Positions 1-64,000 of a stretch of DNA of 64,000 nucleotides are shown piece by piece. The translations under genes and the position numbers were made by a program. Position 1 is the first letter of the stretch. The number at the start of each line of letters is the position of its first letter. This DNA comes from Membranipora membranacea (taxonomy: Eukaryota; Bryozoa; Gymnolaemata; Cheilostomatida; Membraniporidae), in NCBI GenBank assembly GCA_914767715.1, contig OU612067.1, positions 22,852,162 through 22,916,161 of the forward strand, given 5' to 3'. The notes under the pieces are model-generated. The model did no database searches and was not told where the DNA came from. It was given only the letters and a program-made list of their open reading frames with translations.

Positions 1-158
1 ATCTCATGATGAGAGCAGAGACACATAATATTTAAAACCCACAACAACGCAAATAACTAGCCATTGAGATGTGATCTGCTCTTAGTCATCGACCATCTGA
101 TCTTTTTTGTTGTGCCCCTCAATCAGCAACAAATCAATCTGCATTCTCTTTCCTGTAG

Positions 159-327
159 GTTCTCGGTGGTCTCGATTCCAACTCCCCACAGCTTACTAAG
201 ATATGTCAGGATAGAAACCAGTCGAGCTCAGTCACCTCAACCGGAAACCAGATGTATGTTAGATTTAAGACTGATAGTTCATCTTCAGGCCTCGGCTTTT
301 CTGCTAACTTCTCATCTGTTGACCAGG
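159..327 (+). CDS. CUB domain 1, C-terminal half (exon E1)
   Basis: One exon of 169 nt starts in phase 0 after a tgtag acceptor and ends in phase 1 before gtgagt. It reads LGGLDSNSPQLTKIC, then SSVTSTGNQMYVRFKTD and GLGFSANF, the second half of a CUB domain. The first half lies upstream of the window or in the unassigned first 158 bases, where I see no matching exon. Confidence 0.8.
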
Positions 328-3300
328 GTGAGTATGAGAGTGCAAAGAAGAACAGGCATGAGACTTCATAAACTATAAAAACATTTATTATAATCCAATT
401 TGCTGAAGTCATGTTGTTTGTACCAAAGCAACATAGCCAACAAATGATTGGCCAAGAACAAATTAAAGTATTGAAGAAAAAACGATTTAAAAATCGATAT
501 GACGATGAATGCACTTTAAATTGCACATGAATGTAGTTTAAATCTAAATCATATTGTGAGCTTACAATTAAAAATATAAGAATCTACATCATTGTTTGAG
601 TGATTTGTGAGCAAGACACCCCCCCCCCCCCCTAGCAGGTTTCAGCAATCAGATAGTCTTTGCTGTTTATAATTAAAAGACCTCCCTGGCTAACAATTGT
701 CTCTGTATCGATTTAGGCTGCGGAGGTGTGTTCACTACACCTACTGGCAACATACAGTCCCCCGGCTACAATACCGGCTATCCACACAACACAAACTGTG
801 AGTGGAACATCACCGTGGCAGCCTTCCAGACAGTACAGATCACATTCAAGAACTTTGACCTTGAAGATCATGATGCCTGTATCTATGACTATGTAGCTGT
901 AAGTACATAGAGTCATAGTAAATGCAGTTGAATGGTGTAATGGAGAATTGTTATGGACACTCGAACTTAGATTGCAAATCAAATACATCGTGTTTCAGTC
1001 ATTTGTGTTTGAGTAGAGCCACCATATTGCGATTCAGTGTTGTTCGTTACACCTAACCAAATCAGATTCTATACAACTGCCAATTAACTTGACAACGGCT
1101 TTCTGGTGAAATGCTAAATTTGCGAAACATAACAAAAGTCGTTTACTTGTAGATCTATGATGGATTGCTGACTACTTCACCACAACTAGATAAAATCTGC
1201 GGCTCTAATCTCACAAACCATACATATACTAGTAGCGGTAATACGCTTAGATTGAGAATGGTAGGTTATCCTGTCGGCCTAGAAGGCTCAAAACTTGCAG
1301 TGGGATATCAGTTAAGACTGAGAGCCAAGAACATGTTATGCTAACGCGAGGAATTTCTAATGGAAATATATCATATTAATTTAATATAATTGCTTGAGGT
1401 GAGAAATGTATTTGATTTCCATTTTAGGTGACCTTCTGGCTAACTTGAACAATTTGCTTTGTGTAGTAAGAGATCATGCTTATCACAAGAAATTTATCAC
1501 TTTTGAAATGATTAGGTTGCTATTGTGTACTTACAAGACACTGTATTGTGTAGGGTAATATATGCATTGGTCATGGCAATCATCTGACTTGACTAAGATG
1601 GATGCCAAATACATGTTTGTAAGGAGTTGTCTCCACAACATCAAAGGGTACACAACTATTAACTACAAAACAGTTATATTCATTGTTTTTAAAAGATCAT
1701 AAGGATTTACAGACAATGATTTAACAATTATTACAGAAAACTGACTCCTCCAGTAATGGGAGAGGATTTGATGCTTCCTATAAGACAGCATGTGGAGGAC
1801 GTTAGATTGTAGGAGACGGTGTAGAATCAGTGAATCAATCAATGAATCAATGATCAGATCACCAAACTATCCTCTGAACTACGACCCTAATACTAATTGT
1901 ACTTGGACTCTTATGGGAGCATTACCGGGTACATGTCTTTTCTTTTCATACTTAAAAGATAAATTTTATTTGGAGTTAAAGTTTCACATTGATTGCTTAC
2001 TTGGTTGCGAAATATTGCATTGATGCCTTTATCACCAATTTGATCGAAATCTCAAATGGAGAGGCTAGAATAGTAACTTCAATAGTCATCCCTCTTCACG
2101 CGATGACTTGTAAAATCTGTCAAGCTATCATTTGGTTGTTGGCTGATAATAACTGCTGTTTATCCTGAATTGATCACGCTTATAATGATTTTAGTGGACA
2201 GAATCACGCTTCAGTTCAATGATATAGATATAGAGGAGTCCCAGTCATCACAAGGCTCGGGAGAAGGTCTCTGTATACACGATTCTATCAGGGTATGTCA
2301 GATAACATTTATTATCGTGATGGTAGTTTTTTTACAGAATTCATGTATGTACGCCTTTGAAATCCTAAATCATTTTTCAAAAGCCTTCTATGACTGTATG
2401 AAACTTGGGCATCAATTCAGATTTTAGTTAGCAGTGTGACGTTGACTGGTTTAGACAATAAAGAATGATATCAAATAATATGATTGAGTGTGTATGATAA
2501 AGGATAATGGACGAGATGACAATTTTGTCTGGTCCTCTCAGGCCAACTGTATTTTTTTTGGTTCTTATAATAATAGTGGCGTAATTGGTGACCTGCAGAT
2601 CCCAGCATTGTAAACTGATGAGATGAATTAACACTGGTTCTTTGTTCTGTCTTCAGCTACTTCAAGGAGATAATGTGGACGCCCCCGAACACGGCAGATA
2701 CTGTGGTGATGGTATACCCCAAGCTATAACATCAACTGGTTACGCTCTGACTTTGGTCTTCAGCTCAGATGCCTCTGTTCAACAAGGAGGGTTCTCTGCT
2801 TCTTATAGCAAATCAACTTGATGTAAGAGAATTTCTATGGTTTTGTTTGATTGTTGACAAATTGAACATAACATCATGACCCATTGGTCCTACTCCTCCT
2901 GGATTTACTCAAGTTTAAGACCAGTCCTGGAAGTCGGCATGCAAGAGAGCTATTCAAGTGAACTGATTTATTTATGTACTACATTAAAACATCACAGATC
3001 ATAACTTACTGGGGAGAAAAAAGAAAGATAAGTGAAACTAACCAACAGTGTCAGGCGATACTCGGATGTGTGTTCTTCGTACTGGATTGCATGGTTTTAT
3101 GTGATAAGGCTATATTATGGTTTCAATTATTTCTCTCTATTTTGTGGAGGGAACTTTACAGCCACACATGGAGCATTCAGTACACCCAGCTATCCAGACC
3201 CGTATCCCAGAGATGCAGAGTGTATTTGGTATCTCAACGCTGCTCCTGGTAACCAAATCCAGCTTAGTTTCACGTAAGTAACAGGTGCAAAACATATTAT

Positions 3301-6300
3301 TGAATCCTTCGAATTCATCATGCAAAGCAGCAGAGCAACTTATGGAGGATGGGTATACCCTCATTTTGACCGGGTGTTCTTTCCATAAATTTAGTGGTAA
3401 ATATGATTACAATACTGTCCATGGTTATACCATTGCTTGGTCTTAGTAACATTCTCTCTTTTGTATCTAATTATTGAAATATCATTTATCAGGGCGTTTG
3501 ACATAGAAAACACAGACGGATGTAACAGGGATTATGTGGAGATCAGAGATGGACGTGATCAATCAGTATGATCATTAGGCAGATACTGTGGCCAGTCTTT
3601 ACCAACAAACGTATCAGTGGCTCAGTCAATGTATGTCAGGTTCAGATCTGACGCAGCAAATCAACTGTCAGGATTCACAGCCCAGTTTAGCACTTGTAAG
3701 TAGTCATTTAATTCACTCAAAGTTTGGAAGCAAGGTAGATTCGGCTAAAAATCACTGTTTCGGTGTAGAAAGCTGTAGATAGACTCCTATTTATATACAA
3801 ATCTCGGGTGAATATCGCTTAATTCAGGAGCCTCATGTTATGCTCATGATATTTCGGCTCTCCGGTTACTGGAGGTGATAAGCTTAATCTTAGGCTATGT
3901 ATAAAGATCATTAAAACAATTATAAGACTAGCAAATCTCCTTGCAAAGATTGACATACAGATTGTTTACTGTATTTTTCACCCTATTTACAGTGACAGGA
4001 GGTGACATGGTTGGTAATTCTGGCCAGCTTGCATCTCCACTCTATCCAAGAAACTACCCACACAACGCTGATCATACCTGGAGTATTATCGTTGATCAGG
4101 GCAAGAAAGTCAGGATTCAGTTTGTTGAATTTGATATTGAAACAGGCTCCACATGCCAGTATGACTACCTTCAGGTAAAATTACTTAACGTTGTGTAAAA
4201 TGATTGATTGAGCTAGTAGTATCTAGTAGTTTACTAATCAATTAGCCAATGACTGATTTGAACTTAGTTGAGACTCTTTAACAAAAGTTTTTGACTATAG
4301 TGCAGATGGCAATTTGAACTAGATATCTATCCTAACAGGTTGTTATGAGTCCTTTCTCAATGTGATATACTTTTTTCTAGTTCCTGGATGGCCCAGCAGA
4401 CAGTGGACCACTAGAGCTGATGAAGATTTGTGGTACAAACCCACCCCAGCCGTTCAGTAGCACAGGCAATGTGATGACAGTCGTCTTCCATACCGATGTA
4501 TCTGCAGTAGGTAGAGGTTTCCTCTTCAACTGGACTGCTGTTGATCAAGTGGTCACAACTCCTGGAACAACCCTAGAACCAGGCACCACACCAGGTAAAT
4601 ATTTCCTGTTGTCATTGTTACTAATATTTATGTGGATTGACATCAATAAGTGTTCCAGGTGTAAATCTGTATCTACAGGGATAGAGGCCAGGTTTGATGA
4701 CTGGAGTGTTTATTTAAATGGATGAATTTAGGAACTACGCAATAAGACTCCGATACAGTTTTGATCTCTTCTATCTTCTTGCAGCTGGATGTAACTTCGA
4801 GTTAGTTGCCACTGATTCTGCTCAGAACTTAACCTCACCCAACTGGCCTGAAAACTATGATAATGGCATGGACTGTACATGGACTATCAGATCAACAGGA
4901 GGAGAAAAGATTGAGCTGACAATCGTATCACTAGATATCGAGGCTTCCGCAACATGCCTCTATGACGCCCTGCAGATTTACGATGGTATTGTGCTTAGAC
5001 CATGTATTTTACACCAGACTCTCTTTGAGTGCAAAGCCAGTAAATACAGTTGTGTCCCTTATTGACTGAGTGGCACGCCAATTAACAAGATTCAAAGGAG
5101 TGCATACAATCAAGCATAAGCAACATAAGATATTGAGATAAACCTGAAATCGAATATTCTACTGCAGTTGTTGACGGGACTAACATATTACCATGACCAT
5201 ATATCATGATTAAATTCATGTGCCATCTTGTGGTACAGGCTGCAGGCTTTGTTCAGTGTATTGGTTATAACTTCACCCTTCACCCTCTATTGATTTTAAA
5301 TTACAGGAGAGAATGAACTACCTGGTAGGCTGTTGGATACTAAGTGTGGTAGAATCACTACTGTACAGCCTGGAATTAAATCTAGCGGTGGAAGCATGAG
5401 ACTGAGGTTCACATCTGATGTCAGCGTAACGCGAGCAGGATTCCAACTCCAATATAAGACCAGTACGTACAGTATAAATTAGTAATTCTAGGCTTTTTCA
5501 ATTTTCTAGCCTCCGCCATACATACCCTCTTTTAGCTCATCGAAGTTGAATTGATGAAAATGGATTGCAAAAAGTTTGCAGCTTATATCATGTTGGCTTT
5601 TTTGAAAGTTTCGCAAAACTTATTCTCCATTTGTATTAATTTTTTCATTATGTCTGTCAAACCCACTCTGTTTTGAAGTGCTGTCATGATTATATCAATC
5701 AGTCAACCAGTTTAACAGCTTTTTTTATGACCTATTGTGTTTTATTTATCCAGCTTGTGGAGGAATTTTGACAGAAGCTCAAGGTGTAATTCTCTCTCCT
5801 AATAATCCAAATGTCTACCCTGTAAATTCGAGCTGCCAGTGGATGATTCAAGTTCTTACAGGTAGAACTATAGATCTTACAGTTGAAAGTTTCAGTCTAC
5901 CCAACTCAAATAACTGTACTGCAGACAGGCTCAGGGTAAGTAAATAATAAAGTAAATATAGTAACATAAATATGATGTGAATACCAACGGCATAGTTGAT
6001 GACTGTAAATTGTTTTCAAATTCCCAAAGATTGCTCAATCTTTGCATTTAATAATGTTTTACATACAACTAGCGATAGAAACCCAGGTTATCCCACAAGT
6101 CGACATACTGATCAGATTGCCACTGTGTTTTTTTGCTGCCCATGTTTGAAACCCAAATAAATTTGAAGGGATTTAAGACTGAATCTCTACTGAATATTTT
6201 GTGATGGTCCTCATTTGCTAGATTTTGAATGGTAACAACGAAGACTCGCCATCTATGGAATCTGACTGGGCCTATTGTGGTAATGGTCTAACTGCTCCCA

Positions 6301-9300
6301 AGACATTCAGCTCTGCATCTCACTTCATGTGGGTTGAGTTTGTATCCGACTCTAGCCAGGATACCAGTGGTAACTTCAGAATCTCCTATGAAGAGGTGAG
6401 TACAGTCTTCATTAGAGCCAGACAAAATTGTGTCTGCAAATCGGACATATATAACTTATACTGCACTGTGTGCTGATGCCTACTATATTTAATTATCTCG
6501 AAATTTAGTACAAAAGTAGTGGTACTGAACCTATGCTATCTATCGGTGAACTTTATTATTTTGATGAAGAGTTTGTTCCCTTGCCCATTCAACCAAGAGG
6601 CTGCTATGCTGTGCATGTAGACTAATTGAGAGGGAAAGTATTGTATATAACAAGTTGTAATCTCCACAGCCGAGCAGAAGCAGCAAGCAAGAAATCTCAA
6701 ATGAATGTCTTGCTAAAATATGGAGCATCCCCCTTCCATTATTGTAATTATCGCAAAGTTGAAAAATTCCATTTACTTTCTGTAGAAATCAGTTGTGTGT
6801 GGAGGACATTTGCTTGTACCTGATGATGATAATTTCGTGGGTTCAGTTTCATCTCCTGGATTTGGCGAAAACAACTACCCCCACAATGCTGACTGTGTGT
6901 GGATCATAACTGCTCCATCTAATGCCAGAATTCAACTTGACTTCCCAACATTCGACTTAGAAAATCATGTCACGTAAGTTAGCTTGTAATTTGTGTTGGG
7001 CTTGGGCAGTCGAATTTCTATCTTGCTGTGTTTACCAATTCTACAAATGTTTTACAGCTCCCCGGCATCGCCATTCTGAAATTCATAAGTCATTTTTGGT
7101 ATCTTTGAATTTGACTTGCTAGATAAGCAATCTTGATATGTGATGACGTTTACTTACAATGGCATTCAATATCTGATACTAAATAATTGACTGCATCACT
7201 TAGTAAATCATAGGCCTTGTTTATTCAACAGTGTCTTGGGTAATTGGAGGTAAGAATTCTAACTACTTTTCTTTATTTTGGTCGTGACGTGAATGATATT
7301 TTATTCAGCATGGTTTTAATACGCTCCTTTTTTCGCCATTCTTCTACAGCTTCAATTTTATAATGCTTGATTGTGATTCATTCAACCCAAGTACAGCATG
7401 TTCGACAAGACCTCGAATCAACCCTTGACCTCTCTAATCTACAAAACATGAATACTCTATTAAATTTCATTTGTAGCTGTAACTATGACTACCTTGATGT
7501 AAGGGATGGGGGTACTGAGAACAGCCCTTCATTGTCTAAGCTCTGTGGATCAGATAGAATATCTACCATTAGGAGTACCTCCAATGTGATGAGACTTAGA
7601 CTTGTAACTGATGATTCCGTTGGTAAGGGAGGATTCAACATCACCTATAAGAAAGGTTAGTTGGGTTGTATATCTCCAGGTATCACCTGTCAAAGAGAAG
7701 AATATTAGTTTGTTATTTGTTTTCCTTTGATCCCCTGATTGCGGGTACAAACTTTGATATTGAACTTTGGTCACGACCAGATTTTTGAGCTAACCCCTAA
7801 CGGAAGGAAAATTATTAACCAAGCTGGTTACATGACCCAAAGGCTGGCAGGCCAGTCTTCCAGACACCACCACAGTCACCGGGATTCAAACACAGGATGA
7901 CTTGCATGAAAAACCCGCACTTCACCAATTGAGCTACGGCTGGTCTTATAAACATTTGTGCATATTCTCATAATCTTCGTTTTCTCTTTACAGATAATTG
8001 TGGAGGTACTATCATTGGAGCCAGTGGACTCATACAATCACCACTGTATCCCACAAACTACCCCAACGGAGCAGACTGTGAGTGGTTCATACAGGGACCT
8101 ACTGGTCACTTCCTGCACATCAACTTCACACAGTTCCAGCTGAGTAATCAGTTCCAGCCTGATAACTGTACTGGACAGGATAGCCTCAGCTTCTACAACA
8201 GAGACAGATTTGGTAATAATATTAACACTCAAACATTTTCATTCATAGACCCTGCGCTAATCCATTGCGCAGACATTTCAAAGTGAAATTGGCCCTACCA
8301 ATCGCAGCGGTCCATGCAGTTTCCCTCAAACTATTGCTGTGTCACCTTGAAGCCACTGCTGTTTATTTTGGTAATCTTTGAAGAGACGTGAGGCTGGCTA
8401 CAAAATATTTGTAGTTCTTTGTATACTTTTCACCAAAGAGTCAACCAAATGCTTTCTTTGTTGTAGGGAATACTACTGATATGATAGGGAGTTATTGCGG
8501 TAGAAGTGCACCCGCGGACATCAGAACGGCTGATAGCAGAGCTTACATAAACTTTAAATCTAACTCTAATGATAACTACCCAGGATTCTCACTGAACTTC
8601 TATGCCAGCATTGAGAGTAAGTAAAGATCATGAATTTGTCAGGACAAGATTGAATAACATAGCCTAAACCTTGTTTGGTTTCTATTTGGCATAATGTAGA
8701 TTTTGAATGAAAAAGACCGCCTCACAAATCTGTTCTCTCCAAATCTTAGCTACAGTACTACCCAGCCCCAGAAATATTATGCCAGTATGTGCAGCTACAA
8801 ATAAAACGCTTTTGTCGTAATACAACTTCTACTCTTTAATTTAGGTTGTGGCGGACAGCTAACAACACCTACGGGGTCAATCCAATCACCTAACTACCCA
8901 GGATATTATCCACACTCAAGAATATGTACATGGTTAATTACTGTACCTTACGGCAAAAGGATCACACTGACCTTCGCTGATTTCAACATCGAGGTTCACA
9001 GCAACTGCTTCTATGATTATCTTGAGGTAATCAATTTTATATGGTGATCTCTAGCATTAGCCAAAACAATGATGTTTCAAAATCCAGTCCAGATTGTTTA
9101 GCCACAGATTCGTTCATACTCCTCCAATCTTTACAAACACAGTGTTTCTAACAGTGTATACAAAATTACATGCATGGTAATTTCAAACATGAAATGAAAA
9201 ATAAGATTGGAGACAGTTTGTGATCACAAAAAACCTTCTGTATACAACACTTGGTATTGGTTTGTAGGTTAGAAATGGTCAATTGGAGAGATCACCTGTA

Positions 9301-12300
9301 TTAGGCCGATACTGTGGTAATAACACAGCGCAGACCGTCGAATCAAGTGGTAACAAAATGAAGATTCAGTTCAGAAGTGACGGCAGCGTCAGCAATGGAG
9401 GATTCAGAATTACTTACACATCAGATCAAGATGCAGGTTGGTTAACACCTTTACAGTGTGCTGAAGTCGTATTATAGCTTCTTTTTCAGGACTTGCCTAA
9501 ACTACTTGTCACTCTATCGATGCTCACCCGTTCTTGTTACAACAGATTTATGAATACCATGGAATAACCGCAAGAGCCCTGTATTTCAACTTTATTTGCA
9601 GTTTGCGGAGGACTTATAAATCCATCATCAGGGGACGTTGGATACATTGTAACGCCTGGATATCAAGAGACCATTATGCCAAATGGTGACTACAATCTCA
9701 CAGGTGTGTAAAATGTGCGACAACATCTCAGCTGAGATCTACATTATCTGTGTTAGACTGAGGAATGTCTCACATTTAACAGCTAACACCTTCCAAATGC
9801 ATTCCAATCTATTTTTATCTCATAGGCCCCATTTTTGTTTTGTTTGGCTAGATATGTTTAATATGAATTTTTGGCATCTCATGAATACTCAAAAATGAAA
9901 TATTTGTCAACAATAAACAGCAGTCCCTTAGTCCTTATGACAAAAGTTCTGTTTAATGGTCCTATATAACCAGGTCTTACTCGAAGACTAGTAATTGTAT
10001 TACATTTATCAGTGTTGTGATAAGACTGTTGCTATTTTTCTTACTCTTTGATCCGTTGGCCAGTGATTTTTCTATACAAAAGTTAATTTGATTAAAAATT
10101 CAAAAGATCTGTCATATATATATATATTTGATTCATTTGCAGGCCAGTATCCCAATTTGCTGCAGTGTGAGTGGGTGATCGAAGGAGCCACTGCTTTGAA
10201 CCAATCTGTCATTCTCAAATTTGAGCCAGATAGATTCAAACTCGAGCACGATGGCGAATGCCGATACGATTTTCTGTTAGTTCACGAAGGTGAGTTTGAA
10301 ACAGTGATTATCCATCTCCAAATGTCTTTTTTAAAATGATCAGGATCCACATGACTCAAAGCTACACATCACTTGGATGGGTGGTTTTTAATCCGCATGG
10401 CAGAGTGCTAAACAATAGTTTGTGTCTTTGTAGGCATAACATCTACTGGTCGAGAAGTAGGCAGATTCTGTAGTAATCTAACCAACAATGTACCCCGAGT
10501 TGTATCTGTTCCTGGTAATCAAATGTGGTTAGCCTTTGCTTCAGACGTGTCCGTTCAACACGAGGGATTCAACATCACATATCAGTTTGCACGTAAGTCT
10601 AATTATCATCCCTCGTATCAAGTTTTTGTTTCATCCTACAAATTGTAAATTGTAAAACCAGGGTCTTTTTGCGTCAACTTGCAGACCCAGTACTGCTCAT
10701 TTCGCCCTCATGGATGCTCTCCGCTGAGAGTTACAAATTTATAGGTGTTAATCTAGGCTGAGTTCCCCAAATAATAAGATCAGATGTTTTGGTGTTAGTA
10801 TGATTTCTATTGTTTTTTGTGTTTCAGCATGTGGTGGCGTCTTGCAGAGTGACTCAGGAGTTATAACTTCAGCCAATTACCCAAATAATTATGACCATGA
10901 TATAGGCTGTGCCTGGGAGATCATTGCGGAGGATGGTGCTCAAATCGAGGTAGGGAGCAAAGATTTGAATGGAAAATTAACATTTTGCAAAATTGTTGTA
11001 TACTTTGGAGTTGGCCCTCTTTGATTCACAGAAGCTGATATGCGTGTCTGTAATAGAGCACAGTCCATGTAGACTAGTGTCTAAAAATTTACTTTGAAGT
11101 CTTGTATGTCATCCTTGATTGGCTAACCAACTATATACATATTAGGGTGCAAAGGTCATTACCTTCCTTTCATTGCTTCACCTCTGATCATGTGACAGTG
11201 GAGCTCAGAATATCAAAGAGTCCTATCGAGATGATTTTTCATCAACAGAGTTTTTTATATTTTTACCAGCATTTGAGGATTCGTTTCTTAGCTATGCTAT
11301 GAGTCTGACACTAATTGATAATCACAACATCAGTTAAAAGTATCTTCCATTATCAAATGATTCCAAAAAATAATCATGAACTGACACGTGACTCAGCTTA
11401 ATTTAGGGAAGAGTATACCAATCTGTTTGTTTCCTGCGCTCACCTTTTCTTGGACATGAAACACGTGATTTCAATACATTTTTACATATCCCCTTCTTCT
11501 TACATTTTCAGCTCACGGTTGATAGTTTCAATCTAGAGAGCAGTACAAAATGTGAGTACGACTACCTAGCAATCTTTAATGGAGGCTCACATTCATCACC
11601 TCGCATAGCCACCCTGTGCCAGAGTAGCTCCGCTGGAAATCAGTACATCTCAGCAACTAACCGACTCAGACTGGAATTTGTGTCAGATTACAGCGCCAGC
11701 GGAAGCGGCTTTTCTCTCTCCTACAGAGTCAGGCAACAAGGTAAGTCGTTAACGATTTTTCGTTGGTACATCAAATCTTCTACTTGGTTTGTGTCTTTAA
11801 GGTGATGCCGCTTTGTGTTATTTCTTACAATGCTATTCTATGATTTAAATTTTCAAATTTAGAGCGAATCATGCCTTTTCGAAGGGCATTAGAACAAGAC
11901 TTTTCCTTCTGGTGGGTGAATGATAATACACAATCGGGGTATGGAGACGCCTAGCTGATGTGTTGGCTCTGATTGGTTGGCGGATTGGTGGTTCACCAGT
12001 CAGAGCCAACACATCGGCATAGATGGGCCCTGGCAGGAAGTGGCTATACACGGCTTTTTGAAAGGGTACATACATTCTAAATCGGCATCATGAGACAATC
12101 TTCAACTTTTTGTTACAGGCTGTGGAGGCGTATTTACTGATCTTGCTGGAAACATTTCTTCACAGAACTACCCAGGAAATTATCCCCACAATGTAGAATG
12201 TTACTGGGACATTATGCTTCCTGCGGGTTATACAGTCATCATGCAGAACAATGGTACATTTGATATTGAGTCTGGGGGTTCAACAGCAGACTGCTTCTAT

Positions 12301-15300
12301 GATTACATTGAGTTCTTCAATGTAGACAGTGATGGAGTTGAGGTGAATATATTTGTTAGAAAAGGATGTTTCTTGTCCTCTTCAGAATCAAATAAGTTTT
12401 TTCTGATACAAACTGAAGGGAAGCTTGCAACTTACACACCAACTTACGACTACCTTCAGTCACACTGACATTTTTGCCGCAGAAGCCTTAATTCATTTCC
12501 AATGCATAGATGAACATGCTTTTACTGTCGGCAACCAGGGGGTCCTTCACTTAGAATGAGGGACTATGGTTATAAAGCCAAATCATTGCTGTTTTGTTTG
12601 TTCAATTAGGCTCAATTGTTCCCAAATTAATCACTGAAAAGATGAATAGTTTCATGAAGACCTCTAGCATGTCATGCTCACTCCGCAAGGAGCTTATTTG
12701 ATTCTCACTGTGGCAGTTTTTAATTATAATACTCCTAGGCTGCTTATTTGCATAGTCATCGTTTTTTTTATAGACAAGAATTGGGGACCAAAAATATTGT
12801 GGCACAACACCGCCGCCAATCCAAACTTCCTCTGGTAATCACATGAGGGTCAAGTTCAGATCAGATCCTTGGACTAACGGACAAGGATTCAATATGAAAT
12901 GGACAGCCGGTGTGTAACTTATCTCGTTTCAACTTTTGACTTTTATCTGGCACAATTACTTGCTTAGGTAGACAGCATGATTTGACAGCTTGATTCATAA
13001 ACATAATGTCTGGCTAAAGTTTCATTACGTTTTATGGTGAATGTAGCAAATGTGTCTGTTTTGTTTGGTGGTATCTCCCTGACCAAACAGAACAGAGCCA
13101 TCACAATGGCTAGGTGAATGGTGATATAAAATAGTTCAGATATGTAAAAATATCCAGCACAATGAGTGAGGCAATAGTCTGGAGCAAATCATTTGAATTC
13201 TATTACTCGTATTCAGTTAATATAGCTATAGCATTCCCTTCTGTTACAAGATCAACTGATTTGTATCTCAAGATTAAATTGGCCCATCTGAGTATTGTTG
13301 ACCTTTGTGACAATCCTAATGTGTTCCAGGTTCTGGATTAATCTTCTCTCCTGGTTATCCGAACAACTACCAGCACCATCTACTTTGTGATTACGTTATA
13401 ACTGCGAGACAAAATCAGTTTGTTGTTTTACAGTTTGATGAATCAAACTTCAGAATTGAGGGTAAGTCAGTCGATAAACAATGTTGATTAAGTATTACTT
13501 TGTTGAATTTTACCAACCATAAGAGGCTATCTTGGGAGCGCAAGTGGTGCAATTGATAGAGCATGGGTCGAGAGGTCTTGTTTTCAATCCCCGGCGGATC
13601 TTTGTTATGTCAGGAAAAGCATCCGACCCCAAATGCTCCTGTGCCCCTACAGAATCCACTCTAGACCCGTACTGAAAAAGAAACCAAACAAATTTAAGGT
13701 TTCTCATATGGCATCACAGGGTTTCAAGACTATAATAAGAAGCTTTCTATGTTAAATAGATTGATCCATCTGACTTGCAGGATGGATAAATGTAGCTCAT
13801 TGATAGTTTTTTTTTTTAGCTTCAAGTAATTGTCAGTATGATTCAGTCGAGATATTTGAGGGCTCAGAAAATGGAACCAGCAAGGGACCTTTCTGTGGTC
13901 TCACCGCACCAGAGCCCGTAGCTACTCGTGGCTCTATGATGATAAGATTCAAGTCAGACAGTGACACTTCGGATGATGGATGGAAGGCTACCTATGTCAA
14001 ATCAGGTAATTGTAGAGAAAAGTGCCGGTTGTCTGCTGTGACTACTCTGATCAAACTTAGAGACCATCGAGATTCATAGACACCAGGCTCACAGAAAAAA
14101 GTTATTGGAATCAATATCAAAGTTATACATAATAGAATCAAAAGCGGTAGCCATTGTGTTGTCAAAAAAAGTAGTACTGGTAGTGTGTAGCTCCACATTT
14201 TCACGTAAATTAAAAATATTTTCAATTTGTTATTAAGCAATTCTTAGTAAGAAAACATTGGTCTTAATGGCTAGTGTCTCATTACTTTGGCTTATCATGA
14301 AAGCATTAGGAGTTCAACTTTTTCAAAGCGGCAATGATAACACGCTCGAATAAGATGTTTTCCATTGTTACAGACTGCGGCGGTTACCTGAATGATTCAT
14401 CTGGTTTATTGAAGAGCCCGACACACCCGGTTGACTATCATCATAACCTGAACTGTACCTGGTTGATTGAGGTGTCGTCTGACCAGGCTGTCAATCTGAG
14501 GCAAGTTTTATTTACGCTGTTTGAACTATGAGCACAACAACACAAACATCGCAGTTTCTGGTTTTCTCTTTGAAGATTCCAAAGTAATGAAAAAGTTTCA
14601 CATTTTAGATTTGAGGAGTTTGATGTTGAATCAAGCGTTAATGGCAACTGCCAGTATGATTACCTAGCTGTATACGACGGTACAACTGTAGATTCGTCCA
14701 ACTTGATTGGTCGATATTGTGGTGACGTGTTACCTGACAATGTGAAGTCTACGTCTAACACCATGACCGTTCAGTTCAAAACAGATGGTAGTGTGGCAAA
14801 GGGTGGATTCAGGGCAGTCTATCAGGAGACTCATGGTAAGATATGATGCCAGAAATATAGAGGGCTACTTATGAGACCTGCATATCTACTTGTCACATTG
14901 ACATACGATTTGGGAGTTACATAACCACTTTTCAATCTTCTGGTAGAAATGCTGTTGGAGCTTCAATGAAATTGTTGGTCAGAAAGTTTACAAAAGTGTT
15001 TTAAAAATTCATTGTGGCAGATTTTTCCATGAACAACTTCATCAAATGAATCATCCCATAGCTTAAACCACTGCTGCCACACAGCCAAATATGTGTTTAT
15101 TGAATTATGTATAGCTCAGAACTAATAAATTGAGGCTGCTATTTCCACATTGTCACCTAATGAGCGAATAATTTGCACAAACTGGTTGTCGAAATTAGGG
15201 TATGAAATTGATTATCTACTTATCTTATCTTATCTTACTGGTGGAAATTAATGACTTCATCAGCTTGTGCCTAAATTTCATGCCCTGATTTTGAAGATCA

Positions 15301-18300
15301 GTTTGTGCGAATTTTTTGCCCATTAAGTGACAATTCCAGATTAAGTCTCAATTAGTTAATATGGAGCTATACAGATTTCAATGAGCACAAATTTGCCTGA
15401 GTGGCAGCAGTAGCTAAAGGGTAAATCGTTTGAGCATTAACATGTTACTGTTGTAGGCGAGGCTCAGGGATGCGGAGGTAGACTTAACAACACAAGTGGT
15501 AACATCACACCAGTAATCGGCTCAGATAGCATGTACCTGCCAAATCTGGATTGTGTGTGGACTATAACTGTACCAGATAACAAGGTCATAGCTATTAACT
15601 TGACCTAGATTGTTATAGAGTCTGGCAGTAGCTCTGATAGTGGATGTGAATATGATGGCCTTGAGGTGAGTTATTGTGACCAAGGATTCAGGCCATAAGC
15701 AGTGCTATAAGTGGACTCTTTTTGTTGTGGGTACTCTAACTCTAACTCTCTGGGTTAAAAGTTGTTTTGAGAAATATTTGCTTTTTCTAGATCAAACTAT
15801 GCAGAAATATAGATGTGTAATAGTATGATTGATTTCTTGTCCAAAGAGACAACTTCACACTGTTTTGCGCAGAATCCAGTGTGGACTGTGTTCTAAAGAT
15901 TCCCCTTCTATTTTTTTTGTTGGAACTCAGTTCCCACCAGTTCCCACTCACTCAGAACTCATAAGTCATAAATCGAGTTGATGCTGTTGCTAACTCATCA
16001 CCCAGAGAAGTTTATGCAATGTATTGTTGACTTGAAGTTTTTAAAAACAAGTGAATTTGCCATGATTGTATACATGATGTACAAGTTGCGCATGTATCTG
16101 CATACGAAGATAAAAGTGGCATAGCATATTCCCAAGGTGACATCGTTTTTATAATTCAAAATTAGCTGAGAGATGGAATGACAGCACAAGATCAGAAGCT
16201 GACGACTAATATATGTGGTACTTCAGCAGACAGATACTTCACCTCCTCTTCTAATATGCTCAGAGTCAGATTCTACTCAGATCCCTCCATATCTGGTTCT
16301 GGATTCAACTTCGCCTATTCTGCTGTAGATCGTAAGTAGTGATTACTTATTTATCTGCTCAATCGATGCTGAAATTATATCTTTGGATCGGCAAATATTA
16401 TCACATCTAGTTGAACATCAAGTTTTTCTGTAGTAGAGCTCATACCACCAGCACAGGGCAGCACCTGCGCTGTAAGTATTCAGTTTGTGTTAGAGAGTTA
16501 GCAGCCCTAACTTCATATACTGGACTTGCTCTATTGGGTTTCGTTGTTCAATTTATTGACTTATATTACAGCACTATGTGGAGGAATTAGAGAGGCATCG
16601 GTCAATGCTTCTGGTACAATTCAGTCACCAAATTACCCACAAGGCCCTAGCGGTACACCTGTCAACTGTAGATGGGTTATTGGAGCACCTGTTGGTAAAC
16701 AAGTAAGACTTACTGTCACCAACATGGCCATAACTGGAGACTGTAAAGAAAATTATCTTCAGTTCAGAGATCAGCCTCTCACCACTCAGGTAAATCATGA
16801 ATATGCCTTTATCTTCAAAAGTAGGAATTGAAGGCTTGAATGGAAAGATCTCAGTACATGAAAAAAGAAGAAATTTTTGAAAGAAAATTGGGTTTTTTAT
16901 ATTGCAGTTTCTGTTATCTATCACTGCCATGGCTAAGTTGCCGATTTGAGTTGAACAATAACTGAAATTCAATCTACTGACATATGCACTCATGTCATAA
17001 TATATGTGTACATTTAGCTTTGGATGTTTCGTAACCCCTCAATCTGTTGTATATCTTAGGTTGGCACAGGGCAGAGTATTCCTCATTGTGGAACAAAACT
17101 CCCACAGTCTTTCGACTCATTTGGAAGAGAAGTGCAAGTCAACTTCAAGTATGGAGAGACCACATCTGGATTCACAGGATTCAGGCTAGAGTATACTGTA
17201 GCAGGTAGGTTATAATGAGTTACCGATGTTCAAATTAAGGTTTCAGATTTTCCTTTGATTGACAAATGAAAACACCCAATTTTTATGACTGCATTTTAAG
17301 CATTAGTCTAGTTATCAAATGTTGTCAATTTCAGACTGTAATCGCCTGTTCACTCAGATGAATGGTAGAATCACTAGTCCTGGATGGCCTGCTAGTTATT
17401 CTAGTAATGTAGACTGCTATATGAACATCAGCCTGCCAGCCAATTCCAACAACAGGATAGCTATCTACTTCAATGCCTTTAGTATTGAGGCTCATGCCAA
17501 CTGTGAATATGATTATCTAGAGGTGAGTTGCAAAGCAGGACGCTAGGGCTGTAGTATGTTATCTTCAGCCTTTTTGGAGTGGGTCATCCCCTCATGAATG
17601 ATGGGAAGATGTTTCCTAATAAGAAAATTTACAAATGGATAGTTATTACAAAAATATCATGCGAGAAATATATACCGGTATCTTAGTTGGACGATGTGTT
17701 AGCTTCGATTAGCTCTGAATTCAAATCAGATAAAAGCAAAACCGTTGGCTAATCCTAGGACCATCTATTGATAGTTGATAGATTGATATTTATAGTTTTT
17801 TAAGAATTTATGAACTCATAATTGTACAGGTGTTTGATGGACCGCTAGCTATTGATAGTGCAAGAACAGGCAAGCACTGTGGCAGTAGCGTTCCAGGCCC
17901 ACTGCTATCCACCGGAACAGATATGGTGCTACATTTTGTGACTGATAGCAGCGTACATGTCGAGGGATTTGACATAACATATGTAGCTAGTCAGAGTGGA
18001 TGCGGAGGAACAATAACTTCTATAACTGGAGGCTTTGCCAGTCCAACTGCCAGAGATCCTGGTAAGTTTTCACTTTCAACTTTAATTGGTGATAACGCTG
18101 CAGTGACCGTAACAGTAACATTCACTTATTGTCGTAATGTCTCACGGTCTGACTTAACTTTCAGCTAAGCTCATTGTAGAGTTGAGTCATTGCTAAGTTG
18201 AGTTGAGTCATCATTAGCTTTAGTGCGGTAAGGCTTTCTAGGTTAAAATAAAGGTCAACTAAGTAGGCTATGGCTTGCAAATTATCAGAGACTTCTAAGA

Positions 18301-19687
18301 GGAGTAATCAACGGAGCAGCTAGTACAATATGTCAGACTGTCAGACTGTAACTGTCACTATCAGACACCAAATAACAATGGTAGTGGAGTAAATGTACAA
18401 AAGAAGCAATTCCTAGGTCATCGAATCCAGTATGGAAATGAATCCATTTCCATACTGCTTTTTGCAGACTGTTTTTTTCCTTTCTTCTTTTGGCAAATTA
18501 TTATGATTATGATTATTATGATTATGATTATGATGCCAATAGAAGTATCAAACAAAAATCCAGAGCTGACCATTTAGCAATGATTATTGTCAGACAACTC
18601 CTCACCTGTTAAACAAAGCCAGAGGTACATTGCAATATGTCGACATAACTCATCAATCACGTTGTTTGTTTTTAGCCACATGTGAATGGGTGATACAGCT
18701 ACCTACCAGGCTGCGGCCAGCTCTCGTCTTCAGTGTGATGGACTTGAGACAGAATAACACAGCATGTCCAACTTCATATGTAGAAGTTAGAAATGGTGGT
18801 ACATCCTCCTCCCCTCTCATGGGACGCTTCTGTAATGTGAGTATTATGACGATACTGTTCTCAGGAATATTGGCGACGCGCAATTAAGCTAGGGCCTGAT
18901 GTTACACTAGCTGTTTAGTTTGACACATTTTGCTCTACTTTTTTTGCAAAAACAAAAATTGTTGTCTAGACAGGCTGTCCTGGCTGTCCAAACAATTGGT
19001 GGGTCTTATCAGTATACATTGATGTCTGAATATTTCTATGTAATGTTGGTAATATTTGCTATTGATCTTTGCTTGTATGCTGTTATCTACTGTAGAAGTG
19101 TAATGCTGCATGACATATGTGGGTTAATGTGGGTTAAAATCGCAAGGTTTTGTCTCTGTTCGAAGACTAAGAAATAAAAGTGCCTTGAGGGCGCGGCCGC
19201 CATATTCGGCATCAAGTTGCTCTCAGTTTGTAAGCAGGTTGGAGAACACCTGAGGCGGGATTCAAACCTGAGACCTCTAAAGCTCGCTAGTCAGACAGCA
19301 GGCGCTACCAACCAACTGAGCTACCTCCTACTACTATGTTTTTGTTTATGTTCTGGCTTTGTCATTGGCTGGTGTCACAATTTTGATTGGCTCCCAACAG
19401 CCAATCAAATTTAAGGCCCAAATGTTTGGCCAAATGCCCAGACTATGTGTAAATGCATCCAAGGAGCACTTTATACCAAGCACCTTCATTATGTTATAAC
19501 ATCTGCCTTGTTTCATTTGCAGAATGATGTCCCACAGTTGACGGGTCAAAGTAACCAGTTATACGTCAAATTTGTCACAACACAAACTCTAGATAGCGAA
19601 GCTAAGTTTATAGCTTCATATACGTCAGCTGAGCAAGGCGGTGGGACATTCCGGCAGCCCCTCATACCATTAAACATCGGCAAATAG
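159..19687 (+). CDS. Giant CUB-repeat (cubilin-like) secreted protein gene, 3' part, disrupted
   Basis: About 39 exons encode 19 successive CUB domains; the 5' end lies outside the window. CUB domains are extracellular beta-sandwiches that bind protein ligands, often through calcium. Long CUB-only arrays occur in cubilin, a peripheral endocytic receptor with 27 CUBs and no membrane anchor. Nearly every domain shows the family signature: C-G-G near the start, an SPNYP-like turn, N..C.W, a C.YDYL strand, then RYCG and a SD.S...GGF end. Introns fall phase 0 in mid-domain and phase 1 between domains, which fixes the exon borders. The last exon adds a short tail and stops at 19685-19687, with no transmembrane segment, as in cubilin. 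Four in-frame stops, one frameshift and one lost acceptor interrupt the copy, while exons 3993-14835 read open throughout. EGF repeats that would confirm cubilin are not in the window, so the name is inference. Confidence 0.85.
717..1787 (+). CDS. CUB domain 2 (exons 717-898, 1153-1260, 1737-1787)
   Basis: The first exon (182 nt) opens CGGVFTTPTGNIQSPGY and closes on CIYDYVA. The second (108 nt) encodes IYDGLLTTSPQLDKICG and stops early at a gtaggt donor. The third supplies KTDSSSNGRGFDASYKT. The extra intron splitting the second half is unusual for this gene. The third exon runs straight into CUB domain 3 without the usual phase 1 boundary intron. Confidence 0.8.
1788..2822 (+). CDS. CUB domain 3 (exons to 1928, 2195-2292, 2657-2822), interrupted
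   Basis: The exon tail of 1737-1928 encodes the opening CGG, a stop and then, frameshifted, RSPNYPLNYDPNTNCTWTL. Exon 2195-2292 gives VDRITLQFNDIDIEES and a C-containing strand. Exon 2657-2822 gives EHGRYCGDGIPQAITSTG and SSDASVQQGGFSASY, then TGA. Three exons instead of two encode this domain. Confidence 0.7.
3143..3695 (+). CDS. CUB domain 4 (exons about 3143-3273 and 3493-3695), interrupted
   Basis: It starts CGGNFTATHGAFSTPSYPD, but no AG precedes it. The intron lies in phase 2 between LSFT and AFDIE, not at the usual place. The second exon holds CNRDYVEIRDG, an in-frame TGA at 3569, then LGRYCGQSLPTN and SGFTAQF, ending in phase 1 at a gtaagt donor. Confidence 0.7.
3993..4594 (+). CDS. 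CUB domain 5 lacking its first disulfide, plus Thr/Pro linker (exons 3993-4174, 4381-4594)
   Basis: The exon opens LTGGDMVGNSGQLASPLYP where siblings have CGG, and reads NADHTWSI where siblings have N..C.W. Both cysteines of the first CUB disulfide are therefore replaced (by Thr and His), while the second pair (STCQYDYLQ and KICGTNPP) is kept. After the domain comes a Thr/Pro-rich spacer, VTTPGTTLEPGTTP, the only such spacer visible in the array, likely O-glycosylated and flexible. Confidence 0.85.
4785..5462 (+). CDS. CUB domain 6 (exons 4785-4985, 5307-5462)
   Basis: The first exon gives CNFELVATDSAQNLTSPNWP and MDCTWTI, then CLYDALQIYDG. The second gives DTKCGRITTVQPG, MRLRFTSDVSVTRAGFQL. 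The internal intron is phase 1 rather than phase 0. All four cysteines are present. The opening is A-G-C-N rather than CGG. Confidence 0.85.
5754..6395 (+). CDS. CUB domain 7 (exons 5754-5935, 6222-6395)
   Basis: It opens CGGILTEAQGVILSPNNP and has SSCQWMI, NNCTADRLR, then WAYCGNGLTAPKTF and SGNFRISYEE. The C-terminal exon ends in phase 0 at gtgagt instead of the usual phase 1, and the next exon begins in phase 0 to match, so the frame is kept. Confidence 0.85.
6786..7655 (+). CDS. CUB domain 8 (exons 6786-6973, 7477-7655)
   Basis: It opens KSVVCGGHLLVPDDDN and has SPGFGENNYPHNADCVWII, then a phase 2 intron, then CNYDYLDVRDGGTENSPSLS, KLCGSDRIST and GKGGFNITYKK. It is a complete four-cysteine CUB with acidic residues at the positions that bind calcium in the family (FDLE, YDYL, TDDSVG). 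Confidence 0.87.
7870..7945 (-). repeat. tRNA-derived SINE head
   Basis: On the minus strand a tRNA-like segment carries an A box, TAGCTCAATTGG (7936-7925), and a B box, GTTTGAATCCC (7891-7881), spaced as in RNA polymerase III promoters. It lies in an intron of the CUB gene. No full cloverleaf with a matched acceptor stem can be drawn, so a SINE head fits better than a working tRNA. The body may extend down to about 7780. Confidence 0.55.
7994..8616 (+). CDS. CUB domain 9 (exons 7994-8212, 8467-8616)
   Basis: It opens CGGTIIGASGLIQSPLYP and has NGADCEWFI, a longer loop before DNCTGQDSLSFYN, then IGSYCGRSAPADIRTAD and YPGFSLNFYAS. The internal intron is phase 1. All four cysteines are present. 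Confidence 0.87.
8845..9436 (+). CDS. CUB domain 10 (exons 8845-9026, 9268-9436)
   Basis: This is the most typical domain of the array, with 182 + 169 nt exons and a phase 0 internal intron. It reads CGGQLTTPTGSIQSPNYPG, RICTWLI, NCFYDYLE, then VLGRYCGNNTAQTVESSG and SNGGFRITY. Confidence 0.9.
9602..10592 (+). CDS. CUB domain 11 (exons 9602-9703, 10143-10289, 10434-10592)
   Basis: Three exons encode the domain, because an additional phase 1 intron splits the first half between YNLT and GQYPN. Motifs are VCGGLINPSSGDVG, LLQCEWVI, ECRYDFLLVHE, VGRFCSNLTNNV and HEGFNITYQ. All four cysteines are kept. Confidence 0.85.
10828..11740 (+). CDS. CUB domain 12 (exons 10828-10949, 11512-11740)
   Basis: It reads CGGVLQSDSGVITSANYPN and GCAWEII, with an early phase 0 intron after GAQIE, then LTVDSFNLES, CEYDYLAIFNG, ATLCQSSS and SGSGFSLSYR. 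The shifted intron leaves a short first exon (122 nt) and a long second (229 nt). Confidence 0.87.
11954..12018. repeat. Inverted repeat (hairpin) in a CUB-gene intron
   Basis: Arms at 11954-11976 and 11996-12018 match at 21 of 23 positions around a 19-base spacer. The core arm is GATGTGTTGGCTCTGA. It lies in the intron between CUB 12 and CUB 13. No clear target duplication is visible. Confidence 0.75.
12119..12909 (+). CDS. CUB domain 13 (exons 12119-12342, 12774-12909)
   Basis: It opens CGGVFTDLAGNISSQNYPG and has VECYWDI, an extended loop with an acidic stretch (FNVDSDGVE) after CFYDYIEF, then QKYCGTTPPPIQTSSG and GQGFNMKWTA. The first exon is longer than usual (224 nt). Confidence 0.85.
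13330..14005 (+). CDS. CUB domain 14, first cysteine absent (exons 13330-13461, 13820-14005)
   Basis: The exon starts GSGLIFSPGYPNNYQHH without the usual CGG, so the first cysteine is missing while its partner (LLCDYVI) remains. Either a tiny upstream exon was missed or the domain carries a free thiol. The rest is ordinary: NCQYDSVEIFEG, GPFCGLTAPEP, SDDGWKATY. Confidence 0.8.
13530..13640 (+). repeat. Possible tRNA-derived SINE fragment
   Basis: The sequence from about 13535 resembles a degenerate tRNA head, with GCAAGTGGTGCAATTGATAG then GTTTTCAATCCCCGG at a plausible A box to B box distance. It lies between the two exons of CUB 14. The boxes deviate from consensus, so the call is weak. 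Confidence 0.35.
14374..14835 (+). CDS. CUB domain 15 with a GC-AG intron (exons 14374-14500, 14609-14835)
   Basis: It reads CGGYLNDSSGLLKSPTHP, LNCTWLI, then RFEEFDVESS, NCQYDYLAVYDG, IGRYCGDVLPD and KGGFRAVY. The internal intron (14501-14608) starts gcaagt rather than gt. Phase 2 is kept across the join (AG plus A gives Arg), so this appears to be a genuine GC-AG intron. Confidence 0.87.
15457..16331 (+). CDS. CUB domain 16, interrupted by TAG (exons 15457-15665, 16166-16331)
   Basis: It opens CGGRLNNTSGNITPV and has LDCVWTITVP, then an in-frame TAG at 15606-15608 inside the strand that precedes CEYDGLE. The second exon reads NICGTSADRYFTSSS and SGSGFNFAYS. Splice sites and phases are intact on both sides, so only the one codon is broken. 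If real, it would remove three CUB domains and the tail. Confidence 0.8.
16572..17204 (+). CDS. CUB domain 17 (exons 16572-16789, 17060-17204)
   Basis: It opens CGGIREASVNASGTIQSPNYP and has VNCRWVI, DCKENYLQFRDQP, then PHCGTKLPQSFDSFG and GFTGFRLEYT. The mid-domain intron is phase 0. The C-terminal exon is slightly short (145 nt). Confidence 0.87.
17335..17997 (+). CDS. CUB domain 18 (exons 17335-17522, 17830-17997)
   Basis: It opens DCNRLFTQMNGRITSPGWP (C-N-R instead of CGG) and has VDCYMNI, NCEYDYLE, VFDGPLAIDSARTG, KHCGSSVPGP and EGFDITYVAS. Its last exon runs on without a boundary intron into CUB 19. Confidence 0.87.
17998..19687 (+). CDS. CUB domain 19 and C-terminus (to 18061, 18676-18836, 19523-19687)
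   Basis: The domain opens SGCGGTITSITGGFASPTA on the tail of the preceding exon and continues with ATCEWVI and ACPTSYVEVRNGG, MGRFCN. The last exon encodes NDVPQLTGQSNQLYVKF and AKFIASY, then a 20-residue polar tail and TAG at 19685. The SPNYP loop between the first two cysteines is shortened. No membrane anchor follows. Confidence 0.83.
18496..18538. repeat. ATTATG/GATTAT microsatellite
   Basis: An interrupted run of (GATTAT) units lies in the intron between the last exons of the CUB gene. Confidence 0.8.
19251..19328 (-). repeat. tRNA-derived SINE or tRNA pseudogene
   Basis: On the minus strand the segment begins GGAGGTAGCTCAGTTGG (A box) and ends GGTTTGAATCCCGCCTC (B box). The GAGG/CCTC acceptor ends pair, but the T-arm stem does not pair fully. 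It sits in the last intron of the CUB gene. It resembles a SINE head more than a working tRNA. Confidence 0.55.
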
Positions 19688-21847
19688 TGGTCACCATCTC
19701 TGACATAGCTAGCATATTATAACAAAACTCTAATACTTCATATTAATCGTGCAATTTTAAAGAAGGTGCTCTCTTTTTTTCTTTTGATCCCATTATAGAT
19801 AAACAAAAAGGCAATGCATTTGACTAAAATCACAAAAGTTTTTCTGTTATTTGCTCATGATAAAGAGAAGATTTGTAAGTTATATCACAACGACATGTTG
19901 GTCTCCCATGACAGGAGTGTGGTTGGTTCTTAAGTGCCAATTTCATGAATTCTTCTAGAGAAAAGCAATTTTTATATGTCACTTTTCTAACAGGCCATTA
20001 CCATACCTTACACTTTAGCGTGCACATTTGTAAGATTGTCTTCTCATGCTCCATAGTTGAGCACTGAGACAAACCTATCAAGTCAAAAAAGTTACTTCGC
20101 TGACTGATTTATCATTTATCGCTATCCCAGTCTTTTTCTGTAAATTTTCACCAATATGATATCATTACAAATAATATACATAGAAATATTTCTATATAAA
20201 ATAAGTCTTGTGTCGGATAACCAACATACCAACTGGCCCCTCAGTATAACAAATAGTAAGTAGGAAGCAAATATAGGGAAGAACTTGGCTATTTTAACAT
20301 AAAAAGTGCAGGTGTTTGACATAGTTAGTGTTTAGTTCCAAATAAGGAAAGGATGCATATGTTGTTGTGGTTTTGTATATTACATAATTTAGTCTGAGAT
20401 AAAAAGTATGATGATGTATGATCACTTTAAAAATTAGATATGAAATGTGGTTTTTCATCAGAACTCATATATGAAGAGGTTCCCCCCCCCCACCGAACAA
20501 AGCTTGTCAAGACAGGCTATCTGAAGTGATGATAAGAGCTCAGTAATCCAGATGAGAGTAGCAAATAATCCGCAGAAAACTATTTATCTGTGACAGCAAG
20601 AAGTCTTCAAAGGTGTGAAGTCTAACTGCTTGGTAATGATTCTACACGTAAGTACAGGCTAGATCAAGTGAAAGTTTATCCAGTGTAGTATCTTTATTAT
20701 TCCGTGGAGTAGGTAACAGCAACAGTAATATTACATGTGGATGTGTTCAGTGTAACTTCTACTGAGCGAATCTGTCACAGCAAGGAAAATTGTCCACTTT
20801 TATATGATAAGGCACTAAGTGACGGAAAACCAAAAATGAGTCGGCAAACATGAAGTCTTATACAAAAACACTTAGTGTTGGAATTTCGGTACGGTATTAC
20901 AATGATGCAACATACGCCATGTAAATTTATACAAAAGGCACATCGTGTCGTGATTCCAGCGTGCTATTACATAGTACATGTACATTGTTATTATATAAAA
21001 GGTATATAGTGTTGGAATGCAAGCATAGCATTACAGCCCAAAAATAGTTCTTCAACAGTTAAAAATAAATTTGCAGTAAATGCCTGTACCTTTTTACACA
21101 GTTCTACTTCTACACAGATTTTGGACAGAACATCGTGTATTTAGTGATATCAAAATAAACTGCATAAAAATTTACCAAAACATACAAATAATAATTCATT
21201 CTACTACACATTAAAATAAATTTGAACAATCATCAGATAGGGCTTAAGTATGGTTGGCGGCAAACACATATGATTGGTAATAGAAAATTGATCATATTTG
21301 AAAATCACTACATTTTTCTCAATAACACACAAGCCATTATATGCTACTAGATAGGTGGGTGACATACAAGAAAAATACTATTAATATGTGATTGTCTACG
21401 GATTGTAGATTTTAGTAGCTTGTGATTTAGGAGCGCATGCAGACATTGTGTTACGGTCTTCTGCAGAACTCTGTTCCTGGAGAGATGTGTGTCCTAATAT
21501 AACAAGCATACACCGAACTGAGTGTATTTGCTGTAGTAGGCCTACTATCATAAGCCATAAGAGATGGGATTGTAATGTTCATGTATGTCTGACTTTCCAC
21601 TTATAATACTCAGCTGACCAGATCAGCTGACCACCTCTTCTTATCTCTCTGATTTCTTTCTGAGCCTCTTTAAACAAAATGAACGTCTGGTTGTTGATTC
21701 AAATCAACAGAAGTGTGATGTCAATGTGTCATATCAACTGTCAATTATAGGAACTGTAATATAAGTATAACATTGTCAGCAACGAATCTCACTGAATAAG
21801 ATGAAGCTATGATTCAGCTAACAGAATCCTCCAACCGGAATGTGACA
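19688..21847. other. Intergenic gap between convergent genes
   Basis: AT-rich sequence follows the stop of the CUB gene and precedes, in reverse, the stop of the caspase gene. It must contain both 3' untranslated regions. I see no coding exon, RNA gene or clear repeat. On the minus strand an AATAAA lies at about 20690-20700, 1.15 kb past the caspase stop, and might be its polyadenylation signal. Confidence 0.6.
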
Positions 21848-22105
21848 TCAAATATACGCTAAAAAGGACCAACCTGGTATCGGTTCGATTGTTGTGACCA
21901 CTTGGTTTAGTACATCAGCAAACATGTCCGGTTGATTCTGAATTTGAATACCAGGTAGAAGATACAGTTTTCTCAGATTAGTAAAAGTACAGACAGTTTT
22001 AGGCATCTGAGTGACATAAGAGGCAGCAGTTGGAGCAGCGGCAGCACCTCGAGTCAAGTTCTGATCTGTTCTCTCTACTCCGTATCTCGTCACTGATTCT
22101 CTAAC
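21848..22105 (-). CDS. Caspase gene exon 17: end of p10 subunit and stop
   Basis: Residues 1372-1456. The exon starts in phase 0 after a tgaag acceptor and ends TGA at 21850-21848. It contains an Ala-rich loop (RGAAAAPTAASY) followed by TQMPKTVCTFTNLRKLYLLPG. This matches the usual caspase C-terminus, in which a QxPxxxxTLRKKLYLxPG-like strand closes the p10 subunit. About 30 residues extend beyond it, more than in typical caspases, and end GWSFLAYI. Confidence 0.88.
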   Translation of the reverse strand, partial: VRESVTRYGVERTDQNLTRGAAAAPTAASYVTQMPKTVCTFTNLRKLYLLPGIQIQNQPDMFADVLNQVVTTIEPIPGWSFLAYI

Positions 22106-25100
22106 CTTCAAATCATGAAATAAACGTTTTTTTTATTAACAATTGAAACTGATACCTCATATTTCGATGTGTTATTGTAGATCATGCTATGCTACTCAGT
22201 GACTGTTACCGATAATTGTGATACTTCAGAAGAAACTATTGCTAGAAGCTAAGTTTTGGTTTGCTATCACAAAATGCTTTTCTTTTTAGTTTATATTCTA
22301 CTGAATATTGAGTTCTACAAGACCTGGTAAAATAAGAAAGACCTATTCAATGCATATTTTTAACATCGAGAAACCCAAATGTTGTGGTGTGCGTGTCACT
22401 GCAACTTACAATCTCAGCCATAGTTGTGACATCATACTTGTGTCCAAGTTTGCAGAATGTTGCAACCACAGCTCTGATAAAAGGTGATCCAGTCCTGGGG
22501 TTCCTTGGTGAAGCGAATGCTGTCAAACAAAGTACAACGGTTATGAGTGACATTTAAGCTGTAAACTTTTGTTCTAATTAATCTTTGTCATCATAACTTA
22601 GAGAAGTAACTTACTATTACTTGAACTGTCCAGAGATATAAGTTTAGTGAAGACTGATAGAAAAAACCGCTGTAAGGAAATTATAATTCAATGTTTGGCT
22701 ATTAATTACTCACAATCAAAGCTCGACTGCATGATGATCATATCAGAAATGGAAATATCTTGAGTATCAGTGTCTATTTCATCATCAGGTGACCTTGGCA
22801 CTGTCATTGTTTGTCTGCTGCTATCTACATGACCTGCTGTAACAGCTGCTGGACTTGTATCCAAATCATCTCTTAGCATCTCCCTGTTACCTGAAGTAGA
22901 AAACAAAGAAAAACGACCACATTATGACTTAATATTTGTGTGCCAATGTATCTACACCCGCCTATTTCTACCATCTAAAACAATTTGTGATTGAAAGGTT
23001 TATCATTGTATGCTGCATATTTTGTTCTAAATGTTATCGATCAGACACAACAAGGAGGAAAGTAGCCATTGAATTGTCTTCTGGATTGTTTTGACATGAA
23101 TTGATAACTTCACAAATTCATAACGGCGTGAACTGTATGACAAGAATCGGGTGTAATTTTGGGGGAGGGGGGTTCTTTTGACGATTGACTCGGCTCTCAG
23201 CACCCTCATAAGTAGATATTCTTGTTATCATATTCTCTATTCTGAACTGAACTCACCTCCAGCACATGCTTGTACTATGACAATCTTTGGTCTGCCTCTC
23301 ATAACAGGGAAGTTCTTTGGAGAAAGTAGGTCATAGATATCCGTAAGCCTAATGAAGACTCTGTCACACCCTATGATACAGCCCTCATCTCCGTGACTAG
23401 TCAGTACCAGTACAAACATTCCCATCTGTCTGTGGACTGATTGTCCCGCAGAATCTGTTCTCTGTGTTTCTCTGTGAATAGTGTCTATCATCTCCTAAGG
23501 AACAAGAAAGCAATATACCCAAAATCAATACATTGAAGTGTACATTGCAGGTTACTTAATCAACCTGGTTTCTGGCTAGTTGTGTAAGTTTTAGAAACAA
23601 CTAGAAAAGTATCATTTGGGTATCATCATAGAATGATAAGTAAACTGTAGATAGTGGTTGATATTGCTTACCTTAGCAGTATAGTTGGTATGATCACCTA
23701 CAGTAAAAAGCCCAAGTTTCTCAAGAACACACTTCATATTCTGATAATCATGCTCTGAGCCCCTTCTTGACTGGTTGTAGTGGTTGGACACAATCAGCGC
23801 TCTACCTCGACTTTCTGTCATCTGGTACTTGGCCTAAAATAAGACAAAAAAACAGAAAAATTGATCAAGTTATATCAATGTGTATCGCAATCTCATGATA
23901 ACGGTCATCCATTCAATAACAGGCTGAAATACTGGACAAGAGCAGGTTGAGATAGTGAATGAGATACTGATTCCATTGTTACTATTACTCTTCAACTAAA
24001 TCAGCCAAGTTTTAGGTATTGTAACAGTTTCAATAGTGCAGAAAATACAAATCTGATTAAAATACACCAGGATTATTTTGTTTGGCTTTGGTCAAGGATT
24101 TCTTTGTTAGTAGAACTAAGCATTGGTGTCATTATTCTGATATATAAAAACCTGATTTTCAAAACTTTGATCTGCTATTTGCGGGTCTATATTTATATCA
24201 GGCTGTCCTTGCTTCATCAGCTCCAATATATCTTCTACTTCTGTCATATGTATTCCTGCATCTTCTGCCTCTTGTTCATTGACTGTGAGAGCAAATATAA
24301 GTAGGCTATATGTAGTGTTATAAATGAGAACATGTTATTGAAGCTTTATATGGTTAGTGAGAAACAAGGGATATTTATATTATCTAGGAACCACAGTGAA
24401 CTGCATAATGAGTGAATATTTGTTAGACTATCAACTGAATGTTTTTGTGGAGGTTCACAAGTTATCTGAGTAAATAACAGTGCCAATAAGTATCAATATA
24501 AAGAATAAACATGGTCTCATCACTTTTAATGCACAATCCATCTGGTTGACATTGAGACTTACTTGGGTCAACTGGCATCTGCTCCCTCTTGATGAAGTCT
24601 TCCAGCACTCTCACTCCTTCAGTGTTGATTTCCAGACCTAATGAATTACAAAAATATTGCTATTGATTGTTGTATTAAATATATTTACCTAGTAGTGAAC
24701 TAAATTTTGATTTTTAAATGCATGCAAAATTAGGAGCTATGAATCATAGGGTCACAGCATACATATTATACATATTTGACTCACATGGGAATCTGAGAGG
24801 TTTGGGAACATTTGATCCTGACACATTATCACACCGGCACGTCTCATCTCCAGTGAAGACTGTGAGATGTGAATTGAGGGGCTTGTAGCTTTCATGTGAT
24901 TTATAGCTCTTTCTGAACCATTCAGGATTGACCTGAGTCGTTGGTGACATTTGTTCTGTCAGCAGACAATGAGAGCAGTAGAAGACATGCTCATAACAAA
25001 CTCCTTTCCACACAGATTCCAGTTCAGATGTGAGCTGCTTCATCGTACCCAACAGGCTCTTCCATGCATCGCAGATTCTCTTAGCTGGTGTAAGAACAAT

Positions 25101-28100
25101 CAGTGACACTTGTTTCTTGTTCTGGTCGTGTAACAGATATCTCATTATTCCGTTATCTTCTTGTACTTGAGCACCGTTGCTACCAGCTTCTACTGTATTG
25201 ACTGGATTGATGTGTATGTCTAGAAACCCTGCGGTAATCAGATGAAAGATGTACCCGGGTACCGACATACCGTTGAGATACAGATCGATTTTCAGTGGAA
25301 ATAGCTTTGGGCTAGGTTTAGCTGCAGATATGATTTGACTGCTGAAATAAGGAATGATAAACTTCATGCTGTCATCTTCTCTCCCTATGGGCCCGCAAAT
25401 CAGGTGGAATGTTTTCAGAAGTGTTACGCCCACCTCAGCTGGCAGCTCTGATTCAGATTTGAGCAGATTGTGAAGCAGGGCAGCATCGATGACCCCTGTT
25501 GCTTTGAAATCCTCCACCATTTTCACATACTCTCGTTTGTCAACAACTCTGTCATAGAATCGGTAGGGCACAAAGACCTCAATACGATCATCCCATGTTT
25601 GGTCAACCCGATGATCATACAGTGTCCCTATGAGAGAGACAAGAACATCAGGTCGATGGAATATATATTCACACAGCTTGTCATCGTTTTGATACCACAT
25701 TATTCTTCCTATTTCATGAATGTATTGTAAGATATATCGTTTTCTGCTCTTACGGAAACCTTTCACAATGTCAGTAACCTTAATAAAAGGCTTGTCTGTC
25801 TGCACGGTAAGATCCATGAGTGTCTTATACCAGCTACCTGGTATCTCCGTCATAAGATGAGAACCGGCTTCGCTAAGGGTCTTCTTAAGAGAATAAAAAA
25901 CAGTTTCAGTCGAAGTAGCAGATAACTCCAATACAATATTGATGAGGGGCTTAGATTTGTCACTGAAGCTTGTCATAGAAAAGAAAGGGCTTGTAGGGGA
26001 ACCAGCACTCTCTTCTGCCTCTATTATCTGGAGGCGCAGTTTTTCGGCTGTTGCGATAAGCTGCTGCTTTCTTATATTAAGCTGCTCTTCAGTAAGCTTA
26101 TCAGTATGCGTGAGAACTAGCACTGGTTGGCCAAGGTTAGGACGTGCTAAGTAGACGTGAGATATCCATCTCATACAAAGATCTTGTGTTGCAGCATCCT
26201 CTCCTTTATCAGTCACCAAACTGTCAAACTCTGCTATATCTATGACAAGAAGCGGGACAGACTGAGTTTTAAATGTTAATTGGTAGGCAAAGTTATACAC
26301 TTTATGCCCACCAAAGTCAATAAAAACCAGTCTAGATTTGTCATCCACTTTCGCTTCACAGATATTGAATACTCGAGTTGCTTCATCCAGCTTGGAGTCT
26401 GTAGCAGATCGTTTTGTCAGCACCCGCTGATTTTCCTGAACACTTCTAACCAGGCTTGTTTTTCCCGCTCCACTTTTGCCGAACACAGTTACTGGGATAA
26501 GTTTTACATTGCTTTCTCGCTTGAACTTTAGATCATCTAGATACTTCTGTAGAGCTTTTCTACCCTGTTTAATGACGGCGTAGGGAGGAGATAAAAGTGC
26601 CTTGCAGCTTTTACAGTTGAAGTTTGTCAGTGTTTTGTTATTGAGGAGGCTCTCAGGTATTGAGGTGAGTTCTGTGTTGTGGCTTACATCCAGATACCAT
26701 AACTGTTTGAGGTTCCCAAGGCTGTAAAAAATAACCATCTTTGTTAGTTGTGGTATGAATTTTGCTTGTTTTGAGAATATTAATGATAAATTGTTAACTA
26801 TTGTTGATTTAGCAATGGAAGTCTGTCTGTGTTTTATGGTTTAGAGGTGAGTTGTTTGTTGGATCTTATATCCAGTGATTGTTAACTGTTCGAGCTTCCC
26901 AAGGCTGCCATAATCACCATATTTATAAGCTATGCTTTGTCTTTCGCTTGATCGGAGAATATTAATTATTATTGTTGACCTGTAAGCCTATAAACCTTTG
27001 GTCTAGAAGAATTGCAATAATGAAGAAAATCTTGGACAGATAATTGGCTGGATTGAATTTTGAATGCTTGGTTATATTCTTTGTGTATTGGGTCAGGATC
27101 TCTTCAACGATTATTTGAGGAAATAACATTTATTATGTTTATTATGTCTATTTCTTTCACTAATAGGACAAATATCGGTTTAAGCATTTATTTTGATGAT
27201 GAAAGTGTTTTGATTATCAATGCTTATGATCAATTTTCGGGGGATTGCTATTTGATATTTGTTGTCAGGCTGCTATTTTGTTAAATTTCAGATCATTGAA
27301 AATCCTTAATTCTCGGCCACTTGCATCTAATGAGAAAACAAAATTGCATCCAGACAAAACAAATGACTGATAAAACGAATGTTTTATCTGATAACATAAG
27401 TCTGTCTATATTTTTGTAGTTAACCGTGGAAGGGATAATGCGTGCTTTTTGAGCTCTTTCTCCCTAACCCATCTTTTGTTGATAACCTAAAACCTAAAAA
27501 AATTTAGTTGCCGAATCACAATGGAGCAGCCATTCTCTATGATCCCATTCGATTTTCCACTTTGAATGAAGTTGACCACTCTCAATCCAAATGGATTCCT
27601 ACTATACTCACGATGATAAAACTTGCCTGCCCGTCTGGTCGGGTCTCCCGGACTTTTAATTTTTTTTCATGTGTGCTATTGCTAAAGATAAAATAATATA
27701 TTTAGACAATGAGAAATAGAGTGGGAGAAAGGCACTTTTGAAGAATAAACACTCGTTAAAGATTTGTGTCGGTGGCATGGCCATAGTCTCGTATGCTATC
27801 CATTCATTCGCGGCTTCCATACGACAAAGATCTGAAAGCAAATGAAGTAACACAAACTAATACAAACAAATATTGCATCGGTGTTATTTCCATAATTCTA
27901 TAACTCCTAAGATCAATGTGAAATTGAATCCTCAAAACATATTGAGAGCAGCTTTAAAAGGTCTTTTTCTCCAGCCCCCAGCACCCTCGGATGTTAACCT
28001 CTCCAACCTCTCCAACCCTCATATTACATCCACGAAGAGTAACAAACCTAGAGATTGCCCACTAAAATGCTTTGCTGAAATATAACCTTGAACCTCATGC

Positions 28101-31100
28101 ACTCAATTTCCGAATACAAACCTAAGCAACAAATAAACCTATTGATCTTTGGATATTTGAAACTAAGCGAAGGGGTCTGGAGCTTGTGTATGTGTAAATC
28201 TCAGTTGCAAACAGGTAGAAGTAATTTGTTAATTGATCAACTAAACACTAAACACCTTGAATGCGGCCATTCAACTGACCTACTAATACCAATTTAAGTT
28301 AGTATAATTATATTCATTGTTTTTAAAGACAGGCAAATTCATGAAAACTACCTCACGGGAATAAAAATGAATGTGAGTGTCTACAAATATGAGTATAATC
28401 ATCCTGTCTGAGAAACTAGTCAAGTTTTGCAGATCAAAATCTAGTTTCCTTCAGTCACCTTACATTATACTCTATTACACATCACCACAACAATTACTGG
28501 AAAATCCATATCATAATAACAATAAAGGATTTTATAAAGCTATACATACTGCTAATTCGGCGCACGAGTGGACCTATGGGCGTATACCTAAGGTTAGCCG
28601 TGACTGCGTTGGTTAGATCTTAACGTTCCCTGGCCCAATATCCCACCATCATGTCACATAGACGTACTACAGCAAACTCACGAGGAGCAACATCAAGCTT
28701 GTCAACACCCCAACCCAAACCTAGCGTCAAACCCCCACTGCCATGCGTCACGATCAGATGCAGAAGATGATAGACAAACTCGATGCTAATAAAGCGTTTA
28801 TGGAAGAAAGATTCAACAACATCTTCGAAGATCTACTAAGGGTGCTGAATAGAATTGATACCATCGAGAGAAAGCAGAAAGAAACTGAAGATAAGCAGAC
28901 CGAGATGGAAAAATGCCTTAACTTTTATGGTGACGAGATCATGTCATTAAAAACGGAACTTGCAGCCATTAAAACGGAGGAGATGAAGGAAATGGAGGCA
29001 AGTGCGGTGTAGGTAAAACAGGACAACGAGATGCGGTAGCAAGTTAATAAGCTTCAACAAGATCGTAACCTGAAACAATTGAGGATAACGGGAATACTCT
29101 TTACAACTGCTGACAACCTGACACTGCTCATGGAGAGGCTGGCTGAACTGATGAAGGTCGGCAACTTTGCTAGAAATGATATTGATTCAGTCTACCGCGG
29201 AAAAGTGAACACCCTACCACAACCTCCTCCATATTCATTCGATTCAAATCGCTAGCTATAAGAGATGAATTCAATGACGGACGTAAGCAGATTGGTCACC
29301 ACAGCATCACGACTGACAGCCTGGGTATGTCAACCAAATCCAAAATATTCATCAATGAGTATTTAAACCCGGCTGAGCAAAAACTCTTCTACCTAGCAAG
29401 ACAGAATTGCGCTGAACTGTATTACAAGTATACATGGACCTCCCACAATCAAGTATTCATGCGTAAGAAGAAGTCGTCTGAGCTCATAAGAATCGTTGAT
29501 GAAACAACGCTAGAAAAACTGAAGTAAAAATGATACCACAAACTTAATATTATATTCTTTTAGTCTCTCTTTTTATAACCATAACCAAATGGCCAGTGCA
29601 CATGAACTAGAAGAACCATTTTTTGTAGAGCATTTTGCTAATAATTTACCATGTGAAGTAAATGAAAAGCTAGAAATCAGTGCCAGTCCTTATCAGTACT
29701 TCATTTAAACATACGTTGCCTAAGTCAGAAAATGGGACAGTTTGAATTGTTTGTAGCATCCCTTAATACAAAGTTTTCCTGCATCATTTTATCAGAGACA
29801 TGGTTCACATGGTGATACATTTTTACCTCAGTATTATATCGATGGTTATAATTTGTTTTCCAATTCCAGATCCTACCGAAATGGAGGTGGCATTGTTATT
29901 TATGTGAGTCAGATGTTTGAGGCTAGTGTGACGGACATCTCTTTGGCTGGTTGCGAGGCACTGCGCGTGCGGATTGGTGAGTCTGGGCGGGATGTGTGCA
30001 CTGTGCTCGCTGTCTACCGGGTGCCCTCGGGCTCTTCGGCGGCTTTTCTTGGGGATTTACCTCTGGTTTTCACCACTCTCCCCTCGAACTCACTTATTGT
30101 TGGTGACGTCAATATTGATTTAAATCCAGGAAATTATTTGGACTCAGCTTCAAAAGACTATAGCGAGTTGATTCAAAGCCAATGTTTTTATAATCTTATT
30201 CAATCCCCAACAAGAATTGGCGAAACCAAAATAAGTATTTTAGATCACATTATTGTCAAAAATTCAAATCAGCACATAAAGTCGTGCACTCTAGATTTTG
30301 ACATTTCAGATCATAAGCCGGTGTGTGCATCCTTTGTTTACAAAAAGCACAGCCACAATTTTAACAAAAATCCCTCACCAATGAGCATAACTAACACAGA
30401 TTATGTGTTATTACAAGACATTATACAGCAACAAAATTGGTCCCCCATTACAGAAATATCTGACACCAACACGCTTTTCAACTTTTCATTGCAAAACTAG
30501 GGCCAGGAAGCATCAACGTTCTACTTTCAAGAAACCTTGGATGACTAAGCAATAATTTACACTTACATAAGAACGTACTAAGCTTCAAAAAATAAGCAAA
30601 TTACAACCGTTCAATGGTGAACTACGAATGCGGTATAGGAAATTCAGAAATCACGTAACAAACTGCTTAAACATGGCAAGGAAAGAGCATTACAAAGCTC
30701 AGTATGATAAGTGTTGTGGGAATACCAATGAAAAATGGAGATTTGTCATGAGTTTTATTAAAAAAGATACCAATGGTTCACATGAGAAAATTCATCTCGG
30801 ACATGATGATGATCAGAGCATTTCCGTAGCTGATAAATTTAATGATTTCTTTATCAATGTTCGTACTAATCTGGCAGAAAATCATCCAACCACTGCAACC
30901 AAATTTACAAAATATTTTCCTAAAATTGATAATGCTTTTGCAGCTGAATTTTCTTTCACTGAAATTGAGGCCTGACTACCAATGCAAGCTTTTAAAGATG
31001 ATAAATTAACCCTGGCACCACTCTTAACATACTTAGCCGACCTGATGATATAAACCTCAATTTTCCCAGACTGCTTAAAAATTGCTCGTGTGAAACCACT

Positions 31101-34100
31101 TTTAAAAAAGGAGATAAAACTAGAGGTAATAGTTACAGACCGATTTTAATTTTAAATTCGACATCGAAAGTTTTAGAAAAGCTCCTTTCAATGCAAATCA
31201 GAGAGTATCTGGAGTGCAGAGATTTACTCACTAATTACCAATTTGGCTTACAACTGACGCAAATAATATTATAATGGAACAACCTTACAACAATTTTAAT
31301 GATAGAGGCATCACCCAGGGTGCGCTTTTAGATTTTTCAAATGCTTTTGATGCAATAAATCAGGGCATTCTCATCAGTAAACTGAATTTTTTTTTTGATT
31401 TTCCTCTCCCTCTTGTCGACTTTTAGAAAATTATCTTTTAAACAGAAAACAATTTGTCTTGGTTAACGATGTTGAGTCAGGGTTATTGCAAGTCAAGATT
31501 GGATTTCCCCAGGGTTCGGTTCTCAGGCCACTTTTATTTTTGATTTATATTAACGACCTTTTAAATGCAGCACCTGATCTAAATTATATACTTTTTGCTG
31601 ATGATACAAACATTTTTAATACTTAACCTGAAGTTATGAAAAGAACTTTACCTTTGATTAATGAATGGTGTATCACCAACCGTCTTGTTATTAACTATGA
31701 GAAAACCTTTCAAGTCCTTTTTAAAGCCCCAAACAAATTTTTAACCCTGAGGAATTCAAGCTCGAATTCGGGAACTCTATTTTAAAAGAAAAAGGAACCA
31801 ACAAATTTTTAGGACTTGAGTTAGACTCCAACCCAACTTTCCATGAGCAATTTAAAAGCCTTAAAAAGAAATTAAATTTAACTCTGATGATGATGTGAGC
31901 ACTACGTCCAGCTATGGAGCTATGGAGCTAAACCGACTATCAGTGAAAGTGATTGCCAGAAGCTGCTGAATCTATTGCAATTTTCAAACTTAAATTCCGA
32001 TTGAATCCAGTTGAGTTATCAACATTTAACCCTAGCTGGGAACGATAAATCAATGATAGCTTTGAGTAAAAATCACTGTGTCTACACCCTCCAGTGACGT
32101 CGCGTCACCATAATTAAGTGCCTCACTTCAGCTATATACAGTGTCATGTCTAGGTTTATTATTAAGTCTATGGTCTGACCATACTGATTCACAATACTAC
32201 CAATACGTTCTCATGTCTAAATTAAAATATGTTGGGAGTTATCCTATCATATAAATATAGAAGATAACTGCCTTTTGCGATATGTATACGTATGTATAAG
32301 GTTAATTTGACAAACAAAGATTGCCTCACTGAGAGAACCCTTGTAATTTGATTGTTGGTATAATATACATAAAATACAGATTCAGTTCAGAACAAGATCC
32401 TCTGTTAGCTATCTGCACCTGTCAGGTATAATTCTTTGTCAAGAGGTGTTCGATATTCTGCTATGAGACTTTGTAGCAGAAACTGACAAATATTGAGTCG
32501 TTTTGTTAATAGTGTTTGATGTGTCTCGTAGAAAGTATATTAACAAGAAAATATTAATCTATTTAGTTGTTCTTTAAGTTGTGACCAGCAGCTCAAATCA
32601 CCGGAGTGATTATCCATGGTTTTTGTCTGATGAGAACACATTCTGACATTTAAATCCTAGAATAGAACTAGGACTGTAACAAAACTATTAAGCGATTAAT
32701 TGACACCCTCTTATCAACATTTATTAACCAGACCTGAATCCTAAGCTACTGTAAAGTTGCCAGCAACAGCCCATAATAATAATCATGATAATATATTTTG
32801 TTACAAATAAACAGAGAGAAGACGATACGGATACAGTATATGATGAGTGATGGTAAGATAGACGATATGACTCACCTCTCAGGTATACTTCTTAAGTCAC
32901 ACCCAGACACATATATCTTCTTAAGTGACCTCATCCCTCCTAATCCTTCAGGTAATGTCTGTAGGTTCGCATTAGAGTGTAAGTATAACTCCTCCAGTTC
33001 GGTCAGTGAGCAGATGCTGAGGGAACAAAAATTTCATTCAATAATTATATATAGTTTTCCGACTTAGATTTTATTACTGCCACTGGCTGAGGAGAAAATT
33101 AAGAACAATGGTAATCACAGGATTTCTAATGTTTGGTAAAATAATTCTATAGCAATTTATATCCAATTTTGCGTACCAGTACCACTAACAAAAAGAAGGG
33201 TGAGACTTTAGACAAGCTTAATTACCAAGTTAGAGGGCCTGTTACAAATGCGAGGCATCTTCTCTAGCAAAAGAGACAAGCAGCAAAAGAGACGAGAGGT
33301 AGTAGCACCTTAAAGGGGCACTTATTAGCCTGCAGGCTCTCAGTACAAATAAACCTAACTAAACCAACAATACACCAGTGGCCAGTAAGCAATACAATCC
33401 TGGTGTTTTAAAAAATAATACTACCAACACATTCTAAATCATAAAATTAAATATGTTGGGAGTTATCCTGCCTTATAATTATAGAAGATAACTGCCTTTT
33501 GCCATGTGTATCAAAGGCTAATTTGACAATTAAAAAGGTTCTGAGAGAACCCATGTATTTCTATTATTAATGAAAGAAATATAAAGTACAGATTCAGTTC
33601 AGTACATGATACCCTGTTATCTATCTGCACCTGGCAGGTACATATCCAGCTTTGTCAACAGGTATTAGAAATTCAGCCATGAGACTTTGTAGTGAAAACT
33701 GACAAATATTGAGTTGTTTTGTTTACAATGTATGATATGTTTTGTAGAATATAATTACCTATTGGCTGCAATTAGGATATTCATGGTAAAAAAATATGGA
33801 TTTGCTCGGTTTGTTTTCACCCTGTGTGGTATGCTCTATGATATAATTTCACCCAGCACGGTCTCTGGATACAGCAGTTACAGTTAGTCTCAGTCAACCA
33901 TGATTTTGTTTGAGTATCTTAAAATTACTTATTGATAACATTTTTGTGACAGTCACTGAGATATTGTTAAAAGTAAAGTAGTAGTAAAATATATGCAGAT
34001 GGTACTATGTTATGATTAACATTAACAACACAAAAAACAAAGAGGTCTCATTATTTTATCTGTGTAAATTACACCAGCTGGCTCTTTTATCAGTGATAGA

Positions 34101-37100
34101 TGAGATATCATGTAAAAGTACAGAAATGTGACAGGGACTACTGATAACTAGCATTCTGATATGGCAGTTATGGCTTTAGAATGTCATAATTCTGACGACA
34201 GCTTCATGTGGCGATTCCCAACTAAAATAAGGGTTGGTTTTTCAGTGTAAATAGTCATTAAACCAAATCATCTTATACGAATTTGCTGAAATCATTTTTA
34301 AAGCACTGTCCCAAAATTTGTTAAAAGTTTTGTATATTATGTGTTATATAATACCCAAGTGCAATGTGTAAATACCATAATATTTTGACATTATTTTTGA
34401 TGATCACAAAAAGAAAGATGAAATGTTCACCCTCCTTGCAAACAACTGAATATACTGACGGGAATCCCAAGATATCAAAGGCTAATTTGACAATTAAAAA
34501 GATTCTGAGAGAACCCATGTACTTCTATTATTAATGAAAGATATATAAAGTACAGATTCAGTTCAGTACAAGATACTCTGTTAGCTATCTGCACCTGTCA
34601 GGTATAATTCTTTGTCAAGAGGTGTTCGATATTCTGCTATAAGACTTTGTAGCAGAAACTGACAAATATTGAGTCGTTTTGTTAATAGTGTTTGATGTGT
34701 CTCGTAGAAAGTATATTAACAAGAAAATATTAATCTATCTAGCAGCTCAAATCACCGGAGTGATTATCCAGGGTTTTTGTCTGATGGGAACACATTCTGA
34801 CATTTCTGATTCAAAGCCAATGTTTTTATAATCTTATTCAATCCCCAACAAGAATTGGCGAAACCAAAATAAGTATTTTAGATCACATTATTGTTAAAAA
34901 TTCAAATCGGCACATAAAGTCGTGCACTCTAGATTTTGACATTTCAGATCATAAGCCGGTGTGTGTGCATTCTTTGTTTACAAAAAGCACAGCCATAATT
35001 TTAACAAAAATCCCTCACAAATGAACATAACTAAAACAAATTATGTGTTATTACAAGAAATTATACAGCAACAAAATTGGTCCCCCATTACAGAAATATC
35101 TGACACCAACACAGCTTTTAAACTTTTCATTGAAAAACTAAGCTCATGTGTTGATGATGCAAGCAACAAAATTAGTAGCAGAGAGCATCAACGATCTACA
35201 TTCAAGAAACCTTGGATGACGAAGCAATTATTTACACTTACAAAAGAACGTACTAAGCTTCACAAAATGAGAAAATTACAACCATTCAATGGGTGAATTA
35301 CAAATGCGGTAACTGCGTAAAGATGGCAAAGAAAGAGTTTTACAAAGCTCAGTATGATAATTGTTGTGGGAATACCAATGAAAAATGGAGATTTGTCATG
35401 AGTTTTATTAAAAAAGATACCAATGGTTCACATGAGAAAATTCATCTCGGACATGATGATGATCAGAGCATTTCCGTAGCTGATAAATTTAATGATTTCT
35501 TTACCGATGTTGGTACTAATCTGGCAGAAGATCTTCCAACCACTGCAACCAAATTTACAAAATATTTTCCTAAAATTGCTAAAGCTTTTGCAGCTGAACT
35601 TTCTTTCACTGAAATTTAGACCGCTGCTACTCTTATAATGAATGATAGCTTCTCCAATAAGAAAGCTACAGGACCTGATAGAATACCAACGCAAGCTTTA
35701 TAAGATAATAAATTAACCCTGGCACCACTTTTAACATACTTAGCCGACCTGATGATAAAAACCTCGGTTTTCCCAGACTGCTTAAAAAACTGCTCGTGTG
35801 AAGCCACTTTTTAAAAAGGGAGATAAAACTAGATGTAATAATTACAAACCCTTTTCAATTTTAAATTCGACATCAAAAGTTTTAGAAAAACTCCTTTCAA
35901 TGCAAATCAGAGAGTATCTGGAGTGCAAAAATTTACTCACAAATTACCAATTTTGCTTTAGATCAAAGCGCAGTACAACTGATGCAATTAATATTATAAT
36001 GCCACAATAAATCATGGCATTCTTATCAGTAAACTGAAACTTTTTGGATTTTCCTCTCCCTCTTGTCGACTTTTAGAAAATTATCTTTTAAACAGAAAAC
36101 AATTTGTCTTGGTTACGATGTTGAGTCAGGGTTATTGCCAGTTAAGATTGGTGTTCTCCAGGGTTCAGTTCTCAGGCCACTTTTATTTTTAATTTATATT
36201 AACGACCTTTTAAATGCAGCACCTGATCTTAATTATATTATATTTTTTGCTGATGATACAAACGTTTTTAGTACTGAACTGAAGTTATGAAAGGAAATTT
36301 ACCTTTGATTAATGAATGGTGTATCACCAACCGTCTTGTTATTAACTATGAGAAAACCTTTTTCAAGTTCTTTTTAAAGCCCCAAAGAAAATTTTTAACC
36401 CTGAAGAACTCAAGCTCGAATTCGGGAACTCTATATTAAAAGAAAAGGGAACCACCAAAATTTTAGGACTTGAGTTAGACTCCAACCTAACTTTCCATGA
36501 GCATTTTAAAAGCCTTAAAAAGAAATTAAATTTAACTCTGATGATCCGTCTAGCCATTGACCAAAAGTCAATGGTTGACATATATTACAGCTTTTGTTAT
36601 CCTCATTTGATATACGGATTAGAGTTCTGGGGCCACGCAAGTGATAGCCAACTACGACCAATACAGACTCTACAAAAATGCTCTGCGAATCATGTAGGGA
36701 ATTGGACCAGGGGCTCACATTTCTAGTCATTTTGAAAAACCAACATCAAGCAAGGAGAGAGGTCCTTGTTGAGCGATGGCATATCCTTGTTCAACAAGTA
36801 CCTTTTGGGAGTTTGGACGGGGCCAGGGTGCGATCTCACAGTTGGGCTGGCGGGGCGTCTCTGGTCGTGCGGTGGATAGCGGGTACGGTGGGCATGTTTT
36901 GTCTGGGCTTTTCATGATGTTCGTGTGGTGTTTTTGTAATTAGCTAGAGGGTTGGCTGTCTCTCTAGTCACAGACTATCTGGCTGACCCATGCTTTTATT
37001 TACTTTCTCTGAACATTTATTTCTTATAATTTACAATGTTTCTTTATAGCGAAACACCAAAAAAAAATTATCCCAATGAACTGCCTGTAGGCCATCAGTC

Positions 37101-40100
37101 ACAATAAACCGAACTAAATCAACAATACACCAGTGGTCAGTAAACAATAAAAACAATGAATAGAGAATCTCCAATCCTGGTGTTCAAAAAATGATTTGTC
37201 TTTTAAAAGGCTGCAAAAGATGATAGAGCAAATGAGATGTATCAAGCTGGATGGAATAATTATGTTTGACCCTGCTGATTTAGAATAATACCGATACAAT
37301 TTCATTCCTTGATCTTTCCATATTAAAAAATAAGATTACTGCTTGTGGTATTCAATAATTTGCAGTGTGCATCCAAGTTTTATCTGCCAAATGCAATTAC
37401 ATTTGATTTATTCGTATATGATATAAAATGTACAGAATAAGATCATGCCGATGATACCATGTGATTTATCTGCACCTAATAGGTAATGAGGTAATTTTTT
37501 TAGACAACGGGCCTGGTGTGAGTTATTCTCTAATAGGTCTTTGTAGCAGAAACTAAAAAAAATATTGAGTTGCTCTGTTTATAGTGTCATCTGATTGTTA
37601 TCTCCTAATCTGAAAGTGAGTGCAATGGTGGTATTAAGGGATTGAGGCAAATGAACAACAGTTTTTCACAATTATTTATTTATTTTAATTGTTTTATGTA
37701 TGACAATCAGCAGTGTAATAGTCACTTCAATTTCCTTGGATGTATGTTCAATCATTCCATGTTTTGATATTATATTGATAGAGAACAAAGTGCTTTTAAT
37801 AAGCGATAATATTTTTAGTATCACCTCAGGACTTGACATTAATCAACCCCTACCCACAGAGTGATGTGATGACTGACTGGATATGATATCACTTACTTAG
37901 CAGTAAGCATTGTCACGACTACTAGCAAGTAGTTTGAGTAGGCCGTACTTCTAGAGTACACTGTGCAGATGAGCACAGTAGCTAAAAGTGTGTCAGGTGA
38001 TGATTATTACACGGTGGCTTAAGGCTTGTCAGGTGAAAATCATGACAGAGCGCGGAAAATGTCTGAAGTTTTATTCACTGCGCAAGGCATATTTGTTTCC
38101 CCATCAAACCAGTCCCTGTATGAACTCATTTACACTTGAGTGTCATGGTGTGTTATATAATCACTAATTGGCTGCACCTATGATATTCATGGTCGTAAAT
38201 TACCAAGTCGCTCCATTTTTGTGTGATATAATTTTGACCAAAAGCGTGGTAATTTCTATGATATTACTTCATCCAGCATGGTGTCTGGATACAGCAGTTA
38301 CAGTGGGTCTCAGTTCAAACCATGTTTTCATTCCACATATCCAGAGATTACTATCTATTACTATGATAAATTAGCAACACAAAAAGAGGTCTCATTATTT
38401 AATCTGAAGAATTTACATGAGCAGGGAGTTTTGTTGGTGAAAGATGAGATGTCAGTAAAAGTACAAAAATGTGACAGGGGCTGCTGATAACTAGCATTCT
38501 GATATGGCAATTATGTCATTTGGATGTCATAATTTTGACAACAGCTTCATTTGGCGATTGCCATCTTAGATAAGGGAAGATAAATTTCAGTATAGATGGA
38601 CATTAAATCAAATCATCTTATACTAATTTGGTGAAACCATTTTTGAAGCACTGTCCCAAAATATTTTTACAAAAATCATTTTGCAGGGCTCTTCGGCGGC
38701 TTTTCTTGGGGATTTAGTTCTGGTTTTGCCCACTCTCCCCTTGAACTCATTTGTTGTTGGTGACATCAATATTGATTTAAATCCAGAAAATTATTTGGAC
38801 TCAGCTTCAGAAAACTATAGCGAGTTGATTCAAAGCCAATGCTTTTATAACCTTATACAATCCCAACAAGACTTGGCGAAACCAAAATAAGTATTTCTTG
38901 TGCACTCTAGATTTTGACATTTCAGATCATAAGCCGGTGTGTGCATCCTTTGTTTACAAAAAGCGCAGCCATAATTTTAACAAAAATCCTTCGCCAATGA
39001 ACATAACGAAAGCAAATTATGTGTAATTACAAGAAATTATACAGCAACAAAATTGGTCCCCCATTACAGAAATATCTGACACCAACACAGCTTTTAAACT
39101 TTTCATTGAAAAACTAAGCTCCTGTGTTGATGAGGAAATTCAGAAATCACATAACAGACTGCGTAAACATGGCAAGGAAAGAGCATTACAAAGCTTAGTA
39201 TGATAAGTGTTGTGGGAAAACCAATGGAAAATGGAGATTTGTCATGAGTTTTATTAAAAAAGATACCAATGGTTCAGATGAGAAAATTCATCTCGGACAT
39301 GATGGTGATCAGAGCATTTCCGTAGCTGATTAATTTAATGATTTCTTTACTGATGTTGGTACTAATCTGGCAGAAGATCTCCCAACCACTGCATCCAAAT
39401 TTACAAAATATTTTCCTAAAATTGATAATGCTTTTGCAGCTGAATTTTCTTTCACTGAAATTGAGACCGCTGCTACTCTTAAAATAATTGATAGCTTCTC
39501 CAATAAGAAAGCTACAGGACCTGATAGAATACCAATGCAAGCTTTAAAAGATAATAAATTAACCCTGGCACCACTTTTAACATACTTAGCCAACCTGATG
39601 ATAAAAACCTCGATTTTCCCAGACCGCTTAAAATTTGCTCGTGTGAGACCACTTTTTAAAAAGGGAGATAAAACTAGATGTAATAGTTACAGACCCATTT
39701 CAATTTTAATTTTGACATCGAAAGTTTTAGAAAAACTCCTTTCAATGCAATTCAGAGAGTATCTGGAGTGCAAAAATTTACTCACAAATTAACAATTTGG
39801 CTTTAGATCAAAGCGCAGTACAACTGACGCAATTAATTTTATAATGCAACAACAACAATTTTAATGATAGAGGCATCACCCAGGGTGTGGTTTTAGATTT
39901 CTCAAAAGCTTTTGATACAATAATTTGTAGCATTCTTATCAGTAAACTGAAATGTTTTGGATTTTCCTCTCCCTCTTGTCGACTTTTAGAAAATTATCTT
40001 TTAAACAGAAAACAATTTGTCTTGGTTAACGATGTTGAGTCAGGGTTATTGCCAGTCAAGATTGGTGTTCCCCAGGGTTCGGTTCTCAGGCCACTTTTAT

Positions 40101-43100
40101 TTTTAGTTTATATTAACGACCTTTTAAATGCAGCATCTGATCTAAATTATATACTTTTTGCTGATCATGCAAACATTTTTACTAATGAACTTGAAGTTAT
40201 GAAAAGAAATTTACCTTTGATTAATGAATGGTGTATCACCAATCGTCTTGTTATTAACTATGAGAAAACCTTTCAAGTTCTTTTTAAAGCCCCAAACAAA
40301 ATTTTTAACCCTGAAGAAATCAAGCTCGAATTCGGGAACTCTATTTTAGAACTCATTTTTGAAGCACTGTCCCAAAATTTGCTGCAAATTTTGTATAGTG
40401 CTATATCATGTAATATATGATACCCAAGCGCAAGGTTTTTATACCAAAATATTTTTACAAAAATCATTTTGATTACGGTAAAAAATGATAAAATGTTCAC
40501 CTCTATTGTGAAATATCATATAAAACAACGAATCATAAGCTTTACACCGATTGTATATCACATGCCAATGTACATCTAACTGCTGGGTGTCTGTTTTGAC
40601 GGATACGTATTGAACCAGTGAAAAGTATATTAGCACCAAGATATTAATCGATTTCCTTGTCCTCATAGTTGTGACCAGCATCTCAAATCACCGGAGTGAT
40701 TCCCCCGGTTTTTTTTTCTAATGAGGACAGATTTATGATTTTCTGACATTAAAATCCAAGTATTGAACTAGTACTGTAACAAAACCCTCAATAATTTAAT
40801 AAACAGACCTGAATCCTAAGATACAGTAAAGTTGCCAGCAACCCCCCATAATAATGATAAATCATGACAATACAATTTGTTACAAATAAACACAGAGAGG
40901 AAACAATACAGTTACAGTATATGATGAGTGATGGTGAGATAGAGGATATGACTCACCTCCCTGGTAACCTTCTCAGGTCACAGAGAGACACTTTTATATT
41001 CTTAAGTGACCTCATCCCTCCTAGTCCTTCAGGTAATGTCTGAAGGTTCTTATTATTGTATAAGTATAACTCCTCCAGTTCGGTCAGTGAGCAGATGCTG
41101 AGGGAACAAAAATTTAATTCAATAATTATATATAGTTTTCCGACTTAGATTTTATTACTGCCACTGGCTGAGAAGAAAATTAACAACAATAATAATCACG
41201 GGATTTCTAGTGTTTGGTAAGATAATTTAAAGTTAAATCATGTCCAATTTTGCATACAAAGTACCACTAACAAAAAGTAGGTTGAAACTTTGAACAACCT
41301 TGATAAGCAAGCTAGGGGGCATTTTACAAGTGTGAAACATCTTCTCTAACAAAAGAGACAAGAAGCAAAAGAGACGAGAGGCAGTGGCATGTTAAAGGGG
41401 CCCTTATCAGCCTGCAGGCTCTCAGTATCAATAAACCTAACTAAAACTGCAATACGACAGTGGTCAGTAAGCATAACAAACAGTTGATAGAGAATTTCTT
41501 ATCCTAGTGATTTAAAAATAAGGATTTTTTTATCAGGATGTAAAATTAACTAAGTTTGACCATGCATATTCAGAATACTACCGATACATTCTCATTCCTA
41601 AAATTAAATATGTTGGGAGTTATCCTGTCATATAAATATAGAAGATAACTACCTTTTGCCATGTGTATCAAAGGTGAACTTGACACCAAAATATTGCTTT
41701 TCTGAGAGAACCCTTGTATATGTATCATTAGTATAAGATGTATAAAGTGCAGATTCAGTTCAGTACATGAAACCCTGATATCTATCTGCACCTGACAGGT
41801 ACATAATCCTTGTCAACAGGTGTTAGATATTCTGCTATAGTACATTGTAGCGGAAACTGACAAATATTGAGTGGTTTTGTTCATAATGTTATAATGTGTT
41901 TTGTTAAATGTAATCACTAATTGGCTGCAGTTAAGTTTTTCTTGGTCCAAGATTCTGGAGTGTCTCAGTGTTTTTTGTGATGAAATTTTCACCCAGTGTG
42001 GTATGGTCTATGATATAACTTCAGCTAGCATGGTCTCTGAATACAGCAGTTACAGTTAGTCTCAGTCAACCATGGAAAATTGTCAGTTACATATGAGACA
42101 GGGACATTGACTTCGGATAACTTTCAGTTTAGTCAGACAGAGATGACATTTGGATGTGATGATTCTGAAACCGCTTTATATGGCAATTCCCAAATAAGAT
42201 AGGATGTGATATTTCAGAATTGATGGTCATAAAAATCTTTTCGATGCACTGTCACATGTGCTACTAACATTTTTGCATAACTTATTTACTAAACTTTGTT
42301 GTACATATTCATTGTCAACCGGTGTTAGATAACCTGCTATAAGACTTTGTAGCGGAAACTGACAAATATTGAGTTGTTTTGTTTATAATGTTATGGTCCA
42401 AAACTCTAGAGTTGCTCGGTTTTTTTAAAAACCATGATCTCAAATCAAGTTTGTTGAAACTGAATATCGGAAATATTTTTGTAACAGTCACCTACATAAT
42501 TGTTAGGGGGTAAAACATATCCCACCGTCATGTAATGATTAATGATCACCGAAGGGGTCTCATCACATATTCTATGATATCTACACCTGCTATTTCGTTA
42601 TCAGTCACAGATGAGACCTCATGTATTAGTACACAAATTTGACAGGAATTACTGATAACTATCAGTGTGGTATGGTAGTGATGACTTTTGGATCTCATAA
42701 TTCTGGCTACAGCTTCATGTGGTGAGGCCCAAATGAGATGAGAGAGGATAAATGGTATTGGTGATGGTATGTTTTGAAAGATTGTAACGTGGGAAGAATA
42801 CAAAACACTAAGATATCTTCATCCTTATAATTGTGACCAGCACATTAGGGCTTATTAGACAATCCTACTTAACAATCCCTCTAAGGCTCAGGCAGCCCTT
42901 GAGGAGCTGTGATGCTTATCAATTTCCCACTTGTGTCGACCACTGTTTTTTGATGAGGCAGTCGCGGCGAAACTGTAATAGGGTCAAACAAAAACATACC
43001 AAACAACACATGTTTACCAACTGTTCCAAACAGACCAGGCTAGAACGAACAGTTTCCCTGTACCAAACCAGAAACAAAGTTTTGCACAGGTAATTATGTC

Positions 43101-46100
43101 AGAAAATGTGATCTTTTGATGACAAGTCATTGCCCTTAATCTAAGACCGTTCCTGAATCCGAACTGTTTTATTCATTTTTTTAATAACGAAAACCTCTAT
43201 GGATGATCAAGTGGTAAACTCACACGGGTAGGGGTAGGGGTTTTGCAGGAATAATTTTTACCTGCAAAACCTAGCTGACCAAATTTGAGCCTGAAAAACC
43301 GTCTTCCCCAAAACTTTGCCAAGGTCTTAACAATTTATCGCAATATGTCACAAAAGCTACATTGTGCGGATCTCTGAGATTGCATTCTATAGAGTGATGT
43401 TTTAAAGTAGATATTAAAAAATGTATCTCATTAAACAGTCATATTAATATAAATTTTAGAGAAGATCTCTTTCTCTTTACCTCCTGCATGATAAATAACC
43501 GATAAGCTAGACATAATCAAATATGAAAACCTGAAAAGAGGTCACCCAGGGACAGGACCCTTATGTATCATTCTAGTATCACAATGTGATTGATAAAACA
43601 GGCTCACCAAAAGAGACAATCTCACAGGGGGGGCCGGGGGGCCGTCGGACAGGGGGCAAAGTCTGGGGGGCTCAGACTATGTATGATGTGGTGACACGAT
43701 TGTGGATATGACTCACCTTTCTGGCAATCTACTCAGATCACACCCTCCCAAATCTAACCTCTTCAATGTTCTCAGCTCGCAGAGTCTATCAGGTAGGCTG
43801 TGTAGAGAGTTATTTGATAAATCTAATGACTCCAGTTCTGTCAGCGAGAGGATACTGCAGATAGATATCAAATTTGACAATTAATTAATAATGTTCAGGA
43901 TAATTTTACAAATTTACCTACAAGGCGCATTAATTACATCATATATAACCAGTGCACAATATATATACTAAATATATTTCTATAAATTGGGTGGTGGAAA
44001 ATTTATAGAAATACCCGTGCATGGTGAATTATCACAATAGCTCAAGGTCGGTTAGCGTAATGGCCACGTATTTAATTTCTTGCTTCTAATCTTCCAGGTT
44101 CACTTAGCTCATGTCTCAGATCTCTAATCGCGAATATAACTACTATGTAGTAACCAGGTGTGTCATCCATTTTGAGCCCAAATAGCCTGTTATTGCCAAA
44201 ACTTTACTTGTACACATATTTTGTTTTTCACCATTAGACTTTTTCAGGGATGCTTTCTGGTTCCGGAACCCCGATAGTTAGGTTACATCAGGAAATCTGC
44301 TCAATCTTAAAGGGATGATAACTCCAGCAATATATAATTTATTTTGAATGACTGAATTTATATCACCTGACTTTGGCTTTCCAACTTGATAACTGAATAA
44401 CACATTAAACATTTTTTTGTTCGAAACAAACTGTAATAGGGTCAAACAAAAACATACCAAACAACACATGTTTACCAACTGTTCCAAACTGACCAGGCTA
44501 GAATGAACAGCTTCCCTGTACCAAACCAGAAACAAAGTTTTGCACAGGTAATTATGCCAGAAAATGTAATCTTTTGATCACAAGTCATTGCCCTTAATCT
44601 AAGACCGTTCCTGAATCCGAACTGTTTTATTCATTGTTTAATAACGCAAACCTCTATGGATGAACAAGTGGTAAAGTCACACGGGTAGGGGTAGGGGTTT
44701 TGCAGGTATAATTTTTACCTGCAAAACCTAGCTGACCAAATTTGAGCCTGAAAAACCGTCCTCCCCAAATCTTTGCCAAGGTCTTAACAATTTATCGCAA
44801 TATGTCACAAAAGCTACATTATGCGGATCTCTGAGATTGCATTCTATATTATAGTGATCTTTTAAAGTAGATATTAAAAAATGTATCCCATTAAACAGTC
44901 ATATTAATATAAATTTTAGAGAAGATCTCTTTCTCTTTACCTCCTGCATGATAAATAACCGATAAGTTAGACATAATCAAATATGAAAACCTGAAATGAG
45001 GTCACCCAGGGACAGGACCCTTATGTATCATTCTAGTATCACAATGTGATTGATAAAACAGGCTCACCAAAAGAGACAATCTCACAGGGGGGGCCGGGGG
45101 GGCCGTCGGACAGGGGGCAAAGTCTGGGGGGCTCAGACTATGTATGATGTGGTGACACGATTGTGGATATGACTCACCTTTCTGGCAATCTACTCAGATC
45201 ACACCCTCCCAAATCTAACGTCTTCAATGTTCTCAGCTCGCAGAGTCTATCAGGTAGGCTGGATAGAAGGTTAAATGATAAATTTAATGACTCCAGTTCT
45301 GTCAGAGAGAGGATACTGCAGATAAATATTAAATTTGACAATTAATTAATAATGTTCAGGATAATTTTGCAAATTTACCTACAAGGCGCATTAATTACAT
45401 CATATATAACCAGTGCACAATATATATACTAAATATATTTCTATAAATTGGGTGGTGGAAAATGTATAGAAATGTCCGCGCATGGTGAATTATCACAATA
45501 GCTCATGGTCGGTTAGCGTAATGGCCGCGTATTTAATTTCTTGCTTCTAATCTTCCCGATTCACTTAACTCATGTCTCAGATCTCTAATCGCATATATAA
45601 CTATTATGTAGTAACCAGGTGTGTCATCCATTTTGAGCCCAAATAGCCTGTTATTGCCAAAACTTTACTTGTACACATATTTTGTTTTTCACCATTAGAC
45701 TTTTTCAGGGATGCGTTCTGGTTCCGGAACCCCGATAGTTAGGTTACATCAGGAAATCTGCTCAAGCTTAAAGGGATGATAACTCCAGCGATATATAATT
45801 TATTTTGAATGACTGAATTTATATCACCTGACTTTGGATTTCCAACTTGATAACTGAATAACACATTAAACATTTTTTTGTTCGAAACAAACTGTAATAG
45901 GGTCAAACAAAAACATACCAAACAACACATGTTTACCAACTGTTCCAAACAGACCAGGCTAGAATGAACAGCTTCCCTGTACCAATCCAGAAACAAAGTT
46001 TTGCACAGGTAATTATGCCAGAAAATGTAATCTTTTGATCACAAGTCATTGCCCTTAATCTAAGACCGTTCCTGAATCCGAGCTGTTTTATTCATTGTTT

Positions 46101-49100
46101 AATAACGCAAACCTCTATGGATGAACAAGTGGTAAAGTCACACGGGTAGGGGTAGGGGTTTTGCAGGTATAATTTTTACCTGCAAAACCTAGCTGACCAA
46201 ATTTGAGCCTGAAAAACCGTCCTCCCCAAATCTTTGCCAAGGTCTTAACAATTTATCGCAATATGTCACAAAAGCTACATTGTGCGGATCTCTGAGATTG
46301 CATTCTATATTATAGTGATCTTTTAAAGTAGATATTAAAAAATGTATCCCATTAAACAGTCATATTAATATAAATTTTAGAGAAGATCTCTTTCTCTTTA
46401 CCTCCTGCATGATAAATAACCGATAAGCTAGACATAATGAAATATGAAAACCTGAAAAGAGGTCACCCAGGGACAGGACACTTATGTATCATTCTAGTAT
46501 CACAATGTGATTGATAAAACAGGCTCACCAAAAGAGACAATCTCACAGGGACAGTGTATGATGTGGTGATACGATTGTGGATATGACTCACCTTTCTGGC
46601 AATGTACTCAGATGACACCAACTCAAATCTAACGTCTTCAATGTTCTCAGCTCGCAGAGTCTATCAGCTAGGCTGGATAGAGGGTTAAATGATAAATTTA
46701 ATGACTCCAGTTCTGTCAGAGAGAGGATACTGCAGATAAATATTAAATTTGACAATTAATTAATAATGTTCATGATAATTTTACAAATTTACATTCAAGG
46801 CGCATTAATTACATCATATATAACCGGTGCACAATAATACTAAATATATTTCTATAAATTGGGTGGTGGAAAATGTATAGAAATGCCCGCGCATGGTAAA
46901 TTATCACAATAGCTCAAGGACGGTTAGCGTAATGGCCACGTATTTAATTTCTTGCTTCTAATCTTCCAGATTCACTTAACTCATGTCTCAGATCTCTAAT
47001 CGCAAATATAACTACTATGTAGTAACCAGGTGTCATCTATTTTGAGCCCAAATAGCCTGTTATTGCCAAACTTTACTTGTACACATATTTTGTTTTTCAC
47101 CATTAGACTTTTTCAGGGATGCTTTCTGGTTCCAGAACCCCGATAGTTAGGTTACATCAGGAAATCTGCTCAATCTTAAAGGGATGATAACTCCATCGAT
47201 ATATACTTTATTTTGAATGACTGAATTTATATCACCTGACTTTGGCTTTCCAACTTAATAACTGAATAACACATTAAACATTTTTTTGTTCGAAACAAAC
47301 TGTAATAGGGTCAAACAAAAACATACCAAACAACACATGTTTACCAACTGTTCCAAACAGACCAGGCTAGAATGAACAGCTTCCCTGTACCAAACCAGAA
47401 ACAAAGTTTTGCACAGGTAATTATGTCAAATAATGTAATCTCTTGATGACAGGTCATTGCCCTTAATCTAAGACCGCTCCTGTATCTGAACCATTTTATT
47501 CATTGTTTAATAACACAAACCTCCATGGATGAACAAGTGGTAAACTCACATGGGTAGGGGTAGGGGTTTTGCAGGTATAATTTTAACCTGCAAGACCTAG
47601 CTGACCAAACTTAAGCCTGAAAAACCGTGTTCCCCAAAACTTTGCCAAGGTCTTGACAATTTATCGCAATATGTCACAAAAGCTACATTGTGCGGATCTC
47701 TGAGATTGCATTCTATATAGTGATGTTTTAAGGTAGATACTAAAATATTGTATCTCATTAAACAGTCATATTAATAAAAATTTTAGAGAAAATCTCTTTC
47801 TCTTTAACTCCTACATGATAAATAACCGTTAAGCTAGACATAATCAAATATGAAAACCTGAAAAGAGGTCACCCATGGACAGGACACTTATGTATCATTC
47901 TAGTATCACAATGTGTTTGATAAAACAGGCTCACCAAAAGAGACAATCTCACAGGGACAGTGTATGATGTGGTGATACGATTGTGGATATGACTCACCTT
48001 TCTGGCAATCTACTCAGATCACACCAACTCAAATCTAAGCTCTTCAATGTTCTCAGCTCGCAGAGTCTATCAGGTAGGCTGTGTAGAGAGTTACGTGATA
48101 AATCTAATGACTCCAGTCCTGTCAGTGAGAGGATACTGCAGATAAATATTAAATTAGACAATTAATTGATAATGTTCATGATAACTTTACAAATTTACCT
48201 ACAAGGCGCATTAATTACATCATATATAACCGGTGCACAATATATATACTATATATATTTCTATAAATTGGGTGGTGGAAAATGTATAGAAATGCCCGCG
48301 CATGGTGAATGATCACAATAGCTCAAGGTCGGTTAGCATAATGGCCACGTATTTAATTTCTTGCTTCTAATCTTCCAGATTCACTTAACTCATGTCTCAG
48401 ATCTCTAATCGCAAATACAACTATTATGTAGTAACCAGGTGTGTCATCTATTTTGAGCCCAAATAGCCTGTTATTGCCAAAACTTTACTTGTACACATAT
48501 TTTGTTTTTCACCATTAGACTTTTTCAGGGATGCTTTCTGGTTCCAGAACCCCGATAGTTAGGTTACATCAGGAAATCTGCTCAAGCTTAAAGGAATGAT
48601 AACTCCAGCAATATATAAATTATTTTGAATGACTGAATTTATATCACCTGACTTTGGCTTTCCAAATTAATAACTGAATAACGTACATTAAACATTTTTT
48701 TGATTCAAAACAAACTGTAATAGGGTCAAACAAAAACATACCAAACAACACATGTTTACCAACTGTTCCAAACAGACCAGGCTAGAATGAACAGCTTCCC
48801 TGTACCAAACCAGAAACAAAGTTTTGCACAGGTAATTATGTCAGAAAATGTAATCTTTTGATGACAAGTCATTGCCCTTAATCTAAGACCGTTCCTGAAT
48901 CCGAACTGTTTTATTCATTGTTTAATAACGCAAACCTCTATGGATGAACAAGTGGTAAAGTCACACGGGTAGGGGTAGGGGTTTTACAGGTATTATTTTC
49001 ACCTGCAAAACCTAGCTGACCAAATTTGAGCCTGAAAAACGGCTTTCTCCAAAGATTTGCCAAGGTCTTAACAATTTATCGCACTATGTCACAAAAGCTA

Positions 49101-51079
49101 CATTGTGCGGATCTCTGAGATTGCATTCTATATAGTGATGTTTTAAAGTAGATATTAAAAAATCTATGTCATTAAAAGGTCATATTAATATAAATTTTAG
49201 AGAAGATCTCTTTCTCTTTACCTCCCGCATGATAAATAACCGATAAGCTAGACATAATCAAATATGAAAACCTGAAAAGAGGTCACCCAGGGACAGGACA
49301 CTGATGTATCATTCTAGTATCACAATGTGATTGATAAAACAGGCTCACCAAAAGAGACAATCTCACAGGGACAGTGTATGATGTGGTGATACGATTGTGG
49401 ATATGACTCACCTTTCTGGCAATCTACTCAGACAACACCAACTCAAATCTAACCTCTTCAATGTTCTCAGCTCGCAGAGTCTATCAGGTAGGCTGTGTAG
49501 AGAGTTATTTGATAAATCTAATGACTCCAGTTCTGTCAGCGAGAGGATACTGCAGATAATGGTGCGGTGCATAATATATATACTAAATATATTTATATAA
49601 ATTGGGTGGTGGAGAATGTATAGAAATGCCCGCGCATGGTAAATTATCACAATAGCTCAAGGTCGGTTAGCGTAATGGCCGCGTATTTAATTCCTTGCTT
49701 CTTATCTTCCAGATTCACTTAACTCATGTCTCAGATCTCTAATCGCAAATATAACTACTATGTAGTAACCAGGTGTGTCATCTATCTTGAGCCCAAATAG
49801 CCTTTTATTGCCAAAACTTTACTTGTACACATAATTTGTTTTTCACCATTAGACTTTTTCAGGGACGCTTACTGGTTCCAGAACCCCGATAGTTAGGTTA
49901 CATCAGGAAATCTGCTCAAGCTTAAAGGGATGATAACTCCAGCGATATATAATTTATTTTGAATGACTGAATTTATATCACCTGTGTTTGGCTTTCCAAC
50001 TTAATAACTGAATAACACGTTAAACATTCTTTTGTTCGAAACAAATTTGCTAATGTCATTGCACCTCAAATATATGGTACCACTAACCGTTCTAACTGAT
50101 CTGAGTGTGGTGTCTCTCCGAGTTTGAGTTGTTTCAGATGCGGAGCTATCTCATGTAGATTAGGAGGGATATTACCGTCTATCCTCATTTGTGTAATTTG
50201 TATTCTTTGTGATGCCTCTGTCAGCTCTTGTAATGTCATTGACTTTACTGACACATCCGAAAGTGGGAGGTCAACTTGAGGTTGCCCAGCATGTCTGTAC
50301 CCGACATGATAACCTGAAAGGTGAGTAATAACAGAAAACATTTGAGCTCTATATTAATGTTTTTTTTTAATTTTCTGTGCTCACATTCGAACTCCAATAA
50401 GGATGATCTTGATTTATAGAACATGAATTAGAGGCATAAACACATGTATTCAACAGTGAAGTGATCAATATGAGACCCAATACACTTTTTAAGTTCTAAA
50501 ACAGTTCTGTAACAACAAGATAAGCGAGAAGACAATCAATAATCACAGAACATTAATATGCATACTATATTTACTTTTACTTTTTACTTTCATTTTCATT
50601 GGTATGCTGTAGGCCTAGTTGACCTTACAAAAACAGACACTCAAACACCATATATATTATGTTTTCTGTGCCTTGAATGGATTTCATGAACTGGAGAAGG
50701 AACAACAATAATAATTATTCCAGGAGTCAGTTGTTGATTAAGAAAACAAATTGCACGCTTTACAAGTTTGTAATTTGACTTGACTATGTTTAAAATAAAC
50801 TAGCCTGTATTCAGTATGACGCCAAGGGTGAGAATGTTGGTAAAAGAGAATCAAGTGTGTATGCAGATGGATCTTGGGTAGTGCTCACTTCATTCACTAT
50901 CATGTACTCCGCTCTTTTATTTACATCAACACAGCCGCAAAATTTAGAAAACTGGTTGGTATCAACAGAGGATTTATAGTTTTATGAGTCTCACCTTGAC
51001 CTTCTTCCTCAGTGTTTCTCCTCAGCTCACTCTTCCTAGCACTGTCTGCCCCACTAGGATCCTCATTCTGCGATGTCAT
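21848..51079 (-). CDS. LRR-ROC-COR-caspase fusion protein (ROCO caspase), 17 exons, 1456 aa
   Basis: Seventeen exons joined by GT..AG introns with agreeing phases give 4,371 nt, exactly 1,456 codons plus stop. Order: N-terminus 1-28; LRR cap 29-103; seven LRR-pair exons 104-427; a last LRR and ROC GTPase about 428-720; COR about 720-1000; linker to 1142; caspase 1143-1456. ROC shows a P-loop GKSGAGKT (509-516), switch DFGGH (563-567) and THTDK (632-636). The caspase has catalytic His1230 (TSHGDEG) and Cys1273 (QACAGG). In known families, ROCO proteins are GTP-regulated dimerising scaffolds, and caspases are activated by induced proximity, so GTP-controlled clustering of the protease is a reasonable inference. 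ATG 51079-51077 was chosen as the first in a phase-consistent exon; more 5' exons are possible. I do not know of a described protein with this order. Confidence 0.88.
22410..22519 (-). CDS. Caspase gene exon 16: p10 core with substrate-pocket Arg
   Basis: Residues 1335-1371 read SFASPRNPRTGSPFIRAVV and then HKYDVTTMAEI. This is the p10 signature SWRNxxxGSWFIQxL. Both tryptophans are replaced by proline, but the Arg that helps bind the substrate aspartate (SPRN, about residue 1340) is kept. It is spliced phase 1 in, phase 0 out. Confidence 0.88.
22714..22890 (-). CDS. Caspase gene exon 15: p20/p10 linker
   Basis: Residues 1276-1334. It encodes an acidic, flexible segment (PRSPDDEIDTDTQDISISDM) ending MIIMQSSFD, which aligns with the start of p10. 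Several aspartates offer possible self-cleavage sites between the large and small subunits. It starts and ends in phase 1. Confidence 0.83.
23257..23494 (-). CDS. Caspase gene exon 14: catalytic His and Cys
   Basis: Residues 1197-1275. MGMFVLVLTSHGDEGCIIG carries the catalytic His (about 1230) and KIVIVQACAGG the catalytic Cys (about 1273), 43 residues apart, a usual spacing. The pentapeptide reads QACAG where most caspases have QAC[RQG]G. The Gln that binds substrate Asp is kept. It ends in phase 1 within the second Gly. Confidence 0.92.
23672..23833 (-). CDS. Caspase gene exon 13: start of the p20 subunit
   Basis: Residues 1143-1196. The exon reads AKYQMTESRGRALIVSNHYN, then SRRGSEHDYQNMKCVLEKLG. 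This is the caspase opening strand, followed by the R.G...D...M/L motif whose Arg (about 1166) lines the Asp pocket. It is a symmetric phase 0-0 exon of exactly 54 codons. Confidence 0.92.
24152..24637 (-). CDS. Caspase gene exons 11 and 12: linker between COR and caspase
   Basis: Exon 24563-24637 (75 nt) encodes LEINTEGVRVLEDFIKREQM. Exon 24152-24282 (131 nt) encodes an acidic, probably helical piece, EQEAEDAGIHMTEVEDILEL. Phases 1-1 and 1-0 fit the neighbours. About 69 residues in all. I do not recognise a CARD, DED or Death domain; it may be a spacer or a very divergent prodomain. Confidence 0.75.
24785..26721 (-). CDS. Caspase gene exon 10: last LRR, ROC GTPase and COR
   Basis: A single 1,937-nt open exon covers residues 428-1073. 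It begins with an LRR, LGNLKQLWYLDVSHNTELTS, and then a short helix (KALQKYLDDLKFKRESNVKL) leads into ROC. Nucleotide-binding motifs are GKSGAGKT, DFGGHKVYNF and VLTHTDKL. The COR part starts near PGSWYKTLMDL and contains HEIGRIMWYQNDDKLCEYIF, the family's LH..G.I.WF motif. A Cys/His-rich end (CYEHVFYCSHCLL) precedes the donor CCCAT/gtgagt. No kinase domain follows, unlike LRRK proteins. Confidence 0.93.
26722..28559. other. Intron part without recognised features
   Basis: Apart from the duplicate noted at 26844-26960, this AT-rich intron sequence upstream (in gene orientation) of the ROC exon shows no LRR exon, no long frame and no repeat that I recognise. Confidence 0.5.
26844..26960 (-). 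pseudogene. Degenerate tandem duplicate of the 5' edge of the ROC exon
   Basis: Sequence about 180 bp upstream (in gene orientation) of the ROC-COR exon resembles its first 60 nt and acceptor region. Both contain a TTCCCAAGGCTG junction with downstream LRR-like codons. The copy has lost the reading frame and the acceptor tract. Confidence 0.6.
28651..29527 (+). pseudogene. LINE copy A ORF1 (coiled coil and nucleic-acid-binding), broken
   Basis: It begins at an ATG near 28651, shifts frame near 28742, and continues as a 89-aa coiled coil rich in Lys/Glu heptads (IERKQKETEDKQTEMEKCL). It stops near 29011. A further frame from 29327 has FINEYLNPAEQKLFYLAR and YTWTSHNQVFMRKK, typical of the C-terminal nucleic-acid-binding part of invertebrate LINE ORF1 proteins. 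Confidence 0.7.
29700..30500 (+). pseudogene. LINE copy A endonuclease
   Basis: An open frame from 29853 (215 aa) contains GGGIVIYVSQMFEA, LIVGDVNIDLNP, RIGETKISILDHI and DISDHKPVCASF. These are the later motifs of the exonuclease/endonuclease/phosphatase fold, including SDHxP. The N-terminal ETW motif sits upstream near 29800 in another frame, so the gene is frameshifted. Confidence 0.75.
30510..31980 (+). pseudogene. LINE copy A reverse transcriptase
   Basis: Fragments in several frames encode the RT fingers and palm: FPQGSVLRPLLFLIYINDLL and LNYILFADDTN (catalytic FADD intact), followed by a stop near 31624. The thumb begins with INEWCITNRLVINYEKTF. Several stops and indels make it inactive. 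Confidence 0.8.
32150..32640. repeat. Old LRR-exon unit, fragment 1
   Basis: It shares with 33.4, 34.5 and 41.6 kb the sequence around GTTGGGAGTTATCCT, the block TTCAGTTCAGAACAAGAT/CTATCTGCACCTG, and the end ATCACCGGAGTGATTATCC. No LRR exon is retained here. Confidence 0.7.
32760..34330. repeat. Old LRR-exon unit, copy 2 (carries an LRR exon)
   Basis: This is the flanking intron unit of the LRR exon at 32876-33016. Shared blocks in order are the exon, AAAAGAGACAAGCAGCAAAAG, GCCTGCAGGCTCTCAGTA, GTTGGGAGTTATCCTG, CTATCTGCACCTGGCAGG and the ATAATTTCACCCAGCACGGT stretch. Confidence 0.75.
32876..33016 (-). CDS. Caspase gene exon 9: LRR pair (141 nt)
   Basis: A phase 2-2 exon of 47 codons reads SLTELEELYLHSNANLQTLP, then LGGMRSLKKIYVSGCDLRSI. 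This is two leucine-rich repeats. Acceptor ccctcag and donor gtgagt are intact. It is one codon longer than the 138-nt exons of the young array. Confidence 0.9.
34440..34805. repeat. Old LRR-exon unit, fragment 3, cut by LINE copy B
   Basis: It is nearly identical to 32.30-32.64 kb over TTTGTCAAGAGGTGTTCGATATTC to ACCGGAGTGATTATCCA. It ends abruptly where LINE copy B begins at about 34806. Confidence 0.75.
34806..37040 (+). mobile_element. LINE copy B, 5'-truncated, inactive
   Basis: It begins inside the endonuclease (TTGATTCAAAGCCAATG-like junction), passes a disrupted SDHKPV motif and continues through the RT, with LQGSVLRPLLFLIYINDLLN and a FADD box preceded by an extra residue. It then carries YYSFCYPHLIYGLEFWGHAS, a C-terminal RT motif lost in copy A. 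A GC-richer stretch from about 36740 may be the 3' untranslated region. Many stops and frameshifts. Confidence 0.75.
36950..38680. repeat. Old LRR-exon unit, copy without an LRR exon
   Basis: It shares ACCAGTGGTCAGTAAACAATA, the TTATCTGCACCTAATAGG block, TCACTAATTGGCTGCA and the GTCTCTGGATACAGCAGTTAC-like stretch with the other units. The part that should hold the LRR exon is replaced by the end of LINE copy B. Confidence 0.65.
38687..40349 (+). mobile_element. LINE copy C, 5'-truncated, inactive
   Basis: It starts within the endonuclease (GGCTCTTCGGCGGCTTTTC) and runs through most of the RT (177-aa frame at 39887-40420 with VLDFSKAFDTI, VPQGSVLRPLLFLVYINDL). The catalytic box reads FADH instead of FADD, so the enzyme would be dead even without the stops and deletions elsewhere. 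Confidence 0.8.
40350..42300. repeat. Old LRR-exon unit, copy 5 (carries an LRR exon)
   Basis: Flanking intron unit of the LRR exon at 40957-41097. It repeats the same ordered blocks as 32.76-34.33 kb. A shorter fragment of the same unit follows at 42300-42840 (TATAAGACTTTGTAGCGGAAA). Confidence 0.7.
40957..41097 (-). CDS. Caspase gene exon 8: LRR pair (141 nt)
   Basis: A phase 2-2 exon of 47 codons reads SLTELEELYLYNNKNLQTLP, then LGGMRSLKNIKVSLCDLRRL. It is closely related to the exon at 32876-33016, which differs mainly in the second repeat. Both splice sites are intact. Confidence 0.9.
43717..43854 (-). CDS. Caspase gene exon 7: LRR pair, array unit 1 (138 nt)
   Basis: It reads SLTELESLDLSNNSLHSLPD then LRTLKRLDLGGCDLSRLPER. 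It is phase 2-2 with acceptor ctgcag and donor gtgagt. The second repeat has GGCD where units 3-5 have SWC. Confidence 0.93.
45178..45315 (-). CDS. Caspase gene exon 6: LRR pair, array unit 2 (138 nt)
   Basis: It reads SLTELESLNLSFNLLSSLPD then LRTLKTLDLGGCDLSRLPER. The first repeat resembles unit 3 and the second resembles unit 1, suggesting exchange between units. Confidence 0.93.
46592..46729 (-). CDS. Caspase gene exon 5: LRR pair, array unit 3 (138 nt)
   Basis: It reads SLTELESLNLSFNPLSSLAD then LRTLKTLDLSWCHLSTLPER. A proline and LAD in place of LPD in the first repeat make this the most divergent member. The splice sites are intact. Confidence 0.93.
47998..48135 (-). CDS. Caspase gene exon 4: LRR pair, array unit 4 (138 nt)
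   Basis: It reads SLTGLESLDLSRNSLHSLPD then LRTLKSLDLSWCDLSRLPER. It is phase 2-2 and open. Confidence 0.93.
49412..49549 (-). CDS. Caspase gene exon 3: LRR pair, array unit 5 (138 nt)
   Basis: It reads SLTELESLDLSNNSLHSLPD then LRTLKRLDLSWCCLSRLPER. It is the first LRR-pair exon of the protein and joins exon 2 in phase 2 (CG plus T gives Arg). The intron sequence next to its acceptor is about 70 bp shorter than in the other units. Confidence 0.93.
50088..50313 (-). CDS. Caspase gene exon 2: LRR N-terminal cap
   Basis: Residues 29-103 include VDLPLSDVSVKSMTLQELTE and PNLHEIAPHLKQLKLGETP. This is a helical region and a first degenerate LRR before the repeat exons. It is phase 1 in, phase 2 out, with acceptor acctttcag and donor gttagt. 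Confidence 0.82.
50314..50994. other. Intron 1 of the caspase gene
   Basis: AT-rich sequence between exons 1 and 2. I see no coding frame, repeat or RNA gene in it. Confidence 0.6.
50995..51079 (-). CDS. Caspase gene exon 1: start codon and charged N-terminus
   Basis: It reads MTSQNEDPSGADSARKSELR then RNTEEEGQ and ends in phase 1 before gtgag. There is no signal peptide or membrane segment, so the product should be cytosolic. The frame stays open for several codons upstream of the ATG and a possible acceptor (atcgcag) lies just before it, so the ATG exon might be a second exon. Confidence 0.65.
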
Positions 51080-53338
51080 TTCTGCGATATATAAAGTGTT
51101 TATTTGGCATATTATAAATGGTGAGAGAATATACCCACTTATATATATTATTTGCAGTATTGAGCTTCACAACTTCTCTGCAGTTTACTAACAGTTTCTT
51201 CACCATGTGGCAAAAAACTTGAGTTGTAGATTAGAGAAGCTTTAAAAATAGAACAATACCTATACATCTTTGGGGCTCCCTGCACACAATGCTGTCTTCA
51301 ATTTCTTCAGAGAAAATAGAACAATCTTCAATTTTAAAAGTCTAATCTTCAGAATAAATTCTTCAAAACAACTGGACTCGAGATAAAACTGCTGTACCTA
51401 ACTGCCTGTGAGAACTGAAAGAGCAAGTTTATTAGCTAATGAAGGTGATCATTCTTTTCTAGACAAACAAAAAACCTGGGGGGGGGGGCTCAAACACTCA
51501 GTAACACTGATGGGTTTTTTGCAGGGAGGGTGGTTATGGTTTGTTGTTGTTTGGAGTTGTCCGTTCAAACCATCAAACCCAACCTGTTTGACTGAATCCA
51601 GACTACTTGAAATGGTTAAATCTTTTATTGATTTTTCATTTATAGATCTTTTCTTCAACTTTAAAACACTCAATCTTCAATCTTCAGTAAAATACGTGGG
51701 GAGCCCCATCTTTTGTGTGTTGGAGGTATTAAAAAAATTCCCACAATGCAAGCTTAGCCTGGATTTCCTGTAAAAATCAGTCCATTATTGACCTGGGAGG
51801 GTGGGAGGGGGGGGATTAGTAAAATTTTAAAGTTCTGTTCTGACAATGAATTGGAGTTGTGGTTACAACATGGCACAGAATAACATAGGCATAGGTTATC
51901 TCAAAAATTTCCAATTACCTAAAATCTTGCAAGATAAGAGGAGGTTTTTTAGCCAAACAACAGGAAGGAAAATAAGCGCAAAGACCCTATGCTATTTTGC
52001 CACGATACAATAGTGATTTCTGAGTTGAGTATTAGACCACATACATATATCTGCTGTGTTGAACATCAGAATTTCTCTGCAATTTGGTCATACAACTTTT
52101 TCACTATATGTTAAAAATACTTTAGCTGTAGATTACAGACGCTATGAAATGAAATATTAGTTTATCGATGGAGTGTTTGCTCTGCAAATATCTACAAAGA
52201 CTGTTTTCAATTTACAGGGAGGGACTTTTGGTCCTATATTTCTACACAAATCAAACAGCTTCAGGAAATAGAGCGCTTTGACTGGAAATTGTTATTGTTC
52301 CAGATAAAACATTAAAAAATCATGTGAACTATGTACTATGGGTGGCCATATTTGACCATTCTAGTGAAAGTGGTTATATACCATTCCCATTCCACCTCAA
52401 GTAGCAACAGCAATGACATGGAGTGAAGCAAAAATCCCACAACACAATATCAATTGGGAGTTCCAAGATATATCAGTATGTGTGACATCATTGTTCTGAG
52501 CTACTTGGAATTCCAGAATATTGCATTATGGGAAACTTTGAAATGTGCATGCAACTAATAATTGTATTCATTTTTCATTGTACGTCTTTTGGGTCATTCT
52601 GCAAGAGTGCAATTTAATATGCCACAATAATAAAACGCAACACTTTGCTAACAATTCATATAATATGGGAGAAGAATAAGTAAATTCTGCAATAAACAGT
52701 ACAAAATTTAATCACGAAAACGATGGCCTTACCAAATTTTGCAATATCGACTATACCTCTACACACTACCCCTTTGACCCCCAATGTAGCAATACCTAAT
52801 AACTAGATATTGAACTGCATATTAATGTATATTAAGATATTAATAACTGATATATTGAATGTATAGTTATCATTATCAAAGAGCCTGCCACTCTAAATTC
52901 TACTAGCTCCCTGCAGCAATTTGATCAACCAGTACAACAAATCTAAGGAGTTAGACTCTAATCTCTTGCTCTTATATGTGGGACAATCACGAAGTCACAA
53001 AAAACAGACACTACAATAAAACGTCCAATGTGCATCAATTAAACATTGGCCTTGCCAAATTTTGTAATGCCTGTTATCAGCTTCTCAACAGTAACTAGTG
53101 TCCCATTCAGTGACATTGTGAACTCAAACCATGACTCTGATTATGAGTGAAAATGCAATGGTCGGAGTTTTAATATTCTCGGAAAAACAATACTTAAACC
53201 CAACTAGAGTTGGTAAAAACCCCACACCTCAGCACAAAGAATTTGTAAGGTCCCAGGTTTGCATAACTCGAACTGTACTCTAAATTTGTCAATCGGTTAT
53301 TTAAATAGTTCTAGACCGGAGAATAAGGCTATACTTAC
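51080..53338. other. Upstream region with two decayed exon-like modules
   Basis: No intact gene is seen. Decayed copies of the minus-strand module lie near 51155-51240 (CHMVKKLLVNCREVVKLNT in one frame) and 52050-52140. A homopolymer run of G lies at 51479-51489. The promoter of the caspase gene should be here, but I cannot identify it. Confidence 0.5.
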
Positions 53339-53418
53339 AGATAACTGATGCGCTGAACGAGTCTGTCTATGTCTTTCTTTATCTTACAGCACAACAGTGG
53401 AGTGAAGGATATCAAACG
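53339..53418 (-). other. Exon-like module, open, 80 nt
   Basis: Between acceptor tttattacag and donor gtaagt an open stretch encodes LISFTPLLCCKIKKDIDRLV followed by QRISYL (phase 0 in, 2 out). A decayed sister with the same splice context lies near 57490-57600. It could be an exon of an unmodelled gene or an alternative 5' exon of the caspase gene; no domain is recognised. Confidence 0.4.
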
Positions 53419-53678
53419 CTGTAATAAACAGTACAGGGTCTGATATGTAGAATGTTGACCTTGGTTAATTTTACAACGCCTTGTATATATTATGTTTTAT
53501 GGCGCAGATAAGAATATGAGTATATCTAGGTTGCAGGTTTCGGATGTTTGAGTTTCATCATCAAGTTTAAAATGATTGCCAAAATTCGGGGTTGTCCCCC
53601 TCCACTGGTCATGCTGCAGGCAAAGGGTACACCCAGTGGAGGGGAAGCAACTTCGAATGTAAGCAAAGGGATCAACCC

Positions 53679-53775
53679 TAGCCTTGTTCACACGGCCACG
53701 GGTTTCGGTTTTTTTGGTTTGGTTGGTCAAACCAAACCAACAAAACCAAAACCCGTGGCCACGTGAACAAGGCTA
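53679..53775. mobile_element. 97-bp fold-back MITE with 9-bp target duplication
   Basis: Arms beginning TAGCCTTGTTCAC and ending GTGAACAAGGCTA pair along almost the whole element. Direct repeats GATCAACCC flank it (53670-53678 and 53776-53784). The related site near 57820 (GGATCAAACCCGATG) has no insertion. A 9-bp duplication is typical of Mutator-like elements. Confidence 0.8.
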
Positions 53776-54343
53776 GATCAACCCTGATATATGTTGAAGT
53801 TGATACGTTTAGTATTAGATTACTTACTTTTATCTGCTGTAATGAGCTTCACAATTCATTGCAGCTCAACCAACCAACTCTTCACTATATGGTTCAACAC
53901 AGAAGTGAAGGACTATAATCGCTAAAAAAAATATTGAATATTATCGTGGATAAAAGATTTATAAAGAATAACTTGAAAACAACTACTTTGACATACATCG
54001 CCCAGCTAGGAATTAGTTCAAACTGCATAGTGGAAAAGTATTGAAAACAGTTTGTTGGAGGCATAATACGACCGTGACTGTTTTCTGACCACTCTGGTGA
54101 TGGTGGTCTATTACCATATCCCGTTCATACTCAGAAAGCAAAGATAACAACAGTGTATATGACAGCATTTTCAGAATGCAGATATAGCTCGAAGTTTACA
54201 GGACATTCAGGTTAAGGTCATGCATATTATATCATTTTTGATCTGAGCTATTGGGAATTAGAGGAAAATGCATTGCGGGTTGCAAAGAATTTATCCTCCT
54301 ATTATTTTATGGGTTTTGCTGCTGTCTGTATGTTCATGGCAAG

Positions 54344-54520
54344 AAGATGAGCGCTTGTGGAAGCCATTGCATGTTGAGTACGTTCACGGCAGAGAATGAT
54401 TTTGCTTGTGGTTTTGGCATCACAACTAACTATCCTAATATCATTTGCCAAACATTTACTAATTCATATCGGAGGGTATGGGCAACGATGCACTGTATCT
54501 ACAACATTGAGCATCATTAA
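54344..54520 (+). other. Block Q small ORF, copy 1
   Basis: The frame includes STFTAENDFACGFGITTNYP and IICQTFTNSYRRVWATMHCI. The same frame recurs in later copies, but no splice or start context proves translation. A cysteine-rich MAM-like look (CTF..DDFACGF) is suggestive only. Confidence 0.3.
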
Positions 54521-55310
54521 AGTAAGAGATAAGAGACACTGTAATAAAGAGAACAAAAGTCTATAGAGCCTATTTACATGCCCCAAATTTCTAAATTTCT
54601 CTTATAAACAATTGACTAGAGTTCCATTCAAGCACATTGTTAATTGAAAACAAATTTCTGATTGTGAGTTAAATCATCCCTGTAACACTGCACTTTATTA
54701 CACATCCCTCCAATGGTGCTTGTGTCACCATTGAGCGTATTGGAACCTTTGCTTCTGCATTTGGGCGACATAATAAATGGGAGCCAGCTATGTACCAATG
54801 TCTCAACAAAACAAAGCATTCAGTCTAACATCTTACTTGAATTCTACTGGTATGAACGATGTAACATATGTAATCGATCGAACCCGATGTATGCTGAGGT
54901 TGATATGTTTAGTATAAGATTACTAACATTTATCTGGTGTATTGAGTTTCACACTTTACCGCAGCTCGACCAACAACCTCTTCACTATCTGGTTCAGTAC
55001 AGGAATGAAGGATCACTTCGCTACAAAAATATTCAAGGTAATCATGGTTAAACAGTTTTATAAGGAATAGCATGAGTTCCAGCAACTAGTTTAGCAAAAA
55101 TTACCCAGCTCTTCATAATAACGTGCTCAAACTGGATAGTTAGAGAATGTCAAAAACTTTGTTGATGGTCTTTTACCAAATCCCTTTCATAACTACAAAG
55201 CAACAATAATAACAATGTATATAACAGTTTTAGCTTACAGTTTCTAGGGAAGTTAGATTGAGGTTATTCATATTTCATTTATGATTTGAGCTACTGGAAA
55301 TTCAATAAAA

Positions 55311-56044
55311 ATGCATCATGGGTCACAAAGAAACAGACATCCTTTCATTTTGAGGGCTCTGCTGCTTTCTGTAACTTCATGGCAAGCAGATGAGTGCGTG
55401 CTGTGTACTTTCACTTCGGAAGATGATTTTGCTTGTGGGTTTTGCATCACAGCTAACTATCCTAACATCATTTACCAAACATTTACTTTGACGATATGAC
55501 CATCGCACAGGACGTCATTTCATTTCCAAACATGAGGTCATCACCTAAATTCTTGTGAGATAGGAGGAGATGGTGTTGGAGCCTTCCTAAACAGGAGGAG
55601 AAATTAGCACAAAGAACCTATGCTACTTTGCCACAATTAAATAATTATTTCTGAGTTGAGTATGAGGCTACTTACATATATCTGCTGTTTTGAGCTTCTG
55701 AATTTCTCTGCAGCTTTAACAACAACTTCTTATCTAGCCGCACAATACTGGACACTATGGCCCCCGGAATGATAGAGGAGGCAACCAATTAAAGCTGCAT
55801 TCTATAAATTGAAAGAAACAGACATCCTTTCATTTTGAGGGCTCTGCTGCTTTCTGTAACTTCATGGCAAGCAGATGAGTGCATGCTGTGTACTTTCACT
55901 TCGGAAGATGATTTTGCTTGTGGGTTTTGCATCACAGCTAAATATCCTAATATCATTTACCTAACATTTACTAATTCATATTGGAGGGCATGGGCAACGA
56001 TGCACTGTATCTACGACACTGAGCGTCATTTAAGTAAAAGATAA
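55311..56044 (+). other. Block Q small ORFs, copies 2 and 3
   Basis: Frames 55311-55499 and 55835-56044 share RALLLSVTSWQADEC then CTFTSEDDFACGFCITA. A hydrophobic stretch followed by Cys residues resembles a short secreted peptide. A partial block R lies between them. Confidence 0.3.
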
Positions 56045-56608
56045 GAGACACTGTAATAAAGAGAACAAAAATCTCTAGAGCCTATTAGCATGGCCATGTT
56101 TCACACCCTCTGTTATCGGTTTCAAACAACTGTCTAGGGTCTCATCCAGGGCCATTGTAGATTGAAAAGACTTTTCTGATTGTGAGTTGACACACCCCTG
56201 TTATAACACTTTATTACTCATCTCTCCAATGGTGCTTGTGATACACGAGGTCACCATATAGTGTATAGAATGCAAACTTTGCTTCAACATTTGGGGCGAC
56301 CTATTTAAAATTGGAGCCAGCTATGTACCGCCTATGTCTCAACAAAACAAAGCGTTGAGTTGTCTACACCTTATGTGAATTCAACTGGTATGCCCAATGT
56401 AACATAACCAAAGGCCATGTTTGACGATATGACCATGGCACAGGACGTCATTTCATTTCCAAACATGAGGTCATTACCTAAATTCTTGTGAGATAGGAGG
56501 AGATGGTGTTTGAGCCTTCCTAAACAGGAGGGGAAATTAGCACAAAGAACCTATGCTACTTTGCCACAATTAAATAATTATTTCTGAGTTGAGTATGAGG
56601 CTACTTAC

Positions 56609-56693
56609 ATATATCTGCTGTTTTGAGCTTCTGAATTTCTCTGCAGCTTTACCAACTACTTCTTCTCTAGCCTCACAATACTGGACACTGGCA
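56609..56693 (-). other. Exon-like module R, copy 2 (85 nt)
   Basis: On the minus strand, acceptor tttatcag and donor gtaagt bound 85 nt with an open frame, (phase 1 in, 2 out). This copy has two base differences from the copies at 59072 and 62285. An incomplete copy lies at about 55676-55755. Confidence 0.4.
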
Positions 56694-57479
56694 CTGATAA
56701 AAAGAGAACAAACAGCCTATAGAGTGTTAGAGCTGCATATATCTGCAACCACAGATTTATTTTTTTCTGGAGGGACTTGAGCTAACTATTTCTACCCATA
56801 TCAAAAAACTTCTGGTACTAAAGTGCTCTGACTGGAAAGTGTATGGTAAGAGATAAAATACCAAACAAATAGTAGCATGTGGTTATTTACCATATGCGCC
56901 CATACCCTAGATCACAATGGTGAGGGCGGTATTATACCACTCCCTGTCTGACCCTAAAAGGAGCAATAACTAATAACTAGTATTGATATGGTGATTGAAG
57001 GTTTGGTTTATTATCAACAAACCTGCTACTCTACATTAAACTTGCTTCCAGCAAAAAAATTGATCACCCAATACAACAAATCTCACCTACTCTAACCAAG
57101 GAGTTAGGCCCTTATCCCTTACTCTAACATGTGGCACAATAAGAAAGTTAAGAATAAGGACACTGCAATAAAATATCCAAAGTCTACCTACTTAACATTG
57201 ACCTTGATAAATTTCGTAATGCCTGTTATCAGCTTTCGACAGTAACTAGCGTCCCATTCAGTGACATTGTGAACTGAAATCATGGTCATGGCTCTGATTA
57301 TAATCGAAAATTAGTGTTTATTTAAAACAATATTTTAACTCATGTAGAGATGGTAAAGCCCCAGACCTCAGCACAAAGAATTTGGAAGGACCCAGGTTTG
57401 CATTACTTGTGTACTCTAAATATGCGATTCGGTTATTAGAATTGCTCTGAAGCGGAGAATTAGGCTACTTGTGGACAAA

Positions 57480-57830
57480 TGATGTGCTGAACTTTGGCTG
57501 TCTGCGTTTTTCTTTACCATATGGCACACCAACTAGTCTGTGTGCATTTTTATTTATCATACAGACAACAGTGGCATGAAGAATAGCCGACACTGTAATA
57601 GGCAGTACAGGGTCTCATGTGTACATTGCCTGGTATCAGTTTTATGTCACAGATAGAAATTTGGGTAGATATAGCTTGCAGGGTTTTGCTGTTTGAGGTA
57701 TTGTCAAGTTTAATCCATTTGCTCAAAATTCAGAGTTGCCCCCCCCCCCTCCACTGGTCATGCTGCAGACAAAGTGTGCACCAAGTGAAAGGGGAGCAAC
57801 TTCAGAAGTAAGTTAATGGATCAAACCCGA
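57480..57830. other. Decayed sister of the 53,339 exon-like module and flanks
   Basis: The acceptor TATTACAG is kept, and the frame begins CRLFFMPLLSV before stops. The rest is block sequence shared with 60.7-61.0 kb, including a run of C at 57739-57748. Confidence 0.45.
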
Positions 57831-58260
57831 TGTATGCTGAGGTCGATATGTTTAGTATAAGATTACTAACATTTATCTGGTGTATTGAGTTTCACACTTT
57901 ACCGCAGCTCGACCAACAACCTCTTCACTATCTGGTTCAGTACAGGGATGAAGGATTACTTCGCTACAAAAATATTCAATGTAATCATGGTTAAACAGTT
58001 TTATAAGGAATAGCATGAGTCCCAGCAACTAGTTTAGCTAGCAAAAATTACCCAGCTCTTTGTAATAACGTGCTCAAACTGGATAGTTGGAGAATGTCAA
58101 AAACTCTGTTGATGGTCTTTTACCAAATCCCTTTCATAACTACAAAGCAATAATAATAACAATGTATATAACAGTTTTAGCTTACAGTTTCTAGGGAAGT
58201 TAGATTGAGGTTATTCATATTTCATTTATGATCTGAGCTACTGGAAATTCAATAAAAATG

Positions 58261-58500
58261 CATCATGGGTCACAAAGAAACAGACATCCTTTCATTGTGA
58301 GGGCTCTTCTGCTTTCTGCAAATTCATGGGAAGCAGATGAGTGCGTGCTGTGTACGTTCACTTCGGAAGATGATTTTTCTTAAGGGTTTGGCATCACAGC
58401 TAAATATCCTAATATCATTTACCAAACATTTGCTAATTCATTTTGGAGGGCATGGGCAACGATGCACTGTATCTACAACAGTAAGCGTCATTAAAGTAAA
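58261..58500 (+). other. Block Q copy 4, frame broken
   Basis: It is the same sequence as other block Q copies but with TCTTAAGGG in place of GCTTGTGGG, which puts a stop in the shared frame. It shows that the ORF is not protected in every copy. Confidence 0.5.
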
Positions 58501-59071
58501 AGATAAGAGACACTGTAATAAAGAGAACAAAAGTCTATAGAGCCTATTAGCATGGCCATGTTTTACACCCTCTGTTATCGGTTTCAAACAACTGTCTAGG
58601 GTCACATCCAGGGACATTGTAAGATTGAAAACACTTTTCTGATTGTGAGTTGACACACCCCTGTTATAACACTTTATTACTCATCTCTCCAATGGTGCTT
58701 GTGATAAACGAGGTCACCATTGAGCGTATAAAATGCAACCTTTGCTTCAACAGTTTGGGCGACTTATTTAAAATTGGATCCAGCTATGTACCGACTATGT
58801 CTCAACAAAACAAAGCGTTGAGTTGTCTACACCTTATGTGAATTCAGCTGGTATGCCCAATGTAACATAACCAAAGGCCATGTTTGACGATATGACCATG
58901 GCACAGGACGTCATTTCATTTCCAAACATGAGGTCATTACCTTAATACTTGTGAGATAGGAGGAGATGGTGTTTGAGCCTACCTAAACAGGAGGGGAATT
59001 AAGCACAAAGAACCTATGCTATTTTGCCACAATTAAATAATTATTTCTGAGTTGAGTATGAGGCTACTTAC

Positions 59072-59156
59072 ATATATCTGCTGTTTTGAGCTTCTGAATT
59101 TCTCTGCAGCTTTACCAACAACTTCTTCTCTAGCCGCACAATACTGGACACTGGCA
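59072..59156 (-). other. Exon-like module R, copy 3 (85 nt)
   Basis: The open frame reads VSSIVRLEKKLLVKLQRNSE then AQNSRY between a tttttatcag acceptor and gtaagt donor. It is predicted to form an amphipathic helix. No domain is recognised. Confidence 0.45.
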
Positions 59157-59418
59157 CTGATAAAAAGAGAACAAACAGCCTATAGAGTGTTGGTTTTTTC
59201 TGGAGGGACTTGAGCTAACTATTTCTACCCAAATCAACAAACTTCTGGTACTAAAGTTCTCTGACTGGCAAGTGAATGGTAAAGATAAAATACCAAACAA
59301 ATAGTAGCATGTGGTTATTTACCATATGCGCCCATACCCTAGATCACAATGGTGAGGGCGGTATACCACTCCCTGTCTGACCCTTAAAGGAGCAATAACT
59401 AATATCTAGTATTGATAT

Positions 59419-60165
59419 CATACTTGCCAACCTGTACGCATAAAGCGTTTGTAAACGCTTATTTGACACTTATTGAGTTTTAAACGCAAAACGCTAGTTG
59501 TACTCATTTATGGTTTTCCAAACGCCTGTTCATCTAATTAGGCAATCAAAAACGCATCTTTTATCTTTAGTGTTTACTTGGTTGTCATGGTTAAATAATA
59601 GTCTAAAAATGTGGTATTGGCTGCAGAAAACCATGATGTTGATTTACAGTTGACTTTTTACCTGTCCAAGTTTTGCATGAGCCAAATTGCAACTTTTCTT
59701 CAATGAGACACAACATAACTAGTAATCCATTGTAGAATATGGTGGTTCTGCCAACTTCAACTTTTCTTTAATCAGAGTAACAAAGTTGTCTACCTCCTTG
59801 TTGGGGTGAGATAACTCAGATCTCCTGCCCCAGTGTTTCAAGGGCAAACCAGGGAGGATGGGCAAACAGGGTTTCAAATAGCCTGCCTTGTCCAGACAGG
59901 CTAGGTTACAAACAACTCAACTCAACTCATTTATTATTAGCAGATTGCACCTTACAACGCAAAGGGAAAAAGACTAATGTTGAGTGATCTGCACTCCTAT
60001 GCTACTAAGGACTACTTACTGTGTTAATAGGATTTTTCGTGCGTAGCGCGAAAAATTTTTTGGGGCGTTTTCTGGTCATTTGAGGCACCCTGGAGTTTTG
60101 TACTCATTTTTAAGCATTTTGCAAATTTTTGTACTCATTTTGGAAAAATTAGGTTGGCAAGTCTG
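59419..60165. mobile_element. 747-bp non-autonomous DNA transposon with 15-bp TIRs
   Basis: It begins CATACTTGCCAACCT and ends AGGTTGGCAAGTCTG, inverted repeats matching at 14 of 15. TGATAT flanks both sides (59413-59418, 60166-60171). Sister units at about 56980 and 62660 show the empty site TTGATATGG. No transposase frame is present. A short hairpin (TTTTTCGTGCG/CGCGAAAAA) lies near the right end. Confidence 0.85.
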
Positions 60166-61450
60166 TGATATGGCGAATGAAGGTTTGGTTTATTATCAAC
60201 AAACCTGCTACTCTACATTAAACTAGCTTCCGGCAAAAAATTGATCACCCAATACAACAAATCTCACCTACTCTAACCAAGGAGTTAGGCCCTTATCCCT
60301 TACTCTAACATGTGGCACAATAAGAAAGTTAAGAATAAGGACACTGCAATAAAATATCCAAAGTCTACCTACTTAACATTGACCTTGATAAATTTCGTAA
60401 TGCCTGTTATCAGCTTTCGACAGTAACTAGCGTCCCATTCAGTGACATTGTGAACTGAAATCATGGTCATGGCTCTGATTATAAGCGAAAATGCAACGGT
60501 AGGGGTGTTAGTGTTGATTTACAACAATATTTAAACTCTTCTAGAGATGGTAAAGCCCCTGACCTCACCACAAAGAATTTGGAAGGACCCAGGTTTGCAT
60601 TACTTGTGTACTCTAAATTTGCTATTCGGTTATTAGAATTTCTCTGAAGCGGAGAATTAGGCTACTTGTGGACAAATGATGTGCTGAACTTTGGCTGTCT
60701 GCGTTTTTCTTTACCATATGGCACACCAACTAGTCTGTCTGTATTTTTATTTATCATACAGACAACAGTGGCATGAAGAATAGCCAACACTGTAATAGGC
60801 AGTACAGGGTCTCCTGTGTACATTGCCTGGTATCAGTTTTATGTCACAAATAGAAATTTGGGTAGATATAGCTTGCAGGGTTTTCCTGTTTGAGGTATTG
60901 TCAAGTTTAATCCATTTGCTCAAAATTCAGAGTTGCCCCCCCCCTCCACTGGTCATGCTGCAGACAAAGTGTGCACCAAGTGAAAGGGGGCAACTTCAGA
61001 AGTAAGTTAATGGATCAAGCCCGATGTATGCTGAGGTTGATATGTTTAGTATAAGATTACTAACATTTATCTGGTGTATTGAGTTTCACACTTTACCGCA
61101 GCTCGACCAACAACCTCTTCACTATCTGGTTCAGTACAGGAATGAAGGATTACTTCGCTACAAAAATATTCAATGTAATCATGGTTAAACAGTTTTATAA
61201 GGAATAGCATGAGTCCCAGCAACTAGTTTAGCTAGCAAAAATTACCCAGCTCTTCGTAATAACGTGCTCAAACTGGATAGTTGGAGAATGTCAAAAATTT
61301 GATGATGGTCTTTTACCAAATCCCTCTCATAACTACAAAGCAACAATAATAACAATGTATATAACAGTTTTAGCTTACAGTTTCTAGGGAAGTTAGATTG
61401 AGGTAATTCATATTTCACTTATGATCTGAGTTACTGGAAATTCAATAAAA

Positions 61451-61687
61451 ATGCATCATGGGTCACAAAGAAACAGACATCCTTTCGTTGTTAGGGCTCT
61501 AGTGCTTTCTGCAAATTCATGGGAAGCAGATGAGTGCGTGCTGTGTACGTTCACTTCGGAAGATGATTTTGCTTGTGGTTTTGGCATCACAGCTAACTAT
61601 CCTAATATCATTTACCAAACATTTACTAATTCATATCGGAGGGTATGGGCAACGATGCACTGTATCTACAACACTGAGCGTCATTAA
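61451..61687 (+). other. Block Q small ORF, copy 5
   Basis: A 78-codon frame with LSANSWEADECVLCTFTSED then DFACGFGITANYPN and YRRVWATMHCIYNTERH. It is the longest intact version of this frame. A second overlapping frame is equally open (61530-61733), so coding is unproven. Confidence 0.3.
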
Positions 61688-61804
61688 AGTAAAAGATAAG
61701 AGACACTGTAATAAAGAGAACAAAAGTCTATAGAGCCTATTTACATCCCCCAAATTTCACAATTTCTCTTATATGAGTAGAGTTCCATTCCAGCACATTG
61801 TTAA

Positions 61805-62120
61805 AGAGACAGTCCTACTAGGTCATGTTTGGTATGGTTTTAAAGATCTCAGGCTGAAAAGTTATTAGGACATATGAAATAAAACAGCCTGTGAACCCAA
61901 TTGCAATCAAATTGCTGCAAAGTCTGAAAATCGGGATCATAGTGGATCACAGTGATTTATTGCCTTCGCCTGACCACTATGATCTTTGCTAAAATAATTA
62001 AAAAAAACGAATTGCTATTTTCCACAATTTGCATTTTTTTATTATTTTTATTTGCCCTATGAACTCACAGTATTTGAATTACCGGGGTAATATATCCACT
62101 TTTCTAATAGGACTGTCACT
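61805..62120. mobile_element. 316-bp MITE with TTAA target duplication
   Basis: Termini AGAGACAGTCCTACTAG and CTAATAGGACTGTCACT are inverted repeats with few mismatches. TTAA occurs on both sides (61801-61804, 62121-62124). The sister site at about 54640 reads CATTGTTAATTGAAAAC with no insertion. TTAA duplication is the mark of piggyBac and Kolobok superfamilies. Confidence 0.85.
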
Positions 62121-62284
62121 TTAATTGAAAACAAAGTTCTGATTGTGACTTAAATCATCCCTGTAATACTGCACTTTATTACACATCCCACCAATGGTGC
62201 TTGTGATAAACAAGGTCACCATTGAGCGTATAGGAACCTTTGCTTATGCATAATTATTTCTGAGTTGAGTATGAGGCTACTTAC

Positions 62285-62369
62285 ATATATCTGCTGTTTT
62301 GAGCTTCTGAATTTCTCTGCAGCTTTACCAACAACTTCTTCTCTAGCCGCACAATACTGGACACTGGCA
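62285..62369 (-). other. Exon-like module R, copy 4 (85 nt)
   Basis: It appears identical over the module to the copy at 59072-59156, with both splice signals. It sits next to a rearranged junction near 62251 where one block is joined directly to another. Confidence 0.4.
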
Positions 62370-62931
62370 CTGATAAAAAGAGAACAAACAGTCTATAGAG
62401 TGTTGGAGCTACAAATATCTGCAACCGCAGATTAATTTTTTTCTGGAGGGAATTGAGCTAACTATTTCTACCCAAATCAACAAACTTCTGGTACTAAAGT
62501 TCTCTGACTGGAAAGTGTATGGTAAGAGATAAAAGACCAAACAAATACTAGCATGTGGTTATTTACCATATGCGCCCATACCCTAGATCACAATGGTGAG
62601 GGCGGTATTATACCACTCCCTGTCTGACCCTAAAAGGAGCAATAACTAATGACTAGTATTGATATGGCGATTGAAGGTTTGGTTTATTATCATTAAACCT
62701 GCTACTCTACATTAAACTAGATTCCGGCAAACAATTGATCAACCAATACAACAAATCTGACCTACTCTAACCAAGGAGTTAGGCCCTCATCCCTTACTCT
62801 AACATTATAATCACACTACGAGAGGGCAGTTGAAAACAGACCAATCTAGGTCTATGGCCCCCGGAATGATTAAGGAGGCAACCAATTAAAGCTGCATTCT
62901 ATAAATTGAAAGAAACAGACATCCTTTCATT

Positions 62932-63129
62932 TTGAGGGCTCTGCTGCTTTCTGTAACTTCATGGCAAGCAGATGAGTGCATGCTGTGTACTTTCACTTCG
63001 GAAGATGATTTTGCTTGTGGGTTTTGCATCACAGCTAAATATCCTAATATCATTTACCTAACATTTACTAATTCATATCGGAGGGTATGGGCAACGATGC
63101 ACTGTATCTACAACACTGAGCGTCATTAA
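62932..63129 (+). other. Block Q small ORF, copy 6
   Basis: The frame reads RALLLSVTSWQADECMLCTF then SEDDFACGFCITAKYPN. It is nearly identical to copy 3. Confidence 0.3.
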
Positions 63130-63706
63130 AGTAAAAGATAAGAGACACTGTAATAAAGAGAACAAAAGTCTATAGAGCCTATTAGCATGGCCATGTTTCA
63201 CACCCTCTGTTATCGGTTTCAAACAACTGTCTAGGGTCTCATACAGGGACATTGTAAAATTGAAAACACTTTTCTGATTGTGAGTTGACACACCCCTGTT
63301 ATAACACTTTATTACTCATCTCTCCAATGGTGCTTGTGATACACGAGGTCACCATTGAGCGTATAGAATGCAACCTTTGCTTCAACATTTGGGGCGACCT
63401 ATTTAAAATTGGAGCCAGCTATGTACCAACTTTTTCTAACCAAAACAAAGCGTTGAGTTGTCTTCACCTTATGTGAATTCAAATGGTATGCCCAATGTAA
63501 CATAACCAAAGGCCATGTTTGACGATATGACCATGGCACAGGACGTCATTTCATTTCCAAACATGCGGTCATTACCTAAATTCTTGTGAGATAGGAGGAG
63601 ATGGTGTTTGAGCCTTCCTATTCAGGAGGGGAAATTAGCACAAAGAACCTATGCTGATATGCCACAATTAAATAATTATTTCTGAGTTGAGTATGAGGCT
63701 ACTTAC

Positions 63707-63786
63707 ATATATCTGCTGTTTTGAGCTTCCGAATTTCTCTTCAGCTTTACCAACAACTTCTTCTCTAGCCGCACTGGACACTGGCA
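63707..63786 (-). other. Exon-like module R, copy 5 (80 nt, 5-nt deletion)
   Basis: It has the same acceptor and donor as the other R copies, but ACAAT is missing, so the frame shifts. The array runs on past 64,000. Confidence 0.4.
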
Positions 63787-64000
63787 CTGATAAAAAGAGA
63801 ACAAACAGCCTATAGAGTGTTAGAGCTGCATATATCTGCAACCGCAGATTTCTTTTTTTCTGGAGGGACTTGAGCTAACTATTTCTACCCAAATCAACAA
63901 ACTTCTGGTACAAAAGTGCTCTGACTGGAAAGTGTATGGTAAGAGATAAAATACCAAACAAATAGTAGCATGTGGTTATTTACCATATGCGCCCATACCC

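Follow-up and report, generated by a model that had tools for sequence, protein, structure and literature searches.

A predicted LRR-ROC-COR-caspase gene and its family in the cheilostome bryozoan Membranipora membranacea

Initiator caspases act by induced proximity and use CARD, DED or other death-fold adaptors, NLR inflammasomes use NACHT, and animal death and inflammatory receptors usually reach a caspase via an adaptor and a filament or wheel. The protein MFHAS1, in which ROC-COR is preceded by LRRs, is described among animals only from deuterostomes in the account given by PMC4104024. The bacterial LRR-AP-GTPase-COR conflict systems described in section 15 of PMC8195603 have a caspase among at least 24 kinds of C-terminal effectors. 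An animal ROCO-caspase protein was not recognised among the papers listed by searches of the open-licence PubMed Central literature, a body outside which most subscription journals lie.

In this study, a stretch of 64,000 nucleotides (the window) from chromosome 3 of the cheilostome bryozoan Membranipora membranacea was analyzed; unless stated otherwise, coordinates are window positions. The LRR-ROC-COR-caspase architecture predicted there is, as far as searched, new for animals, and occurs on an unusual genomic scale. The initial annotation had proposed a new type of death or immune receptor. Only animal novelty is claimed here because bacterial LRR-GTPase-COR-caspase proteins are already in print (PMC8195603, in the part on these systems), and the gene is not a single oddity but one of a very large family.

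Gene model and domain composition

Rebuilding the gene from the window gave a frame of 1,456 amino acids (4,371 nt) on the minus strand, assembled from 17 predicted exons between 51079 and 21848, which is identical to the phase-consistent frame of the initial annotation. All 16 introns are GT-AG, the phases agree and the sole stop is the terminal one. The features are listed below with the evidence for each, the profile being that of the bryozoan Watersipora subatra.

50995..51079, minus strand: exon 1, start codon region (MTSQNED...), putative start; open frame, donor gtgaga
50088..50313, minus strand: exon 2, N-terminal domain ("YRHAGQPQVD"); phase-consistent
49412..49549, minus strand: exon 3, two LRRs, phase 2-2; W. 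subatra profile match, phases, LRR-unit comparison
47998..48135, minus strand: exon 4, two LRRs, tandem duplicate; W. subatra profile match, phases, LRR-unit comparison
46592..46729, minus strand: exon 5, two LRRs, tandem duplicate; W. subatra profile match, phases, LRR-unit comparison
45178..45315, minus strand: exon 6, two LRRs, tandem duplicate; W. subatra profile match, phases, LRR-unit comparison
43717..43854, minus strand: exon 7, two LRRs, tandem duplicate; W. subatra profile match, phases, LRR-unit comparison
40957..41097, minus strand: exon 8, two LRRs in a 141-nt exon of the second type; W. subatra profile match, phases
32876..33016, minus strand: exon 9, two LRRs in a 141-nt exon of the second type; W. 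subatra profile match, phases
24785..26721, minus strand: exon 10, last LRRs, ROC GTPase and COR; Pfam Roc 1.5e-5, W. subatra profile 1.1e-177
24773..24776, minus strand: place where seven cluster copies with a different caspase cease to be similar in DNA (module-exchange point, intron 10); blastn, 7 of 7
24563..24637, minus strand: exon 11, linker; phases, profile/shuffle test
24152..24282, minus strand: exon 12, linker, weak donor; splice sites identical in copies L010, L011 and L018
23672..23833, minus strand: exon 13, caspase p20 part 1 (RRGSEHD); Pfam C14, W. subatra profile match
23257..23494, minus strand: exon 14, caspase p20 part 2, catalytic His (SHG) and Cys (QACAG); Pfam, profile, solved relatives, alignment
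22714..22890, minus strand: exon 15, Asp-rich linker between p20 and p10, then the first part of p10; phases, alignment
22410..22519, minus strand: exon 16, p10 (FASPRNPRTGSPFI); W. subatra profile match, alignment
21848..22105, minus strand: exon 17, p10 end and stop; W. subatra profile match, phases

The sequence "YRHAGQPQVD" of exon 2 resembles, by eye, "YRHSGQPQID" of W. subatra protein P0019. Exon 12 has a poor donor (gttttt) and exon 17 an unusual acceptor (ttgaag); the splice sites of exons 10-17 are common to copies L011 and L018, and those of exons 10-16 are kept in L010, whose examined 10-kb stretch (chromosome 3: 22986264-22996263) yielded no exon 17. The similarity of L010 to the window gene stops about 70 bases before exon 17, which points to an exon displaced or lost. 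For exon 11, 6 of 500 shuffles reached its score when tested on a profile of the corresponding exon from four other M. membranacea loci picked by eye. Compared with the W. subatra linker, this exon passes in L031, L030 and L009 (0, 1 and 4 of 200 shuffles as good, respectively) but is no better than chance in the window (87 of 200) and fails in L034 (50 of 200), and it was dropped as a proof of homology with W. subatra.

Several further elements were noticed in the window. The start region of exon 10 has a degenerate duplicate (about 74-78%) at 26838-26979 with its own acceptor-like site, which is a dead exon start. A series of plus-strand ORFs at 4381-19684 carries CUB-like sequence ("...NYPNNYDHDIGCAWEI...") and is, judged by its motifs, presumably a spliced CUB-array gene lying tail to tail with the ROCO-caspase gene. 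Broken reverse-transcriptase-like ORFs on the plus strand at 28.6-31.7, 34.8-36.9 and 38.6-40.4 kb look, by eye, like related LINE-type elements inside introns of that gene. Searches of the window yielded no Rfam match at gathering level and nothing at score 200 with Tandem Repeats Finder.

The InterPro-type check that had been proposed for the joined model was run with Pfam on its C-terminal 1,028 amino acids, where Peptidase_C14 was clear (1.2e-29, above the cut-off), Roc stood just below threshold (1.5e-5; 25.6 bits against a curated 27) and no COR model reached its threshold. The COR assignment therefore rests on relatives, namely weak COR-A or COR-B matches, all below the cut-off, in P0023, P0024, P0003, P0010 and P0032, and the fold of W. 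subatra P0014, whose model matches the C. tepidum Roc-COR structures 3dpu and 6hlu and places COR directly behind ROC. The ROC motifs named in the initial annotation, namely the P-loop GKSGAGKT, the G3 motif DFGGH and the G4 motif THTDK, are present in the rebuilt model, as are the SHG histidine, the QACAG cysteine (QACxG), p20 and p10 expected of a C14A caspase. The Arg residues of caspase p20 and p10 bind the substrate Asp, and in the window they lie in RRGSEHD and SPRN, respectively. The closest solved structures to the window caspase are CED-3 (1e-18) and caspase-2. An Asp-rich linker between p20 and p10 is a candidate processing region.

The window protein and all 10 W. subatra members with a caspase retain the catalytic His and Cys. 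The p10 Arg is likewise retained by the window protein and by 7 of 9 W. subatra members, P0019 and P0026 having Lys and P0023 no p10. The Trp of the p10 motif SWR is replaced in all ten members with p10 (the window and nine others), the variants being SPR, ATR, ATK, AIR, SIR, STR and SER, and the canonical QACRG reads QACAG or QACSG in the window and the W. subatra members. Given the lost Trp, the altered QACRG and the Lys of P0019 and P0026, the specificity or activity of these caspases may differ. Among nine close tandem pairs, dN/dS was 0.22-0.39 for ROC-COR and 0.08-0.42 for the caspase, with the caspase value below that of ROC-COR in eight, and both parts thus appear, by these sequence comparisons, to be under purifying selection.

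The COR-caspase linker of the window protein is about 70 amino acids long, and no CARD, DED or Death domain was found there by Pfam, nor NACHT anywhere in the 1,028 amino acids, where the ROC GTPase stands instead. Fold evidence comes from an AlphaFold2 model of one relative, W. subatra P0014, rather than of the window protein (alignment of 32 proteins; mean pLDDT 75.8, pTM 0.64), in which LRRs, ROC and COR extend to about residue 790, the linker has mostly pLDDT <50 up to 900 and the caspase begins at 903. Other W. subatra members have longer linkers than this model covers. The best Foldseek matches of this model were LRRK1, the C. tepidum LRR-Roc-COR (6hlu), LRRK2 and 3dpu, followed by caspases-3, -8 and -9. 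A hidden death fold between COR and caspase is thus unsupported, both by Pfam in the window protein and by the predicted disorder of the P0014 linker. Because no death fold was recognised in that linker, the earlier idea that the GTPase module replaces an adaptor fits the data.

Two features of the W. subatra proteins should also be noted. An acidic motif like "ESDLSDVEEEGYCDE" is conserved in the COR-caspase linker of P0014 and P0019-P0026, is not evident in the window, and is a possible cleavage or regulatory site. The N-termini of P0019 (MGCSLSRR), P0020 (MGAKSSKD), P0027 (MGNGQSRK) and P0034 (MGSLQYK) have what we take to be a possible N-myristoylation motif, not seen in the MTSQNED of the window, which suggests possible membrane tethering of some W. 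subatra members.

Relatives in a second bryozoan and the family in the genome

Three protein searches, covering proteins of limited length that share exact 5-residue words (one scored the best 7,989 word-sharing candidates), returned 34 proteins: 12 of W. subatra, 21 environmental ROC-COR exon pieces and P0033. Pfam placed C14 behind ROC-COR in 10 of the 12 W. subatra relatives, these ten lying on six contigs. LRR matches were found in eight of these ten (in P0019 below the curated cut-offs), and P0023 and P0025 begin inside ROC. The models of P0017 and P0027 have no C14, P0017 having the family linker up to the caspase start point. None of the 21 environmental fragments, which are pieces of the ROC-COR exon, carries a caspase. 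The W. subatra models are predictions with NCBI names, and the assembly is described as annotated by Ensembl mainly from transcript alignments (PMC12902671). No ROCO-caspase was among the proteins returned from outside W. subatra; by these searches the absence of such proteins from other phyla is weakly tested. The protein P0033 is another unusual caspase fusion, a predicted ankyrin-RING-caspase without ROCO and with a weak Mind-bomb SH3 repeat match.

A profile built from the ten W. subatra proteins, with the window excluded, matched 12 of the 2,853 six-frame ORFs of the window at E < 1e-3. These 12 all lie on the minus strand, follow the profile order and correspond to exons 3-10, 13, 14, 16 and 17, and the next match had an E of 0.24; exons 1, 2, 11, 12 and 15 were unmatched by this profile. 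The seven LRR exons all match one stretch of it. Chance joins of ORFs are thereby ruled out. Across the window and the ten W. subatra proteins, COR and caspase distances are correlated (Mantel r 0.89, none of 5,000 permutations as high).

The two bryozoans are distant in this family: identity between the window and W. subatra is 29-32% for COR and 33-42% for the caspase. The ROC-COR tree puts the window together with 15 environmental pieces and the twelve W. subatra proteins with the other six, and the deep branches of the caspase types are not settled by the caspase tree. The simplest reading is that the fusion predates the divergence of the two cheilostomes, with separate fusions as the alternative; the low identity and the unsettled deep caspase branches leave one shared fusion event unproved.

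Further analyses covered the M. membranacea genome (339,339,785 bases in 18 contigs; the genome note gives 339,374,674 bases in 21 scaffolds for the published assembly, PMC10290214). Two ROC-COR searches (at least 68 and at least 77 matches) together identified at least 112 distinct ROC-COR exons, one of the matches holding an internal TGA, and caspase exons were found downstream on the same strand for all 112. For 107 of them this follows from coordinates, a caspase match lying within 6 kb downstream (462-3180 bp, median 948) and none upstream or on the opposite strand among the at least 145 PF00656 and at least 150 divergent-type matches listed, and the count of 107 is identical with 66 of the 150 or all 150 divergent-type matches. 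For the remaining five, which had no listed caspase match, caspase exons of the ordinary type were read directly. At any one locus, a caspase match would fall within 6 kb on the same strand by chance with a probability of about 0.0026, with the proviso that the tandem copies among the 112 are not independent events. The nearest listed caspase is of the divergent type behind 46 and of the PF00656-listed type behind 61 of the 112 exons.

The divergent caspase has SHG or THG and, where seen, QACQ, and three joined products matched Pfam C14 at 4e-14 to 5e-11. At L029-L034 its His exon was found in six of six loci and its Cys exon in five (absent to view in L032), a caspase profile made for this analysis scoring these exons weakly (E 0.00084 to 0.31). 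The PF00656 list, against which 43 of 68 were unpaired, had suggested ROCO clusters without a protease, an idea dropped once the divergent caspase was read. Caspases without ROCO also exist, given that among 20 caspase loci read (the first 20 of 129 listed, the window's own locus left out), 14 have ROC-COR ahead within the stretch examined and six (L020, L021, L022, L024, L025 and L026) do not. Behind a listed ROC-COR lie 63 of the 145 PF00656 and 46 of the 150 divergent-type matches listed. The two genome-wide lists do not overlap, and the caspase repertoire of M. membranacea is very large. One locus, L029, has an intronless open frame of 1,942 amino acids in the stretch examined (2-5827; 2,462 amino acids in the ROC-COR search), with about 1,380 amino acids ahead of ROC-COR that start as LRRs; its relatives are intron-rich.

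These data bear on the possibility that a ROCO gene and an adjacent caspase gene were duplicated as a pair and joined by gene prediction alone. The weak exon 12 donor would favor such a pair, as would an in-frame ATG in exon 13 shortly 5' of the caspase core, because of which a separate caspase start is compatible with the sequence and the one-gene reading is weighed slightly lower, the two-gene reading slightly higher. The architecture was, moreover, read from genome sequence and gene predictions, the NCBI models of W. subatra could contain the same joining error, and P0017 and P0027 are predicted without the caspase. However, of 21 stretches compared, namely those of the window and 20 loci, 20 have an identically placed phase-1 donor at the end of the ROC-COR exon (in L033 the exon end was not found in the stretch examined), all 112 ROC-COR exons are followed by a caspase on their own strand, never upstream or opposite among the matches listed, and ten models of another species contain the same join. 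Two separate genes are therefore largely rejected and we regard them as very improbable; the claim of one LRR-ROC-COR-caspase gene rather than two neighbours holds up, and the locus is very probably a single real gene. Poly(A) RNA-seq from M. membranacea (ERR6464929) is cited in its genome note (PMC10290214).

Apparent exchange of the caspase and variation of the LRRs

The window gene is one of eleven copies at 22.79-23.62 Mb of chromosome 3, and the ROC-COR of the ten other copies is 92-100% identical to that of the window. The caspases of L010, L011 and L018 are also 97-100% identical, whereas those of the seven other copies (L009 and L012-L017) are just 38-42% identical to that of the window. 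The DNA of these seven copies is 93-96% similar across exon 10, and in each of them blastn similarity ends at 24773-24776, about 10 bases into intron 10, past the COR exon. Greater identity to the window caspase is seen in L019 and L023 (56-58%), although their ROC-COR is only 45% identical, and the caspase tree places the window with L019, L023 and L027 at 100/100, apart from L009. Because the DNA similarity stops so close to the end of the COR exon, the caspase module seems to have been exchanged at the intron behind it. Either gene conversion keeping ROC-COR alike or replacement of the caspase would give this pattern. Copy L018 (chromosome 3: 23128543-23138542), about 255 kb away, is 99.92% identical to the window gene over 10 kb; it either arose by duplication very recently or is a duplicate of assembly or haplotype origin.

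At the other end of the gene, the five LRR exons of 138 nt are arranged in tandem units, each about 1.4 kb long. In 17 of their 18 variable columns the variation alters the amino acid, and pN is greater than pS in all 10 pairs of exons, while pairwise identity among introns of the first four units is 95-98%. Fisher tests gave p 0.07 for nonsynonymous versus synonymous LRR columns, p 0.025 for nonsynonymous columns versus intron columns of four units and p 0.17 for all exon columns versus introns of four units; when all five units are included, intron variation exceeds exon variation (p 0.014), which is attributed to the much more diverged fifth unit. The pattern suggests diversification of the LRR exons, and these tests lend strong positive selection modest support.

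Proposed function and comparison with known systems

We infer that the gene is expressed, and propose that the bryozoan family probably consists of receptor-proteases with an LRR sensor, a ROC-COR switch and a proximity-activated caspase, serving in immunity or cell death or in self/non-self recognition. Going by family knowledge, the LRRs would bind a ligand or a modified self protein, and this binding would alter the nucleotide state or the dimerisation of ROC-COR. ROC-COR may serve as a GTP-controlled dimerisation switch that does the job of an adaptor; ROCO dimerisation is described in PMC4104024. Two caspase domains brought close together would then be activated as an initiator-type protease and cleaved at Asp residues between p20 and p10, the output likely being cell death or cleavage of signalling proteins after immune or self/non-self recognition. 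The family would vary its LRRs by exon duplication and swap its caspase at the intron behind the COR exon. A wider reading, to which we give somewhat less than even weight, is that bryozoans have a large repertoire of "one-chain inflammasomes", in which LRR exons multiply and diversify at one end and the protease is swapped at the other through recombination in the intron after the GTPase module, making LRR and protease separately evolving cassettes, maybe for both defence and self/non-self recognition in these colonial animals.

Two other functions were considered for the fused protein. Its caspase part might be a cFLIP-like regulator or scaffold instead of a protease, with which the replaced SWR motifs, the QACAG or QACSG sequences and the Lys of P0019 and P0026 are consistent; retention of the catalytic His and Cys in 11 of 11 members and the lower caspase dN/dS in eight of nine close pairs argue against this, and we consider it unlikely. 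Caspases also act outside cell death, and polypide degeneration is a regular event in bryozoans, so that an active fusion protease could instead have a developmental or turnover role, such as in polypide regression. The size of the family, its tandem clusters, the LRR duplication and the caspase exchange would, however, better fit many or changing ligands, and this role is a little less unlikely than the scaffold while still well behind the proposed receptor-protease.

If the receptor-protease reading is true, sensor, GTP switch and protease stand in one chain, and the coupling of signal to protease could be tested in a single protein. With proteolysis as a simple read-out, it would also reveal the effect of a ROC-COR dimer on its output domain, an issue unsettled for LRRK2. 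The swapping of caspases at a single intron would provide a natural experiment with near-identical switches and different proteases.

Among known systems, the prokaryotic LRR-AP-GTPase-COR systems share with the bryozoan gene the succession of LRR, GTPase, COR and variable C-terminal effector, and several paralogues with different effectors per genome are described for them in PMC8195603, a situation similar in kind to the bryozoan effector exchange. They differ in being bacterial, while the bryozoan gene is spliced and the nearest solved structures to its caspase are CED-3 and caspase-2; the likeness is one of described layout. Whether the same layout in bacteria and bryozoans reflects convergence or an ancient link is a question that it raises. 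Brown-algal LRR-ROCO proteins, described as candidate immune receptors in PMC11378527, likewise have phase-2 LRR exons and exon shuffling, along with diversifying selection of the kind suggested for the bryozoan LRRs, with one LRR per 72-bp exon compared with two per 138/141-nt exon in the bryozoan; the word caspase is absent from the main text of that paper.

Closer in phylogeny are the animal ROCO proteins. MFHAS1/MASL1, the name given by the source to several W. subatra members, has the same LRR-ROC-COR order without a caspase, and the bryozoan gene with its C-terminal caspase is thus not an MFHAS1. LRRK1/LRRK2 and DAPK1 share the ROC-COR fold (the best matches of the predicted structure being LRRK1, C. 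tepidum Roco and LRRK2) but have a kinase output in place of a protease. The ROCO proteins with CARD or death domains of Trichoplax, in whose genome ROCO genes are multiplied (at least 17), also link animal ROCO proteins to the death pathway, although through adaptor domains and not the protease itself (PMC4104024, in its account of this animal). The TIR-ROCO of Aplysia, another lophotrochozoan ROCO with an immune output domain, has TIR as its output, with no caspase reported in the description given by PMC9334734. The initiator caspases CED-3, caspase-2, -8 and -9 share with the bryozoan protein p20/p10, the His and Cys and an Asp-rich linker; in contrast to these and to the NLR proteins, the bryozoan protein has ROC-COR in the same chain as the caspase.
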